A stretch of 64,000 nt of DNA from Arthrobacter sp. B1I2 (GTDB taxonomy: Bacteria; Actinomycetota; Actinomycetes; Actinomycetales; Micrococcaceae), in assembly GCF_030816485.1 (NCBI RefSeq), contig NZ_JAUSYC010000002.1, positions 186,001 to 250,000 of the forward strand. The letters are read 5' to 3'. Both the position numbers and the translations under genes were made by a program. The notes beneath the pieces were generated by a model that saw nothing but the letters and a program-made list of their open reading frames with translations, did no database searches and had not been told where the DNA came from. Of this stretch, positions 1 to 64,000 are shown piece by piece (position 1 is the stretch's first letter; each line of letters begins with the position of its first letter).

Positions 1-815
1 TGCTGGGCAAAGTGACGAACCGCCCCGTATACCAACTCTTGGGTGGGGGAGTCCGGACCACATTGCCAGTGTATGGCTCGTCGATGAGCAGAAAGACGAC
101 CCCGGAAGAGGAGGCCGACAGAATGCTCGCCCTCACAGAATCACATGGGTTTAAGGCCTTCAAGGTCCGGATTGCAGACGTGATGGGACAAGACCGGGAC
201 GCATGGCCTGGGAGAAGCAAGAAGCTCGTTCACACCGTGCGGAATGTCCTTGGACCCGACGTTGTACTGCACGCCGATGCCAACGGAGGGTACAGCGTTC
301 CCGAGGCAATTCGAATGGGTCGGCTCCTGGAAGACCTTGACTTCGGGCACTTTGAAGAACCATGCCCCTACTACGAACTCGAATCAACGGCTGAAGTGGC
401 ACGAGTCCTGGACATACCCGTCGCCGCAGGTGAGCAGGACAGTGTTTTGCCCCAGTTTCACCGCATGATCGAGGGTCGCGCAGTGGATATCGTCCAGCCG
501 GACGTCGGTTACGTGGGAGGTATGGCGCGGACCAAGAAAATAGCACAGATGGCTGAAGCAGCAGGGGTTGTGACTACCCCGCACTGCGCCAACCAGTCCA
601 TGATTCAGCTGTTCTCACTTCACTTAGCGGCCTCCCAGCCGTCGGCGACAGCATTTCAGGAGTGGAGCATAGAGACAATTCCCTACTTCGAGGATATTTT
701 CAGCCCGCTTCCCGCCGTACAGGACGGTGCAGTCATTCTTGGCGACGAGCCTGGATGGGGGGTCGACATCTTGCCCGACTTCATAAAGTCGGCAGAGAGG
801 TCGCTTACCACCTGA
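1..815 (+). CDS. Enolase-superfamily sugar-acid dehydratase (5' end outside window)
   Basis: C-terminal two thirds of a mandelate racemase/muconate-lactonising type enzyme. The frame is open to the window edge, so the GTG at 12 is not the true start. Visible are the Lys of FKAFKVR, the three metal ligands in HADANGGY, FEEPCP and AAGEQDS, the Asp of QPDVGYVGG, and the His of TPHCANQ. That His-Asp pair is typical of the MR subgroup, whose members abstract a proton alpha to a carboxylate and often dehydrate sugar acids. The substrate cannot be read from the sequence. It lies upstream of a transporter and glycolate genes, which would fit a pentonate or hexonate dehydratase (inference). Confidence 0.85.
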   Translation, partial: LGKVTNRPVYQLLGGGVRTTLPVYGSSMSRKTTPEEEADRMLALTESHGFKAFKVRIADVMGQDRDAWPGRSKKLVHTVRNVLGPDVVLHADANGGYSVPEAIRMGRLLEDLDFGHFEEPCPYYELESTAEVARVLDIPVAAGEQDSVLPQFHRMIEGRAVDIVQPDVGYVGGMARTKKIAQMAEAAGVVTTPHCANQSMIQLFSLHLAASQPSATAFQEWSIETIPYFEDIFSPLPAVQDGAVILGDEPGWGVDILPDFIKSAERSLTT

Positions 816-950
816 CTTAGGCGGTCCGACACTACGCGTCCCCGGGTGAAGGCCCCCCTATGGTTTCCGTTGGTGGCACGCTTCATGCCGGTCTCTGCAT
901 GAGTTATCACATGGTGACAGGAAGGGCAGACCCACCCGATTGACTAAGAC

Positions 951-984
951 CAGCCGCGCGGGGATTGGGACCCCGGTGCGGCTG
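951..984 (+). terminator. Possible terminator hairpin after the dehydratase gene
   Basis: The arms CAGCCGC-CGGGG and CCCCG-GCGGCTG pair with small bulges around a 7-base loop, about 135 bases after the dehydratase stop. There is no T-run after it, so intrinsic termination is only possible. Confidence 0.4.
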
Positions 985-1239
985 CCTGCTCAAAGAACCC
1001 GGGAGCCCGTAGGGAGTCAATGAAGGTCTGCGGAGCTCTCGGTCACATCCCTCCAAGTCAACTAATCCACGCCTGATCTCCGCCGTCGAGATTTCAGCTG
1101 CCGTATAGCAGGGGACTCACCACAGGTACCGGCCTGGTGCTAGACCTTTGAGGACGCCGGCCGTCGGGCTCTTGACGCTCATGCAAGCAAAAGCGGTCGA
1201 ACAAGCCAGTAATAGGGGCTCAATAGCATACTGCGCGCA

Positions 1240-1253
1240 TTTCAACCGGTTGC
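1240..1253. promoter_or_regulatory. LacI-type operator TTTCAACCGGTTGC
   Basis: The core CAACCGGTTG (1243-1252) is a perfect 10-base palindrome with a central CG step, as LacI-family operators have. The same 14 bases occur at 12967-12980, just upstream of the LacI gene ending at 11877. It sits upstream of the ABC transporter operon and is the likely control point for it. Confidence 0.7.
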
Positions 1254-1724
1254 CAAACCTGTTCGGGGAGCGCCGCGTCCCACTCTGCCGGCCCCGGCGC
1301 TAGTCGCCTGTAAATCCAGTAAAGAGCCGCAGTTCGGCGCCGAAGAGATATTTCAGTGGCGCCTGGATCGATGACGGCAAGCGGTTGTCATCCTCCTGCT
1401 GGCATGCTTTACTCGAGTGACGAGGATTACCTCGTACCGTGAGGCCGGACACCGCCGGTACTCGGTAAGCGGGAATAGTAGAGGCAATCGACATAGGGGT
1501 CAGGATGTCCGGAGGATTTTGGTCGCCGCAACGTCGCCGTTCGGGATCTGCGCCCTTCACAGGGCTTGAATTGGTCGTTGTCCGGGCCTGCGTGTCTCTA
1601 CTTACTGGCCGATGGGCACCCACATCCCTGGTGATTTTTCGGCTGCCCAAGGCACTGCTGCCTTTAGCTGAACACGGGTCGGGCGTACGTCCGGACTTTC
1701 CCGTTCTATCTGATTAAGGTTCCA

Positions 1725-2666
1725 ATGACTTCCTATATTCTTCGCAGGTTGGCAACCGGCATTATTCTCGCGGTCCTCGTGACTTTGATTACGTTCTGGT
1801 TGCTGAGCTTTTCATTTGATGGCGTCGTGGCCAATATTCTTGGACCCGCGTCGTCTGTCGACGCAGTTCACGCACTTAAGAGTGAACTCGGGTTGGACCG
1901 CCCACTGCTGATTCAGTACTTTGAATGGCTTTGGGGCGTGCTACGGGGTGATTTTGGCGTCTCGTACTTCACCAGTGAGTCGGTACAGAAGGCTGTTTCG
2001 GTCCGGCTGGGCGTGACACTTTCCATCGTGCTGGTGGCTCTTGCCCTAACAGTCGTCGTCAGCGTTTTTCTTGGCGTCCTGGCTGCTTCTCGGGCTGGCG
2101 CTGTCGACCGACTCGCCCAGGGTACGTCGCTCCTGGGAAACCTGTTGCCAACCCTCCTGATCGCGATCGGGCTGGTCGTGGTGTTTGCGCTCAACTTGCG
2201 CTGGCTTCCCGCCACTGGGTTCACTGCCTTTTCTGAGGATCCCAGACGCTGGGCTGCATCCATCACCATTCCGGTCATAGTGCTGGTCATCAACGGGGTG
2301 GCAAACATGTCGGCGCAAATTCGCGGAACCATGATCGGTGAACTTCAAAAGGATTACGTCCGAACGCTCCGCACCAGGGGAATTCCGGCATGGTCAATCG
2401 TTTATCGCCACGCCTTGCGCAACGCTGCTGCGCCCGCTCTTGTTGTCCTCTCCCTGGAGTTCATCTCGATGTTTGGCGGCGCTTTGATCATTGAGAATGT
2501 CTTCGCTCTGCCCGGTTTCGGCTCATTCGCCTTCAATTCCTCGCTCCAAGGGGACATCCCAGTGATCATGGGAGTCACTGTCTTCAGCGTCATGCTCGTC
2601 GTATCCGTCAATCTGCTGACCGACATCGCTAACGGTTGGCTCAACCCGAAAGCGAGGCTCTTTTGA
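1725..2666 (+). CDS. Oligopeptide/dipeptide-type ABC transporter permease (OppB/DppB family)
   Basis: 313 residues, the usual length for the family. The first membrane segment is at about residues 10-30, and five further hydrophobic segments follow. The cytoplasmic EAA-like loop YVRTLRTRGIPAWSIVYRH is near residue 210 and would contact the ATPase. It is an inner-membrane channel subunit. The start ATG follows a weak AAGG. It overlaps the next gene and belongs to a three-gene transporter set. Opp-type systems in soil actinobacteria often import oligosaccharides or other non-peptide solutes, so the substrate is open. Confidence 0.9.
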   Translation: MTSYILRRLATGIILAVLVTLITFWLLSFSFDGVVANILGPASSVDAVHALKSELGLDRPLLIQYFEWLWGVLRGDFGVSYFTSESVQKAVSVRLGVTLSIVLVALALTVVVSVFLGVLAASRAGAVDRLAQGTSLLGNLLPTLLIAIGLVVVFALNLRWLPATGFTAFSEDPRRWAASITIPVIVLVINGVANMSAQIRGTMIGELQKDYVRTLRTRGIPAWSIVYRHALRNAAAPALVVLSLEFISMFGGALIIENVFALPGFGSFAFNSSLQGDIPVIMGVTVFSVMLVVSVNLLTDIANGWLNPKARLF

Positions 2667-4450
2667 GCACCGAAGTAGCCCTCCTCGAGACGGACGTGAC
2701 AGAGGCCGCCTCACACCGTTCCCCTTTTCGAAGGCTGGTGAGGGACCCGCAGGCGATTATTACAGCTGCTTTCCTGTTCATCGTTCTTACATTGGGGTTG
2801 CTCGCGCCGTTTATCACCCAGCACGGTCCCAACGATTCATCCCTCAACGCTGTCAACGCCGATATCGGAACGCCGGGATATCTTTTGGGAGGTGACCAGA
2901 GTGGACGAGACATCTTTTCCCGCCTGGTCCATTCCATCAACACCGGCACCATCTCAGCACTCATCGGCACGAGCATGGCATGCCTTGTTGGCCTGACATT
3001 CGGGCTGGTCGGCGGGTACTTCGGCGGACGGATTCGGACCGCGATCGAGTGGGTCTTCAACCTGATCATGACCTTCCCCGGCCTGCTGCTTCTCATCGTG
3101 CTAATGCCACTGACCAAGGGTGACTTCCGCGCGACAATGTTGATCTTCGGTGCCCTTCTTGCGCCCTCGATCTACCGCATAGTCCGGAACGTCACTGCTG
3201 GCGTCAAGAATGAGCTCTATGTAGACGCCGCACGTGTTGCCGGCCTGTCGACCCTTAGGATTCTCGGCCGGCATGTAATGCCGGTCGTACGTGGGCCGGT
3301 CATCATTTCGGCCGCATTCCTCATGGGCTCTTCCATCAATCTTCAGTCCGGGTTGGCTTTTCTCGGTGTGGGTTCCACAGAGGTTCCCAGCTTTGGGTCC
3401 ATGATCTCGGCCGGCTTTCTGAACTTCTATGTCCACCCCACACAGTTCCTTTGGCCAGCCCTGCTGCTTGGAGCGATAACTGCGTCCCTGGTCCTCCTCG
3501 GAAATTCCCTGCGAGATGCACTTGAAGGTGCAAGACCAAAAGCTGCAAAGCTGGACAGTGCAAGAGTTCGTTCCCGTGGCGTCGACCTCAGCGAGGGGAA
3601 CAGCGACGAGTCCAACCTGCTCCACATAAAAGACCTCCAGATGGAGTACCCAACCCCGAACGGGAAGCCGAAGCAGGTGCTGAAGGGGGTATCGCTGAAA
3701 CTGAAGGCCGGAGAGACTTTGGGTCTGGTCGGCGAGTCAGGTTCAGGCAAGACCCAGACCGCCTTTTCTGCCCTCGGCGTCCTCCCTCCCGAGGGGGTCA
3801 TAACCGCAGGGTCAGTGCTGCTGGATGGACGAGAACTGTTAGGCCTTCGTGAACGGGAGCTCCGGGAGATCCGAGGCAAAGATATCGCCTACATCCCGCA
3901 GGAGCCCATGTCCAACCTCGATCCTTCATTCACTGTCGGCGCCCAACTAGTTGAGGGCATTCGGGTTGCCTCCGGCATGACCAGAGCGGAAGCGAAGAAG
4001 CGAGCCCTTGAACTCATGGAGCGAGTAGGTATTCCTAATAGTCAGCGGACGTTTGGCCTCTACCCACACCAGATTTCGGGCGGGATGGCCCAACGTGTAC
4101 TTATCGCTGGAGCCGTGGCCTGCAAGCCCAGGCTGCTGATTGCCGATGAACCTACAACGGCCCTGGACGTAACCATCCAGGCTGAGATCCTGGACCTTCT
4201 CCGTGACCTGCAGCAGGAGATGGGAATGGCAATCCTCCTCGTGACCCACAACTTCGGCGTCGTTGCAGATATTTGTGACCGCATTGCCGTAATGCGCGAG
4301 GGCCTCATCGTAGAGGAAGGCGACGTCATGCAGGTCTTCCACCACCCCAACCACCCGTACACACAGAAGCTTCTCAACTCGATTCTCGATGAAAGCCATC
4401 TGCGTGAAGACCTTACGTCTTTGGTGACTACCAGTAAGGAGCAGAAATGA
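2663..4450 (+). CDS. ABC transporter permease-ATPase fusion (DppC + DppD)
   Basis: 595 residues from TTG 2663, which overlaps the previous stop (TTGA) and has an AGCGAGG Shine-Dalgarno in front; an in-frame TTG at 2636 is less likely. Residues about 1-290 are a DppC-type permease with an EAA loop ([16 protein letters not shown]). Residues about 320-595 are a DppD-type ATPase with Walker A GESGSGKT, signature ISGGMAQRV, Walker [13 protein letters not shown] and the C-terminal oligopeptide-type tail (HPYTQKLL). Such permease/ATPase fusions are known in actinobacteria. It is translationally coupled on both sides. Confidence 0.92.
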
Positions 4451-5307
4451 CCGCAGACACACTCCTTGAAGTGAACGAGCTTCGGGTTGCATTCCCAGGT
4501 CATGGCCTGCGCAGGAAGCTGCACGAAGTCCTTCACGGCGTCTCACTTTCCATCGCCCCGGGCGAAGTTCTGGGACTCGTCGGCGAATCAGGTTCAGGCA
4601 AGACCACTATCGGCCGCGCCGTACTTGGGCTCGTTAAGCCGTCCGGTGGGACCATCACCTTTCAGGGTGAGGACATCACATACGCCAGCCCCAGCCGCAG
4701 GCGCGCCCTCGCCCGGGACATTCAGGTGGTATTTCAGGATCCCTATTCCTCCCTGAATCCTGCACTGACCATCGGCGACATCCTCACGGAACCCTTGGTC
4801 GTTCAGGGGGCCACCCGCACTGAAGCCCGAAGTAGAGTGCGCGGGTTGCTGAACCAGGTTGAACTGCCAGCGGATGCGGCTGAGCGACTGCCCCGCGAAT
4901 TCAGCGGTGGGCAGCGTCAACGCATTGCCATAGCCCGGGCCCTCGCACCGGAACCAAAGCTCATCATTTGCGATGAGCCGGTTTCGGCGTTGGATCTGTC
5001 GACCCAGGCAACGGTTCTTCGCCTGCTCCTCGAAATCCAGCAGCAGACAGGTGTTGCCTGCCTGTTCGTTTCACACGACCTGGCGGTGGTTCGGTACGTA
5101 AGCCATCGAGTTTCCGTGATCTACAAGGGTGACATCGTGGAAACTGGCCCTGCAGGGCAGGTCACATCGTCTCCGGCGCACCCGTACACAAAGAGTCTGT
5201 TGCTCGCGGCCCCCATCGCCGATCCCGTGGAACAGAAACGACGCCGGCTTGAAAGACTGCGGCTGGCAGCAGAGCAAAGTGCCCTCAAGCCAGTAGCAGT
5301 GTCTTGA
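4447..5307 (+). CDS. Oligopeptide-type ABC transporter ATPase (OppF/DppF family)
   Basis: 286 residues. Walker [10 protein letters not shown] is at about residue 47, the Q-loop in [11 protein letters not shown], signature FSGGQRQRI, Walker [14 protein letters not shown]-loop FVSHD, and the family tail HPYTKSLL. Its ATG overlaps the stop of the fusion gene (ATGA), so the two ATPases are likely made together and pair at the membrane. No substrate-binding lipoprotein is encoded in the window, so the set is incomplete here. Confidence 0.93.
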
Positions 5308-5343
5308 ACAACCACCGCAACCGAGCTTTCCAGTAAGGGCACG

Positions 5344-7419
5344 ATGCTAGAAGAATTGAACACCTATGAGCGTGACCTGCCCACGGACAGCAGCTGGCGT
5401 AAGCCCTTCAACGCTCTCCAAACCAATCTGCAGGAAATAGATGCAGCCATGGATGCTGCGGCAGCAGCAGATGCTGTTGTCGACTATGGAGCCGATACCT
5501 GGGTTGTAAATGCCGGTGGAATCATGTCCTTCTATCCGACGAACCTCCCGTTCCAAACCCGGAACCCATTGTTGGCGCAGCGCCCTTCAGGGGACCTCTT
5601 TGGCGACGCGGTCAAGGCCGGCAAGGCGCGGGGACTGAAAGTAATTGCCCGCTTCGATATGTCCAAGGTCTCTCCGCGACTGGCCCGTGAAAACCCCGAA
5701 TGGCTTTACCGTTCCGCAGAAGGGAAACCTCAGATCTACAACACGCTGTACAGCGTGTGCCCCTCGGGGGACTACTATCAATCGCGTACTTTTGACGTTC
5801 TGGACGAAGTCCTCGACCGTTACGACGTTGACGGAGTATTTTTCAACTGGTTCAACTTCAATGTCCGCGACTATGACGAAGTAGTCCATGGTCCCTGCCA
5901 TTGTGAAGCATGCCGTAAGGGTTTCGCCCTTTATAGCGGAGGGGGTGAACTGCCGGCCGATGCGGCCTCGGAAACCTTCGGTTTATGGCGGCGCTACACG
6001 GAACAGACACTCAAACAGCTGACGGCAAGGATTGTGGACCACCTCGCTGCACGCGGCCAGCACACGGGCGTTCTCCTACGCGAGGGAGCCCCCATGGTCT
6101 ATCTGGAAGGCAACAGCGCCTTCAAGTCCATGCCCGGTAAGGAGCTTTGGCCGCACGCGACCGCCGAAGCTGTCAGCGCCCACGTCACCTCGCGGCCAAA
6201 CGCCGCTGTCATGGTGAACTGCGTAGCGTTCACCGATTCCTCGCACCGACTCGGCTCCGAACAGCCTGAGCACTTCGCGCAGTATGTAATCCAGACGATA
6301 GCGCGTGGAGGAAACCCGTCGGTCTACTACTTTGGCTCCCCCGGGCGGCTGCCAACGCAATGGACTACCTCGCACGCCAGGGAGATCATGAGGTTCCGCC
6401 AGCAGAATTCAAAGGTGTACGAAGGACTTCACCCTGCTGCCGAAATCGCGCTGGTCCGGCCAAGCTACTCGTCCGTGACTCAGGGCAACTATTGGGAACT
6501 CGTGGAGGAATTCAGGGGCCTTTACCTCTCCCTGCTGGAAGCCAATCTCCCCTTCGATGTGCTGCCGGTCGGTGACTTGGCCAATCTGGCGGCCAGGGAA
6601 GGACTCACGAGGTACAGCCTCCTGGTCGTCCCGGACATGGGAAATCTGGGCTCAGCCGCAACTGCAATCGACGAATACGTCGCGGGCGGCGGCAACCTCA
6701 TGTCCACCGGTTCGGCCGGAATCGGCCGCGACGGGAACCTCGAGCTGGCCAGCAGCCTGGCGCTCCAGGCGTTGACCCCCGCCCTCACGGGGAATGAGCT
6801 TCGCTCAACCTACGTGACCGATAAGCCACAACCCAGGATTGCGGACTACCACTACAACGGCCCTCTGCTGCCGCTCTTCGGCCGTTACCAACGATGCATT
6901 TGGAAGCCGGGAAGCATATCCTCAGGATTCGTCCTGCCGCAGGCACCCTTTGGTCCGCCCGAACTGGCGTATGGACACCAAGGCAGCAGTGACCCGGCCT
7001 ACGTCAGAGGACCGCACGGCAAGGGTGAAGTTCTTCACGTACCCTGGACCATCGGACGCACTTACCGGGAATTCGGTAAAACGGATGTCAGGGATCACTT
7101 CATCACCTTGGTGAAGACGTTGGTCAAACCCGAATTGACGGCGGAGCTGCATGACAGCATCGAAATGATCACGGGGACCAACGATCATGGCAGGGTCGTT
7201 CATCTGATCAACCACTCCGGCATCCGCAGACGCGTCTACGGCCCGCACCTCCCCTACAGCGGCGGACTCCTGCGACTGCACGGGGCCGCAGCAGCAAAGC
7301 CGACGGTTACGGCCCTCGTGGCCGGCACTCCTCTGAGAAACCGCGTCGACGGAGAAGATGTGCTGATCGAGCTGCCTACGGTCGAACTCTTCGAAGTTCT
7401 CCAATTCACCAAACGATGA
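5344..7419 (+). CDS. Putative cytoplasmic glycoside hydrolase, TIM barrel plus GATase-like domain
   Basis: 691 residues with no signal peptide, so probably intracellular. Residues about 30-370 look like a TIM barrel of the hypothetical-glycosyl-hydrolase type: GLKVIARFDMSK strand, VDGVFFNWF, and a Cys cluster CHCEACRKGF as in GH42-like enzymes. Residues about 390-530 resemble the GATase-like trimerisation domain of beta-galactosidases (SLLVVPDMGNL, YVAGGGNLM). The C-terminal part is beta-rich. It sits 36 bases after the transporter with AAGGG upstream of ATG 5344, so it probably acts on an imported glycoside. The exact family and the catalytic acids are not assigned. Confidence 0.7.
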   Translation: MLEELNTYERDLPTDSSWRKPFNALQTNLQEIDAAMDAAAAADAVVDYGADTWVVNAGGIMSFYPTNLPFQTRNPLLAQRPSGDLFGDAVKAGKARGLKVIARFDMSKVSPRLARENPEWLYRSAEGKPQIYNTLYSVCPSGDYYQSRTFDVLDEVLDRYDVDGVFFNWFNFNVRDYDEVVHGPCHCEACRKGFALYSGGGELPADAASETFGLWRRYTEQTLKQLTARIVDHLAARGQHTGVLLREGAPMVYLEGNSAFKSMPGKELWPHATAEAVSAHVTSRPNAAVMVNCVAFTDSSHRLGSEQPEHFAQYVIQTIARGGNPSVYYFGSPGRLPTQWTTSHAREIMRFRQQNSKVYEGLHPAAEIALVRPSYSSVTQGNYWELVEEFRGLYLSLLEANLPFDVLPVGDLANLAAREGLTRYSLLVVPDMGNLGSAATAIDEYVAGGGNLMSTGSAGIGRDGNLELASSLALQALTPALTGNELRSTYVTDKPQPRIADYHYNGPLLPLFGRYQRCIWKPGSISSGFVLPQAPFGPPELAYGHQGSSDPAYVRGPHGKGEVLHVPWTIGRTYREFGKTDVRDHFITLVKTLVKPELTAELHDSIEMITGTNDHGRVVHLINHSGIRRRVYGPHLPYSGGLLRLHGAAAAKPTVTALVAGTPLRNRVDGEDVLIELPTVELFEVLQFTKR

Positions 7420-7499
7420 CAACTTCCTTTGGCCGCCCCGCCCGGGATGAGCAACTTCAATTCTTGCCCTAGGAACATAAGCAGAAGGAGCGCGACCAC

Positions 7500-8981
7500 G
7501 TGTCACACGCTACCGATCTACACGATGCTGACCTGCCGGGTCTCGCATCCGTAGCAGCCCAACAACTTGATGCCCGTGGCCGACGGATCATCGACGAACT
7601 CGCCTCGATGCTGCCGGCCGAAGCTATCATTACTGATCCAGGGGCCATGGGGGCCTATCAGCAGGACCGAGCTGTCGACCCCAACGCGGGCATGCCAGTG
7701 GCCGTTGTGCTCCCACTCACCACTGAGCACGTCCAAGTAGCCGTTCAGTGGGCGGCCGAGCGCAACGTTCCCGTGGTTCCAAGAGGCGCAGGCACCGGGC
7801 TTTCAGGAGGCGCCACCGCTATCACTGGCGGGATAGTTCTCAGTACCGAACGGATGCGGAGCATCACTGTCGATCCGGTTACCCGCACCGCAGTAGTGCA
7901 GCCAGGCCTTCTCAACGTTGAAGTGAAGGCCGCTGCCGCCGCTGAGGGCCTGTGGTACCCGCCGGACCCTGCTTCGTACGAGATCTGCACCATCGGAGGA
8001 AACGCAGCCACCAATGCCGGTGGCCTGTGCTGCGTCAAGTACGGCGTTACGTCTGACTACATCCTGGGCATGGAAGTCGTCATGGCTGATGGGCGTGTCG
8101 TGCGCATTGGTGGTCCTCGCCTGAAAGACGTAGCAGGGCTGTCCATGCTCAAACTTTTTGTCGGCAGCGAGGGAACCCTCGGCATCATCACCGAGCTCAC
8201 CTTGCGGCTCCTGCCCCCAGCACCGCCTGAACGGACAGTAGTCGGCTGGTTTTCCAGCAGCCGGGAAGCTGCAGCCGCGATCCTGGGCATCGCCTCAAGC
8301 ATCCGTCCCTCAATGCTCGAGTACATGGACGCCACATCCATCAACGCAGTCGAAGACGTCCTTGAAATGGGATTGCATCGGCATGCGTCTGCGCTTGTCG
8401 TGGCACGCTCAGACGACCAAAGTCCAAGCGGCGCCGAAATAGCCACCATGCTCAATGCGTTCCATCGTCACGGCGCGTTCGATGCCTTCGAAGTGGCCGA
8501 CCGGCAGGAAGGTGAACGCTTCGCCAACGCCCGCCGAATCGCCATCCCCGCAGTTGAACGAATGGGGACTCTGCTGCTTGAAGACGTGGGAGTCTCCATC
8601 CCCCGGCTTGCAGAACTCACTCTTGGGGTGGAGAAAATCGCGAAGTCCCGTGATGTAGTCATTGCATTCATTGCCCATGCCGGAGACGGCAACACCCATC
8701 CACTGATTGTCTTCAACCCGGACGACGATGACATGAAGGAGCGCGCCTACCTCGCGTACGGCGAAGTCATGGACCTGGCCATTCAACTCGGCGGGACGAT
8801 TACGGGCGAACACGGCGTCGGAAGGCTCAAGCAGCCTTGGCTTGTCGACCAGATCGGAGAGGACCTGCTCGAGATCTCCCATAACGTAAAAAAGGCCCTC
8901 GACCCGGCAGGAATCCTGAACCCGGGTACCATATTCGCGGCCTCAGGCAATACCACCAATGCAGGGAAAGGCCGGCCATGA
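7500..8981 (+). CDS. FAD-linked oxidase, GlcD-type (glycolate/D-lactate dehydrogenase subunit)
   Basis: 493 residues from GTG 7500, preceded by AGAAGGAG. The N-terminal FAD-binding (PCMH) domain shows [12 protein letters not shown] and [18 protein letters not shown]; the C-terminal oxidase domain shows HAGDGNTHP and [10 protein letters not shown]. It would oxidise a 2-hydroxy acid, most likely glycolate, to the 2-oxo acid. Bacterial glycolate oxidase normally needs GlcE and GlcF; neither is present here, so the electron acceptor is unknown. Its last codons overlap malate synthase G, which consumes glyoxylate and supports glycolate as substrate. Confidence 0.85.
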
Positions 8982-11185
8982 TGGAACGGAAAGAACGCGT
9001 TCAAGCAGGAGGGCTTTTCGTAGATGCGGAACTGCATCGTTTCGTTGAAGAGGAAGTCCTTCCCGACTCGGGTATTGAAGCAGAGCAGTTCTGGACAGGT
9101 TTTTCTCAGATCGTCAGTGATCTGACACCGAAAAACCGCGAACTACTTGCCCGGCGTGACGAGCTGCAGGCGCAGATAGACCAATGGCATGTGAGAAACC
9201 CCGCCCCGTTCGATACGAACGCATACACGGCCTTCCTTGAAACCATCGGCTACATCCTGCCGGAGCCAGAGGACGTGCATGTGGTAACTGCGGGAGTAGA
9301 GCCGGAAGTGGCCATCGTTGCAGGCCCTCAGCTGGTTGTCCCCGTCTCCAACGCCCGCTACGCCCTCAATGCCGCAAACGCCCGCTGGGGCTCTCTTTAC
9401 GATGCCCTATACGGCACCGACGCATTAGCTCCCGTCACAGAATCCAAGGGATTCGACCCAGCACGCGGCCAGACGGTGGTGTCCCACGTCCGTCGTCTGC
9501 TGGACGAATTTTTCCCCTTGACCACGGGTAGTCACACCCATTCGGCGGGATACAGTGTGCAGGACGGGGCATTGACGGTAGAGCTGCCAGATGGGGCATT
9601 CAGCGGTCTAGTCCGGCCTGAACTTTTCGTAGGTTACCGGGGCGAGGCCAGCTCCCCCTCGGCAATCCTTCTACGCCATCATGGGCTTCACCTTGAGATT
9701 GTCATCGACCCCTCCACAGAAGTGGGACGGGCGGATGCGGCAGGCATCTCCGACGTCCTTCTGGAATCGGCCCTCACGACGATCATCGACTTCGAGGATT
9801 CAGTATCCGCTGTGGACGCTGAGGATAAGGTCCTGTGTTACCGGAATTGGCTGGGGCTAAATCGCGGTGACTTGACGGATACTTTCGAAAAACGCGGCAA
9901 CGTTGTTGTACGCCGTCTTGAAGCGGACCGGGTGTACACGGCAGCAAACGGTGCCGGAGAGATTACTGTTCCGGGACGCGCGCTTCTTTTCGTCCGTAAT
10001 GTCGGACACCTCATGAGTACGGACGCTGTGCTCGATGCCAGGGGCGACGAGATTGGCGAAGGCATCATGGACGCGGTACTCACTACGCTGACCGCACTGC
10101 CCGGGCGGGATTCCTCCAATCCCCTGCGGAACGGGTCCGAAGGATCCATCTACATCGTCAAACCGAAAATGCACGGCCCCGAAGAGGTGGCGTTCACGGT
10201 CGAACTCTTCAGGCGGGTCGAGGAGCTCTTTGGACTGCCCGCAAACACCCTTAAGCTCGGCCTCATGGATGAGGAACGGCGAACCAGCATTAACTTGAAG
10301 GCTTGCATAGCGGAGGCCAGGGAACGCCTGGTCTTTATCAACACCGGTTTCCTTGACCGATCCGGCGATGAAATACACACATCAATGCACGCCGGGCCGA
10401 TCGTCCGCAAAGCGGAGTTGCGGAATCAGGCCTGGATTGAGGCCTATGAGGACCAAAACGTCGACATCGGGGTAGAGGCCGGCATGCCCGGACGCGGCCA
10501 AATCGGCAAGGGCATGTGGGCGATGCCCGACCTCATGGCGGCGATGCTGGAACAGAAAGTCGCCCACCCCCTTGCGGGCGCCACCACGGCGTGGGTACCG
10601 TCCCCCACTGCAGCGACACTTCATGCCATCCACTACCACCGTGTGGATGTTGCTGCGCGGCAACGCGAAGTTACCGCAGGCGGTCGGCGGAGCGCCGTGC
10701 CGATTCTTCTGACACTCCCGATCGTGGTCAACCCAGCGTGGTCGCAGGCCGAACGCCAGGAGGAACTGGATAACAACATGCAATCGTTGTTGGGATACGT
10801 TGTCCGCTGGATCGACCAAGGAGTGGGATGTTCCAAGGTGCCGGACATCCATGACGTGGCGCTCATGGAGGACCGGGCGACCCTGCGCATATCGAGCCAG
10901 CACATCGCTAACTGGCTCCGCCATGGAGTCATTAGCGACGAGGACGTAAACGGAAGCCTTCAGCGGATGGCCGCCGTCGTGGACGCCCAAAACGCCGCGG
11001 ACCCACTGTACCGCCCCATGCTCCCCAACACCGACGACAGCATCGCTTTCCGATGCGCTGCCGACCTCGTGTTTGAAGGGAGTCAGCAACCCAACGGCTA
11101 TACGGAACCTCTCCTGCATGAGCGGCGAAGGGAAGCCAAAGCGAAGCTCAACGGGGCAAGACTACCCCTGCCGCGAAACTACTAA
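8978..11185 (+). CDS. glcB: Malate synthase G
   Basis: 735 residues, the normal length for isoform G. It condenses glyoxylate with acetyl-CoA to malate in the cytoplasm. Recognisable blocks are [43 protein letters not shown], the glyoxylate/Mg region [15 protein letters not shown] and [12 protein letters not shown]. The start ATG overlaps the GlcD-type stop (ATGATG), so translation is coupled. The pair converts glycolate to malate. Confidence 0.96.
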
Positions 11186-11204
11186 TTTGGCCAAGGAGAA
11201 CACC

Positions 11205-11630
11205 ATGCAAGACTACGTTGAATCATTCGCAGTGAGCTATCCAGCAGCCGCCCGCGCTGTTTCCCTCGCCTTGGAAGAAGGGCAACGTCAGGGCGTCCTG
11301 GTCGCAGTGACCGTCGTTGATCCCACGATGGGCCTTGTCGCCTTCGGTCGAGCAGACGGTTCCATGCCCCACAGTGTCGAAACTTCCCGGCGCAAGGCGA
11401 ACACCGCGGCATCCTCCAGGAGGCCCAGCGGATGGATGCAAGGAGACTTTGCACTCACCCTTCCCATGGGCACGGACAACCTGCTCACAAATATCCGCGG
11501 TGGCTTTCCCATAACATTCGACGGGCGTCATCTGGGAGGTCTGGGCGTCGCCGGAGGAACCCCAGACCAGGACGCCGAGATCGGCCTCGCAGTCTTGAAA
11601 GCACTTCGCAGTGAGGTGCAAGCGGTCTAG
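11205..11630 (+). CDS. GlcG/HbpS-family protein (DUF336)
   Basis: 141 residues from ATG 11205 with AAGGAG seven bases upstream; a longer open frame from 11073 would overlap glcB and lacks an RBS. It resembles the GlcG/HbpS family (AVTVVDPTMGLVAFGR near residue 33, GGFPITFDGRHLGGLGVAG near residue 97). These are small proteins often encoded with glycolate or diol catabolism genes; some bind haem or act with redox sensors, but a general role is unsettled. It is the last gene of the putative operon 1725-11630. Confidence 0.85.
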   Translation: MQDYVESFAVSYPAAARAVSLALEEGQRQGVLVAVTVVDPTMGLVAFGRADGSMPHSVETSRRKANTAASSRRPSGWMQGDFALTLPMGTDNLLTNIRGGFPITFDGRHLGGLGVAGGTPDQDAEIGLAVLKALRSEVQAV

Positions 11631-11876
11631 TTCTCCTGATGCGGGGGGAGACGCTGACGCCAACCACTCCTTGGCTTCGGCGGACGGCTTTCGGCCAGAG
11701 GATCCAGACGAGCGTTAGAGCGGAGAAAACTCACTCCCACATCAGGGGAGGTAGTTGGTTGTGGCGCTCCTTCGAATGTCACACCTGACCACTGCCGTTT
11801 GGGGCCCTGACCCGGTCGATCACGGGTCCCGAAATTTGCTTTGAGTGGGCCCCTGCACCACCTTTGACGTTGCCCT

Positions 11877-12911
11877 CTAATTCCGCCGAGAAGGGCCCGT
11901 GGACTTTCGAATAATGAGGCCAGTGGCAAGATCAGACGGGACCTCCTCATCGATCCCCTTCAAGGTTGATACGAGGCGCCGGAAGGCATTCTCCCCTGCC
12001 TCTCCCAGTGGAGTCCGAATTGAGGTCAGGGACGGCGCAGTGAACTCCGAGACAAAAATATCATCGAAGCCGACGATGCTAAGCTCCTCTGGCACGGCGA
12101 TGCCGGCATCCTCACATGCTGTCAGCAAACCAATCGCCATCACATCATTGAAGGTAAGCACTGCCGTAACGCCGGAGGCCCGAACCCGTCTGAGCCCCTC
12201 CGCCCCACCTTCAAAAGTCGGGCTGCTTGGTCCGATCTCGACGACGCTCATCCCGCACTGCAGCGCTTCGTCCATAATGGTTTCCCATCGCCACTTACTC
12301 ATCCAGGATGTTGCTGGACCCGAAAGAAAAGCGACGGACCTGTGACCGTAGCTGACGAGATGGTTGATGGCAGCTTTGATGCCTGGGGTGATATCCGGGA
12401 CAACATGAGGAACCGATGCGATGGTCCGGTTGACCAGCACCACAGGTTTGCGTTCGGCGAACCGGAGAATATCTTCGTCCTTCAACCGCGCTCCAACCAG
12501 CACAAGACCGTCAACGAGGCTTAGAAGTCGTTCAACTGCCTGGGCCTCCAGACCCGGTACTTCCTGCGACTCTGCCAGGACGAGGGTATATCCCTCCGCC
12601 GAGGCAACTCTCCCGGCTCCCCGGACCAGATTAAAGTAGACCGGATTTGTGATGTCCGACAAAAGGAGTCCCAAGGTCCCTGTTCGTCCAGTCGGCAGTG
12701 CCCGAGCCAGCGGATTGATACGGAAATTCAATGCTGCAGCAGCATCGCGTATGCGCTTTGCTGTTGCCGCGCTGACCCGTTCGGGCCTGCTAAACACCCG
12801 GGATACAGTCGAAGGGCTGACACCGGCCTCCTTGGCGATGTCGTAGATAGTCACCGGGTGCTTTCGACTACCGGGCTGAAGGACTTCTACGCCCGTGTCC
12901 TCTTGGCTCAC
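11877..12911 (-). CDS. LacI-family transcriptional regulator
   Basis: 344 residues from GTG 12911, which has GAAGGGA upstream; an earlier TTG at 12956 is possible. The N-terminal HTH reads TIYDIAKEAGVSPSTVSRVF, with hinge NPLARALPTGRTG, and is followed by a periplasmic-binding-protein-like effector domain (GLLLSDITNPVYFNLVRGA to the C terminus). An operator copy (12967-12980) lies just upstream and an identical one lies at 1240, so it probably represses itself and the transporter/glycolate operon until a sugar-derived ligand binds. It is paralogous to, and the same length as, the divergent regulator at 13209. Confidence 0.93.
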   Translation of the reverse strand: MSQEDTGVEVLQPGSRKHPVTIYDIAKEAGVSPSTVSRVFSRPERVSAATAKRIRDAAAALNFRINPLARALPTGRTGTLGLLLSDITNPVYFNLVRGAGRVASAEGYTLVLAESQEVPGLEAQAVERLLSLVDGLVLVGARLKDEDILRFAERKPVVLVNRTIASVPHVVPDITPGIKAAINHLVSYGHRSVAFLSGPATSWMSKWRWETIMDEALQCGMSVVEIGPSSPTFEGGAEGLRRVRASGVTAVLTFNDVMAIGLLTACEDAGIAVPEELSIVGFDDIFVSEFTAPSLTSIRTPLGEAGENAFRRLVSTLKGIDEEVPSDLATGLIIRKSTGPSRRN

Positions 12912-12966
12912 TTCTTTCCCTTCGTCATCCCCTAGCCAGACTAAGGCCGTGGGCAAGAAAACATCG

Positions 12967-12980
12967 TTTCAACCGGTTGC
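12967..12980. promoter_or_regulatory. LacI-type operator TTTCAACCGGTTGC, second copy
   Basis: Identical 14 bases to those at 1240-1253. It lies 55 bases upstream of the GTG start at 12911, in the 297-base divergent promoter region of the two LacI genes. A degenerate partner, ATACCGGTTGCC, is at 13105-13116 near the other regulator. Confidence 0.7.
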
Positions 12981-13208
12981 AATATCTCAAAATTACAGCT
13001 TGCCCGCGCGTGGGGCGTCATTGCCATAACAGACACCAACCCAAGTTTGCTTTCCGAGCTGTCAGCGAGCGGACCCGGATTGCCCCGGGAACCCGGCTGG
13101 TCTGATACCGGTTGCCGCCATTCCTGACTCGACGTGGCCGTGGGCAGCTTCTCTTGTGGAATCATGAGGGTATGTTCTACGCCCACCACCCTCGGGATAC
13201 GTGAAGCC

Positions 13209-14243
13209 ATGTCCCCGGAGCAAGAGCCTGCCTCCACCACAGCTGCCAGACCAGCTGCGACAATTTACGACATTGCCCGCACGACGGGGTTCAGCCCTTC
13301 CACAGTCTCCCGCGCCCTTCACAAACCCGGCCGTGTGGGGCCAACGACAGAAAAGGCCGTCCGCGCTGCAGCCGAATCCCTGGGCTATCAAATCAACCCT
13401 ATGGCTCGTTTTGTCACGACCGGCCGAACCGGGACGGTTGCTCTCGTATTGTCCGACATCACCAATCCTGTGTTCTTTGACCTGGTGCGAGGAGCGGAAC
13501 GGACAACTGCCCTAGAAGGGCAAACGCTGGTCGTGGCTGAGACGCAAGGATCAAGCGTTATTGAGCAGGAAACAGTTGACAGATTACTGCCCACAGTCGA
13601 TGGCATCATCCTCGCGTCCTCCAGGTTGGATAAGGATCAAATTCGTAACCTGAGTGAACAGAAGAACATAGTCCTCGTAAATCGAAATGTGGACGCCGTA
13701 CCCTGTGTCCTACCACAACTGCAGCCCGGAATTCGCGAAGCTGTGAATCACCTCGCCGGACTCGGTCATACATCCTTGGCCTTTCTCCCGGGACCCACCG
13801 CCATTTGGATGAGTCGCCAGCGGTTAAAACTGCTACAGGAGGAAGTAGCCCGGGTCGGAATGTCCCTCGTGGCCACAAGCCCTGCAGAACCAACCATGGA
13901 AGGCGGCCGCAAAGCACTCGCTGAAGTCCTGGATACGGGCGCAACTGCAGTCATCGCCTACACCGACCTCATGGCGATCGGTCTCCTACTTGCCTGCAAA
14001 GACGAGAAGATTCCCGTCCCCGGCAAGCTAAGCATCATAGGCTTCGATGACGTTTTTGGTTCACGCTTCACATCGCCACCTCTCACCACGATACGCACAC
14101 CCCTCGCCCTGATGGGTGAAGAAGCAGTTCGGCGATTGACCGCGGAAAATTCTGAAGAGATCACGCTCCCCAGCGGAATGCTCCAAACCGAGTTCGTACT
14201 TCGCAAATCTAGCGGTCCATCTCCTCAAGCAGCCCAGAGCTGA
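13209..14243 (+). CDS. LacI-family transcriptional regulator, divergent paralogue
   Basis: 344 residues from ATG 13209. This start is chosen because the protein then aligns end to end with the neighbour read the other way; ATGs at 13164 and further upstream are in frame but no start has a strong RBS. The HTH is TIYDIARTTGFSPSTVSRAL, with hinge NPMARFVTTGRTG and effector domain from ALVLSDITNPVFFDLVRGA. The recognition helices SPSTVSR are the same in both paralogues, so they may share operators, while the ligand domains have diverged. Nothing downstream reads from it. Confidence 0.92.
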   Translation: MSPEQEPASTTAARPAATIYDIARTTGFSPSTVSRALHKPGRVGPTTEKAVRAAAESLGYQINPMARFVTTGRTGTVALVLSDITNPVFFDLVRGAERTTALEGQTLVVAETQGSSVIEQETVDRLLPTVDGIILASSRLDKDQIRNLSEQKNIVLVNRNVDAVPCVLPQLQPGIREAVNHLAGLGHTSLAFLPGPTAIWMSRQRLKLLQEEVARVGMSLVATSPAEPTMEGGRKALAEVLDTGATAVIAYTDLMAIGLLLACKDEKIPVPGKLSIIGFDDVFGSRFTSPPLTTIRTPLALMGEEAVRRLTAENSEEITLPSGMLQTEFVLRKSSGPSPQAAQS

Positions 14244-14366
14244 AGGCACCAAAACTCCCCTATTCATGTCTCAGTCGTGCACCATGCTGGACCAGAACGT
14301 AAAAGCGCCAACTTGAAGGCCAAGAACTGGACGGGTCTTCGCCGACATGGGCCCCGGGGAATCATG

Positions 14367-14834
14367 TCAAGATGCCCGCCTGGGCTGACTCGTGGAATCA
14401 TTTGATTTTGCCCGGATAGTTGGCTGGGCTTTCGGACCTTGTTTGGCTGTCGTCACGGCCAGGAGCTCCGCACACAGGGCCTGAACCTGGCGCTGGATGG
14501 CGGCCGGATTCAGGGGTTAGTTTTCCTGTTTCAGCCGGGGCCTTTACTCCCGGGCTACGGTGCCGGTGTCGGCCAGCACGCGTTGGAACGGGGTCGCGGG
14601 CCGGTCGTAAGTCTTGCTGATCTTCGCCCCGGTCCGGACTTTCGCAACGAGTTTCTGCTGCGCCCCGAAGTGGTTCGTCAGCAGCCACTGTAGTGCCCAG
14701 CTCCGGTTCAGCAGCTCCAACTCGCCAGCGGTGTCATAACGGTGGTAGCCGACGGTCTGGCGGACGATGTGCCAGTTCTTCTGCTCCACGTGGGCCCCGT
14801 CGTTCTTGTAAGTTTCCCCGGAACTCGTCGACAC
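14367..14834 (-). pseudogene. Transposase C-terminal remnant (DDE integrase-type, IS481/ISNCY-like)
   Basis: Reading leftwards from 14834, the frame gives YKNDGAHVEQKNW, VGYHRYD, LVAKVRTGAKISKTYD and TPFQRVLA, the end of a DDE integrase-core transposase. The same frame then meets two TAA stops (14544-14546 and about 30 bases further) but continues with recognisable transposase tail LNPAAIQRQVQALCAELLA to a stop at 14367. The N-terminal half is missing. It is therefore a dead fragment, abutting the TetR gene. Confidence 0.8.
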
Positions 14835-14892
14835 CCTTGTGAAGGAAGCGAACGACGGCCTGATCAGTGACAGCTTGCTCCAGCCCGTTTAG
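14812..14892 (+). pseudogene. Short coding scrap resembling the N-terminal module of the SDR at 17126
   Basis: On the plus strand the frame SPELVDTLVKEANDGLI ends at TAG 14890. It closely matches FPQKLVDTLVKQANGGVI in residues about 56-74 of the SDR protein, and the DNA is visibly similar too. It partly overlaps the transposase remnant on the other strand, so the boundary is uncertain. Probably the tail of a lost gene carrying the same module. Confidence 0.35.
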
Positions 14893-15476
14893 CGCTTTTC
14901 ATGGTCCTGGCAGGCCGTTTCAAGCCGCTCGAAGATGTCGTTGACGATCGTGCGGAAGTCAGCGTCTTCCCGGGGCGTCCATTCCTCCCAGGCGATATCG
15001 ACGGCGGCGAGGCCGGCAGTGGCCAGCACGCGGGCCGAAAGGTCATCGTCCATGTGTTTAGAAAGGGCGGCGGAAAGGGCGTCCGTATTCGCTGCCCGTC
15101 GCTCCCGAAGCCGCGATTTCAGAGCGGGTTCACTGGCAATCAGCCGGAGCCTAGCGCGTAGGCTTTCAGGCTCTTGAGTGGCAGCCTGCACGACAGGTTC
15201 GATCGCGGCGCGTAGGAGTCCCCAACCGCTGGAACGCTGCCCCGCCGGCATCGCCTCGATGCCTGCCAGATAGTCAATCTTGGCGCTTTCGACCGATGCG
15301 ACAACCACATCTTCCTTGCTGCCGAAGTAACGGAAGAACGTAGCACGCGAGATCCCTACCGCCCGGGCGGCATCATCGACCGTCACTGCCGCATACCCGC
15401 GTTCGATGAACACCGCGAGTATGGCCGTCGCCAGTTCCGCCTTGACCAGCTCGCGGGTTCTCTCCCGTATTCCCAT
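14889..15476 (-). CDS. TetR-family transcriptional regulator
   Basis: 195 residues from ATG 15476 with AGGAC upstream; the open frame extends to 15515, but that would run into the divergent promoter. The HTH is TVDDAARAVGISRATFFRYFGSKEDVV at about residues 34-60, followed by a helical ligand domain. It is divergent from the MFS gene at 15561, with 84 bases between them holding the inverted repeat TGCG-AGA-CGCA. The usual role would be repression of the exporter and the following SDR/monooxygenase genes, relieved by their substrate. Confidence 0.92.
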   Translation of the reverse strand: MGIRERTRELVKAELATAILAVFIERGYAAVTVDDAARAVGISRATFFRYFGSKEDVVVASVESAKIDYLAGIEAMPAGQRSSGWGLLRAAIEPVVQAATQEPESLRARLRLIASEPALKSRLRERRAANTDALSAALSKHMDDDLSARVLATAGLAAVDIAWEEWTPREDADFRTIVNDIFERLETACQDHEKR

Positions 15477-15495
15477 CTTCACGGTCCTAGTATAA

Positions 15496-15506
15496 AGTGC
15501 GAGACG
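15496..15506. promoter_or_regulatory. Possible TetR operator
   Basis: TGCG-AGA-CGCA inverted repeat in the divergent promoter between tetR and the MFS gene, inside an AT-richer stretch with promoter-like TATAAAG. The arms are only four bases, so this rests mainly on position. Confidence 0.4.
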
Positions 15507-15560
15507 CAGTATCACTAAAGAGTCTACATCTCAGTTTCTTTCGTCACCTTAGGGATCCCC

Positions 15561-17018
15561 ATGGCCACAGCTACTATCGAACCGCCTGCCGCCCGTACAT
15601 CTGCCCGTCCGAACCTTGTCATTGCTGTGCTGGCGTTCGCGGGCATGAGTGCTTCGTTCATGCAGACCATCCTTATTCCTATCCAGGCGAAGCTTCCCGA
15701 ACTGCTGAATGCCGGCCGGGATGACACTGCCTGGGTCATCACGGTCACGCTTCTGGTGTCCGCGATCTGCACCCCTGTGTCCGGAAAACTCGGCGACATG
15801 TACGGCAAACGGCTTGTCGCCGTCGTGCTGCTCTCCCTGCTCATCACGGGATCCGTCATCTCCGCGCTCTCCCCCACGGTCGTACCGCTGATTATCGGCC
15901 GCGGCCTGCAGGGCACTGGGATGGGTGTGGTCCCGCTTGGCATCGCGATCCTCCGGGACACCCTGCCCAGGGAGCGCCTTGGTTCGGCGATCGCCCTGGT
16001 GAGCGCAACTCTCGGGGTTGGCGGAGCGCTTGGACTACCGATCAGTGCCCTGGTCACCGAAAACTTTGACTGGCACGTCCTCTTCTGGGTCGCAGCGGGC
16101 CTGGGAGCTGTTGCCCTGACCGCCTACCTGCTTGTCGTTCCTGCAGGCAACGGTAGCCTTCATGGCCGTTTTGATTTCTTCGGCGCGATCGGACTCGCCA
16201 TTGGCCTGGCCGGGTTGCTGCTGGCCGTGTCACAAGGCAACGAATGGGGGTGGACCAGCATACCGACCCTCACGTGGCTCGGTGTAGGCGTTATCGGGCT
16301 TATCGCGTGGGGCTGGTACGAGCTGCACCAAAGCAACCCCCTTGTTGATTTGCGGGTTAGTGCCCGAGGGGCAGTCTTGATGACCAATCTCGCCTCGATC
16401 GCCATGGGCTTCGCCCTTTTCTCCTCCAGCATTGTCTTTCCGCAACTTCTCCAGATGCCGGAAGGGGCCGGCGGACTTGGTCTTACTCTGCTTAACGCTA
16501 GTTTGATCCTCATGCCGTCCGGCCTTGCCATGCTCGCGATGTCGCCCGTTGCCGGGCGGATTGAGCGTCAGGTCGGACCAAAACCGCTGCTGGTCGCCGG
16601 GGCCGTCATCATCTCGGCCGCTTATCTCGCGGCCGTCCTGCTTGACCTGAACATGTGGCTGGTCCTCGTTATCAACGCGGTCATCGGTGTCGGCATCGGG
16701 CTTGGCTACGCGGCGATGCCCACCCTCATCATTCAGGCGGTTCCACTTAATGAGACAGGCGCTGCGAACGGCCTTAACACCCTGATGCGCGCGCTCGGGA
16801 CCAGTATCGCGGCAGCAGTAATCGCTGCCGTCCTGGCGAACTCCGCAAACAAAACGGCAACGGGTTCGGTTCCCTCCGAATCGGGTTTCGAACTTGCCTT
16901 GCTCTTTGGACTTGGGGCGGCCCTCCTGTGTGCCATCTTGGCCGGCCTCATCCCCAAACCAAAACCCGCTGTCGCCGAGGAACCCGCACTTCCAGAAGGC
17001 GTCCTCCCGCCTTCGTAA
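15561..17018 (+). CDS. MFS transporter, DHA2 (EmrB/QacA-like) family
   Basis: 485 residues, almost wholly hydrophobic, with 13-14 membrane segments expected. The MFS motif A region LGDMYGKRLVAV is near residue 75, and the long GRGLQGTGMGVVPLGIAIL and SATLGVGGALGLPIS stretches match drug:H+ antiporter motif C. It is likely to export, or possibly import, a hydrophobic compound handled by the downstream SDR and Baeyer-Villiger enzyme. The divergent TetR gene fits control of an exporter. A GC hairpin (17053-17070) follows the stop. Confidence 0.9.
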   Translation: MATATIEPPAARTSARPNLVIAVLAFAGMSASFMQTILIPIQAKLPELLNAGRDDTAWVITVTLLVSAICTPVSGKLGDMYGKRLVAVVLLSLLITGSVISALSPTVVPLIIGRGLQGTGMGVVPLGIAILRDTLPRERLGSAIALVSATLGVGGALGLPISALVTENFDWHVLFWVAAGLGAVALTAYLLVVPAGNGSLHGRFDFFGAIGLAIGLAGLLLAVSQGNEWGWTSIPTLTWLGVGVIGLIAWGWYELHQSNPLVDLRVSARGAVLMTNLASIAMGFALFSSSIVFPQLLQMPEGAGGLGLTLLNASLILMPSGLAMLAMSPVAGRIERQVGPKPLLVAGAVIISAAYLAAVLLDLNMWLVLVINAVIGVGIGLGYAAMPTLIIQAVPLNETGAANGLNTLMRALGTSIAAAVIAAVLANSANKTATGSVPSESGFELALLFGLGAALLCAILAGLIPKPKPAVAEEPALPEGVLPPS

Positions 17019-17125
17019 CTACGGCAAATGAAGTAGACGAAATCTCCAACCCCTGCCGGACGACCGGCAGCACGGAAACGGCAAAGCTGAATATAAGCCA
17101 CCAACCAACAAAGGAGTTACGCACC

Positions 17126-18130
17126 ATGGGCACAACACCCCTCACTTCCAAAAACACCGTTCAGGAATGGCTGGATGACATCGTCGGCGGGCCCATCCTC
17201 CGCGGCGTTCTCGCCCATGGAGGACAGACTGAAGAAGACCTGCGCCCTGCCCGCCAACTCAGTCTCCGCGCCCTGGTCGAGCTCGGGCAGGGACGGTTTC
17301 CCCAGAAGCTGGTGGACACCCTCGTGAAGCAGGCCAATGGCGGTGTGATACCCGCCGAGGAAACCGATGAGTCCGTCGCGCCGGCAGCGAACGCCCGCTT
17401 TACGGGGAAAACCGTGATCGTCACCGGTGCCGGCTCCGGCATCGGCCGCGCAACGGCCCGTCGAATCCTCAGTGAAGGCGGCCGCGTCATCGCCGTGGAC
17501 CTCGCTGCCGACCGGCTCGACGACCTCACCACCAGTTCTGTAGACGGGACAGTTGTCGCCGTCCCAGCAGACATTACCTCCGCTGAAGGACGGGAGGCCA
17601 TCCTCGCCGCCGTGGACGGGACCGTACACGGCCTGGCCAATGTCGCCGGAATCATGGACGGCATGATGCCGCTGCACGAAACAGAGGATGAACTCTGGCG
17701 GCGGGTCTTCTCTGTCAATGTTGACGGCACCTTCGCCCTCAGCCGCGCAGTGCTCCCTGCCATGCTCGCCCAAGGCCGCGGCTCCATCGTCAACGTCGCC
17801 TCTGAAGCGTCCCTCCGGGGCAACGCCGCAGGCACCGCATACACCGCGTCAAAGCACGCCGTCGTCGGCATCACCAAGAGCTCCGCCTTCCTTTACGGGC
17901 CTTCCGGCATCCGCACGAACGCCGTCGCCCCCGGCCCCACCGCCACCGGGATCGAGGGCACGATGTCCTCGCCCTTCGCCCGCGACCGCCTCAGCCCCTT
18001 CATGGCCCTCATCCCGCCCGTCGTCGACGCCGACCAGATGGCCGCCTCGATCACCTGGCTGCTCAGTGACGACTCCACGAACGTCAACGGCATCGTCCTC
18101 GCCTCCGACGGCGGTTGGTCCGTCCAGTAG
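17126..18130 (+). CDS. Short-chain dehydrogenase/reductase with extra N-terminal helical module
   Basis: 334 residues from ATG 17126 with AAGGAG at 17111. Residues about 90-334 are a classical SDR: TGAGSGIG nucleotide loop, NVASEAS catalytic Ser, YTASK catalytic Tyr/Lys, and C-terminal ASDGG. The first 90 residues (EWLDDIVGGPILRGVL, LSLRALVELGQG, KLVDTLVKQANGG) are not part of the SDR fold and look helical. An alcohol-to-ketone step ahead of the Baeyer-Villiger monooxygenase would be the natural pathway order: alcohol, ketone, ester or lactone. Confidence 0.88.
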   Translation: MGTTPLTSKNTVQEWLDDIVGGPILRGVLAHGGQTEEDLRPARQLSLRALVELGQGRFPQKLVDTLVKQANGGVIPAEETDESVAPAANARFTGKTVIVTGAGSGIGRATARRILSEGGRVIAVDLAADRLDDLTTSSVDGTVVAVPADITSAEGREAILAAVDGTVHGLANVAGIMDGMMPLHETEDELWRRVFSVNVDGTFALSRAVLPAMLAQGRGSIVNVASEASLRGNAAGTAYTASKHAVVGITKSSAFLYGPSGIRTNAVAPGPTATGIEGTMSSPFARDRLSPFMALIPPVVDADQMAASITWLLSDDSTNVNGIVLASDGGWSVQ

Positions 18131-18196
18131 CCGACCATCCGTTCCGCACCACGGCACCCACCTTCCGACCCCTTACCTGCACAGGAACAGACCACT

Positions 18197-20053
18197 ATGA
18201 CCTCACATAGCCAGCCAACCTCATCCAGGCGCTCTGAGAAGGACCTGGACATCGAAGCCCTGCGCGCAAAGTACCGCCACGAGCGCGACCGCCGCATCCG
18301 TCCGGATGGCACACGACAGTACCGGCGTACCGCAGGCGAGTTCGGCTACTACGCCAAGGACCCCTACACGCCGCGGACCGAGCGGGAGCCCAAAGCCGAC
18401 CGGGTCGAAGTCTTGGTCATCGGCGCCGGCTTCGGCGGCCTGCTGACCGCATCCCGCCTCCGCGAACAAGGCCTGGACTCGGTCCGGTTGATGGACGAAG
18501 CGGGTGACGTCGGGGGGACCTGGTACTGGAACCGCTACCCCGGTATTCACTGCGACATCGAATCCTACGTCTACTTGCCGCTGCTTGAAGAGGTCGGTTA
18601 CGTCCCGAAGTGGCGTTACGCACCCGGCGAGGAAATCCGCCAGCACGCCATCGCCATTGCCAAGCGTTTCGACCTCTACCAGGACGCACTCTTCCAGACC
18701 CGCGCCACGCGGCTGGACTGGGATGAGGAAGCGAACGAGTGGGTTGTGGAAACCGACCGTGCGGACCGCTTCCGAGCCCGGTTCGTGGTGACCTCCTCCG
18801 GGACGCTGACCCAAGCGAAACTTCCCGGCATCCCCGGCATCGAAACCTTCCGGGGCCACACCTTCCACACCAGCCGCTGGGACTACAACTACACCGGCGG
18901 AACCCCCGACGGCGACCTCACCGGACTCGCCGACAAACGAGTCGCCGTCGTCGGGACCGGGGCCACAGGCCTGCAGGTAGTCCCCCACGTGGGCGCCGAC
19001 GCACAGGAACTCATCGTCTTCCAGCGCACACCCTCCACCGTCGACGTTCGGGACAACCTTCCCACCGATCCGGAATGGGCCGCGAGCCTGAAGCCCGGGT
19101 GGCAGCGTGAACGGATGGAGAACTTCCTCGCCGTCCTCGCCGGCGAACCTGTCACTGAAAGCCTGGTCCAAGACGGCTGGACCGCCACCACCAACCTGCA
19201 GCGGAAAATACTCTCCGGCGCCGTGGACACCACGCTCCCGCCCGAGGAACGGGAACGGCTTGACGAGATCGACGACTTCCTAACGATGAACCGCCTACGC
19301 GCCCGGGTTGACGAGATCGTTGAGGATTCCGCAACGGCGGAAGCGCTCAAGCCCTGGTACCGCTACATGTGCAAACGCCCCGGTTTCAGCGACACCTACC
19401 TGCAAACCTTCAACCGACCCAAAGTCACGCTCGTCGACACCGCGGACACCGGCGGCATCACCCGGATGACCGAGACGTCTATCGTCGTTGGCGACACCGA
19501 ATACGAGGTGGACTGCGTCATCTTCGCCACCGGATTCGAGGTCGGCATCTCCGGGGTCATGTCCGGCACCCTGCCGGTCACCGGCCGAGACGGACGAACT
19601 TTGCGCGAAGCCTGGTCCCGTGGCCCGCGCACACTGCACGGTTTCTCCTCCCACGGCTTCCCCAACCTGTTCCACCTCAGCGGCATCCAGAACGCAAACT
19701 CGGTCAACTTTGCGCACATCCTCCTCGAACAGGCAGAACACATCGCAGCCGTGATCGGACGCGGCCGGGCCGTCGGGGCACGCTTCATCGAAGCTACCGC
19801 CGAAGCCGAGGAAACCTGGGTGCGTACCGTCCACGAAACCGCCATCGACAACCGGGCCTTCCAGGCCGAATGCACCCCCGGCTACTACAACGGCGAAGGA
19901 ACCCGCTCCATCGCCGGCGCCTCCTACAGTCCCGGCCCCGTCGCCTTCCACCGCCTCCTCAAGGAATGGCGTCAAGGCGACATGGCTGACCTCCTGACCC
20001 TAGGACTGGATGAGGACCTGCTGCTCAGCAAAACGGCTGGTGCATCGCGATGA
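18197..20053 (+). CDS. Baeyer-Villiger-type flavin monooxygenase (NAD(P)H-dependent)
   Basis: 618 residues, long for the class because of a roughly 70-residue N-terminal extension. FAD loop GAGFGGL is near residue 77, the type I BVMO fingerprint appears as [12 protein letters not shown] (FxGxxxHxxxWD), and the second Rossmann loop is [21 protein letters not shown] also matches cyclohexanone/steroid monooxygenases. It would insert oxygen next to a ketone to give an ester or lactone. It follows the SDR gene. No esterase or lactonase survives downstream; the next gene is a chimera that may have replaced one. Confidence 0.92.
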
Positions 20054-20469
20054 GCCGTTTCTCGCCTAAACCACGCGTTTTGGCCCTGGCGGCTGCCTTT
20101 CTCCTGAGCGTTACGCTCGCCGGCTGCGGCACAACTCACCCACCAACGGAAGCGGCGTCAAGCAAGGACAAGACCTTAGTTCAGGAAGCCGAACGCGTTA
20201 TGCAGGTGTTGAAGCACAACGAGAGGGCGATCTCTGGATTCTCACGCCTGGTTCAGCGCTGGCAGGAAGCGGGGCTGGCCCGCCCCGACGTCCATCCACG
20301 GTCCGTAGGGCGCCAATTGCTCGCGGTATGGAGCGGCTTGCAGGGGCAGTGGCTCGTGGACCCGTCCTTCAACCTCGTTAATGAGGTTTCGGAAGCCTTC
20401 CGCCGCTTGAGTGGTCAACGCAGCATGGAGGCCAAGCCGAGGCTCGACGAGTTGATCTCCCAATTTTGA
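20050..20469 (+). CDS. Chimeric lipoprotein: signal peptide joined to a TetR C-terminal domain
   Basis: 139 residues; the ATG overlaps the monooxygenase stop (ATGA). Residues 1-25 are a lipoprotein signal with lipobox LAGC and a Thr/Ser/Pro-rich linker. From about residue 45 the protein is not a secreted domain: GLARPDVHPRSVGRQLLAVW and GLQGQWLVDPSFNLV are typical of the C-terminal ligand domain of TetR regulators, with no HTH present. The most likely origin is a deletion joining the front of a secreted protein, perhaps the expected esterase, to the back of a regulator gene. Probably not functional, although the frame is open. Confidence 0.7.
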   Translation: MSRFSPKPRVLALAAAFLLSVTLAGCGTTHPPTEAASSKDKTLVQEAERVMQVLKHNERAISGFSRLVQRWQEAGLARPDVHPRSVGRQLLAVWSGLQGQWLVDPSFNLVNEVSEAFRRLSGQRSMEAKPRLDELISQF

Positions 20470-20595
20470 CCGCCTGCGCGGAATCCCCGGCACGGTATTC
20501 CCGCGCCCACGGCCTGGTGGCGCGACAGTTCCGCGAGGTTTACCGCACTCCTCTGACCTTTGTCGCGATAAGCAACCCTCCTGCCAGTGCAGTCC

Positions 20596-21109
20596 TGCGG
20601 CTGATGGATACAGTGCTGCGTAGTTAGCCTGTTGGTCTGCGGCCAGGATCAGTGGCGCGCCGACCGGTCCCAGGGCGCTGGGGATTTTCTGGGAAAAGGT
20701 GTTGATCGCCATGAACCGTCCCGCTTGATTCTCACGGTCCGGCAATATGTCCAGAACCATTGCCTCGTTCACTGCTGAGAACATTGCGATCCCGCACGTG
20801 TTGAGAAAGCCGCCAACGAGGAGCATTGGCATGCTTCACGACAGGGCGAGCACTACAGCGGCTGCGGCATACACGGCCGCCAAGGAAAATGAACGGGCGC
20901 CGGCGCCGGAACCGGTCCGAAGGCCATCCGCCGGTCAGGGAACCGCCCATTGCACCGAGCACGCTGAGACCTGAAACGGTCGCCACCACTGTCACTACCT
21001 GGGCGACCGGAAGGCCCAGGCGCTGGGCGTAGAAGAAGGACGTGCACGACGTGGTGAATGAGATTCCAATGAAGAGAATGAAGCGGCCCAGCCAGTTCCA
21101 CGCACGAGC
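20596..21109 (-). pseudogene. MFS sugar-transporter remnant with frameshift and stop
   Basis: Leftwards from about 21109 the frame reads RAWNWLGRFILFIGISF, VTVVATVSGLSVLG and GGWPSDRFRRRRPF, the second half of an MFS transporter. Near 20875 the frame shifts; the next frame contains LAAVYAAAAVVLALS, a TGA, then MLLVGGFLNTCGIAMF, VLDILPDRENQAGRFMAI and PSALGPVGAPLIL. The N-terminal half and the extreme C terminus are lost. It was probably once paired with the TetR fragment or the GH78 fragment beside it. Confidence 0.8.
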
Positions 21110-21582
21110 CGCGTCCCGGACAACTTCAGCACGCAGATCGCACTCGTGGCCTCCCTGGAGCTCGATGGACAAGCGGGACGCGAACGCATCACAACTGACT
21201 TGCAGTGGGAGGTCGCAACCGGATGTATCGTCACCGCTGACCTCATGGACGGACAGCACACCGACCCGCGTCGGATCGGGCAAGAGGTTTGGCTGGCGGT
21301 GGCCGCCTCGAACGACCCGCTCACTACGGACGTCGCACGCTTGAGCTGGTCACCTGCCCCACCGGTTCGGGCAAAGGAGGAATACCGGCCCGTCTCCGTG
21401 CGCTGACTTCCCTCGGGACGACAGGTCGTGGATTTCGGGAAAATCCTCAACGGCCGTCCGACTGCGGAGGCTCGGTCCCGACGGCACTCGCATCGTGCTC
21501 ACACACGGCGAGGCACTCGACGCGGACGGCGACCTGACACTTGACCACCTCGCCTACTACCCCGGTCCGGGCAAGGCCATAA
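21110..21582 (+). pseudogene. GH78-like alpha-L-rhamnosidase fragment with stop and frameshift
   Basis: Pieces match the N-terminal beta domains of bacterial alpha-L-rhamnosidases: RITTDLQWEVATGCIVTADL, DGQHTDPR, EYRPVSVR, then a TGA at 21404, PSGRQVVDFGKILNGR, a frameshift near 21455, and RRLGPDGTRIVLTHGEALDADGDLTLDHLAY. The catalytic barrel is absent. The left end abuts the MFS remnant and the right end is cut by the IS110 fragment. The family call is from pattern memory of rhamnosidases and would need a profile search. Confidence 0.6.
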
Positions 21583-21704
21583 TCCGGTGTCATTCGGTGC
21601 GGAATGATTTCGCCGGTCTGGGCGTCCAACGCGCATGAGACAACGGTGCGGGCATGCTCATCCAAGCCGACACTTGTACGCTCGAACATAGCTGGAACCT
21701 CCAA
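21576..21704 (-). mobile_element. IS110-family transposase N-terminal fragment
   Basis: From ATG 21689, with an intact GGAGGT upstream, the frame reads MFERTSVGLDEHARTVVSCA and continues through QTGEIIPHRMTPDYG, the standard beginning of IS110-type transposases. Homology stops after about 38 residues; the rest of the open frame to 21447 is antisense to the rhamnosidase scrap. Only the front end of the element remains. Confidence 0.8.
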
Positions 21705-22112
21705 ATTTCAAATGTGGCTCTACCTGTCCGCCAAGTGCGGCAGGCAACCTACGCCTTGCTTTGAAAAGGAGTTTTCAGCCCACGAAGCCACACTTCCTGG
21801 GCCTTCAGACAGAGGCCATCAACGCCGGGACAGGCTCCGGAGCGTCCCACCATCCACCACCCTCGGGACGGACGCACAAAAGCTGGACGCTCCGGAAATG
21901 GTCCGGCGACAATGGCCATCAGAAGGACCAGGCACCCGAGAGGGCTCGCCCGGGGCCCCGGCACCTCCTGCTACATATCGTCTAGAGGTCGGACAGCGGC
22001 TTGGCGGACCTCAACTGGAGTCCTTCAGACCCCAGAACCCCTGGCTGCTTTAGAAGAGCCCTCCTGTGGCGCGGGTTCCGCGGCTTGAGCCCGGGAGGAA
22101 CCCTCTCCTACT
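21705..22112. other. Non-coding debris between IS110 fragment and gntK
   Basis: Open frames occur on both strands but none has an RBS or a recognisable protein. Base use is like the rest of the decayed region 20470-21700. I see no terminator strong enough to name. Confidence 0.5.
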
Positions 22113-22685
22113 TCACGCAGTTAGAGGACTTCCGGAAGCGTCACCTTCGGCCCCAGTCGTGACTGCATCCGCGGGCTTCAGGTTCAGCTCGAGCATCTCG
22201 GCCAGGACGTCCAGGGGCTGGGTGATATCGCCCAGCACATGGGCCTCGTCTGCCTCCAAGTCCTCCAGTGCGGCGAATTGGGAGTCCAGCAGTGCGCGCG
22301 GCATGAACTCGTGGGAACGGGCGTCCATCCGTGCGCCGATTGTTGCCGCAGTGCCCGCGAGGTGGACGAAGACAACATCCGGTGCATAGCCGCGCAACAG
22401 ATCTCTGTACCGGCGCTTCAGCGCGGAGCAGGCAACAATCGGCGGGACTCCGGTGCCGCCGTCGTCCTTCCCTGCAAGCAACTGCCCTAGCCGGGCAAGC
22501 CACGGCTCCCGGTCCGTGTCCGTCAGCGGAACCCCGGCGGCCATCTTTTGCTTGTTGGCTGCAGGGTGGAAATCATCCCCGTCAAAGAACGGCATGCCCA
22601 GTCGCTGGCCCAGGAGGGCGCCGACGGTGGACTTTCCGCAGCCGGACACTCCCATCACTACCAGGGGAGGCAGATGCCCGCTCAC
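22113..22685 (-). CDS. gntK: Gluconokinase
   Basis: 190 residues from GTG 22685, which overlaps the idonate dehydrogenase stop (GTGA). The P-loop GVSGCGKST is near residue 12, then DGDDFHPAANKQKMAAGVPLTDTDR, a GntK hallmark, and CSALKRRYRDLLR. It phosphorylates D-gluconate to 6-phosphogluconate for the pentose phosphate route. Last gene of the idn group; with the two upstream dehydrogenases it completes conversion of L-idonate or 5-ketogluconate to 6-phosphogluconate. Confidence 0.95.
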   Translation of the reverse strand: MSGHLPPLVVMGVSGCGKSTVGALLGQRLGMPFFDGDDFHPAANKQKMAAGVPLTDTDREPWLARLGQLLAGKDDGGTGVPPIVACSALKRRYRDLLRGYAPDVVFVHLAGTAATIGARMDARSHEFMPRALLDSQFAALEDLEADEAHVLGDITQPLDVLAEMLELNLKPADAVTTGAEGDASGSPLTA

Positions 22686-23773
22686 TGGGCATCCCGCGGT
22701 CTGCCGAAGCTGAGGAGGACTTTGCCGGAGGTTGTGGAGTCTTTGGCGACCTCGAAGGCGTGCAGGGCTTCGGTGAGTGGGAATTGGTGGGTGATGACGG
22801 GGTCGATGTGGAGGGAGCCGTCGGCGAGGGCGGAGATCACCTGGTCTATTTCGTCGTTGAACCGGAATGAGCCTTTGAGGTCCAGTTCGCGGGTGATGGC
22901 CAGTGAGATGGGCACCGGCTGCATGCCGGTCGGCAGCAGCCCGACCATCACCACTGTTCCGCCGCGTACCGCGCCGTTGATGGCGGAAGCGAGACCATGG
23001 TGGTTCCCGGAGGACTCAATCACGACGTCGGCCTCCACGGCGGCGATCGCTGCGGTGTCCGCGGCGTTGATTACCTGGTCCGCGCCGACGGCAGTGGCGA
23101 TGTCCAGGGGCTTGGCATGCAGGTCCACGGCCGTGATCCGGGCGGCGCCTGCGCGTTTCAGGACGGCGACGGCGAGGGCGCCGATGGGTCCGGAACCGAC
23201 CACCAGCGCGGTCTTCCCACGGACATCGCCGGCCCGGGAGACAGCATGCCAGGCCACGGAGGCCGGCTCGATCAGGGCCGCGGTGCGCAGGTCCATGCCC
23301 TCCGGCAGGCGCCGCAGCATCCGCACCGGCAGGTTCACGTACCTGCTGAACGCCCCGTCCGTGTGCGGATAACGGGCAGCACTGCCCAGGTACGTGCAGC
23401 CTGGTGAGAGGTTGGGCCGGTCCGCCGGATACCGGGCCGAGCCCGGACCCGGAGTGGCCGGATGCACCGCGACGGCGGTCCCCACCGGCGGGCCCGCACC
23501 ATTGACTGCGGCCCGGACCACGGTCCCGGAAATTTCGTGGCCCAGGACCAGCGGCGCCTTCAGAATGGACTCCCCCGCCGCGCCATGCAGCCAATTATGA
23601 AGGTCCGACCCGCAGATCCCCCCGTACACCACCTCCACTACAGCTTCATCGGATGCGGGTCGGGGCAGCGGGACCTCGTCGATCCGCAGGTCACCGGCGC
23701 CGTGGGCGACCAGCGCCGGACCCGTGGCCGGCAGCGTGTCCGGATCGGTTGCCAGGTCTGTAATCAGGGCCAT
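22682..23773 (-). CDS. idnD: L-idonate 5-dehydrogenase-like zinc alcohol dehydrogenase
   Basis: 363 residues from ATG 23773, sharing one base with the previous stop (TGATG). Catalytic zinc ligands appear in GICGSDLHNW, LGHEISG and IEPASVAWH; the NAD loop is GSGPIGALAV. It resembles IdnD (the FGSA/YPHxDG block appears as LGSAARYPHTDGAF). The Cys-rich loop that holds the structural zinc in E. coli IdnD is replaced by PGPGSARYPADR, leaving at most one of four cysteines. L-idonate to 5-ketogluconate is the likely reaction; another polyol or sugar acid is possible. Confidence 0.85.
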   Translation of the reverse strand: MALITDLATDPDTLPATGPALVAHGAGDLRIDEVPLPRPASDEAVVEVVYGGICGSDLHNWLHGAAGESILKAPLVLGHEISGTVVRAAVNGAGPPVGTAVAVHPATPGPGSARYPADRPNLSPGCTYLGSAARYPHTDGAFSRYVNLPVRMLRRLPEGMDLRTAALIEPASVAWHAVSRAGDVRGKTALVVGSGPIGALAVAVLKRAGAARITAVDLHAKPLDIATAVGADQVINAADTAAIAAVEADVVIESSGNHHGLASAINGAVRGGTVVMVGLLPTGMQPVPISLAITRELDLKGSFRFNDEIDQVISALADGSLHIDPVITHQFPLTEALHAFEVAKDSTTSGKVLLSFGRPRDAQ

Positions 23774-24543
23774 CAGACCACCACCGTCATTCCGCCATCG
23801 ATGAAAATGGTCTGTCCGTTCACGAAGTTGGAGCCGTCCGAGGCCAGCCACACCACCGGTCCGGCCAGGTCCTCCACGGTGCCCCAGCGGTGGGCAGGGG
23901 TCCTGCCGAGGATCCAGGCGTTGAATTCCTCATCATCGACCAGGTTCTGGGTCATTTCGGTGTGGATGTAGCCCGGCGCAACGGCGTTGATCTGCAGCCC
24001 TGAGGCCGCCCATTCGGCGGTCATGGCGCGGGTAAGGTTCCGCAGGCCTCCCTTTGCCGCGATGTAGGGGGCGATAGTGGGCCGAGCCAGGTCGGTCTGG
24101 ACAGAGCAGATGTTGATGATCTTGCCCCTGCCCCGTTCGATCATGTGCCGGGCAGCTTCGCGGCCCACCAGGAAGGCGCTGGTCAGGTCCGTGGAGAGGA
24201 CGCGTTCCCAGTCCGCCACGTCCAGGTCCAGCATCGGGACGCGGTGCTGGATCCCGGCGTTGTTGACCAGGATCTCCAGCGGGCCGACGTTCTCTTCAAT
24301 CCAGCGGATGCTGCGGGCGGCAGCGCCGTCGTCGGTCACGTCGAAGGCAATGCTGTGGATCCGGCCAGGCGGGAAATCCGCCGCCATGGCAGCGGCTGCG
24401 TCCTTGAGCCGTTCCTCGTTGACGCCGTTGAGCACTACGGTTGCTCCGGCGTCGGCCAGTGCCTTGGCAAGCGCAGAACCGATGCCCCTGCTCGAACCGG
24501 TGACCAAGGCTACGCGCCCCGTGAGATCAAAAAGCCCTGTCAT
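23773..24543 (-). CDS. idnO: Gluconate 5-dehydrogenase-type SDR
   Basis: 256 residues. Nucleotide loop TGSSRGIG, NNAGIQHR, catalytic Ser in NICSVQ, YIAAKGG as the Tyr-Lys pair, and C-terminal FIDGGMTVVV. NNAGIQHR and the position next to idnD and gntK are typical of IdnO, which interconverts 5-ketogluconate and D-gluconate with NADP(H). It is 63 bases after the hydroxyacid dehydrogenase gene and coupled to idnD. Confidence 0.88.
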   Translation of the reverse strand: MTGLFDLTGRVALVTGSSRGIGSALAKALADAGATVVLNGVNEERLKDAAAAMAADFPPGRIHSIAFDVTDDGAAARSIRWIEENVGPLEILVNNAGIQHRVPMLDLDVADWERVLSTDLTSAFLVGREAARHMIERGRGKIINICSVQTDLARPTIAPYIAAKGGLRNLTRAMTAEWAASGLQINAVAPGYIHTEMTQNLVDDEEFNAWILGRTPAHRWGTVEDLAGPVVWLASDGSNFVNGQTIFIDGGMTVVV

Positions 24544-24606
24544 GTCCTGGTTACTTCCTCTATCTTGTCGTTTCGTGTGGCGGCCTGCATCAGGTAGCGG
24601 CCGCCC

Positions 24607-25545
24607 TTAGAACGGGCCCTGCTGGACAAGGTTGGCCGGGGTTTGGCCGGCGGCCAGCGCCTCGAGCTGCTGCTTCAGGAGTTTCAGGATCCGGGGCTCA
24701 AAGGCCGAGGCGTTGCCGCCCACGTGCGGGGTGATGAGGGCGTTCTCCGCGGACCACAGCGGGTGGCCGGCGGGCAGCGGCTCAGGATCGACCACGTCGA
24801 TGGCGCACTGGAGGCGGCCAGACACCACTTCCCGGGTCAGGGCCTCGGTGCTGATGACAGCACCGCGGCCCACATTCACCACCAGGGCTCCGTCGGGCAG
24901 GGCGGCCAGGACTTCCCGGCCCACCAGGTGGTGAGTGTTCTCGTTCAGGGGCAGGACGGAGACCAGGATGTCGTGGTCCGCGGCGAGGGCCACCAGATCC
25001 TCCGGGCCGTGGACCTGACCATCCGCGTCCGTGCGGGCCGCGCTTCCCACCCGGGTCAGCGTAACTTCGAAAGGCTCGAGCCGGCGGGCGAGTTCCTTGC
25101 CGATCCCGCCGATGCCCAGCAGCAGGACCTTGCGGTCGGCCAGGGACTGGCGGCGCTGCGGTTTCCAGCTTTCAATCTGCTGGTCCTTGACGGCCTGGTC
25201 GATGCCCCGCAGCTTGGCAAGGATGAGGCCCACGGCCAGCTCAGCGGTGGCAGCTGCATGGACGCCCGAGGCGTTTGCCACTGCGGCGGCCGGACCGGCG
25301 GCCTCGCAGACGCCGTCGTACCCTGTTGACTGCGTCTGCACGAATTTAAGGTCCGGGACCTTGCCCAGCGAACCCAGCACTGCTCCGGCGTCGATGTACG
25401 GCAGGATGACGCCGTCGATGCCACCCAGCTCCTCCCCCGGTTCGTCCTTCATGTCCCACACCACGCCCCGTAGTCCTTCGGGGAGTGGCGAGAGGTCAAC
25501 CAGGAGCTGGGGTTCGGGGAAACTAACGGTTCGTACTAATTGCAT
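24607..25545 (-). CDS. D-isomer-specific 2-hydroxyacid dehydrogenase
   Basis: 312 residues. NAD-binding GIGGIGKELAR near residue 145, catalytic Arg in NVGRGA, Asp/Glu in DVVDPEPLPAGHPLW, and catalytic His in ITPHVGG. Family members reduce 2-keto acids such as glyoxylate, hydroxypyruvate or 2-ketogluconate. Placed in the idn/gnt cluster, a 2-ketogluconate reductase is plausible (inference). Start ATG 25545. Confidence 0.9.
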   Translation of the reverse strand: MQLVRTVSFPEPQLLVDLSPLPEGLRGVVWDMKDEPGEELGGIDGVILPYIDAGAVLGSLGKVPDLKFVQTQSTGYDGVCEAAGPAAAVANASGVHAAATAELAVGLILAKLRGIDQAVKDQQIESWKPQRRQSLADRKVLLLGIGGIGKELARRLEPFEVTLTRVGSAARTDADGQVHGPEDLVALAADHDILVSVLPLNENTHHLVGREVLAALPDGALVVNVGRGAVISTEALTREVVSGRLQCAIDVVDPEPLPAGHPLWSAENALITPHVGGNASAFEPRILKLLKQQLEALAAGQTPANLVQQGPF

Positions 25546-25610
25546 CTGGACTGCCTATCGGTTGGGCGGTGGGAAGGTAGTTGCTCGGGTTTGGGCGTCG
25601 CGGGGCGGCT

Positions 25611-26372
25611 TTAGTCGGAGTCCCCGCGGCGGTCGAAGGTGAGGCCGCCGGGGACCTGGAAGGTGGGCATGAGTTCCAGCATGCCCACGTTGACGTGGCG
25701 CGGGGTTTCGATGGCGTAGTCCAGGGCGTTGACGATGTCGTCGGTGGTGAGCGACTCGTAGCCTTCGTAGTACGTTTGCCAGGCTTCTTTCATGGCCTCG
25801 GGGCTGCCGCCCATGTTGCGGCCGAAGATCTCGGTTTCCACCCGGCCCGGGCAGATTTCGGTAACGCGGATGCGCTTGCCCACGGTGTCGTTTCGGAGCT
25901 GCCGGGAGATCTGGTGCACCGCGGCCTTAGTGGCGTGGTAGACGGTGTGGCCGTAGAAGTTGTAGATACCGGCGATGGAGCTGATGTTGACCACGTGGCC
26001 GAGGTCCCGTTCCACCATGCCGGGCAGGACCAGCCGGGTGAGCTGCAGCAGCCCGCGGAGGTTCACGTCAATAAGTTCGTCGATGTCCTGCTCGGAGGAA
26101 TCCAGGATGTTGCCGGGCCGGGAGACGCCCGCGCAATTGACCAGGACGTCCACTTTCAGGTCATTGACGACGGCGGCCAGGGCGGCGGTATCGGTCAGGT
26201 CCACCACGTGCGGGACTACTCCCGTACGGTCCGCCAGTTCAGCGAGGCGTTCCTCATTGCGGGCCACCGCGTGGACGGTGAGGCCGCGCTTGGCCAGCCG
26301 CTCGGCGATGGCGGCGCCCATGCCGGTGGATGCACCGGTGACGAGGGCGGTGGTGTAGTCGGAAAAAGGCAT
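25611..26372 (-). CDS. SDR-family oxidoreductase
   Basis: 253 residues. TGASTGMGAAIAERLA loop, NCAGVSRPG, SSIAGIYNF, YHATKAAVHQ as the catalytic Tyr-Lys, and CPGRVETEIFG. This is close to the YdfG/serine dehydrogenase branch of classical SDRs. The substrate is unknown. It lies between pxpC (143-base gap) and the hydroxyacid dehydrogenase (65 bases), so it may head a separate transcript with the idn genes. Confidence 0.88.
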   Translation of the reverse strand: MPFSDYTTALVTGASTGMGAAIAERLAKRGLTVHAVARNEERLAELADRTGVVPHVVDLTDTAALAAVVNDLKVDVLVNCAGVSRPGNILDSSEQDIDELIDVNLRGLLQLTRLVLPGMVERDLGHVVNISSIAGIYNFYGHTVYHATKAAVHQISRQLRNDTVGKRIRVTEICPGRVETEIFGRNMGGSPEAMKEAWQTYYEGYESLTTDDIVNALDYAIETPRHVNVGMLELMPTFQVPGGLTFDRRGDSD

Positions 26373-26515
26373 TGGTACTCCAAAGTGGTGGAATTCGGGC
26401 GGACTCTTGCGTCCGGCAATGGGCTGGACGTAGGAGCCCTGGGTTGGCAGGGGTTAGGGATCGCGCAGCGGTTCGTGCGCGCGGTCCTTGGCGGCGGGAA
26501 AAGCATTCATGATGT

Positions 26516-27529
26516 TCAGGCTCCTGACGCTGGGCTGAGTTCGTACCAGCGCTGGCCGGCGCCAATCCCGAGCAGACCAAAGACCGTTTGGATGGTGCTC
26601 CGGAGCCTGTCCAGTTCCAGGCAGGCCCTCCGGTGCATGGCTGTTGCTTCAGCCACGGTTGTCTTTCTGAAGGTGACGGTGTGTCCGGGCCTGGCTTGCG
26701 CCAGGACGTCCAGGGAGCGGCTCGTGACTACCGCCAGGACCGGATAACCGGCCGTCACGCCTCGTCCCCGGTGCAGCACCAGCAGCTCCTCCCGGGACGG
26801 GACCTCGATGGCCCCGACCGGAACGCCCCGGGAGAGCACTTCGGAGGTGAGCTGGCGCTCGGGCAGAGCACCACCGAGCCGGAGCCCGATGTGGTTGCTG
26901 CGGGGGCTCACTGTGTACTGCGTGGTGAACAGCAGGTCGGCCGTGTCCCCGAATTCCGCCACGTCAGGCCCGTCGGTGACATCGATGACCGGGTTGGTGG
27001 TGAAGGCGGGTTTGGTGAGGCCGAGCCGGAACAGCGGCAGGCCAAAGTGTGGCTGGGTGATGGGCGCGGTGGTCTTCCGTGTTTCCAGGCGGAAGCCCTC
27101 CACGAGCTTCAACCCGAAGGCCACCACGGTGTCAGGGGCGCAGCTGCCCAGCAAGCTGGGGACTGTGAAGGATCCGTGGACGGCGATGTAGGTGCGCAGT
27201 CCGGTCCGGATTCCCCGTACGGCCACGACTTCGCCGGCCCGGACGGATACCGGTTCCCACTGGGGGCAGTCGCGTCCACCCACCGTGAGGTCCATGGGCG
27301 CCCCGGTGACGGCGATCAGCAGGTCGGTGGTGGCGCGCATCCGGAAGTCCAGGGCAGTGAGTTCCAGCAGGGGGTCGTTGTCTTCGTTGCCGGCAAGGAT
27401 GTTCGCGGCCTTGGCCGAGAATTGGTCCAGGGCGCCGTTGACCGGGAGGCCGTAGGCGGGGCCCTTCGTCCGGCCGAGGTCGGTGACCACGGAGTGGCCA
27501 GGCTGCAGGATGATCAGTGAACCGGTCAT
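26516..27529 (-). CDS. pxpC: 5-oxoprolinase subunit C (biotin-dependent carboxyltransferase-like)
   Basis: 337 residues. Family blocks: LQPGHSVVTDLGR, GLPVNGALDQFSAKAAN, LLELTAL, and SNHIGLRLGG. With PxpA and PxpB it forms the ATP-dependent prokaryotic enzyme that opens 5-oxoproline to glutamate. Its ATG overlaps the pxpB stop (ATGA). The domain is related to urea amidolyase but carries no biotin itself. Confidence 0.92.
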   Translation of the reverse strand: MTGSLIILQPGHSVVTDLGRTKGPAYGLPVNGALDQFSAKAANILAGNEDNDPLLELTALDFRMRATTDLLIAVTGAPMDLTVGGRDCPQWEPVSVRAGEVVAVRGIRTGLRTYIAVHGSFTVPSLLGSCAPDTVVAFGLKLVEGFRLETRKTTAPITQPHFGLPLFRLGLTKPAFTTNPVIDVTDGPDVAEFGDTADLLFTTQYTVSPRSNHIGLRLGGALPERQLTSEVLSRGVPVGAIEVPSREELLVLHRGRGVTAGYPVLAVVTSRSLDVLAQARPGHTVTFRKTTVAEATAMHRRACLELDRLRSTIQTVFGLLGIGAGQRWYELSPASGA

Positions 27530-28251
27530 GGCCGGGCCTCCAGGAACTTCCCCGTGAAGTTTTCGAAGTCCCCTGCAGGGATCCTATAGAAGCGCAGTTC
27601 GTCACCCGGAACATAGGGCACCAGAGGTTCGCGTGCCGCGTCCAGGACTGTTAAAGGGGTCTGCCCGATGACGCACCAGCCACCCGGAGCCACTGCGGGC
27701 GCGATCACTGCCTGGCGGCCGGCAACTGACACCGCGCCCGCGGGAACGGACAGCCGCGGGTCCTTGAGACGCGGCACCGGGACCGGGAAGTCCGGCCCAT
27801 CCATCATCGGAGAACCTGCCGGCGCCCCGAGGCAACGGATGACGTAGGTCTTTGCGGTGTGCCTGGCAATCACGTCCTCAACATCCAGGCCCTGGTGGTC
27901 CGCCACGCGTTCCAGGTCGGGCCCGTATTCCCCGCCGTAAACCACGGGAACTTCGAAGCGGCGCGGTTCCCGCGTAGCGGGGCCGGTGAAGTCCAGCTGG
28001 CGCATTCCCAGGAGGACGAATGCCCGGACCTGCCGCGCTGAGGTGACGTAGGGGTCGAATTCCACCAGGACCGAGTCGTAGGTGGGAACGGCGCCGTAAA
28101 TGCCGTCGACGCCGGCCGTGGCCAGCCAGCCAGCCAGAGAGTGGACCGTGGCCCAGTTCGCTTCCGCATCACCGGACCGTGCCACCACCCGCAGGGCGGC
28201 GTCTCCGGATTCGAAAATATCCAGCGCTGTTGGCGTTGTCGTCGCTGTCAT
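27526..28251 (-). CDS. pxpB: 5-oxoprolinase subunit B
   Basis: 241 residues, KipI-like. Family features are SYDSVLVEFDP-like YDSVLVEFDPY, VPVVYGGEYGPDLERVA, CLGAPAGSPMMDG, and the C-terminal GGWCVIGQTPL. Partner of PxpC; together they bind ATP and the lactam. It is coupled to both neighbours by 4-base overlaps. Confidence 0.93.
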   Translation of the reverse strand: MTATTTPTALDIFESGDAALRVVARSGDAEANWATVHSLAGWLATAGVDGIYGAVPTYDSVLVEFDPYVTSARQVRAFVLLGMRQLDFTGPATREPRRFEVPVVYGGEYGPDLERVADHQGLDVEDVIARHTAKTYVIRCLGAPAGSPMMDGPDFPVPVPRLKDPRLSVPAGAVSVAGRQAVIAPAVAPGGWCVIGQTPLTVLDAAREPLVPYVPGDELRFYRIPAGDFENFTGKFLEARP

Positions 28252-29039
28252 TGTTTGGACACCTTCTGCTTTGCGTCGAGCACCTCTGCCAACGGGGCGA
28301 TGGTGACGCCCACGGCAATGAGTTCGCTGCGAATCAGGCGGGCCAGGTCGACGGCGCCAGGGTTGTCACCATGCAGCAGCACCGTGTCTGCCTGGATGGC
28401 GATGTCCCTGCCAGAGACTGCTTCGATGAGTCCTTCACAGACCATCCGCACAGTGCGCTCGATGATGACGGCGGGGTCATGGATCACGGCGCCGGGCTGG
28501 CTGCGCGGCACCAGTGTGCCGTCATCCTGGTAGGCGCGGTCCGCGATGCCGACGATCGCCACCCGCAGGCCGCGCTCTGCCGCAGCGATGGCGAGTTCAC
28601 CATCCTGGGCCAGGATGATCAGGGCGGGATCCACCCGGGCGGCGGCATCCGCTACGGCTCCCGCATAATCGGCCCGCGTTGCCACCAGGTTGCCCAAGCG
28701 GCCATGCGGGGCAAGGTGGGAGACGGAACCGCCATGGTAGGCGGCAAACGCTGACAGGGCTCCCAGCTGGTAGATGACGTCGGTGCGGACTTCGTCAGCT
28801 GTGAGGTCCATGGCCCGGCGGCCGAAGCCGCGGAGATCCGGGAAGCTCGGATGGGCGCCGATACTGACTCCCGTCCTGACACATTCAGCCACCGTGGCGT
28901 CCATGATGTCAGGGTCCCCTGCGTGGAAGCCGCAGGCGATGTTGGCGCTGGACACGATCTCCAGCAGGGCATTGTCGTCACCGATCGAGTAGGCGCCAAA
29001 ACCTTCACCAAGATCCGCTACGAGATCGACTGTGGGCAT
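28248..29039 (-). CDS. pxpA: 5-oxoprolinase subunit A (LamB/YcsF family)
   Basis: 263 residues from ATG 29039 with AGAGGAAGG upstream. Family start DLVADLGEGFGAYSIGDD, then SANIACGFHAGDP, GAHPSFPDLRGFGRR and LLHGDNPGA. First gene of the pxpABC operon. The upstream 367 bases hold an ATA-N9-TAT site (29127-29141) and a CCACACAAAGACG element, both also found at other promoters in this region, so the divergent LysR regulator probably controls it. Confidence 0.95.
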   Translation of the reverse strand: MPTVDLVADLGEGFGAYSIGDDNALLEIVSSANIACGFHAGDPDIMDATVAECVRTGVSIGAHPSFPDLRGFGRRAMDLTADEVRTDVIYQLGALSAFAAYHGGSVSHLAPHGRLGNLVATRADYAGAVADAAARVDPALIILAQDGELAIAAAERGLRVAIVGIADRAYQDDGTLVPRSQPGAVIHDPAVIIERTVRMVCEGLIEAVSGRDIAIQADTVLLHGDNPGAVDLARLIRSELIAVGVTIAPLAEVLDAKQKVSKQ

Positions 29040-29097
29040 TACGGGCCTTCCTCTGCTGGTACTGCGGGGTTAAATCAGTGTGGCATCGGAATTTGAG

Positions 29098-29110
29098 CCA
29101 CACAAAGACG
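29098..29110. promoter_or_regulatory. CCACACAAAGACG element, copy 1
   Basis: Located 59 bases upstream of pxpA. Twelve of its 13 bases recur at 29323-29335, and the core recurs inverted at 34156-34167 before the MFS gene. Unknown binding protein; the promoters concerned belong to the putative LysR regulon. Confidence 0.55.
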
Positions 29111-29126
29111 AATGCGGTATCTCCCT

Positions 29127-29141
29127 ATAGGGAACAGTTAT
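29127..29141. promoter_or_regulatory. ATA-N9-TAT site (ATAGGGAACAGTTAT)
   Basis: Matches the ATA-N9-TAT spacing known for Nac-type LysR regulators, overlapping a 12-base perfect palindrome TCCCTATAGGGA (29122-29133). It lies 88 bases upstream of pxpA in the divergent pxpA-lysR region. A related half site CCTGCTTAT is at 29210-29218. Confidence 0.55.
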
Positions 29142-29322
29142 GACCTTCGCCGGCGCTATTGACGCTGGCCCAAAGAATTTCGTAATTGTAAAACCCAATA
29201 AACTCTTTCCCTGCTTATGCAAAAAACATATACCGCCATCAAAATTGGCGATGGCCAGGCGGGGATAGAATGTTCTGGTCATTGGAAAGTCATCTGCAAC
29301 TAACCTATGCCCGAGACTCGGA

Positions 29323-29335
29323 TCACACAAAGACG
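29323..29335. promoter_or_regulatory. TCACACAAAGACG element, copy 2
   Basis: Located 72 bases upstream of the lysR start, in the same orientation as copy 1 and 225 bases from it. Confidence 0.55.
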
Positions 29336-29406
29336 TAATGCCTGTCCCGCCATAGCGCCAACGTATGACCCGCCTGCTGTGCCGTCCCCGCTGAAAGAGG
29401 AGCTCT

Positions 29407-30357
29407 ATGGACACCCGGAAGCTGGCGTACTTCGTCAAGATCGTCGACTCAGGAAGCATCACCAAGGCGGCAGCCGCCCTCCACGTGGCCCAGCCCGCGC
29501 TGAGCCAGCAGGTGTCCGCCCTGGAGACGGAGCTGAAACAGCGGCTCCTGATCCGGAGCAAGCAAGGGGTGGAGCCCACAGCGGCCGGTCATACCCTGTA
29601 CCGGCACGCGCAGACCATCCTGCGGCTCGTGGAGCAGGCCAGGATCGATGTGGCAGCTTCAGGAGCGGCGCCTTCGGGCCGCGTGTCCATAGCGATCGCC
29701 CCCTACAGCATGGCCTCAAGCCTCGCTCCGCGGATTATCCGTGAAGTGGGACGGCGCTACCCGGACATCGTGCTGCATTTGACCGAGATTTACGGCGGCG
29801 TGCTCAGTGAGGCCATTAAGAACGGCCGGTTGGACATGGCACTTATCTATGAACCAGGGCCCATCCGGGGGGTGCAGTTCACCACCCTCATCGTCGAGGA
29901 CCTGTACCTGATTGTGAACTCCCGGCGGGAGCTCCCGGTAGCAGCGGACGCGGACACCATCACCCTGGACGGGGTGGCAGCTGTAGGACTCTTCCTGCCG
30001 GAACAGATCCACACCCTTCGGCAGGTGGTTCAGGCGGGCATTGACAGCAGGGGCCTGAAGCTGAAGCTGGTGGGCGAGGTGGAATCGGTCCCCTCCCTCA
30101 CCCGGCTGCTGCGCACGGATCTCGGTGCGACCATCCTGCCCAAGTCAGCGGCGGATGCCCTGTTCCACGAGGAGGACTTCCGGGTCCTGAGGATCATCGA
30201 GCCTGCACTGCAGTGCAGGATTGCGTTGTGCACGCCCGACCACGAGCCTTTGTCGGAAGCCGCGTCCGCCGTCCTGCTGGTACTCAAGGAAATGCTGCGG
30301 GAAATGCTCCGGAGTAAATATTCCCCGCTCTCCACGGAACCGCTCGAGGCATCATAA
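29407..30357 (+). CDS. LysR-family transcriptional regulator, Nac/Cbl-like branch
   Basis: 316 residues, ATG 29407 with AGAGGAG. The HTH at residues 1-60 reads MDTRKLAYFVKIVDSGSITK and AALHVAQPALSQQVSALE. The substrate-binding domain starts at about residue 90 (SGRVSIAIAPYSMAS). Divergent from pxpABC. Its stop codon lies inside the site ATAAGCAGGGCTTAT, and near-identical or same-spaced sites precede the aminotransferase, pxpA and MFS genes. It is the natural candidate to activate this 5-oxoproline-related regulon. Confidence 0.93.
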   Translation: MDTRKLAYFVKIVDSGSITKAAAALHVAQPALSQQVSALETELKQRLLIRSKQGVEPTAAGHTLYRHAQTILRLVEQARIDVAASGAAPSGRVSIAIAPYSMASSLAPRIIREVGRRYPDIVLHLTEIYGGVLSEAIKNGRLDMALIYEPGPIRGVQFTTLIVEDLYLIVNSRRELPVAADADTITLDGVAAVGLFLPEQIHTLRQVVQAGIDSRGLKLKLVGEVESVPSLTRLLRTDLGATILPKSAADALFHEEDFRVLRIIEPALQCRIALCTPDHEPLSEAASAVLLVLKEMLREMLRSKYSPLSTEPLEAS

Positions 30358-30368
30358 GCAGGGCTTAT
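30354..30368. promoter_or_regulatory. ATA-N9-TAT site ATAAGCAGGGCTTAT
   Basis: Inverted repeat ATAAGC-AGG-GCTTAT overlapping the lysR stop and 113 bases before the 80-residue ORF at 30481. It differs in two bases from the site at 32920-32934. Could regulate the small gene. Confidence 0.6.
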
Positions 30369-30480
30369 CAGGTCACGCCGCTTTAGTCTTATTCAGGGAA
30401 TTGCGTAAGTTCTAGGATAAAAGCCATAAAGGTTTCGCCGAAGGCGATACCGCGGCAACACATTCCCCTGGAGCCCAGCC

Positions 30481-30723
30481 ATGAAGAAGATCACCAGCCC
30501 GCAGTACCGGAAGACAGCTGAAAGAAGAATCCAGCTGAAAGCCAGCACCGGATCACACTGCCCCACCAACGGTTTTTGGCGTCCCGAGGACGGGCCGGCC
30601 ACCGAGCCCGTCTTCGTGTTCGAGGGAAGCATGATGCCCCCGGGCAGGCGCGGCTCCACCATGTGGTACTTGGACGACGCGCAGGTGGGACCGCCCGCGC
30701 ACCTGCTCCCCGGCATGAACTGA
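30481..30723 (+). CDS. Small protein of unknown function with CPTNGFWRPEDG motif
   Basis: 80 residues, ATG 30481 with TGGAG about ten bases upstream, a strong terminator 30 bases after the stop, and a LysR-type site before it. It is basic at the N terminus and then has CPTNGFWRPEDG, VFEGSMMPP and a conserved-looking WYLDD. CPxxGxW-type small domains are known in scattered bacterial proteins, but I cannot assign a function. The coding call rests on RBS, terminator and composition. Confidence 0.55.
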   Translation: MKKITSPQYRKTAERRIQLKASTGSHCPTNGFWRPEDGPATEPVFVFEGSMMPPGRRGSTMWYLDDAQVGPPAHLLPGMN

Positions 30724-30754
30724 TCGGCTCATCGACTTTAAGCGGCAAGAGGCA

Positions 30755-30786
30755 AGGCCCGGAGTTCCGAAAGGAACGCCGGGCCT
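30755..30786 (+). terminator. Strong hairpin terminator
   Basis: Stem AGGCCCGG-GTTCC / GGAAC-CCGGGCCT with one bulged pair and a GAAA tetraloop, followed by CTTGGCTT. It follows the 80-residue gene and could also stop the aldolase transcript coming from the right. Confidence 0.85.
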
Positions 30787-30877
30787 CTTGGCTTAACCGT
30801 GTCGAATGCTGAGTGCTTGCACCGTTATAAGGAAGGGGTCAAAACGACAAGTACCAAGCAATCAATGCGAGGGGTGA

Positions 30878-31573
30878 CTACAGGGCTGGCTCCAGTTCGG
30901 CGTCCTCCACCAGCAGGCCCTTGGCCTTGAGCACGTCCGTCAGTTTGCACAACTCGATGGTGGTGCCACCGTCCTTGTAGCGGCGGATGAGGTCGTCCTC
31001 CGCGTCCACGCGGGCTTGGGACAGTTGGATGACTTCCTCGATCTCGTCCTTGCGGACGACAACCACCCCGTCGGCGTCACCCAGCAGGACATCGCCGGGG
31101 TAGACAATCTCATCACCGAACACCAGGGGATGGTTGATGGGGCCAATGGTTTCCTTCACGGTTCCCTTGATGCAGACGTTGCCGGAGAACACGGGCAGGC
31201 CGAGTTCGATCAGGTCCTTGGTGTCGCGGACACCGGAATCCGTGACCATACCGGCCAGGCCTTTCGCCTTCATGGCGTTGCCGAGCACGTCACCGAACGT
31301 CCCGGCTTCCTCGTACTCGCCGGCTGCTACCAGGACAACGTCCCCCTTCTGGGCGTAATGGATGGCCACCTGGAGCATCAGGTTGTCCCGTGGCGCACAG
31401 ACCACGGTGACGGCGGGGCCGCAGAAGGACATGCTGCGGTCGATAGGCTTGATCTTCGAGCTCAGGGCACCTTTGCGCCCCTGTGCTTCGTGCACTGTGG
31501 CCGAGGAGAACTTGGAGAGGCGCTGGATGGCGTCCGCTGAGGGCCGGTCGAATTTCGTTTTGACATGGATCAT
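30878..31573 (-). CDS. RraA-like aldolase/decarboxylase (HMG/CHA aldolase family)
   Basis: 231 residues. The family core is GDVLGNAMKAKGLAGMVTDSG followed by VRDTKDL, with the DSGVRD motif that binds Mg and pyruvate enolate, plus NHPLVFGDEIVYPGDVLLGDADGVVVV. Such enzymes cleave 4-hydroxy-4-methyl-2-oxoglutarate or 4-carboxy-4-hydroxy-2-oxoadipate and decarboxylate oxaloacetate. No aromatic ring-cleavage genes are nearby. The gene pairs with an aminotransferase 42 bases upstream, suggesting a transaminated, 4-hydroxylated glutamate-like substrate (inference). Confidence 0.88.
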   Translation of the reverse strand: MIHVKTKFDRPSADAIQRLSKFSSATVHEAQGRKGALSSKIKPIDRSMSFCGPAVTVVCAPRDNLMLQVAIHYAQKGDVVLVAAGEYEEAGTFGDVLGNAMKAKGLAGMVTDSGVRDTKDLIELGLPVFSGNVCIKGTVKETIGPINHPLVFGDEIVYPGDVLLGDADGVVVVRKDEIEEVIQLSQARVDAEDDLIRRYKDGGTTIELCKLTDVLKAKGLLVEDAELEPAL

Positions 31574-31615
31574 GGGGTGCTCCTGATGTTAAGAAGGGGT
31601 GGGCTTGGTCGGGAA

Positions 31616-32824
31616 TCAGGACAATGCCTGGACGGCCTTTTCGATGGCAGTGATGGATTCCTCGATCACCGGCAGGCCGGTGGCGTAGGAGATCCGGAAG
31701 TAGGGGCCCACGCCGTAGGCAGAGCCCTGGATGACGGCCACCGAGGCGGCTTCCAGCAAGTAGAGGGTGAAGTCTTCGTCGTTGGTGATCTGCTGGCCTC
31801 CGGGCGCCGTTTTGCCGATGACCCCGGCGCAGTTGACGTACGCGTAAAAGGCGCCTTCCGGCGTCGCGCACCGCAGACCTTCGATTGCGTTCAAGCCAGC
31901 AACTGCAGCGTCGCGTCGCTCCCGGTAAACCTCCACGCTGTCTCGGACAAATCCCTGGTCTCCGGTGAGAGCCGCGGCAGCGGCAGCCTGACTGATGGAG
32001 GACGGGCAGGAGGACATCTGGGACTGCAGCTTGTTGATGGCAGCCACCAGGGGCCGTGGCCCACCGGCATAGCCCAGCCGCCATCCGGTCATGGCGTAGG
32101 CCTTCGAAACGCCATTGGTGACCAGCACACGCTCCTTGAGCTCAGGGGCAACGGCCACCAGGCTGGTGATGTGCTCTTCGCCGAAGTGGATCTCGTCGTA
32201 GATCTCATCAGTGAGGACGTAGACGGCAGGGTGGTCCTTGAGGACGGCGGCCAGGCCGGCCAGTTCCTCACGGGAGTACACAGCTCCTGTGGGGTTGGAG
32301 GGCGTGTTGAGGATGACCCACTTGGTGCGCTCCGTCAGTGCCCCAGCTAGGGCACCAGGGGTGAGTTTGAAGCCAGTATCCTCGCCGCAGGAGACAATGA
32401 CGGGGGTTCCTTCGTTGGCGAGCACCATATCCGGGTAGGAGACCCAGTAAGGGGCGGGGATGACAACCTCGTCGCCCTGGTTCAGGGTTGCCATGAATGC
32501 GGTGAAGATGACCTGCTTGCCGCCTCCGCCGATGGTGATCTCACCCGGCTTGTACTGCTGGCCGGTTTTGCGCTGCAGCGTATGCAGGATGGCCTTTTGC
32601 AATTCGGGCGTCCCGGTCACCGACGTGTACTTGGTTTCACCCCGGGCGATGGCTGCGATGGCAGCGTCCTTGATGTGCTGAGGTGTATCAAAATCCGGCT
32701 CTCCGACCGTCAGGTCCAGGATCCGGCGGCCCTCGGTCTTGAGCTCCCGGACACGGGCCGCCGCGGCAACGCTGGGTGAGGACTTGATACGGGTTACGCG
32801 TGATGCTGGCACGAATTCAGGCAT
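31616..32824 (-). CDS. PLP-dependent aminotransferase, aspartate aminotransferase-like
   Basis: 402 residues, class I fold. Blocks: LTVGEPDFDTPQHI, YTSVTGTPELQ, NTPSNPTGAVYS, LTDEIYDEIHFG, and the PLP lysine in VSKAYAMTGWRLGY; Arg of FRISYAT binds the substrate carboxylate. It would move the amino group of an amino acid to 2-oxoglutarate. First gene of a two-gene operon with the aldolase. A LysR-type site (32920-32934) lies 96 bases before the start. Confidence 0.92.
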   Translation of the reverse strand: MPEFVPASRVTRIKSSPSVAAAARVRELKTEGRRILDLTVGEPDFDTPQHIKDAAIAAIARGETKYTSVTGTPELQKAILHTLQRKTGQQYKPGEITIGGGGKQVIFTAFMATLNQGDEVVIPAPYWVSYPDMVLANEGTPVIVSCGEDTGFKLTPGALAGALTERTKWVILNTPSNPTGAVYSREELAGLAAVLKDHPAVYVLTDEIYDEIHFGEEHITSLVAVAPELKERVLVTNGVSKAYAMTGWRLGYAGGPRPLVAAINKLQSQMSSCPSSISQAAAAAALTGDQGFVRDSVEVYRERRDAAVAGLNAIEGLRCATPEGAFYAYVNCAGVIGKTAPGGQQITNDEDFTLYLLEAASVAVIQGSAYGVGPYFRISYATGLPVIEESITAIEKAVQALS

Positions 32825-33156
32825 GGTCTCTTCCAGGGTTCCGGAGCGTACGAGGGGTGGTTCATTCGAGCCTAGGGAAGGAGCGGCCCTCTTGGATAAG
32901 ACCTAAAGTGCGTGGACGGATAAGCAGCCCTTATGACAGGAGCAGGCAGAGCTTCCGCGTATTGCTCCACGCACTTTCGGTATGGCCTTCCCGGCTTGCC
33001 GGCGGCGTAACCTGCAGGGTGGACACCGGACCCAAAGCCTGCACAGCGCCAGCCCCCGCGACGTTCGTTTCAGGCCTGCGGGGCGAACCGCGGGAAAGGT
33101 GCCCTACCGTCCGTAAGCCCGCTGACATTGATACACCACGGAGACAAGGAGCAGAG
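32825..33156. other. Divergent promoter region, aminotransferase / HTH-like gene
   Basis: 332 bases without a gene. It contains the ATA-N9-TAT site at 32920-32934. The long open frame that crosses it in phase with the gene at 33157 has no RBS and is not taken as coding. Confidence 0.6.
32920..32934. promoter_or_regulatory. ATA-N9-TAT site ATAAGCAGCCCTTAT
   Basis: Thirteen of 15 bases equal the site at 30354-30368. It is positioned 96 bases upstream of the aminotransferase start, as expected for a LysR activator site. Confidence 0.6.
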
Positions 33157-33702
33157 GTGCCCGGTAGAGAGATTCAGGAACGGATACTTCCGCGTACAGC
33201 CGACACCGGGACGGGCAGGACCGCCTACCGGTACCGGGGCGCGCCAAAGGCAGACCCCGCCACTGCCCGCGCCCAACAAGCCCTGGCCACGCTGGCCCAG
33301 CTGCGGACGACCATCGCGCTCCGGTCCAGCCGGGTGCGTGCCCTCACCGCCGAGCTGGGTGACTGCGTTGCCCAGGCAATGTGTGACGGCGTGAAGGTTG
33401 CCGCCCTCGCACAGGCCGCCGGCCTGCCTGCCGCCAATATCCGGTCGATCGCAGTTGCCCGCGGGGACCTGTATCCGTCAGACCAAAGCCGGAGCAGTCA
33501 TCTTCACCTCATTGCAGGATTAGCCTCGGAGCTGGCGGTGGCCGAAGGCGCCCGGAGCGCCGCGGAAGTGGAACGTACGCAGGTACTGGCCATGGCCAGG
33601 AAATCCCGGCTGCTGGACGACTACCAACTTGCCGGGGCAAGCGGTCTGAAGTCCGACGAGATCCGCAAGATGACCAGGGGCGTGGGATTGCGTGTGGCCT
33701 AG
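33157..33702 (+). CDS. Hypothetical protein with two HTH-like repeats
   Basis: 181 residues from GTG 33157 with AAGGAG six bases before. Not recognised. Helical and Ala-rich. Two stretches align with each other: ALAQAAGLPAANIRSIA (about residue 85) and QLAGASGLKSDEIRKMT (about residue 162), each with the A-x-x-A-G-L spacing of a helix-turn-helix. A DNA-binding role is possible but unproven. It is divergent from the aminotransferase operon. Confidence 0.65.
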   Translation: MPGREIQERILPRTADTGTGRTAYRYRGAPKADPATARAQQALATLAQLRTTIALRSSRVRALTAELGDCVAQAMCDGVKVAALAQAAGLPAANIRSIAVARGDLYPSDQSRSSHLHLIAGLASELAVAEGARSAAEVERTQVLAMARKSRLLDDYQLAGASGLKSDEIRKMTRGVGLRVA

Positions 33703-34123
33703 CCAGGATGATCCATCACGGCCGATCCGCTGCCAGTCGCCTTCCACCCTGGGATAGAGGACTGTGTGCCTCGGCCAGCCTAGGCATCGTCCTCATCGGC
33801 GCTGACGAACAATTCCCCGCCATCAACCGGATCACAGCGGAACTCCTGGCACAGCCGGTTGCCCTTCGCGTCAGGCGAGTACGTGACCGAGGGCGCGAGC
33901 CAATCCAAGGCCAACGCAGTCCTCACGGGAGGGCTGCCCAAATGGCCGCTGAATGCCAGTAGAGTCTTGGCCCTCATGGGGCCCGAGCACTGAGGTGCTC
34001 GCCCGCCACCGCACCCGGGTGTGCAGGCCACTTACCCCCCGGGTTAGAGGGACACGTCCGCCGCGTCCCCGTTCCGCGTCGAGCTTCCGGTTGTCCAACG
34101 TCTCCCAACTTTCGAAATCCTCC

Positions 34124-34138
34124 ATAGGAAATCGCTAT
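34124..34138. promoter_or_regulatory. ATA-N9-TAT site (ATAGGAAATCGCTAT)
   Basis: 203 bases upstream of the MHS transporter start. It begins ATAGG like the pxpA site and is followed within 20 bases by the inverted TCACACAAAGAC core, the same pair of elements found at pxpA. Confidence 0.5.
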
Positions 34139-34155
34139 GTAGGGACAGAAAAGCT

Positions 34156-34225
34156 GTCTTTGTGTGACCCGCGCCGCAAACGTTAACGTGATGTCTGGGG
34201 CCAATCCGCAAAGCCGTACAAAGAC
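34156..34225. promoter_or_regulatory. Inverted TCACACAAAGAC elements upstream of the MFS gene
   Basis: GTCTTTGTGTGA at 34156-34167 is the reverse complement of the 12-base core seen at pxpA and lysR; TACAAAGAC at 34217-34225 is a partial copy facing it. Confidence 0.5.
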
Positions 34226-34340
34226 ACGATTTCGCACCTGAGAGCCCGCAACAGGACCAATAGGATGCTCTCACTCGAGATCTCCATCCCAGCCCACGTG
34301 TACCGCTAGGCACCGTTCACCCATCGCCAATGGAGACGAA

Positions 34341-35720
34341 ATGACAGAAACCACACTTCCCAGGAAGACCCCGGTCAGGGCCGCAATCGCGGCCTGGATC
34401 GGCACGACGTTGGAGTATTACGACTTCGCGGTGTATGGCACCTCGTCGGCGCTGGTTCTTAATGTCCTCTTCTTCTCGCCCGAGCTACCCCAGGGCATCA
34501 GCGTGCTGCTCGCCATGATCACCTTTGCGGTCGGCTACGCGGTACGCCCCCTCGGCTCTCTTATCCTGGGGCCGATGGGTGACCGCCACGGCCGCAAATT
34601 CGTCATGATGATCACACTGTTCGGCATCGGCGGCTGCACCTTCCTGATCGGCTGCCTGCCCACGTACGCCCAAATCGGTCCTCTTGCTCCGATCCTGCTC
34701 GTGCTGATCCGCGTCATCCAAGGACTGTGCCTTTCCGGCGAGCAGCCCAGTGCCATCACCATGAGCCTGGAGCATGCTTCCGAGGGCCGACGCGGGTTCC
34801 TCGCGAGCTTCACCACGTTGGGCTCCTCCTCCGGCACGCTGCTCACCCTGCTGGTCTTCATCCCGATCGCCGCTATGCCCTCGGAGCAGTTGCTGAGCTG
34901 GGGTTGGCGGCTTCCGTTCTGGGCCTCAGCCGTCGTAGTCGTCGCTGCATACCTGATCCGCCGCCACATCCAGGAGCCACCCGAGTTCGTAAAGGTCCAG
35001 GCCGCCAGGGTGAACGTCGCCCCCCTCAGGCACCTTCTGCGCTTCCACTGGCGCGCGGTGCTGCGGATCGTATTCTGTGCGCTCATCGCGGGCACGAGCT
35101 ACATGATGCAAACCTTCTCGGTAGCCTTCGGGACCGCCGGGTACAAGCTGGATAAGCCGACCATGCTCCTGACGACCACCGTCTCGGCAGTGATCGCCCT
35201 CGGAATCACGCCCCTGGCAGGATTCCTTGTGGACAAGATCGGCCGCAAAACGATGTTCCTCATCGCAACGGGCGGCGCAGGTCTCACGATGGTGCCCTAC
35301 CTGTGGTCAATCACGACCGGCAACTGGTCGCTGATCTTCCTGTTCGGCATCATCAACTACTCCCTCTTCTACTCAATGGTCAACGCGTCCTGGCCCGCGT
35401 TCTTCGCCGAGATGTTCCCCGGCCGGCTGCGCGTCTCCGGACTCGCCCTTGGGACCCAGATCGGCTTCGCCATCTCGGGCGTCATCGGCCCCGTTCTCTC
35501 AACAGCACTCGCTGGGCCCGATCTGAAGGATTGGGTTGGGCCGTCCATGGTTGCGCTCGGGTTCATGGTCCTGGCAGGAATCTCAGCCCTCACCGCCAAG
35601 GAAACCAAAAAGTACACGCTCAAGGAACTCGACGAGGTGCAGCAGAGTGAGCGGGAGACGGCCGTCCTCACGGCCGCGACCGTGTCCCCAAGCACGGCTG
35701 CGCACGGTCTCGCTGGTTAG
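34341..35720 (+). CDS. MFS transporter, metabolite:H+ symporter (MHS) family
   Basis: 459 residues with about 12 membrane segments. The MHS signatures are present: AAWIGTTLEYYDFAVYGT at residue 16 onward, GYAVRPLGSLILGPMGDRHGRK, and RVIQGLCLSGEQPSAITM. MHS members import organic acids, betaines and amino-acid-like compounds. Promoter elements shared with pxpA suggest that it brings in the substrate of the oxoprolinase/aminotransferase/aldolase set, possibly 5-oxoproline or a relative (inference). RBS GGAG at 34333. Confidence 0.92.
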   Translation: MTETTLPRKTPVRAAIAAWIGTTLEYYDFAVYGTSSALVLNVLFFSPELPQGISVLLAMITFAVGYAVRPLGSLILGPMGDRHGRKFVMMITLFGIGGCTFLIGCLPTYAQIGPLAPILLVLIRVIQGLCLSGEQPSAITMSLEHASEGRRGFLASFTTLGSSSGTLLTLLVFIPIAAMPSEQLLSWGWRLPFWASAVVVVAAYLIRRHIQEPPEFVKVQAARVNVAPLRHLLRFHWRAVLRIVFCALIAGTSYMMQTFSVAFGTAGYKLDKPTMLLTTTVSAVIALGITPLAGFLVDKIGRKTMFLIATGGAGLTMVPYLWSITTGNWSLIFLFGIINYSLFYSMVNASWPAFFAEMFPGRLRVSGLALGTQIGFAISGVIGPVLSTALAGPDLKDWVGPSMVALGFMVLAGISALTAKETKKYTLKELDEVQQSERETAVLTAATVSPSTAAHGLAG

Positions 35721-36103
35721 CCTGGAATGCAGAAGTGAGGGGTAATCACCCCTGAGCTGATCGCGCACTAGCTGTACGGGTCAGGACGTTCGTTTCATAG
35801 TGAATAAGTGAAGACCTCTTAGTTTGGTGGCTACCACACAGCCAACGACTAAGAGGTCTTCCCGTCCCGCCCATAATGCCCGCTTGGCATAGGGGCCTCC
35901 ACGTCCGGGGGGTGGAAGTGCGTAAGCCAGAGGTACACCCAAACCTGACGCCAGAACCGGCTGACGTGGGCGTCCTTGTTCTGCAGACGTGGCTTCTCCT
36001 TGTTCTCCTATGCCGCGACCCAGTCACAACACCTGACATAGCCACCCGTTGCGTCCTAACCGCCGTCAACAGGTCCAAATTCATTGGGCTATATCGACCA
36101 TTC
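35721..36103. other. Non-coding stretch after the MHS transporter
   Basis: Contains the terminator at 35810-35861; frames beyond it (for example plus strand 35876-36154) are broken by stops in all but unconvincing short pieces. It may be decayed mobile DNA leading into the repeat at 36104. Confidence 0.5.
35810..35861 (+). terminator. Long inverted repeat, likely terminator of the MHS gene
   Basis: Perfect 14-base arms GAAGACCTCTTAGT / ACTAAGAGGTCTTC around a 24-base loop, 90 bases after the stop. Could instead be a decayed element end. Confidence 0.65.
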
Positions 36104-36204
36104 CAAGCTTCCGCAGCCCTGTTTCCTTCCCCCGACTGTCAGGGTGGGATCTAAGAACATCATGAGCCACTGTCAGTAAAACTGTGTTGCGCACTATTCT
36201 GACG
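36104..36204 (+). repeat. IS21-like element end, left copy
   Basis: About 100 bases, by eye roughly three quarters to four fifths identical to 62531-62631 in the same orientation, including identical blocks CAAGCTTCC and ACATCATGAGCCACTGTCAG. It contains repeated TGTCAG motifs (GACTGTCAGGG, CACTGTCAGT, TTCTGACG), as do the multiple transposase-binding repeats of IS21-type ends. No transposase gene is attached. It lies 62 bases outside the polysaccharide locus. Confidence 0.7.
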
Positions 36205-36265
36205 CCAAGGCATGAGGGCCGCTATCGCTCCTATTCCCCGGGAAACGCGCATCTGAAGGGTAGCG

Positions 36266-36487
36266 TCATGCTCTGCTAGCGTCGGGCGCACAGACTGTGT
36301 AACCACACGGGACTTCAGGGGTGGTTTCTACGATGTAGTCGCCTGGTTGAATCCTGGTTACCTTGATGCCGTGCTTGAGTTCGAGTGCACCCGGGATGAG
36401 ACTTTCAACTGCTGAGCCCAGCAGATTGTCACGCGACGTCACGTCGGTGGCAGATACGCGTCGGATGTTTTGAAATGCCTGGGTCAT
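36266..36487 (-). CDS. 73-residue protein of unknown function in the TGATATCGATATCA regulon
   Basis: Starts at ATG 36487 with a perfect AGGAGG; the longer frame to 36541 is not needed. Not recognised. No signal peptide or membrane segment; a mixed helical N half (FQNIRRVSATDV) and a strand-like C half (GIKVTRIQPGDYIVE, EVPCGYTV). It is preceded by the operator TGATATCGATTTCA (36561-36574) and is divergent from the secreted lyase, so it is very probably co-expressed with the polysaccharide locus. Could be a small accessory or regulatory protein. Confidence 0.7.
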   Translation of the reverse strand: MTQAFQNIRRVSATDVTSRDNLLGSAVESLIPGALELKHGIKVTRIQPGDYIVETTPEVPCGYTVCAPDASRA

Positions 36488-36560
36488 GTCTGCCTCCTGC
36501 CCGGCCTCACTTGGCCGGCTGTGTCTATTGGTTTTCGGCAAAGTGCTGGTGCCCGACTTT

Positions 36561-36574
36561 TGATATCGATTTCA
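36561..36574. promoter_or_regulatory. Operator TGATATCGATTTCA
   Basis: One mismatch from the perfect palindrome TGATATCGATATCA. It is 74 bases upstream of the 73-residue gene. The reverse complement, read on the minus strand, is exactly the site at 48885. Confidence 0.85.
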
Positions 36575-36830
36575 CCACAGTGTACGGCCCCTTTTCAATG
36601 CGCCCTGTCGCCTGCATGAACCGGCCGCCCGAAACCAAGCCAAGCATGGCCGCGCCGGCTTAGAACCAAGAGTGCATACCTACTTGGCCTTTTGGCGAAG
36701 ACTCCCCTAGCGAACGTCTTCTCTTGGCGTTGGTTCGTTATCCAATTCCAACGCTAGAAGTTCGTCCCTGCCCAATACTCGTACCTCGCTGCTGAGCATC
36801 TATTGCGGGAAGGGCCAGGTTACCTTACTC

Positions 36831-36844
36831 TGATATCGATATCA
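36831..36844. promoter_or_regulatory. Operator TGATATCGATATCA, perfect
   Basis: 14-base perfect palindrome with a central CG, 81 bases upstream of the lyase start. Same sequence as 60490-60503. Probable site for the LacI regulator at 61262. Confidence 0.9.
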
Positions 36845-36924
36845 GTGATGCAGGTCTCGTATTGGCTGCTGCCTTTCCCCTGCCCTATTACTGCTTCGAA
36901 TATGACGAACGAAGGGGTTCACCT

Positions 36925-39900
36925 TTGAAAGACCCAGCAATTTGCCGCCCGGTCGGGGCTGCCCTCGCACTTTCCCTGCTTGTCGCGACTGCGACTGCCG
37001 GGGGCGCAGCCGCAGCATTTCCTCAGGCACCTTCAACCGACACCTCGCAAGGGTTTACGTTCCCAGGAGCAACCTTTGAGGAAGGAACGTCGCCGTCTCT
37101 GCCCGGGGGCTGGAGCCAGAGCGGACCGGGGACGGCCTCTACTGGCACGACTTCGGCACGCACGGGAAAATCAGGTGCCAGAATCAACTCTGTCTCTGAA
37201 ACTGACGCGACGGTGCTCACCTCCCCCGCCGTGAAGCTGAAGAAGACTTCTGACGTTGTTTACTACCGTGCGCTGGTGCGGCCAGGGGAAGGGTCACCGA
37301 GGGTTGAACTTCGGGTCCGGTTCACAGCGGCGAATGGTGATGAAGTAGGCCAGCAGGTTTCCGCCCCTACGGCGATGAAGCCAGGAGCCTGGTCCGAGAT
37401 ATCCCTGACAGCCGCCACCCCAGCTGACGCGAAGGACGTGCAGGTCTCGATTCACGTCTTGGGAGCCGCCGCCGTGGATGTCGATGACATTTCCCCCGAC
37501 GTCCGTCAGCAGCGGGAACTGGTGCCTGATGGAGGGGCAGAAACTGCTACCGATAGTGGCCAGACGGCGCCGGCCGGTTGGTCCCCGGCATCAGTTCAAT
37601 GGACCCCTGTATCAGTCCCGAACCCGTCAGCAGAATCAGGGACAACTAGCCCGGAAAACTGGAAGACGTTTAATTACTCCGCAGCCAAAGCCACGATGGT
37701 TTGGGACAAAGCGGTAGCCCACACTGGCACAAAATCACTGCGCATTGATGGCGTCCCAGGGGGCATCGGTGACTGGCAGCAGGTCAACTATGTCCCGATC
37801 TCTCCAGGCACTTACAAGTTCGGATTCTGGATCAAAGGACAGGACGCGGCCCCTGGTGACATCCGGCCCTTGGTGATTTTCCGTAACGCCAACGGCCAAA
37901 CGGTCGGTGGCGACCGGATCATCCAGAACACTGTGTCCTCCTCGGACTGGACCTATGTTGAGTCAGTATTGGCAGCACCGGCCGGTGCCGCCTCGGTCCG
38001 CATCGACTACCGGCTCTACAACGGCGGGACCGCGTGGTTTGATGACATCACCATCGCGAAGCAAACGACGGTATCTGGCGTTGCCGAGGGAAATACAGCC
38101 GGTACGGATTCGGGAACTGCCCAGACCGGGCAAAATTCCCTGACTCTCATCAATAAGTCGGAAGGCGACCAGTCGGTTCTGGAGTCCTCGCCCATCCCGA
38201 TCGAGCGGCTTGCCGGTTATGACTTCTCCGCCGGAGTGAAGACGGACTTGGCCAACGGCACGGCCACCGCCGGGCTGAAGTACCTGGACGCCAACGGCGT
38301 CACGCTCAGCGAACAGCTGACACAACCCGTGAGTGGCGCTACGGGATGGCATGCCAGCGGCCTGCAGGGCTTTCCTCCCGCGGCAGCAACCGAGGCGCGC
38401 GCATTCGTTCGGCTCACGGGCAAAGGCCAGGCCTGGTTCGATGACATCTCTCTTATCCGTAGCACCGTCGTCAACCAGGACGCCCAGACAATTGCCCGAC
38501 CGTCACTGCTGCTGGACAAGTCTGGGGTCAAGGCTCTGCAGGACCGCGTCAAAACAGGCGTCGTTGGCGAGGAGTACCAGCGCCAGCTCGCGTTGTCCCA
38601 AAAATGGACTGTTGAACAGCTGAAGGACCCGGCGTACTTGGCCAACCCACACAGGGGTCAAAGCAACATCTACACGGTCCCGGCCGGCGCCACCAAGATG
38701 CGCTTGTCCTTCAACGTTGAGGGTAAAGGATCGACCATGGTCGATGCCATCACCCTCACGTCCTTGGCCAACGGTCAGCCCGTGACAATTCCGGACAACA
38801 GTTTCGAGGAATTCGGCTCAGGCGTCAGCCCCTGGACTGCGACAACGGCGGGTGCTGAGGTCAGCAAGACCAGCGATTGGGCCGCAGCCGGAGCCGCATC
38901 CCTCAAATACACCGGGGCTTCCCCCGCGGACAAGGCCACTGTGTCCTTGAACCAGGACCTTCCGGCAACAGCAGGGGCGCGCTACTCCCTTGGTGCCACG
39001 ATCAGCCAGCGTGGACTCATTGAAGGTGCCGGGCTCACGTGGAGCGTCTCATACACGAATGACGCCGGGGCACCAGTCGGGCCAGCCTACAAGGCACCTG
39101 CCTACAACTGGGACACGCACACCCGGTGGGATTCACCACTGTTTGAGGCAACGCAGGCAAGCGCCAACGTGTACCTCGTAACCGGGGACGAAGAAGCTGC
39201 CCAAAAGGCGATCCTTGGACTCAAGTACCTCATTGGTGAATCCATTTGGGGTATGAACTACGCCCTCACCACCGGGGGCAAGCCCAACGGTGAGGATGGC
39301 TACGGGGCCGTACACTTCGGCCGCGCCATGGGAGGTTTTGCCCAGGCCCTGGACCTCGTCATCAACTCCAAATCCATGAGCGCCACCGACCGCGCCTGGC
39401 TAACTGACCGGCTCGGCTGGATGCAGGACACCCAGATGAACCTGACCTACTATGACCGCTCCACCGAAGCAGGCAGGATCTCGAACTGGAATCTTGACCG
39501 GGCCATCGGCGTCGGTCTTGTCAGCATGGCCCTCCCGAACCTGACCTCATCGGCCACGTACCGGGCCCACGCCCAGGGCGAAGTTGAATGGACCCTGGAG
39601 ACAGTCGTCGGGGAGGACGGGGCCTTCCCCGAAACCATCCGCTACCACGCCGCCCCGCTGGTGAGGCTCGTGCCGTTTGCGCAGGCCCTCAAACGGGCCG
39701 GCGGAGTAGACCTGGTCAACAACGACAAGCTGAAAAAGATGTTCTCCTTCCTCGTGAACATCCAGACTCCCATCGATTCGACCAACACCAAGGCCCCGGG
39801 AACCGTCCTGATGCCCGCGATCGGCGACGCTGACTACAACGAAAAGCCCTACCGGATCCTCGGCTGGAACGCTGCCCTGTACAAGGATTCCGACCCGGAG

Positions 39901-40947
39901 CTTTCCGCCGCCATGCAGTGGACCTGGAACCGGGCAGGGTCACCGATGGCCGACACCGGCGCCAACCCCTGGGCACTGCCGCCACTGCTCAACACCGACC
40001 CCGCCCTGCCCTCCAAAGACCCGGCCCTGTCCTCGTCCGCGATCAAGAGCGTCGGGTACGACATCCTGCGCGACAAGGTAGGAACAGCCGACGAGAGCTA
40101 CCTGATCATGTCCAACACCCCCCGGCCCCTGGGCCACAACCACGATGACCGCACCGGCTTCTCCCTCTGGGGCAAGTCCGTACCGCTTGCCCTGGACTCG
40201 GGCGTTGGAGGCTACTTCAACGGCGACAACGTCTGGTTCAACAGTGCAGCGGCCCACAACGTTGTCCAGTTCCAAGCCGCCGGCGCCTGGCAGGGTACGG
40301 CCCCGTCTGTGGAAACACCTGTCCGCTACTACTCGGACAAGCTCGACCTGGTCCAAACCGGCGGTGCCACGCCGGGTGCAACCGACTACCAACGGAACAT
40401 GATCCAGCTCAAGGGCGGATTCGGCGCCTTCCTCGTCTGGGACCGCATCAAGTCCTCCTCACCGAGCCGGTTCAACCTGCACACGCTGACCACGTCAATA
40501 GACCAGGCCCCCGGGTTGCTTACGGCCCACGGTTATCAGGGAGTGGATCTGGATGTCCACCTCCTCGGATCGGCGCAGCCCTCGGTCGGCCTCGACAAGG
40601 GCAAAGTCTCCGGTGACTGGCCGCAAGAGAACCAGCAGTGGCTGCAGCTTGGCCAGCCTGCCGGAACAGACCACACGGTCTTGCTCCAGCCACGGGCGAA
40701 GGATGCAAAGCCAATCGAAACCATCGAACGCCCAACCGGCTCCGGGACCCTCAAAGCGTTCGAGCTTGTCGCTGCAAACGGAGAGCGCGCCCTGGTTGTC
40801 CTCAACAGCGGGGACACCACCGCTACCACCGAGCTCGGACTGACGGGAGGCTGGACGAGCGCTACCCCCGAGGCAAACGGCTCCATCAACGGCACCAGCG
40901 TGAGCGTCAGCGCTCATCAGGCTCTGGTCCTCATGAAGGCCTCGTAG
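36925..40947 (+). CDS. Secreted multidomain polysaccharide lyase, heparinase II/III-like
   Basis: 1340 residues from TTG 36925 with GAAGGGG upstream; in-frame codons back to 36862 precede the signal peptide and lack an RBS. Residues 1-31 form a Sec signal ending GGAAAA. Residues about 35-540 contain several beta-sandwich, carbohydrate-binding-like modules (SLRIDGVPGG, TAWFDDITI, QAWFDDISL repeat the same ending). From about 570 comes an all-helical toroid (NWNLDRAIG near 853, ETIRYHAAP near 904), then the heparinase II/III beta-sandwich with LGHNHDDRTGFSLWG near 1068 and AAAHNVVQF. It should cleave a uronic-acid polysaccharide outside the cell by beta-elimination. Monocistronic, with its own operator and terminator. 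Confidence 0.8.
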   Translation: MKDPAICRPVGAALALSLLVATATAGGAAAAFPQAPSTDTSQGFTFPGATFEEGTSPSLPGGWSQSGPGTASTGTTSARTGKSGARINSVSETDATVLTSPAVKLKKTSDVVYYRALVRPGEGSPRVELRVRFTAANGDEVGQQVSAPTAMKPGAWSEISLTAATPADAKDVQVSIHVLGAAAVDVDDISPDVRQQRELVPDGGAETATDSGQTAPAGWSPASVQWTPVSVPNPSAESGTTSPENWKTFNYSAAKATMVWDKAVAHTGTKSLRIDGVPGGIGDWQQVNYVPISPGTYKFGFWIKGQDAAPGDIRPLVIFRNANGQTVGGDRIIQNTVSSSDWTYVESVLAAPAGAASVRIDYRLYNGGTAWFDDITIAKQTTVSGVAEGNTAGTDSGTAQTGQNSLTLINKSEGDQSVLESSPIPIERLAGYDFSAGVKTDLANGTATAGLKYLDANGVTLSEQLTQPVSGATGWHASGLQGFPPAAATEARAFVRLTGKGQAWFDDISLIRSTVVNQDAQTIARPSLLLDKSGVKALQDRVKTGVVGEEYQRQLALSQKWTVEQLKDPAYLANPHRGQSNIYTVPAGATKMRLSFNVEGKGSTMVDAITLTSLANGQPVTIPDNSFEEFGSGVSPWTATTAGAEVSKTSDWAAAGAASLKYTGASPADKATVSLNQDLPATAGARYSLGATISQRGLIEGAGLTWSVSYTNDAGAPVGPAYKAPAYNWDTHTRWDSPLFEATQASANVYLVTGDEEAAQKAILGLKYLIGESIWGMNYALTTGGKPNGEDGYGAVHFGRAMGGFAQALDLVINSKSMSATDRAWLTDRLGWMQDTQMNLTYYDRSTEAGRISNWNLDRAIGVGLVSMALPNLTSSATYRAHAQGEVEWTLETVVGEDGAFPETIRYHAAPLVRLVPFAQALKRAGGVDLVNNDKLKKMFSFLVNIQTPIDSTNTKAPGTVLMPAIGDADYNEKPYRILGWNAALYKDSDPELSAAMQWTWNRAGSPMADTGANPWALPPLLNTDPALPSKDPALSSSAIKSVGYDILRDKVGTADESYLIMSNTPRPLGHNHDDRTGFSLWGKSVPLALDSGVGGYFNGDNVWFNSAAAHNVVQFQAAGAWQGTAPSVETPVRYYSDKLDLVQTGGATPGATDYQRNMIQLKGGFGAFLVWDRIKSSSPSRFNLHTLTTSIDQAPGLLTAHGYQGVDLDVHLLGSAQPSVGLDKGKVSGDWPQENQQWLQLGQPAGTDHTVLLQPRAKDAKPIETIERPTGSGTLKAFELVAANGERALVVLNSGDTTATTELGLTGGWTSATPEANGSINGTSVSVSAHQALVLMKAS

Positions 40948-40961
40948 GGCCACGAAGGCTC

Positions 40962-41007
40962 AAGGTTAGCTGAGGCGGCGCGAGAAGGTTCCGCCTCAGC
41001 TAACCTT
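40962..41007 (+). terminator. Strong terminator of the lyase gene
   Basis: Perfect 17-base stem AAGGTTAGCTGAGGCGG / CCGCCTCAGCTAACCTT with a 12-base loop, starting 15 bases after the stop. Confidence 0.92.
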
Positions 41008-41035
41008 CGAAGCTGAAAGCTGGCACGGCGCACAA

Positions 41036-41078
41036 AAGGCCGGTGGAAATGGCATTATCAGCCATCTCCACCGGCCTT
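41036..41078 (-). terminator. Terminator of the leftward Lpl operon
   Basis: AAGGCCGGTGGA / TCCACCGGCCTT, a perfect 12-base stem that continues inward as ATGGC/GCCAT. It is placed just beyond the stop at 41096 of the leftward gene. Confidence 0.88.
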
Positions 41079-41095
41079 CCGGCATTCCGAGAAGA

Positions 41096-44000
41096 TCACG
41101 TCCCTTGGCGTTCGCCTAAGTCTGAGCCGTCCGGGATTCCCAGCAGGAGCTCACGGCTACCGACCGTCCGGCCACCGGGCCCTTTACCCACAACCTTGTA
41201 CCTGCAAGGCCTTGAGGGTGCGGGCAAGACAACGGAGGTCTGCCACAAATTCTCGCCAGCCAGTGACAGGCCATCCTCATCAACACGATAAATATCGAAG
41301 ACGGTAACCGCCTTGGGCTTGTTCCAGGCCAACTGAACGGTCGATTCCCCATACGCAGCTGTCAGCACCGGGATGCCACGCGGAAGGGTCGAGATGCCCA
41401 CGGCCTCAAACACGGCCTCACCGGCTACACACACGCCGGCGTGCACGACTTCCGCCATCGGCACGGTGTCCCGAGCGACCCGCTGCCACAAACTGCCATC
41501 AGCAGAAATAAGTGCGGTGATTTGGTGGCCCTCAGCGTCGCGCTGCAGCCGGAGCCATGGCCGGGCCGGAACCGGCAGGCCGCGGACCTGCCAGGTGTAG
41601 GGGCTTCGCGTCTGCCCCCCGCCTGCGTCATCGCCAGGGTTTCCCGCGCCGAAGTCTTCGCGGCTATCCAGGGTGCGTGTGCGCAGCACCAGGGAGCCGT
41701 GATCGAGTCCGAAGAACACGTAGCGGGCACGCCCTGTCAGGTTCTCCCGCAGCCACACCCCTGCCGCGGGTGCACCATCGGTTAGACGGGCCGTGACCTG
41801 GAACGATCCTTCTGCCAGAGCCGTTGCGGCCGCCACAGCGTCGGCTCCTTCGCGCAGATAAAGGTTCGCGTCATCGCCACCGGCAAAACCGGCCGCCTGC
41901 ACTCCCCTGAACTCATACCTGTCTGTCGAGGCTCCGATCAAGGCAGCAGTCCCCCGCCCTATCAGGGCCGGCTGAAGGCCTGAGCCCCCGGTGCTCGGCA
42001 GGGCCGAACACCGCACCGGCCGGGAAGGCAGCCCAGTTCCAGCGGTGCCGTTTGCGGTGACGGTATAGTCGGCCGGGGTCTGGTCGTCGGCGTCAAGAAC
42101 TGCCGACGTACCCCGGATTCCTTCGGCCACAATTTCCGGTTCGGAGTGTGCCTCCGTCTTTGCAACGGTGTAGCTTGTCGCTCCTGCAACTGGCTTCCAG
42201 CTCAAGCCGACTTTCCCGTGCCCGGGCGTGGCGATGACCGCCGGGACGCGGGCAGGCGCGATCAGCGTGCCGCATGGCGACATTCCTGTTTTGAAGACGA
42301 CAGCGGACAACGGCTCCAGCGTCAGTTGCCCATCCGCCACGGGAAGCCACGCCCCGCTGACCAGATCCTGAATGCCAGCGTGGTCGTGGTCAAAGGGCAA
42401 CGTGACAGCAACGGAGCGCCTGTTTCCATAGCTGGTCCGGGTGGTGTTGATCGCAATGAAGTACTCACCCAGACAGGCGGTGGCAAGCTCAGGATAGGCC
42501 GAATAGGGGTTGTCCTCGACGAAGTTGTCACGCCTGATCTCCCCGACACCGGGCTGCGCGGCCACGGGAAGGAGTTCCCCCGTAAGGGCGAAAGGCCGGC
42601 CTTCTATAACTTCGTCCAGGGCCTTTTGCCGGTATTCCTCACGGGTTGTGCCCCGGATCGCCACGTAGCTGTTGGTCATGTCGACGTCGGCCTGGAAATG
42701 GAGGAGCTGTTCGGTACTTCCGTACTGCAGGTGGGCCCTGCTTGCGCCCGACACTCCAGTGTTTCGCTCCAGCAGGTTTGCAAAGAGATGGGTGTCGCCG
42801 TCACGCACAGAAACCAGCAAATTGTCGATGTCGACCCACGCGAAGGATGTGTTGTCCCAGCCCGCTTCGACGCCGAGTTCCTTCAACTCCTGCGCCGAGA
42901 AGGCGTCCAGATGCGCGTGGGGCAGGATGCGGCCGGCACCGGCAGACCCGATAACGGCTTCCCTGCCTCCGGTGAGGTAGTGGAAGGTTTCCTGGACCCG
43001 GAGATCGTATTTGAGCTTACGGTCGAGCCAGCGCCGCTGGAATGAGTCAAAGAATTGCGCGTCCAGCAACTGCTGTTGGGCGTAACCGGTCGCTTCCCTT
43101 GCATACTCGCGGTACTCTTCCCATTCCGGCGCGGAGTACCGGTCCGGGTTCCGTGCCATGAATTCTTCCAGCGCCGCGTAGCGCAGGGCGGCGCCGGATT
43201 CCTCGTCGGTGCCGTAGGCCGGGCGGCCCGGGTAGTCGCTGTTCCGGTCATCGACCACCTGCTGCATGAACATGGCCCGCTGTCCGGCCGCTGTTTGTCC
43301 CTGATACCGGGTGAATCCCCGCGCGTGCAGGTTCTTCAAGGCCACTTTCAGGATGTCGTCGTTCAGTTCTTCGTCGCCTGCGTGTCCGAGAGTCCGAAAG
43401 AACCAGCAGGGGAAGTAGTTTGTTGATTCGCCGTACACTCCGACGTAGCCGTTTTCACGGGTAAGCCCGGCCAGGGTCAGTCCGTAGTAGTGCGGCCCGT
43501 ACGGCATCCTGCGGACCTGATTGCCGTCGCCGGTGAGTTTGCTTTGGGCCAGGCCCTTCATGATGATCTGGGCGTAGTCTTCGGTGTATTCGGCGTTGCC
43601 GTCGTGATGAAAAAGCGAGTGATGCACCTCGAGTTCGCGGCCGTCGGGTCCGATCAGGACTTCCTCGCCGAGGAACGGCGCTGTCCCCAGGAACTCGCGG
43701 ACGATGCGGTGGCTGCGTTCCTTCCCCTGGTAGAAGGGCGAGCCGATGACGCGAAGTCCTTCGTGCGCTTTCCAGGCACCTTCGTAGGTGTACATCACCT
43801 GGTTGTAGATGTAGCTGAGCCGGGAGCGGGCGAAGTCAAAGTTTGCTTTCAGGACGCGTTCCCATGCCGCCTTCCGGGTCAGCGGGCCGCCGTCCCAGCC
43901 GGTGTCCGCAAGTGAGGTTCTGCCCTCTGTGCTGCCGGTGGAAAATGGCTCCGCCAGAAAAGATTCGAACTCTCCGGAACCGTACACATCCTTGTCAGCA

Positions 44001-45049
44001 ATCAGGTTCTCGACGATGTACAGCGCCTCGCCGAGGGCCGCGTAGTAGCCGCCCCAGTCTGATTGGTGTCCCCCCGTTCCGAGCAGGAGGACGTTTCCGT
44101 AGTACTCACGGGTGTAGTGGTCGATGGTTGCAAAGATGCGCCGCAGCCCCTGCCGTTTATGCTCCTTGGTTGTGGCGGGCGACCATTCCAGCAGGAGCGC
44201 TTCGGCGTAAAAGCGAAGGTCGTCGTCGTACCTGCTGATGGCCAGCGGCTCACCCCGATCAAAGCGGGCTTCCAGCGCGTTGAAGTGATCCTTTTGCCAC
44301 CGGCGGAAACCGCGGACCATGGCGGTTTCCTGCTCAAGCGGCGCTCGTTTTGGCTTGACGTAGGAGGGCTGCGGTGCATCGTCTGCTGAGGAGTGCGGTC
44401 CGGCCAGCAGGGTTGAGGGGGACAGCGCAGCGACGGTGTGTGTACCGGCGGAGAAAAACCGCCGTGAAATATTGGTGGCCTTTTCAAATCCGGTCTCTCC
44501 CGCGAGGGTCCGGTAAGACAGGACGTATGTCCTGAGAGTGATTTCGACGACCTGCTGCCCGGTGGTTGAAGCCAGCGGAAGCGCGGCGGTCGAATGGAAG
44601 AACCGGCCGGGCAGACCGCCCCGTGTTCCGACGTTGATTGGTTCGTAGTCCCCGACGGTTCGGTAAGCTGCCTGCTCGCCGTTAACAAGGATCAAGGTCT
44701 TGTAGGCCGATGAGTCCTCGCCCCAGAACTTGACCGTAAGGTAGTTCTGCTGGAGCGGGTCGACCTTCACGGTGAAGCGCAGGTCTGCGAGCCTGGTCGC
44801 CGCCGGTTGAAGGGGCAGTACTATCCTGCCTGGCTCACCGGGCTGTCCGATGAGTATCGTGTCAGCACCCGTGGGGAGCGCCGGGGTCTCAACACCCATG
44901 TCATCCGTGATGACGATGCTCGCCTCACTGTTGAGCGCGTGCTCGGCCTCGGATTCTTCGCGGCCGAAGTCCACGAAATCGAGCCAGTAGTCGGGGTGGG
45001 CTCGTCCGGTGTCCTGCGCTTGGGCATTCAGGCCGATGGCGGATGACAT
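41096..45049 (-). CDS. Unassigned 1317-residue multidomain carbohydrate-active enzyme candidate
   Basis: No signal peptide or membrane segment visible. The first 250 residues are beta-rich (YWLDFVDFG, RIVLPLQP). Residues about 260-740 are helical with aromatic-rich blocks (GTGGHQSDWGGYYAALG, EVHHSLFHHDGNAEYTEDYA, YGPHYYGLTLAG), reminiscent of the alpha/alpha toroid of polysaccharide lyases. Residues 760-920 form a beta domain (ILPHAHLDAFS, TLEPLSAVVFKTG). The C terminus has two FnIII-like modules (VGLSWKPVAGATSYTV, VQLAWNKPKAVTVFDIY) around a DUF1349/LamG-like domain. I cannot name the family. Last gene of the Lpl transporter operon, so it probably acts on the oligosaccharide that this importer brings in. 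Confidence 0.75.
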   Translation of the reverse strand: MSSAIGLNAQAQDTGRAHPDYWLDFVDFGREESEAEHALNSEASIVITDDMGVETPALPTGADTILIGQPGEPGRIVLPLQPAATRLADLRFTVKVDPLQQNYLTVKFWGEDSSAYKTLILVNGEQAAYRTVGDYEPINVGTRGGLPGRFFHSTAALPLASTTGQQVVEITLRTYVLSYRTLAGETGFEKATNISRRFFSAGTHTVAALSPSTLLAGPHSSADDAPQPSYVKPKRAPLEQETAMVRGFRRWQKDHFNALEARFDRGEPLAISRYDDDLRFYAEALLLEWSPATTKEHKRQGLRRIFATIDHYTREYYGNVLLLGTGGHQSDWGGYYAALGEALYIVENLIADKDVYGSGEFESFLAEPFSTGSTEGRTSLADTGWDGGPLTRKAAWERVLKANFDFARSRLSYIYNQVMYTYEGAWKAHEGLRVIGSPFYQGKERSHRIVREFLGTAPFLGEEVLIGPDGRELEVHHSLFHHDGNAEYTEDYAQIIMKGLAQSKLTGDGNQVRRMPYGPHYYGLTLAGLTRENGYVGVYGESTNYFPCWFFRTLGHAGDEELNDDILKVALKNLHARGFTRYQGQTAAGQRAMFMQQVVDDRNSDYPGRPAYGTDEESGAALRYAALEEFMARNPDRYSAPEWEEYREYAREATGYAQQQLLDAQFFDSFQRRWLDRKLKYDLRVQETFHYLTGGREAVIGSAGAGRILPHAHLDAFSAQELKELGVEAGWDNTSFAWVDIDNLLVSVRDGDTHLFANLLERNTGVSGASRAHLQYGSTEQLLHFQADVDMTNSYVAIRGTTREEYRQKALDEVIEGRPFALTGELLPVAAQPGVGEIRRDNFVEDNPYSAYPELATACLGEYFIAINTTRTSYGNRRSVAVTLPFDHDHAGIQDLVSGAWLPVADGQLTLEPLSAVVFKTGMSPCGTLIAPARVPAVIATPGHGKVGLSWKPVAGATSYTVAKTEAHSEPEIVAEGIRGTSAVLDADDQTPADYTVTANGTAGTGLPSRPVRCSALPSTGGSGLQPALIGRGTAALIGASTDRYEFRGVQAAGFAGGDDANLYLREGADAVAAATALAEGSFQVTARLTDGAPAAGVWLRENLTGRARYVFFGLDHGSLVLRTRTLDSREDFGAGNPGDDAGGGQTRSPYTWQVRGLPVPARPWLRLQRDAEGHQITALISADGSLWQRVARDTVPMAEVVHAGVCVAGEAVFEAVGISTLPRGIPVLTAAYGESTVQLAWNKPKAVTVFDIYRVDEDGLSLAGENLWQTSVVLPAPSRPCRYKVVGKGPGGRTVGSRELLLGIPDGSDLGERQGT

Positions 45050-45061
45050 GGGGTCCTTTCG

Positions 45062-45089
45062 GGACTGATAGTGCGGTTTGGACTGATAG
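45062..45089. repeat. Short direct repeat GGACTGATAG x2
   Basis: Two identical 10-base units, 18 bases apart, in the 135-base gap just upstream of the 1317-residue gene. May be a regulator site or chance. Confidence 0.4.
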
Positions 45090-45184
45090 GTGCTGGCCCG
45101 AGTCGCCGAATGGTGGCCGGGCGTGCGGGAATGGCCTTCACCGAGACCGTTCCCGCGGGCCGGACATAACCTGAAATAAAGGGT

Positions 45185-46813
45185 CTATCCTGCGGCCAGG
45201 GCTTCCTCGAATTCCTTGCGTGCCTGGTCTCCCCCGGCTGCCTTCCATGCCGGGACCAGTTCGGATTTGATCGCCGTCACGGGCTTGCGGCCCAGCACCA
45301 CGTCATTGATGGCGGTAGTGATCAGCGTGTTCAGCTGTGCTTTCTTGTTGCTCCAGGTGTCGGAGAAGAGGACAAGGCTGGGGTCATTGATCAGCATGGG
45401 TTCAGTCTTGGTCTGGAATTCGTGGATGAGCTTGGTGCCGTCCTCGAAGCCGGGGTTGAACTGCGGTATGGGTGCATTACTGAGGTAGCTGAAGCTGATG
45501 CCTTTTTCGGCCTTTGCCAGATCCGTGGGGGTGATAACACCGTTTTTGTCGGTCCAGTGGAGGTCCTTGACGCCGTAGGTGACGTTGAGGTGTTCCTGGC
45601 TGCCGAACGGTGAAGCCATGTAGTTGGCGATTCGAAGCATTTCTTTGATGCGCTCGGCGTCGTCGGTCTTTGCGAATGCGGTGAAAAACCCGTACGGGCT
45701 GCCGGCGTGAAGTACGGCTGACTTTCCTTTAGCGGCCGGGGCCACCCAGGGCGCAACCTTGGTGCCCGCTTTGACCGCTGCAGCGTACACGCCGGGCCAG
45801 CCGGTGGCGCTGCCAAGAGTGGTGGCCACGTTGCGGGCGGCAAAGAGCCGGTTGCCGTCCTCCACGGTGATCCCGTCGGGATGTATCGATCCGTCCTGTT
45901 TGACCTGGGCGGCCCATGCCAACGCCGCTTCGAACTGTTCGGTTTCGATCTCGTGGGTGAACTTCCCGCCCTCTTCCCGCCAGTTGTTTGGAGACCCGTT
46001 GCCCAGGCGCCCGTAATACGCGGCGGAGAAGGGATTTGACACTCCCCAGAGAGACTTTCCGGGGTCAGTCACGGCTTTCAGAGCCTCACGGAGCTCCTCG
46101 AGGTCGTGGGGTGCTGTCGTTACACCTGCCGCTGCGAAGCTGTCTGTGTAGGCAAGAATGGGAGCACCACCGGTGGGCCGCGGGCACGGAACACCGTAGA
46201 TGCCACCGTTGAAAACAGTTGCCTGCCACGCCTCGGTGGGAATGTTGGCCAGGTTCGGGTAGTCCTTGATGGCATCGCCCGAAACGTGCGATGTGATCTC
46301 GGTGAATTTGGATTTCAGCAGGGCAGGCGTCTGCGGGATCGGATAGTTACTGCCGAAGGTGACCATGTCGGGTATTTGGCCGCCGGCGACAACGGTCTGG
46401 ACTTTCTGCAGGTACGAGTCAGCCAGAGTGGTCTGGACGTCCAGGTCCGCGTTCAGCTCCTTGTTCATGAATTGCCAGTATTTGTTCTGCTCTTTCGCGG
46501 TTCCGACCGCCCCAAAGGTCAGGGTGAGAAAGCTGAGGCTAGTGCCGTTGCCCGGCGCCGCGTCCACGGTCCTCTTCAGATCATCCAGGGGGTACTTGAA
46601 AAATCCGGCCTGGATCGCTGCGCCCTTGCCGGGCAGATCCGCCTCAACCAGGGAAGAGGGAATGTATGCCGGGAGGGCTACTTTGGTGTTGGCGGCAGTG
46701 TTTCCGGTGGAGGAACCACCACCGCAGCCGGAGAGAAGCCCGGTTCCAACTGCTCCTCCCAGCAGGACGGCTGCGCTGAGGAATCCCCGTCGGGATGGTT
46801 TGAGTACGGTCAT
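45185..46813 (-). CDS. Extracellular solute-binding lipoprotein, LplA-like
   Basis: 542 residues, the large size typical of LplA-type oligosaccharide binders. The N terminus has a twin-arginine-like RRGFLSAAVLLGG and lipobox LLSGC, then a Gly/Ser linker. Mature features include FLTLTFGAVG, YWQFMNKELNADLDV and PDMVTFGSNYPIPQ. It captures the oligosaccharide at the outer face of the membrane for the two permeases upstream. RBS AAAGGAG. No ATPase is encoded here; such systems usually share a general MsmX/MsiK-type ATPase. Confidence 0.93.
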   Translation of the reverse strand: MTVLKPSRRGFLSAAVLLGGAVGTGLLSGCGGGSSTGNTAANTKVALPAYIPSSLVEADLPGKGAAIQAGFFKYPLDDLKRTVDAAPGNGTSLSFLTLTFGAVGTAKEQNKYWQFMNKELNADLDVQTTLADSYLQKVQTVVAGGQIPDMVTFGSNYPIPQTPALLKSKFTEITSHVSGDAIKDYPNLANIPTEAWQATVFNGGIYGVPCPRPTGGAPILAYTDSFAAAGVTTAPHDLEELREALKAVTDPGKSLWGVSNPFSAAYYGRLGNGSPNNWREEGGKFTHEIETEQFEAALAWAAQVKQDGSIHPDGITVEDGNRLFAARNVATTLGSATGWPGVYAAAVKAGTKVAPWVAPAAKGKSAVLHAGSPYGFFTAFAKTDDAERIKEMLRIANYMASPFGSQEHLNVTYGVKDLHWTDKNGVITPTDLAKAEKGISFSYLSNAPIPQFNPGFEDGTKLIHEFQTKTEPMLINDPSLVLFSDTWSNKKAQLNTLITTAINDVVLGRKPVTAIKSELVPAWKAAGGDQARKEFEEALAAG

Positions 46814-46856
46814 GTCATTTCTCCTTTGAAAAGTGATGCGGGCTTCGTAGCGGGGG

Positions 46857-47795
46857 TCAGCCCTTGACTGCTCCGGTGAGCATGCCTTTGGCGAAGTGTT
46901 TTTGCAGGAAGGGGTAAACGATCAGGATGGGCACGATGGAGACCACAAGGATTGCCATCTGCAGGGCTGCCTGTGGAGGCGGTATGGAGCCGTCCAAGGA
47001 CTGCTGGTAGGTCTGGCCCTGGACTACGAAGGTGCGCAGAACGAGCTGTAGAGGCCATTTGGAGTTGTCGTTGAGGTAGAGGACGGCGTTGAAGAAGGCA
47101 TTCCAGTAGCCCACCGCATAGAAGAGGGAGACCACGGCGATCACAGCACGGGACAACGGCAGAATGATCTTGTTAAGGATGGTGAACTCCGAAGCGCCGT
47201 CAATCCGTGCGCTGTCGATAAGTTCCTGTGGGATGTCCATAAAAAAGGACCGCACGACGATCACATTGAAGGCGTTGACGCAGACCGGAAGGATCAGTGC
47301 CCAGTAGGAATCAATCAGCCCGAGTTCTTTCACCATCAGGTAGGACGGAATCAGTCCCGGAGCGAAGAGAAGGGTAAAGAGGACCGTCATCAGCAGCGGT
47401 TTCGCGCCCAAGGTCTTGGGCCGGGCCAACCCGTATGCGAGGGCCACGGTCGTTACGATGCTGATGAGTGTGCCGACCAGGGTCACGCCGGTGCTGACCA
47501 GCACTGAGCGGGTGACAACCCCGCCGGAGAATATTTGCTGGTACGCGGCAAAAGTTGGCTCGGTAGTCCACAGGACGAACCCGCCGGCCTGCCGGACCGT
47601 CTCCTCATCGGACAGGCTTGTGGAAATCACCGCGACAAAAGGCAGAATCACCAGCACGCATGCGGCGGTCAGGACAATAGCCTTCAGGGCTTGCACGGCC
47701 GGGCTGGGCCTGCCCATCCACATCGGACGCTCGGTACCGGCAAGGCGCCGCGCCCGTGCCGAGGTCTTGCGCTTGCTGAGAGTGGAAATGGTCAT
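46857..47795 (-). CDS. Sugar ABC transporter permease, LplC/YtcP-like
   Basis: 312 residues from ATG 47795, overlapping the previous stop (ATGA). Six membrane segments, with the cytoplasmic EAA motif ELIDSARIDGASEFTILNKIILPLS at about residue 190. C terminus KGMLTGAVKG is family-typical. The start is chosen over the longer frame to 48377, which is antisense-like and out of phase with the upstream permease. Confidence 0.93.
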   Translation of the reverse strand: MTISTLSKRKTSARARRLAGTERPMWMGRPSPAVQALKAIVLTAACVLVILPFVAVISTSLSDEETVRQAGGFVLWTTEPTFAAYQQIFSGGVVTRSVLVSTGVTLVGTLISIVTTVALAYGLARPKTLGAKPLLMTVLFTLLFAPGLIPSYLMVKELGLIDSYWALILPVCVNAFNVIVVRSFFMDIPQELIDSARIDGASEFTILNKIILPLSRAVIAVVSLFYAVGYWNAFFNAVLYLNDNSKWPLQLVLRTFVVQGQTYQQSLDGSIPPPQAALQMAILVVSIVPILIVYPFLQKHFAKGMLTGAVKG

Positions 47796-48805
47796 GATTG
47801 GTATACGCCCCTTTCGCCGAACATGTGCGCGATTTTGTTGGCTCCGAGGACCAGGGCCAGGCCGACGATTCCCTTGACCAGTCCTACTGCGGTGCTGACA
47901 CCCCACGCGCCACCGATGACGCCGTTGTTGAAGACGTAGGTATCCAGCACCTCCGAAACTTCCAGCCCGACGTGTTGCTGTTGGAGGATGATCTGCTCGA
48001 ATCCGACAGTGAGTGCATCGCCCAGACGGAGGATCAGCAACAGGATGATCAGGCCGCGCAGACCGGGAAGGGTGACGTGCCAGATCCGCCGCCTGGGAGA
48101 GGCCCCGTCCACTGCGGCGGCTTCGTGCAGGGACTGGTCGATTCCAGCCAGCGCCGCCAGGAAGAGGATAGTGGCCCACCCGGTGTCCTTCCAGATCACC
48201 TGGGATGTGATCAGGGCCTTGAAGAGGTCCGGGTTGCCGATGATCGATACTGTGGCCATGTCCGCCGAGCGGAGCATGGAATTCAGTAATCCGCCCCCGC
48301 CGAGCATCTGCTGGAATATGGCCACGACGATGACCCAAGACATGAAGTGCGGCAGGTAGAGGATGCTCTGGACCCATTGCTTGACCCGATTGGATATGAG
48401 GCTGTTCAGGAGCAGAGCCAGGGCGATAGGTGCGGGGAAAACCAGCACTACCTGAAGCAACAGGATGATGAGCGTGTTACCCAATGCCCTCATGAACGCC
48501 GCGTCGCCGTTGAAGAGAACCTTGAAGTTCTCGAATCCCACCCACGGGCTGTCCCAGATGCCAATGAACGGCTGGTAGTCCTTGAAGGCGGTGACGTTCC
48601 CGAGGAGCGGCACGTAATGGAAAGCCAGGATCAGCAGGATGCCCGGCGCGGCGAGCAGCAGCAGAGGCCAGTCGGTGCGAAGCCGCGCCCTGAACGTGCT
48701 CTTATTCCTGGCGGGGCCACGAGCCTCGCGCTGTGGACCTGGCCCGGTCTGCTGATCCTGCGTATGCGCCGGATCAGCCAAGGAGGTCGTTTCGATGTTG
48801 GACAT
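47792..48805 (-). CDS. Sugar ABC transporter permease, LplB-like
   Basis: 337 residues with a 40-residue polar N-terminal tail, then six membrane segments from LLLLAAPGILLIL. EAA loop LHEAAAVDGASPRRRIWHVTLPGL at about residue 236. First gene of the operon lplB-lplC-lplA-1317-residue enzyme, 79 bases downstream of the operator at 48885. Confidence 0.93.
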   Translation of the reverse strand: MSNIETTSLADPAHTQDQQTGPGPQREARGPARNKSTFRARLRTDWPLLLLAAPGILLILAFHYVPLLGNVTAFKDYQPFIGIWDSPWVGFENFKVLFNGDAAFMRALGNTLIILLLQVVLVFPAPIALALLLNSLISNRVKQWVQSILYLPHFMSWVIVVAIFQQMLGGGGLLNSMLRSADMATVSIIGNPDLFKALITSQVIWKDTGWATILFLAALAGIDQSLHEAAAVDGASPRRRIWHVTLPGLRGLIILLLILRLGDALTVGFEQIILQQQHVGLEVSEVLDTYVFNNGVIGGAWGVSTAVGLVKGIVGLALVLGANKIAHMFGERGVYQS

Positions 48806-48884
48806 AGTTCCTGACGCCTTGGTTGGAGACGAACCTTGCTGAATTGGGGGACGCGGCCCTGCCGCATCTAAGAAGAAACCCCGG

Positions 48885-48898
48885 TGAAATCGATATCA
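48885..48898. promoter_or_regulatory. Operator TGAAATCGATATCA
   Basis: One mismatch from the perfect palindrome; the reverse complement equals the site at 36561. Located 79 bases before the lplB start and just outside the terminator of the GH127 operon. Confidence 0.85.
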
Positions 48899-48912
48899 TC
48901 AACTACCGTAAA

Positions 48913-48948
48913 GCAGGCCGGTGTGTTGTTCAAGTCACACCGGCCTGC
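48913..48948 (-). terminator. Terminator of the nine-gene leftward operon
   Basis: Perfect 13-base stem GCAGGCCGGTGTG / CACACCGGCCTGC with a 10-base loop, eight bases after the GH127 stop; read leftwards it is followed by TTTACG. It insulates the operon from the next promoter. Confidence 0.88.
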
Positions 48949-48956
48949 CTTAAGGG

Positions 48957-50888
48957 TTAGTAAGCAGTTCCCGGGGTGTGTACCGGGATCCATATCCGCA
49001 TGGTCGAGCTGCCGCGTTCGGCCCAGGAATGGTAAGGGACCAGTGCCACCCCGCACGTGGCTCCAGCAGGCGTGTGATACTCGCCTGCGAAGGGCCATGA
49101 GCGGTTTGATGTCTCCCGCTGCAGTGACGCCAGTTGTACGGTGACGGTGCCGTCCTTTTCGCCGATGCCTGCCGTCGTGTCGATTTGTGCGTCCGACAGT
49201 TCCCAATCGGAGGGGAGGTCGACGGATTCCAGGGCGAAGACCTCGGGGCCGCGTTCGATGGCCACGCAGCCGCGGACAGCGTCGATGCGGTCATCGGGCC
49301 AGGAGAACCTGGGCTTCATAGGCAGGTTCAGAGTGATGTCCTGCCCTGGCAGGAAAGCTTGGGTGATTGTGGCTGTGCCCGGAGCGGAGGGCTGCGCGCC
49401 TTCGCCGGCGTCCATCGTCGCTCCCGTTGCCCAGCCGGGAACCCGCAGGCTGATGCTGACGGGCGAATCTGGCGCTTCGACCACGGTGATCTTGATGCTA
49501 CCGGTCGTTGGGTAGTCGGTGTCCACATCCAGGACCAGGGTGCCGGGGCCCAGTTCGGCGCGGATGCGTCCTGCCGCGTACTGGTGGATTTGCACACCGG
49601 CAGTGTCAGTGGTTGCGACGTAGGAGCTGAGGCTTGCCAGGGTCCGGGCGACGTTGGGCGGGCAGCAGGACACTTCGAACCATGCTTCACGGCCGCTGGA
49701 GCCTCCGCGGATACAGACGCCGTCCTCGTTCAGTGGTGCTTCCCCCGCCGTGGAGCGCTGGTGCAGGGTGTTGGCGTAGAAAAAGGACTTGCCGTCGGCG
49801 GAGGGGGAAGTTGCCACGATGTTGAACAGGGTCCGCTCGATCAGGTCCGCATATTGCGGGTCGCCGGTTGCCAGCAGCAGGCGCCAGCTAAACATGATGG
49901 AGGCGACGCCTGCGCATGTTTCGCAGTACGAGCGGTCCGGCGGGAGCACGAAGTCTTCCCCGTACGCCTCGTCCATGTGGTGCGAGCCCATCCCGCCCGT
50001 GATGTAGGTGCGGGCGGCGACGGTGTTTTTCCACTGGAGCTTCAGGGCATCGAGGAGTTCGGTGTCGTTGGTTTCAACGGCTACGTCGACGGCTCCGGCC
50101 GCGAGGTACAGGGCACGGACGGCATGGCCTCGCAGGACGGTGGCCGCGCGGACGGGCATGTCGTCCTGCCAATAGGCCTGGCCGAATTCAAACAGGGGCA
50201 GCGTTCCGGTACCTCGGCGCTCGATGAAGGTTTTGGCCTGGTCCAGGTAGCGCTGTTCGTCCGTGACCCGGAACAGCTCCACGAGGGCGACCTCGATTTC
50301 AGCGTGCCCGCACACTTTATCCAGCCCATCGGGGCCGAACATGGTGCAGACGTGGTCGGCCAGTTTTCGGGCCACGTCCAGCAGTTTTGTCGCCCCGGTG
50401 GCACGGTGGTTGGCTACTGCGGCCTGAATAAGATGGCCGAAGCAGTACAGTTCATGGCCCCACTTGAAATCCGAGTAGCGGGGCTGCTGCCAGGGCCTGC
50501 CAAACAATGTGTGGAGGTAGCCGTCAGGGTCCTGGGCTTCGGCCAGCTTATCGATGAACGCGTCCAGGACCTCGTCCAGTTCGGTTGCGCCGGAGCGGGC
50601 ATGTTCCCAGGACATGGCTTCGATCAGCTTATAAATTTCCGAGTCGGCGAATTCCCGTCCTCGGTGCTCGTACTTTTCCTTCCCAGCCGCTTTCTCCAGG
50701 TTGCCCAACCAGTCAAGCCGGGTGACCCAGGAGATGCCATGGGGAATGATGGCGGCACGGTTCAGTTCTTGGCGTTCCCCCCAAAAGCCGCCCGACAGCG
50801 ATACGGTCGGCAAGGGCAATGGCGAAAGAACACCCGTCGAGGGGGCGACCGGGAATGTTTCTGTTGCGGTGACGTGAACGGATTGCAT
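48957..50888 (-). CDS. GH127 glycoside hydrolase (beta-L-arabinofuranosidase family)
   Basis: 643 residues from ATG 50888 with GGAGG upstream. DUF1680-type (alpha/alpha)6 barrel: LSGGFWGERQELNR start, DGYLHTLFG, KWGHELYCFGHL, YITGGMGSHH. The zinc/thiolate site is visible as YCETCAG (about residues 322-326) and SCCPPN (about 405), the Glu and three Cys that define GH127, where a zinc-bound Cys is the nucleophile. Known activities are beta-L-arabinofuranosidase and, in GH127 relatives, other unusual sugars. No signal peptide, so it works on imported oligosaccharide. Last gene of the nine-gene operon. Confidence 0.93.
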   Translation of the reverse strand: MQSVHVTATETFPVAPSTGVLSPLPLPTVSLSGGFWGERQELNRAAIIPHGISWVTRLDWLGNLEKAAGKEKYEHRGREFADSEIYKLIEAMSWEHARSGATELDEVLDAFIDKLAEAQDPDGYLHTLFGRPWQQPRYSDFKWGHELYCFGHLIQAAVANHRATGATKLLDVARKLADHVCTMFGPDGLDKVCGHAEIEVALVELFRVTDEQRYLDQAKTFIERRGTGTLPLFEFGQAYWQDDMPVRAATVLRGHAVRALYLAAGAVDVAVETNDTELLDALKLQWKNTVAARTYITGGMGSHHMDEAYGEDFVLPPDRSYCETCAGVASIMFSWRLLLATGDPQYADLIERTLFNIVATSPSADGKSFFYANTLHQRSTAGEAPLNEDGVCIRGGSSGREAWFEVSCCPPNVARTLASLSSYVATTDTAGVQIHQYAAGRIRAELGPGTLVLDVDTDYPTTGSIKITVVEAPDSPVSISLRVPGWATGATMDAGEGAQPSAPGTATITQAFLPGQDITLNLPMKPRFSWPDDRIDAVRGCVAIERGPEVFALESVDLPSDWELSDAQIDTTAGIGEKDGTVTVQLASLQRETSNRSWPFAGEYHTPAGATCGVALVPYHSWAERGSSTMRIWIPVHTPGTAY

Positions 50889-50960
50889 AGGACCTCCATG
50901 CCGCTTCAACGCGGCGGACTCAATTTAACAGTGGTTGGGGAGTGGGAAATGACGGTGTTG

Positions 50961-51917
50961 CTAGGCCAACCGCGCCAGGTGTTCGGCGACGAGTTGGGTG
51001 ACACCGAAGACAGGGGCTTGAGTAACTGGGCGGACATCGGTTATTCCGTCCTTGGCCAGGGCTTCACGGAAGGCTGATTGGAGCCTTGGTACGTGCATGC
51101 CAAGGCCTCCGCCCAGAACGACTGGTCCGGTGATGCCCAGTTGGAACAGTGTTTGCGTTGTCATGTCAGCGAGATCCTGTCCGGCACGGTCAAGCATCTT
51201 CTGGCTGGGAAGGTGTCCGGCGTCAGCGGCGTCTACTATCAGACGTGCCTGCTGTGCCCAGTACCGGCGTCCTGTGCCCGCCGAATGGAACAGGGCGATC
51301 AGTTGATTGGGATGATCCAGATCGCACGCGGCTAAGAGACTCTGGGTGAGGGCATCCGCTTCGTAGCCTTGGTTCATTCTGCGCAGGCTGTGGCGGACGG
51401 CTTCCCGGCCGAGCCAGTATCCGCTTCCCTCGTCTCCCAGCAGGTATCCCCATCCCCCTGCCCGTGCCTCGACTCCGCGTGGATTACGTCCCCAGGCCGC
51501 TGACCCTGTCCCGGCGATGACGGCAACTCCGCTGCTGACACAGCCTGCTGCGAGCAGCAGTCGGGAGTCGTGGACGACGGTGGTCAGCGCTTTCGGCGCG
51601 AAGGGGGCAATGAGGGCTTTTAGGGCTTCGGCATCGGCGTCCGTGTCGATTCCGCCGGCGCCGGCGTATACCTGTTCAACGTTTCCGTAGCCAATGTCCG
51701 CGAAAAGCTCTGCGAGGTGTGCGTGGGCAGCTTCCCGGCTGACGTTCTGGACGTTGGCACTGCCGGCGATACTGTCGGCGACAGGCACACCATTTTCGAA
51801 CCGTACGCCGTGAGTCTTGGTCCCTCCGATATCCAGGCCGATCAAGGCGCCCGTTGCGCCGCTGGCCGTAGGGATCATCCCATCGGTGGTGGATAGGGAG
51901 TTCGCTGAGTTGGTCAT
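50961..51917 (-). CDS. BadF/BadG-type sugar kinase (N-acetylglucosamine kinase-like)
   Basis: 318 residues. ASKHA ATPase motifs: GLDIGGTKTHGV near residue 27, AGAGGID, VIAGTGSAAWG, GDEGSGYWLGREAV, and VVLGGGLG. Members phosphorylate GlcNAc or other hexoses. Being next to manA, it may make mannose-6-phosphate or a related hexose-6-phosphate (inference). One base separates it from manA upstream; 72 bases to GH127 downstream. Confidence 0.88.
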   Translation of the reverse strand: MTNSANSLSTTDGMIPTASGATGALIGLDIGGTKTHGVRFENGVPVADSIAGSANVQNVSREAAHAHLAELFADIGYGNVEQVYAGAGGIDTDADAEALKALIAPFAPKALTTVVHDSRLLLAAGCVSSGVAVIAGTGSAAWGRNPRGVEARAGGWGYLLGDEGSGYWLGREAVRHSLRRMNQGYEADALTQSLLAACDLDHPNQLIALFHSAGTGRRYWAQQARLIVDAADAGHLPSQKMLDRAGQDLADMTTQTLFQLGITGPVVLGGGLGMHVPRLQSAFREALAKDGITDVRPVTQAPVFGVTQLVAEHLARLA

Positions 51918-51918
51918 G

Positions 51919-53220
51919 TCATGCCTGAGGTGTCGTTACGGCTTTGGTCATAGGGTGGGCGGGCCGTCGATGGGGCATCGCTTCCTGGATCCCTGTGGTG
52001 GCGACGAAGGCAACCAGTGGTTCCGTGCTGCCTGCCCGCAACCTAACAGGGCTTTCATGGGCTCCGGCAAAGGCGCTGTCGCCTTTCCCCAGCTCCAATG
52101 TCTGCAGGCTGGTCTCTAGCACTCCACTGCCGGAGGCCACTAGGACAAGCGCCGGAAGCCCTGCTGGAAGATCGATGTTTGGGGCTCCGGGCTCCAGTTC
52201 GATCCGCTGCAATTGGAACTCGTCGAAGGGAGGCTGCCAGATCCGCTGTCCTTCTGCGGGAGAAGCCGCGGCGAGTCTTGGAACGGGCAGGGGCGTGAAG
52301 TCAACTGTTCTCAACAGTTCGTCAACGTCAATGTGCTTGGCGGTTAGTCCGCCGCGCAGCACGTTATCGGAGGAAGCCATGACTTCGATGCCCAAGCCGT
52401 GTAGATAGGCGTGAATATTCCCGGCGGGCAGGTAGACCGCTTCGCCTGGGCGAAGGGAAACCCTGTTCAACATCAGGGATATCAAAACCCCCGGGTCCCT
52501 TGGATACGCTTCACTAAGGTCCAGTGCCGTTTTCAAAGCCGCGGTATACGGACCCTCGGGAATCGTCGAGCCCAGCAGCGCCGCCACGGCGTCAACCGCG
52601 CAGGAGACTTCATCGCCGCCCCTGATCAGTCCGGTGAAGGTTTGTCGGATAGCAGATGGGTCGTCGGCGCCGGCAAGCGTGGAGGTGGCCTCCTGCAGGA
52701 CCTCGGGGATTTCGGCCCCTGTCTCCCTGAACAGGGTCACGAGCGCGTCGAAAATCGCTTTGGTCTCCGATGCGGGGCGGAACCCGCACAAGGCCTCGAA
52801 GTCCGTGAGGGCCAGAATCATTTCGGGCTTGTGGTTGGGGTCCTTGTAGTTGCGTGTTTGGGCTTCTTTCGGGAGGCCGAGGGCCTCTTCGGCTGCGAAC
52901 CCGGCTGCGGCCTGTTCCCGGGTCGGGTGCACCTGCAGCGAGAGTGGAGATTCAGCGGCCAGCACCTTCATCAGGAACGGCAATGTGCTCCCGAAGGCCG
53001 CGTGGCTGTCCGGCCCCAGCAGGCCTTCCGGATCAGCTTCTATCAACTTATCCAGCCGTATATGACCGCGGTCCAGTATTGCCTCTGACGGCGCACCTGG
53101 ATGGGCGCCGATCCACATCTCCGCCTCCGGGGCGCCTGACGGTGGATGGCCAAGGAAATCGGCGATGAGGGTCTTTGATCCCCATGCGTAATCCCTGATG
53201 CTGTTGTTCAGTGTGTACAT
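51919..53220 (-). CDS. manA: Mannose-6-phosphate isomerase, class I
   Basis: 433 residues from ATG 53220; the open frame to 53286 has no RBS. Zinc site blocks: SLQVHPTREQA, DPNHKPEMILAL and YLPAGNIHAYLHG; N terminus NSIRDYAWGSK is standard. It converts mannose-6-phosphate to fructose-6-phosphate. A dedicated copy inside a polysaccharide operon points to mannose, or a C2 relative, as a component of the substrate. Confidence 0.93.
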   Translation of the reverse strand: MYTLNNSIRDYAWGSKTLIADFLGHPPSGAPEAEMWIGAHPGAPSEAILDRGHIRLDKLIEADPEGLLGPDSHAAFGSTLPFLMKVLAAESPLSLQVHPTREQAAAGFAAEEALGLPKEAQTRNYKDPNHKPEMILALTDFEALCGFRPASETKAIFDALVTLFRETGAEIPEVLQEATSTLAGADDPSAIRQTFTGLIRGGDEVSCAVDAVAALLGSTIPEGPYTAALKTALDLSEAYPRDPGVLISLMLNRVSLRPGEAVYLPAGNIHAYLHGLGIEVMASSDNVLRGGLTAKHIDVDELLRTVDFTPLPVPRLAAASPAEGQRIWQPPFDEFQLQRIELEPGAPNIDLPAGLPALVLVASGSGVLETSLQTLELGKGDSAFAGAHESPVRLRAGSTEPLVAFVATTGIQEAMPHRRPAHPMTKAVTTPQA

Positions 53221-53325
53221 AGCTCTTCTCAAAATCAGGAACCGCATGCTCAGAGGGGTAAGCGGTGGGAGGAAGTCGTCACTCATTGGGTTTTATCCGC
53301 TCAGGCGTGACCGAGGGGGTGGGCC

Positions 53326-55422
53326 CTATGCGGCCTGTACGGTGAAGGTCCTTGCGGAGAGACGTCCAATGGGCGTGGTGGCGGTTAGGAATAAGTACCC
53401 GGATGGGTCCCACTTCGTCTCGAAGCCTTGGCCGGATCCCAGCCAGTTGATGGTGACTTCCTGTCCGGCCCACCGGGGCAGGTGCAGGGTCAGTTCGTTC
53501 TGTGCATGATCGCGCTGCCAGACCGTCACCAGGTCCCTTTCGGAAGCCCGGAGTCCCACGGATAACCACTGGTCATTCCACCGGGGTATTCCTGACGGAT
53601 AGAACGCCGTGGACGCTTGGATCTCCGGCAGTATTTCCTTGTGCACGGAGACGGCTTCGCGGACTAACGCCAGCTGGCCGGTTGTCATTTTGTCGAGGAA
53701 GCCCGAGAGGCACATCCGGCCGAGCATCCCCGTTGCCATGGTGAACCGTATTTCCTCATCGTCCATTCCGGGTTGTGGGTAGGCCCAGTTGGCTGCCTGC
53801 TCGGGGAGGACGCTGAGGAAGGCGTTCGCGGCGATGGGCGGATACAGCAGCGGGTCCTGCTGGTCCGAGGTCGACTGAAGGTCAAGGCGTGCCAGGAGTG
53901 CGTAGTCCTGGCGCATCGCACCGGAGGCGCAGTTTTCGATAGTGACGTGGGGATGGCGGGCTTTGATGGCGTCCAGCCAGTCAAGGTAGGCCCGGTTATG
54001 TCCGAGCAGGCCCGCGCCGGAGGAGCCGGCGCCGAGGTCAGTTCCGGTACCGGCGGTGATGTTGTAGTCGAGCTTGAAATACACCGTGTTGAAGTCGGCC
54101 ACGAGCCGGTCCACCGTCTCATCAAGGTGGGCTCTTGCTGCGGGGTGGCGGAAGTCGAGGTGGTACCGGCCGTGTTCTACTACCCGGACACCTCGGCGCT
54201 GAAGGAAGGCTTCTTCGGGGAGGGAGGCGGCCATGGCGCTTCGGACGCCCACCACTTCCGGCTCAAGCCAGAGCCCGACCCCCATGCCTGCGGAGCTGAT
54301 GGCGTCGGTGACCTCGGACAGTCCGTTGGGGAACCGTGCAGTTGAGGGTTGCCATTCCCCTACCGCGTCCCACCAATCGGTTGTGTCGTCGTACCAGCCT
54401 GCGTCGATGCAGAAGATGTCCGCACCGGCTTCAGCAGCGGCTGTGACCAGCGGGAGGAGTTTGCCGGTGCTCGGATCCCCCATCAGGGTGTTCATGAAGT
54501 CGTTGTAAATCACGGGCGGCCGGTCCGAAAAAATGTGGCCCCGCAAGGCCCGGCGGTGTGCGGTCATCTGGGCAACCGCCCCATGCAAGCCGTCCCGGCT
54601 GACCGCCAGGGCGGCTGGGACGGTAGTGAATTGGTCGCCGGGCTCCAAGGAATGGAGCCAGTTGTGTTGATCATCTGTGGGGCCGAGCAGGGCAAGGTCG
54701 AGGGCGTCGCGGGTCTCACTCAGTTCCCAGGCCCATCCCCCGTTGTGTTCGACCTGCCACATCCAGCACCACTGGTCGTCGGCGTCAACCAGGGCCGCGG
54801 TGGGCAAAGGCCCCCCGGTGGACCAGGATGAGGTCGAGGCGCGAAGCAGATGCCCGCGCTGGTCCTGTTCGTGAAGGCCCAGGTTCAGGTCAGGCAGGGA
54901 CCCGCGCAGGTCCTCCAGGGTCCATTGGTTTTCGCCCAGCCACTGGGAGGTGGCCGAGGCGAGCTGCAAAGTTGTGGCCTCGGCGGCCCGGTGTCCGGCC
55001 AGGAGTGGGAGGGCCAGGGTGGTGACGGCCTGAAGCGCGACGGGTTTGCGTCCGTTGTTGCGGACGGTCGTCACGGCCTGTACGGTGCTTGCGCCGTTGG
55101 CCGCGCGGAGGACAGTCTCTGCTTCCAGTCCGGTTTCCGTGTCGCGCTGGAGCACTGTGAGGATGTTCCAGCTGCCCTCCGATGCGGCGGTGTGGCTGAC
55201 GTACCTGAGGCGTGCACCGACGGTGGATTCGGCGTACCGTTGGCTGGTTCTGGCTCTTCCCTCCTCTACGGTGAGGATTTCCACCAGGGCAGGGCCGGAC
55301 GCCAGCGGTGACGAGGCGGCCTCGGCCGGGTGCAGATAGGCGATGCCGACAGGGCTTTCCTTGCCGGCACGAAGCGCCAAGTGCAGGGTGCCGTTTGACC
55401 ATGAAATGAAGCTGCTTTCCAT
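53326..55422 (-). CDS. GH36 alpha-galactosidase
   Basis: 698 residues, normal for the family. N-terminal beta-supersandwich, then the barrel with YNDFMNTLMGDP, IDAGWYDD, LWLEPEVVG, nucleophile Asp in FKLDYN (about residue 452) and acid/base Asp in STSDQQDP (about 518). No signal peptide, so cytoplasmic. It removes alpha-linked galactose, or a similar sugar, from the imported oligosaccharide. Starts two bases after the hydroxyacid dehydrogenase stop. Confidence 0.94.
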   Translation of the reverse strand: MESSFISWSNGTLHLALRAGKESPVGIAYLHPAEAASSPLASGPALVEILTVEEGRARTSQRYAESTVGARLRYVSHTAASEGSWNILTVLQRDTETGLEAETVLRAANGASTVQAVTTVRNNGRKPVALQAVTTLALPLLAGHRAAEATTLQLASATSQWLGENQWTLEDLRGSLPDLNLGLHEQDQRGHLLRASTSSWSTGGPLPTAALVDADDQWCWMWQVEHNGGWAWELSETRDALDLALLGPTDDQHNWLHSLEPGDQFTTVPAALAVSRDGLHGAVAQMTAHRRALRGHIFSDRPPVIYNDFMNTLMGDPSTGKLLPLVTAAAEAGADIFCIDAGWYDDTTDWWDAVGEWQPSTARFPNGLSEVTDAISSAGMGVGLWLEPEVVGVRSAMAASLPEEAFLQRRGVRVVEHGRYHLDFRHPAARAHLDETVDRLVADFNTVYFKLDYNITAGTGTDLGAGSSGAGLLGHNRAYLDWLDAIKARHPHVTIENCASGAMRQDYALLARLDLQSTSDQQDPLLYPPIAANAFLSVLPEQAANWAYPQPGMDDEEIRFTMATGMLGRMCLSGFLDKMTTGQLALVREAVSVHKEILPEIQASTAFYPSGIPRWNDQWLSVGLRASERDLVTVWQRDHAQNELTLHLPRWAGQEVTINWLGSGQGFETKWDPSGYLFLTATTPIGRLSARTFTVQAA

Positions 55423-55424
55423 CG

Positions 55425-56474
55425 TTATGCCATCCTCATCAGGTCGCTCAGGCCGACAGGGAACCGCTGGGGTGCCGCTGCGGCGTAGCGTTCGATTTCG
55501 TCGATTGCGTAGGCCGCCAGCCGGTGCAGTTCGGTGCCCATCGAACCGGCTATATGGGGTGTCAGAAGTACGTTGGGAAGGGTGTACAACGGATGGCCCG
55601 CGGGCAAGGGTTCCGGGCTGGTGACGTCCAGGAAAGCATTCAGCCGGCCTGATTCCAACTCACCGGTCAGTGCGTTGTGGTCCACAAGTTCCCCCCGGGC
55701 GGTGTTGATCAGTGTCGAGCCGTCCTTCATAGCGGCAAGCTGGGCAGGGCCGATCATGTTAAGGGTTTCTGGCAGAACCGGCGCATGCAGGGACACGATG
55801 TCGCTGCAGCTCATGAGTTCATCCAGGCTTACCCGGCGGGCGCCCAGCCGCAGTGCTTCGGCGTCGCTGATGGTGGGGTCGTACACGGTGACATCGAAAT
55901 CAAAAGGCCGGAGACGTTCGAGGACCAGCCTTCCGATGGTGGACGCTCCCACGATCCCGATGGCCCGCTCGTAGTTGCCGGTGTCCGGAAATTCCAGCTC
56001 CCGGTCAATTTTGGTTTGGCGCTGCGTGTAGAGGTGGCTGGCAGCGATCGTTGACTTTCCCGCCAGGAGGATGAGGCCAAGGGTGAATTCGGCAACCGGC
56101 AAGGCATTTGCCTCGGCAGCCGTTGTCACTGTGACACCGCGTTCCCAGCATTCAGGCATGACATGGCCCTTGACGCTTCCACCTGCATGGGCGATGAGCC
56201 GGAGGCGGGGCATTCGGGCAAGAACCGTTGCGTCGATTCGGGGCGAAAACCAGCCGGTGAGGAGAACATCAACGTCTTCAAGGGCCTCATCGGGAGTCGT
56301 TTCAAAGTCCTGAATGACCAAGCTGAAGTCGCAATCGCAGATTGACTCGAGCCGGCTGCGGAGACGTTTGGAAAACAGGGCGTCCCGCAGGTCAGCGTCC
56401 TGCATCGCCAAGGCAACTTTGGGCCTGAACCGAGGCGTTTTTGGCACGGCGGTGCTGTGCAGTGCTGCATTCAA
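55425..56474 (-). CDS. D-isomer-specific 2-hydroxyacid dehydrogenase-family protein
   Basis: 349 residues. NAD loop GIVGASTIGRLVLERL, catalytic Arg in NTARGELVD, DVTSPEPLPAGHPLY, and catalytic His in LTPHIAGSMG. Not closely like PGDH. In sugar operons such proteins reduce keto acids or oxidise sugar acids. Its ATG overlaps the stop of the isomerase gene (ATGA). The two may act together on an acidic sugar released by the lyase (inference). Confidence 0.88.
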   Translation of the reverse strand: MNAALHSTAVPKTPRFRPKVALAMQDADLRDALFSKRLRSRLESICDCDFSLVIQDFETTPDEALEDVDVLLTGWFSPRIDATVLARMPRLRLIAHAGGSVKGHVMPECWERGVTVTTAAEANALPVAEFTLGLILLAGKSTIAASHLYTQRQTKIDRELEFPDTGNYERAIGIVGASTIGRLVLERLRPFDFDVTVYDPTISDAEALRLGARRVSLDELMSCSDIVSLHAPVLPETLNMIGPAQLAAMKDGSTLINTARGELVDHNALTGELESGRLNAFLDVTSPEPLPAGHPLYTLPNVLLTPHIAGSMGTELHRLAAYAIDEIERYAAAAPQRFPVGLSDLMRMA

Positions 56475-57319
56475 TTGATGTCCTCATCCCAATGTCTGTC
56501 GAGCCATGTCCGGACGGACCCGAGTGCGGCGTCCAGTGGAGCCGCCTGCGGATACCAGGCTTTTTCCCACTCGAGGGTGACCGGGCCGCAGTAACCGTGG
56601 CGAACCAGCAGCTGGCCAAACTCCTCGGTAGGCAAGGAACCCTTGCCGATGGGCAGCGGTGTGCTGCTGGCCGGCATGTCGGCGTCCTTGATCTGGACGC
56701 AGCCGTGACCGGCCGACAGCCAGGGCGCGAGGGTTTTCCACGTCTCTTCCAGCTGTTCGCCGACACGCCAAGGATGCAGTACATCCCATACCACCCCCAC
56801 TGGTCCATCCACGCGGTGGAGGATCCCGGCGATGTCCTTGCCTGAGGGATGCGAATCGTGAGTCTCCAGCACCGGCAGGACGCCGAGGTCCGTGGCGTAT
56901 GAGGTGACGGCACTGAGCCTGCTTGCCGCCCGTCCATCCACCTCTTCACGGGATTCCACCAGGGGCGGGACGTCGGTGAAGGCGGCAGGTCCGGTATCTG
57001 CTCCGGGGAATACGCGGACCATCGGTGCCCCGAGGTCCCTGGCGAAGGCGATTGCCTGGGTGAGCTCGGCGAGGACGGCTTCATCGGGCCCGGGAGCCGC
57101 CACCTTCACGTAGCTCGCGATGGCGGTTACCTGCACTTCTGCTGCTTCAATCTGGTGCCGGAGGTCGTCCCGGGCCTGTGTTCCCATGTGTGGGTCGGCG
57201 ATTTCCCCTGCAGCGAGCCGCAGTTCAATGCCCGGGATGCGGTGTTGTTGCAGCCAGGCGAGGACGACGTCCAGGGGTATCCCGGGTGCGCCCAGCGTTG
57301 AGGCTGACGGCGTGATCAT
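56471..57319 (-). CDS. Sugar phosphate isomerase/epimerase family (xylose isomerase-like TIM barrel)
   Basis: 282 residues from ATG 57319 with AGAGGAAC upstream; the longer frame to 57457 overlaps the permease gene. Metal-binding pattern of AP endonuclease-2/IolE-like barrels: GIELRLAAGEIAD, VLETHDSHPSGKD, VVWDVLHPW, CVQIKDAD, and VTLEWEK. Likely a ketose/aldose epimerase or dehydratase for a less common sugar; substrate unknown. Coupled to the dehydrogenase gene. Confidence 0.85.
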   Translation of the reverse strand: MITPSASTLGAPGIPLDVVLAWLQQHRIPGIELRLAAGEIADPHMGTQARDDLRHQIEAAEVQVTAIASYVKVAAPGPDEAVLAELTQAIAFARDLGAPMVRVFPGADTGPAAFTDVPPLVESREEVDGRAASRLSAVTSYATDLGVLPVLETHDSHPSGKDIAGILHRVDGPVGVVWDVLHPWRVGEQLEETWKTLAPWLSAGHGCVQIKDADMPASSTPLPIGKGSLPTEEFGQLLVRHGYCGPVTLEWEKAWYPQAAPLDAALGSVRTWLDRHWDEDIN

Positions 57320-57342
57320 GTTGTTCCTCTTGTTTGGAAGGG

Positions 57343-58212
57343 TCAGCCCTTGAGGCCTGCGCTGGCCATGCCCTCTACGAAGCGCTTCTGGGCAAAGATG
57401 AACAGGATGATCATGGGCAGCGTGGCAAGCGTGGCGCCGGCCATGAGGTAGGGCCACTGCACGTTGAGCGGATCCTGCGAGAAGATCGCAAGCCCTACCT
57501 GCAGGGGCCGGAGCTCATCGGAGTTGGTGACGATGAGGGGCCACAGGAAGCTGTTCCACGCCGCTTCTATCTGGAAGACGCCGATGGTGACCAGAGCGGG
57601 TTTCACCAGGGGCGTCATGATGCGGAAGAAGATCCCGAATTCGCCGAGGCCGTCCACACGCGCCGCATCCGCCAGCTCGGAAGGAAGCGTGACGTAGAAC
57701 TGGCGCGCCAGGAAGGTGTAGAGCGGTGCGATCGCCAAAGGGATGATCAGCGCCCACCAGGTGTTGAGCCAGCCAGTCCCGCCCATCCCAAGGATGTCGT
57801 TTCCACCGAAGAGCGGGATGGACTTCACCAGGAGGAACATCGGCACCAGAATGATCTGGAAGGGAACCATCATCAGGGCGATGAAATAGTTCAGGATTCC
57901 CTTCGCGCCGCGGATCGGAGCTTTTGCCAGGGCATATCCGGCCATGGTGCAAAAGACCAGGGTCAGGGCTGTCTGCCCGACCGTGAGCACCAGGCTGTTC
58001 CAGAAGTACCGGAGGAACGGTGCTGCGTCCATTGCCTCCACAAAGTTGGACCAGTGGAACTCTCTGGGCAGCCAGGTGAACGTTCCGACCTCGCCGGTTG
58101 ATTTGAGCGCGGTGAGGATCATCCAGATGAACGGGCCGACCATGAGCAAACTGCCCAGTGAGAGCACAACGTAGAGGACCACGCGCCCCGGGGTTAGTTT
58201 CGTCTTAACCAT
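57343..58212 (-). CDS. Carbohydrate ABC transporter permease, MalG-like
   Basis: 289 residues from ATG 58212, overlapping the MalF-like gene by eight bases. Six membrane segments and the EAA loop ELADAARVDGLGEFGIFFRIMTPL at about residue 185. C terminus KRFVEGMASAGLKG is typical of MalG-type subunits. Confidence 0.94.
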   Translation of the reverse strand: MVKTKLTPGRVVLYVVLSLGSLLMVGPFIWMILTALKSTGEVGTFTWLPREFHWSNFVEAMDAAPFLRYFWNSLVLTVGQTALTLVFCTMAGYALAKAPIRGAKGILNYFIALMMVPFQIILVPMFLLVKSIPLFGGNDILGMGGTGWLNTWWALIIPLAIAPLYTFLARQFYVTLPSELADAARVDGLGEFGIFFRIMTPLVKPALVTIGVFQIEAAWNSFLWPLIVTNSDELRPLQVGLAIFSQDPLNVQWPYLMAGATLATLPMIILFIFAQKRFVEGMASAGLKG

Positions 58213-59161
58213 CCTGGTTCTTCCTTTGCGAACGACCACCCAGGTAGATGAAGGCAGCGACGAGTATGAGCATGATGACCGTTTCGGCCGAGGCATAGCC
58301 CAGCCGGAGGCCTTCGAAGGCGTTGTTGTAGATGTCGAAGGTCAGCACGGTCGTGGAATTGACCGGACCACCCTTGGTCATAACGAAGACGAGGTCGAAG
58401 ACCTGGAAGGTCTGCACGATGGCGGTGATCAACACGAAGTAATGGGCGGGTCCCAAAGCCGGCCAGATCACGTTCCGGAAAACCTGCCAGCGATTGGCGC
58501 CATCCAGGTTTGCGGCCTCCAGCAGTTCCTTGGACACGCCCTGCAGGGCGGCCAGATAGACGATCATCTTGGCACCAAGTCCTTGCCACACGCCGACGGC
58601 GATCAAGGCGGGCAGGGCTGTGGCGGGGTCATTCAACCACTCGGACCGCGTGAGTCCGAAGAGGCTACCAACAGCGTTGGCAAGGCCTGCGCCCGGGTGG
58701 TAAATCCACAGCCACACCGAGGCGACAGCCACGGTTGCGGTCACGACGGGCAGGTAATAGACCGTCCTGAAGAACCCCAGACCGCGGATCTTTTGGTTCA
58801 GGCCCAACGCGATGATCAAAGCCAACCCCATGGACAGGGGAACCACGGCGAGAGTGTAGAGGATGGTGTTGCGGAACGCCGCTTGGAACCGGGTGTCCTG
58901 GAACAGCTCCACGTAGTTCTCAGTGCCGATCATCTGCCAGGCGCCGGAGAAATCGTAGTTCGTGAAACTCAGGAAGATTGCCGCGAGGGCTGGTACGGCG
59001 AGAAAGAATGTTGAATGCAGCAGGGCTGGTGCCAGGAACAACCAGCCAGCGCGGGACTGCTGACGGGTGAGTCGTGACTTCCGCCCCGCAGGGCGCGCGG
59101 CGCGGGTGTTAGCCGCCCCCGCCGCGCGCACCGCTGGTTTGGTGTCCTTAAGAGTGCTCAC
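58205..59161 (-). CDS. Carbohydrate ABC transporter permease, MalF-like
   Basis: 318 residues with an Ala/Arg-rich cytoplasmic tail of about 35 residues, then membrane segments from GWLFLAPALLHST. EAA loop ELLEAANLDGANRWQVFRNVIWPAL at about residue 225. ATG 59161 overlaps the binding-protein stop (ATGA). Second importer of the locus. Confidence 0.94.
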   Translation of the reverse strand: MSTLKDTKPAVRAAGAANTRAARPAGRKSRLTRQQSRAGWLFLAPALLHSTFFLAVPALAAIFLSFTNYDFSGAWQMIGTENYVELFQDTRFQAAFRNTILYTLAVVPLSMGLALIIALGLNQKIRGLGFFRTVYYLPVVTATVAVASVWLWIYHPGAGLANAVGSLFGLTRSEWLNDPATALPALIAVGVWQGLGAKMIVYLAALQGVSKELLEAANLDGANRWQVFRNVIWPALGPAHYFVLITAIVQTFQVFDLVFVMTKGGPVNSTTVLTFDIYNNAFEGLRLGYASAETVIMLILVAAFIYLGGRSQRKNQDG

Positions 59162-60435
59162 TTTGATTGCTGCTCCAGGGCCTTGAGCGTTTCCTCTGCA
59201 GTTTTCTTGCCGAGCAGGGCGTCATCAAGGCTTGTTCCGAACGTTCCCCGAAGATCGAGCCAGTTGGCAGCTCCGCCCTCAAACTTGGCGTCGGCCAGGT
59301 TCGCGGCTACGAACGTGCTCGCCGGGTTGGACTTCACGACAGCCGAGTCCGCGGCGTCCTTGCCTGCCGGGACGGCGAAGTTCAGGGTAGCAATGCCCGC
59401 TTCAGCTTCCGGCTTGCTGAGCTCCTGGATGAAATCCCAGGCCGCTGCCTTGAGCTTGCTGCTCTTACCGACGGAGGCAAGCTGCCCGCCGGTGAACATG
59501 GAGCCTTCCTTGTCCTCGAGGTTGAAGTAGACGAGGTCGTCACAGACGGCCTGGCCTACGCCCTTGTCCGAGCAGTCAATGTATCCGCCGGTGAAGCCCA
59601 TGGCAGCTTCGCCCGTGTTGACCAGCGGGGACTTTGCCGCGTTCTGTGCACCGTACTTCTGCACGTTATTCACCATAGACTTCATCCATTCAAGGGTCTG
59701 AACGCCCTCGGAACCGGCGAATTCAGCCCCACCGTCGGTGTTGTAGAGGGGCTTGCCCAATGAACCGAGCAGAGCGACGAAGTCCTGACGGTACCCGCCC
59801 GGTGCGGCCCAGAAGTCAAAGCCTGCCTGGGTGATGTTCCCTGCGCCATCCTTGACGGTGAGCTTCTCGGCAGCGGTCTTGATTTCGGCCATGGTTGTCG
59901 GCGGCTTCGACGGATCAAGCCCTGCCTTCTCGAAGAGCGATTTCCGCAGTGCCAAAGGCTTGGGCCCGGCGATCAACGGAACGGCATAGACCTTGCCCTT
60001 GTATTCCGAGGCCGGAACGAGGGCCGGATTCGTCGATTCTCCGAGCGATTCAGCGGTGGCGCCAAACGTTGAGAGGTCTTCAAAAACGTTCTTGGCGGCA
60101 AACGGAGGCACCCAGCCGATTCCGGTTACCAGCACGTCGTATCCCTGGCCTCCAGCAATGGAGGTGGAGATCTTCTGGTTGAGGGTGTCGAAAGTGGCAA
60201 AGTCAGGTTCGACAGTTACCTGCGGGTACTTCGTCTTGAAGGATGCCACTACCTTTTCGAGCTCGGCTTTACCTTCGTTGCTGGCTGGGTAGCTGGGAAC
60301 CAGTACCCGGAGAGTCCCTGTTACTTCCGCGGGATTGGAAGCGGGGGCAGTAGATGTACCGCCAGAGCCACAGGCTCCAAGGGCAAGGGTGCCGGCGACT
60401 GCCAGCGCGAGAAATCCTGCACGTCGACGTGCCAT
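59158..60435 (-). CDS. Sugar-binding lipoprotein of the Mal-type importer
   Basis: 425 residues from ATG 60435 with perfect AGGAGG. Signal MARRRAGFLALAVAGTLALG with lipobox LGAC, then a Gly/Ser/Thr linker. Bacterial extracellular solute-binding family 1: LRVLVPSYPASNEGK, KYPQVTVEPDFATFD, and GGQGYDVLVTGIGW. First gene of a nine-gene operon running to 48957 and controlled by the perfect operator 55 bases upstream. The matching ATPase is not encoded in the window. Confidence 0.94.
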   Translation of the reverse strand: MARRRAGFLALAVAGTLALGACGSGGTSTAPASNPAEVTGTLRVLVPSYPASNEGKAELEKVVASFKTKYPQVTVEPDFATFDTLNQKISTSIAGGQGYDVLVTGIGWVPPFAAKNVFEDLSTFGATAESLGESTNPALVPASEYKGKVYAVPLIAGPKPLALRKSLFEKAGLDPSKPPTTMAEIKTAAEKLTVKDGAGNITQAGFDFWAAPGGYRQDFVALLGSLGKPLYNTDGGAEFAGSEGVQTLEWMKSMVNNVQKYGAQNAAKSPLVNTGEAAMGFTGGYIDCSDKGVGQAVCDDLVYFNLEDKEGSMFTGGQLASVGKSSKLKAAAWDFIQELSKPEAEAGIATLNFAVPAGKDAADSAVVKSNPASTFVAANLADAKFEGGAANWLDLRGTFGTSLDDALLGKKTAEETLKALEQQSK

Positions 60436-60489
60436 ATCAAATCCTCCTGATGTAGCCACCCGGCGTTGGATGGCGCTGCAATGAGTGTA

Positions 60490-60503
60490 TGATATCGATA
60501 TCA
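60490..60503. promoter_or_regulatory. Operator TGATATCGATATCA, perfect
   Basis: Identical to 36831-36844. It sits in the 153-base divergent region between the binding-protein operon and yesL-lacI, so it can control both and give autoregulation. Confidence 0.9.
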
Positions 60504-60588
60504 GAGGCGCAAGTCACAGCCGTAGATTCATAGGATGATGAGACGGGAAACGGCTCCGCTCCCCCAGCAACGATGCTGCAGACAGTGA

Positions 60589-61221
60589 ATGGAAGTTATG
60601 GAACAGCAAAGGCGCAGGCCCCGAAGTGCAGCAGTCATGGCTGGCTTGGAAACTGTCGGGGACACCCTCCTGCTGCAGGTCCTGTTCCTGCTCGTCAGTC
60701 TTCCACTTTTCACCATGGTTCCTGCAGCCATCGCCTTGCAGCGGGCGCTGCGCAAAACCGTCATCGAGGAACGCCCCGGAGTGGCCCGCTCCTTTTTCCG
60801 GGAGTTTTCGTGGGCCTGGCCGCGTATTGGATACCTGGGTTTGGCCGTGCCGGTAGCCATGGCAGCAGCCGTCTTCTCCATACTCTTCTGGCTGGCAACA
60901 CCAGGAGCTCCCGGCCTGCTGGCCCTGTGCGTGATCATCCCTATTTGCGGCATCGGGGCCGCGGCGTACGTGGCGTTGCTGGCAGCGTCTATGGTTGCTA
61001 AGGATGACGCCACCCGCCCGGAACTGATGGGATCGACCCGGGCCTTGGTACTGGCTAGCCCACTGCCCCTTGCCGGGTGCGTGGTTGTCTTGAGCACCTG
61101 GCTGCTTCTTGCCCTCCGCCTGCCGACGTTGATTCCCCTGGGCAGTGGATTAGTCCCTGCCTTCCTTGCGTGGCTTCTGGTCCGCAAACAAATGGACAAC
61201 AGCAATGACGCTACGGGATAA
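60589..61221 (+). CDS. YesL-family (DUF624) membrane protein
   Basis: 210 residues; ATG 60589 or ATG 60598, neither with a strong RBS. Five to six hydrophobic segments. Family features are the N-terminal MAGLETVGDTLLLQVLFLLVSLPLFT and later RSFFREFSWAWPRIGYLG. YesL-type proteins are commonly encoded beside Lpl/Yes-type oligosaccharide importers and polysaccharide-degrading genes; their role is not well defined. It is 40 bases ahead of lacI. Confidence 0.88.
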   Translation: MEVMEQQRRRPRSAAVMAGLETVGDTLLLQVLFLLVSLPLFTMVPAAIALQRALRKTVIEERPGVARSFFREFSWAWPRIGYLGLAVPVAMAAAVFSILFWLATPGAPGLLALCVIIPICGIGAAAYVALLAASMVAKDDATRPELMGSTRALVLASPLPLAGCVVVLSTWLLLALRLPTLIPLGSGLVPAFLAWLLVRKQMDNSNDATG

Positions 61222-61261
61222 CCTTCCCCTTGAAGCTTGAATCGGAACTACGAGGACTGAC

Positions 61262-62290
61262 ATGAGAATTACGAAAGATTCCCGACAGCCGGTGATCGCC
61301 GACGTCGCCCGCCTTGCGGGTGTCTCCGTACCAACAGTCTCGCGAGTTTTGACGGGAAACATCCCGGTCAGCGAGGAGCGTCGGCAGAGAGTTCTGGCCG
61401 CAGTCGAAGAACTGAACTATCGACCCAGTTCACTCGCGAGGGCCCTCAGGAGCGGCGAGCGATCGATGATAGCCATCTTCGCGGCAACCACCTCCACCTT
61501 CGGGTATGCCAACACCCTTGCTGGCATCGAGGAGGTAGCCCAAGGAGCTGGCTACTCCGTGGTGATATCGGCAGTAAAATCCTCCGAGGACTCGGATGTG
61601 AAGGCCGCGCTCGAAATCGCCCTTCAACAACAGCTTGCAGGAATCATCGTCCTGGACTTTGACCCATCAGGCGCAGAAGTGCTCAAACAACTTCCCAAAA
61701 ACATACCCACCGTCGCTGCATCCGGATTCTCCTCAGGCCAGCCAGGCTTCCCCTACGCATTCATTGATGAGTACGCAGCCGGCCGTGAGGCCACCCAACA
61801 CCTGCTCAACCTAGGACACTCTACTGTCCACCACCTAGGCCTCTACCCCCTGACCCAGTTCTCCGGGCGCTACCAAGGATGGCATGACGCGCTCACTGAC
61901 GCCGGCATCGAACCACCCGCAGTACTTGAAGCCTCCCGCGCCCCAAGATCCGGCTATGAGCAAGGACTTCGGATCGCAGCGGACCCCGGAATAACGGCTG
62001 TCTTCTGCTCCAACGACGGGCTAGCTCTCGCCGCGCTCCGCGCACTCAAGGAAAAGGGAGTCGCGGTCCCGAGCGAGGTATCCATCATCGGCTGGGATAA
62101 CCAGCCCTTCAGTGAGTTCACATGGCCCGCCCTCAGCACCGTGTCGCCGGACTTCAAAGACCTGGGCGTTAGAGCATTCGGTTTGCTCCAGCAGCAACTG
62201 TCAGGGCAAGAGGAAATTTCCGACTCTTCCGCCCGACCCCAACTTCTCGAAAGAGAATCCACTGCGGCGCCGGGTCGCCGGGGCCTTTGA
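61262..62290 (+). CDS. LacI-family regulator of the polysaccharide locus
   Basis: 342 residues. HTH VIADVARLAGVSVPTVSRVL at about residues 11-30, hinge PSSLARALRSGER, and effector domain from MIAIFAATTSTFGY. The only regulator gene inside the locus and next to the perfect operator at 60490, so it is the natural owner of the TGATATCGATATCA sites. It would repress the lyase, both transport operons and the 73-residue gene until a sugar released from the polysaccharide binds. Confidence 0.93.
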   Translation: MRITKDSRQPVIADVARLAGVSVPTVSRVLTGNIPVSEERRQRVLAAVEELNYRPSSLARALRSGERSMIAIFAATTSTFGYANTLAGIEEVAQGAGYSVVISAVKSSEDSDVKAALEIALQQQLAGIIVLDFDPSGAEVLKQLPKNIPTVAASGFSSGQPGFPYAFIDEYAAGREATQHLLNLGHSTVHHLGLYPLTQFSGRYQGWHDALTDAGIEPPAVLEASRAPRSGYEQGLRIAADPGITAVFCSNDGLALAALRALKEKGVAVPSEVSIIGWDNQPFSEFTWPALSTVSPDFKDLGVRAFGLLQQQLSGQEEISDSSARPQLLERESTAAPGRRGL

Positions 62291-63107
62291 CAGTAGTCCT
62301 CAGCTGAACCCGGAAGATCCAAAGAACCTGGCCCCAAACATGGAATCCGCACAGTTAGGGCACACCCCAGCCTGACGGATAAACCCCCTGACAAGGGAGG
62401 ACTTGGTCGATGCGCTGAACTTCAACTCGTACTCCGGCGCCTTGATTCAGTCACGGCATGTGAATTAGCTACCCCTGCCCGGAGTGGTCCTCATCAAAGT
62501 CGGGTTTTATAGGACATTTTCAATGATTCGCAAGCTTCCCCGCCCCTAGTGCCTTCCCCGTGGCTGTCAGGGTGTGATCTGAGCACATCATGAGCCACTG
62601 TCAGTGAAATGAATTGTCGCCTTATTCTGACACTGACGTCAGACAGCCACGACTGCGGCAGATACCGTCACGAGTGAGAAGAGCATGAGGGCCTTAGGGC
62701 CGGAGCAGTAACGCTGAATTGACGGCCAGCATCAACGGCACTGATTCGCCGTGCCCGATGACCTTGCGCTGGCGATTCCCCGGCTGGGCGATAATGGAGA
62801 ATCTCGATCGGATCCGCTATTCTCGGCGTTCATTCAAGGGGCGTAGCCGTGCCAGGAGCAGGTCAAGCATCCGCCAAGCGGTTCAGAAGTTCAGCGTCGT
62901 GGTCCAAAACGAAATTGAGACCCTCTTCAATCTCTTGACGGCGCGGGCTTCTAGAACACCGGCTGCTTGAGTCTGCAGCATCCCGTTGCTCCCGGCCGGA
63001 AATTTGCCCTGAAGGGATACGGTCGTCGCTAGGGCCGGGACGTTTCGTGGGCATAGGCCATCATATCGGGGCTATTAGCTGACTGTGAGTGACATCGGGC
63101 GTAGCCT
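62291..63107. other. Gap between lacI and the recombinase
   Basis: About 800 bases with the IS21-like end at 62531-62631. A scrap DALNFNSYSGALIQSRH near 62410-62460 and a minus-strand frame 62863-63054 (EEGLNFVLDHDAELLNRL) look protein-like but are truncated and unassigned. No tRNA gene was found as an integration target. Confidence 0.5.
62531..62631 (+). repeat. IS21-like element end, right copy
   Basis: Same orientation as 36104-36204 and sharing CAAGCTTCC, GTCAGGGTG-GATCT and ACATCATGAGCCACTGTCAG. TGTCAG/CTGACA motifs recur: GGCTGTCAGGG, CACTGTCAGTG, TTCTGACACTGACGTCAGACAG (to 62645). 240 bases right of the lacI stop. Confidence 0.7.
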
Positions 63108-64000
63108 GTGGTCGTGGCCAGCATTGTCCCCCGCCCGCGCTGGGATGGAACTACGGCGTTTTCGGTGCGTTGGCGGGACCCTGGGACCCGTCGGCAGCGT
63201 CGGTTGACTCTGCGGTCGGAGCAGGAAGCGACCAGCCTCGCGCGTCACCTTAACGACAACGGCCAGATCCTGGCGCATGTCCTGCCGGACGCCAGGCCGG
63301 GGAACCCTGATGTTCCCACGGTCGCGGACGTAGTTCAGGAACATATCGACCTGCTCGTCCGCCCCTCGCCCGGCGCGATCGGAACCTACCAGCGGATACT
63401 CGACCTGCACATTCGGGAGTCGATTGGCACCATACCGGTCGACGAGTTCGGTTACCGCGACACCATGCAATGGCTCAAGCACCTGAGCGCCAAAGGTGCC
63501 GCGCCCAAAAGCATGCACAATATGCACGGGTTGCTCTCGGCGGCGATGAACACCGCCTTGCTCCTCGGATACGTGTCCCGCAACCCCTGCCGCGGCGTCA
63601 CTCTGCCAACAATTGAGCGGGCAGACGACGACGCCATGTTCCTCACCCACGAAGAGTTCAGTCTCCTCCTTGAGGGCATTGATGAGCACTACAGGACGTT
63701 CATTCAGTTCCTGGTCATGACTGGAACGAGGTTCGGTGAAGCAACCGCAATGAGGGTCATCGACATCGATCTGCGCTCCCGCCCGGCCACTGCACGGGTG
63801 AACAAGGCGTGGAAGCGCGACGGGCATTCCCGTTATTACGTCGGGCCAACCAAGACCGCAGCGGGCAGACGAACCATCGGCCTTAACCCGGCCCTGGTGG
63901 AGTTGCTGATTCCCATCGTGGCAGGCCGGCCGGGTAGCGATCTCCTGTTCACGACGACCGACGGCGGGCGGATCTCTCACAAACCATTCTGGCAACATCA
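63108..64000 (+). CDS. Tyrosine recombinase/phage-type integrase (3' end outside window)
   Basis: Open from GTG 63108 (or GTG 63114) to the window edge, 297 codons. The N-terminal AP2-like arm-binding part has YxVRWRDPGTRRQRR-like FSVRWRDPGTRRQRR. The SAM-like core-binding domain spans about residues 70-160 (VADVVQEHIDLL, LSAAMNTALLLGYVSRNPC). The catalytic domain begins near 175 with FLTHEEF and the first active Arg in MTGTRFGEATAM; KTAAGRRTIGL holds the beta-hairpin Lys. The HxxR and Tyr lie beyond the window. It may have mobilised the adjacent locus. Confidence 0.9.
   Translation, partial: MVVASIVPRPRWDGTTAFSVRWRDPGTRRQRRLTLRSEQEATSLARHLNDNGQILAHVLPDARPGNPDVPTVADVVQEHIDLLVRPSPGAIGTYQRILDLHIRESIGTIPVDEFGYRDTMQWLKHLSAKGAAPKSMHNMHGLLSAAMNTALLLGYVSRNPCRGVTLPTIERADDDAMFLTHEEFSLLLEGIDEHYRTFIQFLVMTGTRFGEATAMRVIDIDLRSRPATARVNKAWKRDGHSRYYVGPTKTAAGRRTIGLNPALVELLIPIVAGRPGSDLLFTTTDGGRISHKPFWQH

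Follow-up and report, generated by a model that had tools for sequence, protein, structure and literature searches.

A predicted LacI operator common to a plasmid-like and a chromosomal polysaccharide locus

Described systems and gene content of the locus

In the available text of a survey of LacI regulons, the operators are even palindromes with a central CG that lie mostly 30-140 bp before the starts, autoregulation is common, and the targets are genes of sugar uptake and breakdown (PMC4052901). The polysaccharide locus analysed here lies in a window of 64 kb (bases 186001-250000 of contig C2, which has 298,310 bases, in a genome of 4.68 Mb and 4 contigs). It resembles the local regulons in that text in palindrome type, site distance, predicted autoregulation and sugar-gene targets, and differs from those described there in its two near-identical regulators with one operator type on two replicons and in a dyad that abuts the operator. 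Measured against the characteristics given in this part of the survey, the regulon is of a known kind, with typical local LacI control, and the companion dyad is the one point that could raise interest.

The closest described locus is, according to the accessible part of its description, the xanthan utilization region on plasmid pPANIL_6C of Paenarthrobacter ilicis 6C, a plasmid-borne lyase locus with PL8, GH38, GH3 and GH9, two ABC transporters and LacI regulators, for which that part reports no operators (PMC12772297). By annotation, both regions have a GlcNAc-kinase-like kinase, manA, a hydroxyacid dehydrogenase, ABC transporters and LacI, whereas a lyase with Alginate_lyase and Heparinase-like domains, the protein u1317, GH127 and GH36 distinguish the present locus from the pPANIL_6C region as far as it is described. 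An identification as a xanthan utilization region was rejected, as the locus genes scanned have no Pfam match to PL8, GH9, GH38 or GH3. Plasmid pStoSoilB3 of Arthrobacter sp. StoSoilB3 (AP024645.1) carries the same core locus with a LacI protein of 81% identity and, as here, two exact operators, each with a companion dyad; GH127, the u1317 operon and operators of the 36561 and 48885 type were not found in it.

For two regulators acting on the same genes, GntR1 and GntR2 of C. glutamicum are described in the available text as functionally equivalent, with the same targets and an added control by GlxR-cAMP (PMC2230225). By analogy, they provide an earlier example of two equivalent regulators with GlxR in addition. 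Both belong to the GntR family and are chromosomal, whereas the pair considered here is of the LacI family, lies on two replicons and is predicted from sequence.

The features of the locus are listed in Table 1. In the lyase candidate, PF05426 and PF07940 were both found above the cut-off, which makes it a predicted lyase, and the PDB search matched it to the alginate lyase 6jp4 (E 1e-6). PF05426 proteins or homologs are present in 10 of the 13 related loci described below, namely in all except G084, G088 and G185 (G numbers denote related genomes). Neither u1317 nor the 542-aa protein has a match to a Pfam family; u1317 looks lyase-like by its predicted fold and is of interest as a putatively regulated gene of a Pfam-less family. 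The 2-hydroxyacid dehydrogenase occurs in 11 of the 13 loci, with about 50% identity in G108 and G119, and was not found in G071 or, on a cut contig, in G084. The DUF624 protein is presumably YesL-like.

With regard to the substrate, the Alginate_lyase and Heparinase-type domains of the lyase point to a uronate-containing polysaccharide, and PMI together with the kinase points to mannose or a hexose like it. Enzymes that the GH127 and GH36 proteins resemble have names referring to arabinose, aceric acid or galactose linkages. The inducer is likely a sugar made by the enzymes of the locus.

Table 1. Genes, operators, predicted promoters and candidate dyads of the locus (window positions; features without orientation are marked with a point).
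Feature	Position	Strand	Remarks
73-aa gene	36266..36487	-	behind the 36561 operator
Operator, one mismatch (TGATATCGATTTCA)	36561..36574	.	before the 73-aa gene; half-site TGAAATC
Predicted lyase promoter	36803..36831	+	TTGCGG-N17-TACTCT; -10 ends on first operator base
Operator, exact	36831..36844	.	before the lyase gene
Companion dyad, candidate Crp/GlxR-type box	36845..36858	+	GTGA-N6-TCTC; abuts the operator; putative
Polysaccharide lyase candidate	36925..40947	+	CBM4_9, Alginate_lyase (PF05426), Heparinase II/III-like C-terminal domain
u1317 (1317 aa)	41096..45049	-	predicted CBM35-like module, lyase-like toroid core and fn3
542-aa protein	45185..46813	-	probable solute-binding protein of a second transporter, by position
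ABC permease	46857..47795	-	
ABC permease	47792..48805	-	
Operator, one mismatch (TGAAATCGATATCA)	48885..48898	.	before the permease/solute-binding/u1317 operon; same site in G198
GH127-family hydrolase	48957..50909	-	
BadF/N-acetylglucosamine-kinase-like kinase	50961..51917	-	
PMI (mannose-6-phosphate isomerase)	51919..53286	-	above the TIGR00218 cut-off
GH36-type hydrolase (melibiase)	53326..55422	-	nearest NCBIfam model beta-L-arabinopyranosidase, below cut-off
2-hydroxyacid dehydrogenase	55425..56474	-	
Xylose-isomerase-like TIM-barrel protein	56471..57340	-	
ABC sugar permease	57343..58296	-	
ABC sugar permease	58205..59161	-	
SBP1, lipoprotein-like solute-binding protein	59158..60435	-	
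Predicted DUF624-lacI promoter	60466..60493	+	TTGGAT-N16-TATGAT; -10 overlaps the operator; autoregulation probable
Predicted SBP1-operon promoter	60484..60512	-	TTGCGC-N17-TACACT; operator within the spacer
Operator, exact	60490..60503	.	common to two divergent promoters; in a 19-base run invariant in 8 loci
Companion dyad, candidate	60504..60517	+	GAGG-N6-TCAC; abuts the operator; putative
DUF624 membrane protein	60589..61221	+	
LacI-family regulator, proposed binder	61262..62290	+	from domains, co-occurrence and comparison

Operator copies and predicted promoters

In our reading, to which we give a probability of about 85%, TGATATCGATATCA would be the operator for two LacI proteins, the one encoded at 61262-62290 and a chromosomal copy with 94% identity to it, with a repression that is released by a sugar and with both loci forming one regulon on two replicons. 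The palindrome has the form of a LacI-type operator, being even, with a central CG and located within 30-140 bp of the starts. The initial annotation had listed four copies of it, all of which were recovered by the window scan, two exact (36831 and 60490) and two with one mismatch (36561 and 48885). It noticed no further copy in the window, which is correct up to one mismatch, and missed a copy with two mismatches at 55889, which lies within the 2-hydroxyacid dehydrogenase gene and has no conserved counterpart in the related loci compared. With up to three mismatches allowed, the window contains these 5 matches, as opposed to a mean of 0.79 in shuffled sequence, and none of 100 shuffles reached 5 or more. 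Per 64 kb, chance at this base composition would give 0.00004 exact copies, and 0.002 if up to one mismatch is allowed.

The copies had been placed 55-81 bases before four main transcription units. The upstream position is correct, while the distances are 54-80 bases and the unit behind 36561 consists only of a 73-residue reading frame. Between site and start there are 73 bases from 36561 to the ATG at 36487 (minus strand), 80 from 36831 to the TTG at 36925 (plus strand), 79 from 48885 to the ATG at 48805 (minus strand), and 54 from 60490 to the ATG at 60435 (minus strand), with 85 to the ATG of DUF624 at 60589 (plus strand). Two of the intergenic regions are indeed divergent. The non-coding share of the locus, 1213 of 26025 bases (4.7%, based on the gene list of this analysis), holds all four operators.

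Promoters were read by consensus and assigned at 36831 and 60490. In the lyase/transporter class, a TTGC-type hexamer is followed after N17 by a TA-type hexamer that ends on the first operator base in 8 of the 10 promoters listed; this -35/-10 layout is absent from the lyase promoters of G029 and G081. In the SBP1 class, the layout TTGC(G/A)(C/T)-N17-TA-type surrounds the operator in all eight cases listed (seven SBP1 promoters and a further site in G006). On the plus strand, TGTATGAT, which is -10-like for DUF624-lacI, overlaps the operator and is invariant in 8 loci.

The operator positions would be those of a classical repressor, and their location over the predicted promoters at 36831 and 60490 fits a repression that is lifted by a sugar. 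Without inducer, a LacI dimer would occupy each operator. It would cover the region of the start at the lyase promoter and the spacer between -35 and -10 at the SBP1 promoter, and would thereby shut off the breakdown and uptake of the polysaccharide as well as the DUF624-lacI operon to which its own gene belongs. LacI would be released by a sugar freed from the polysaccharide, probably a product of the lyase, and either LacI copy could act on the operators of both replicons.

The proposed regulator and the conservation of its site

The 61262 protein contains PF00356 and PF13377, both above the cut-off, and thus a helix-turn-helix and a periplasmic-binding-protein-like sensor domain, and it aligns to the structures of LacI, PurR and CcpA over most of its length. 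This protein and the exact 14-mer were both searched for in 198 genomes of the same genus, with no more than 10 protein candidates scored in each. At E up to 1e-90, 19 genomes have a LacI match, with at least 68% identity in 11 and only 46-49% in the other 8. The exact TGATATCGATATCA is present in all 11 genomes with the ortholog of at least 68% and in none of the 187 without it (hypergeometric p 3e-18, shared descent ignored), including none of the 8 genomes with only the 46-49% relatives. All 21 exact sites of the 11 genomes fall within LacI loci. This tracking of the ortholog by the site, which holds in differing neighbourhoods and in plasmid AP024645, supports the earlier suggestion that the adjacent LacI protein is the likely binder, and the reading of the TGATATCGATATCA copies as its operators is strongly supported by these sequence comparisons.

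Most sites are located near the LacI gene, so that part of the co-occurrence and conservation reflects co-inheritance. In a sample of the family, the exact site was found in 4 of 295 genomes, two of which (G000 and G081) have LacI; in the others, G371 and G389, there is one exact site each, inside a mechanical reading frame, with no LacI match within the 3 kb around the site that were examined.

For a closer comparison, 13 loci were selected by similarity of LacI or of the locus, not by the operator; 12 of them come from the 11 genomes, and plasmid AP024645.1 (StoSoilB3), which is outside the 198-genome sample, was a later independent case with exact sites at both equivalent places. All 13 loci have at least one exact site, and among the 31 sites with up to one mismatch, 23 are exact and the eight others all carry the half-site variant TGAAATC. 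The only 14-mers common to the 13 loci are TGATATCGATATCA and its one-base shift CTGATATCGATATC. The site in front of the lyase is present in all six loci with this lyase (five exact, one mismatch in G029). In G071, G084, G108 and G119, lacI lies in a different neighbourhood, yet exact sites occur on its flanks. On the protein side, GVSVPTVSRVLTGNIPVS is identical in all 12 LacI proteins aligned, with the one of the window included and that of StoSoilB3 left out.

The SBP1/DUF624 intergenic region was aligned for 8 loci. Of the 186 columns, 84 do not vary, and the longest invariant run is TGTATGATATCGATATCAG with 19 bases, which contains the 60490 operator; the next one, with 18 bases, lies in the SBP1 coding start. 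Among the literature matches listed, which mostly exclude subscription journals, neither TGATATCGATATCA nor TGATATCGAT was found as a LacI operator.

A different regulator might bind the site, either one of the further LacI genes in the window (11877-12956 and 13134-14243) or another LacI paralog of the genome; a search of the genome with the LacI protein gave 35 hits (E up to 0.001, both orthologs counted), and LacI operators resemble one another as a class. We consider this very unlikely, since the next paralogs are at most 37% identical, the site follows the ortholog group of at least 68% and not the group of 46-49%, the only other one compared, and LacI is the sole protein among the 17 window genes compared that is more than 45% identical in all 13 loci. 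That the copies arose by chance or are passive passengers of one mobile block could be argued from the patchy, accessory nature of the region and the proximity of the sites to lacI, but the number expected by chance is far too small, the 8-locus alignment shows an unchanging 14-mer next to a largely variable flank, and the operator recurs in different gene neighbourhoods, which makes this explanation hardly credible.

Two replicons and the companion dyad

The whole genome contains six sites with up to one mismatch, four exact and two with one mismatch; two of the exact ones lie outside the window, on contig C1 at 3433369 and 3448966. The genome-wide search therefore returned copies in two loci only, and not the many scattered copies that the initial annotation had named as evidence against its proposal. 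The single 24 kb regulon of that annotation is too narrow, since a chromosomal relative with two exact sites has its own LacI. With six sites in two loci and the 60490 site in front of DUF624-lacI, the sites have the arrangement of a local, autoregulated LacI regulon.

The chromosomal relative corresponds to the window locus in three blocks with 86-88% DNA identity. Lyase, GH127, kinase, PMI, GH36, dehydrogenase, TIM-barrel protein, transporter, DUF624 and LacI are common to both copies; the PMI match on the chromosome spans 259 of 455 residues and lies in a reading frame of about 268. Of the u1317/solute-binding/permease operon, most is missing from the chromosomal copy together with its operator, and small remnants of u1317 remain; u1317 is reduced to remnants in G029 and G081, too. 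The 36561 and 48885 operators are both absent from the chromosomal copy, and so are the genes behind 48885.

Judging from the sequence identities, the two copies did not arise by a recent duplication, because in the stretch from GH36 to LacI each is nearer to another genome than to its counterpart: the plasmid copy shares 91.5% identity with G198 as opposed to 87.9% with its own chromosome, and for the chromosomal copy the identity to G029 is 93.5%. The lyase of the plasmid copy is 92.9% identical to that of G198, and the chromosomal lyase has nearly the same identity to the plasmid copy (87.8%) as to G198 (87.4%). Contig C2 is called plasmid-like because ten proteins scanned from both of its ends include one with conjugative TraG/T4SS domains and one with an FtsK domain, and because, among named relatives, the nearest locus is carried by a circular plasmid; a comparison of the contig ends found no exact overlap.

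From the identical helix-turn-helix of the two LacI proteins and the six operators of one kind, we infer a single regulon that spans the C2 locus and its chromosomal relative. Alternatively, the circuits could be insulated, each LacI copy ruling its own replicon only: the two proteins differ at about 6% of their residues, mostly in the effector domain, so that their inducers could differ. We regard this as rather unlikely, as both replicons have the same operator type and no barrier to cross-binding was seen. The two-replicon regulon would be a natural case of one repressor type common to a plasmid-like element and the chromosome, and it supplies an uncharacterised polysaccharide regulon of a soil actinobacterium with a regulator, a likely operator and six target sites.

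Directly next to the operator, GNG-N7-TC is found at offset 0 in 20 of the 31 sites and GNGA-N6-TC in 16, whereas the other offsets from -6 to 39 give at most 1 and 0, respectively. The 31 sites are related by descent, with eight orthologous SBP1 promoters and six lyase promoters among them, and are not independent, so that the count stands for about five promoter kinds. Against GTGA-N6-TCAC, 18 of 29 sites reach a score of 6 or 7 out of 8 at offset 0, as opposed to 0.43% of random places with a score of at least 6. The consensus of GlxR is given as TGTGA-N6-TCACA in the accessible parts of two reports (PMC4254451, PMC7999487). The best dyad copies agree with GTGA-N6-TCAC in 7 of the 8 scored positions. 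Eleven sites are without a dyad: 36561, 48885, two in G081, one each in G198 and G185, 34328 in G088, and the first of the two lacI-flanking sites in G071, G084, G108 and G119.

The dyad is a candidate Crp/GlxR-type box only, because no copy fits the full consensus, the window has no excess of TGTGANNNNNNTCACA (9 matches at two mismatches or fewer versus 21 expected), and the dyad overlaps the predicted -35 in the SBP1 class. On these grounds, the chances seem even that it instead belongs to the promoter, extends the contact made by LacI or is the site of another protein, against which stands its fixed offset across promoters of different genes. We hold only tentatively, and with more doubt than confidence, that a composite cassette, in which the LacI operator abuts a Crp/GlxR-type box and local sugar is combined with global carbon status, moved with the regulator among differing polysaccharide loci of the genus, and that two near-identical repressors jointly run the loci of both replicons, which are not equally complete, the chromosomal one having lost the u1317 operon with the second transporter. 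The genome does encode a close Crp/GlxR relative, a protein that matches structures of the Crp/Fnr family including 4byy and 4cyd, which we take to be GlxR of C. glutamicum.

The u1317 protein and the chromosomal copy of the locus

The 1317-aa protein u1317 had no match in Pfam or NCBIfam, and 163 relatives were found, from Streptomyces, Paenibacillus and others. Its predicted fold combines a CBM35-like module with a lyase-like toroid; u1317 possibly represents an unnamed lyase family. Remnants of u1317 occur in the chromosomal copy of the locus (L011:15689-16001 and the L011/L012 junction; C1, about 3437700-3441800), in which the mannose-6-phosphate isomerase gene is also shortened, as well as in two same-genus genomes with a LacI ortholog (G029 and G081). 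The plasmid-like copy is the fuller one, and it looks as if the chromosomal copy were in decay.

Other LacI regulators

The palindrome GGAAAACGTTATCC is common to 6 of the 13 loci of the LacI relatives with 46-49% identity (L083, L086, L087, L088, L091 and L093) and is perhaps the operator of this sister group, a candidate proposed from sequence. The recognition helix of the sister group is the same in appearance as that of the group of the LacI at 61262. The two further LacI-family genes in the window are arranged back to back.

Smaller genes and neighbours

In G006, a 52% relative of the 73-residue gene is situated between the operator of that locus and a gene with an Alginate_lyase domain. 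Searching with the 73-residue protein gave four proteins, one of them the query. An 82% relative of the G108 fusion is present in G119. The LamB/YcsF and carboxyltransferase-domain genes are akin to a 5-oxoprolinase/urea-amidolyase type set. The region that holds malate synthase G and an FAD-linked oxidase (window 7589-11599) shows 76% identity to an Arthrobacter dokdonellae plasmid.

Coordinates of the features discussed
Feature	Position	Strand	Remark
LacI-family gene	window 11877-12956	-	~30% identical to LacI at 61262
LacI-family gene	window 13134-14243	+	~30% identical to LacI at 61262
LamB/YcsF and carboxyltransferase-domain genes	window 27526-29039	-	
73-residue gene	window 36266-36487	-	own predicted operator ahead of gene
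u1317	window 41096-45049	-	large protein
Alpha/beta-hydrolase and 2-hydroxyacid dehydrogenase natural fusion, 609 aa	L103:14786-16615 (G108)		LacI neighbourhood
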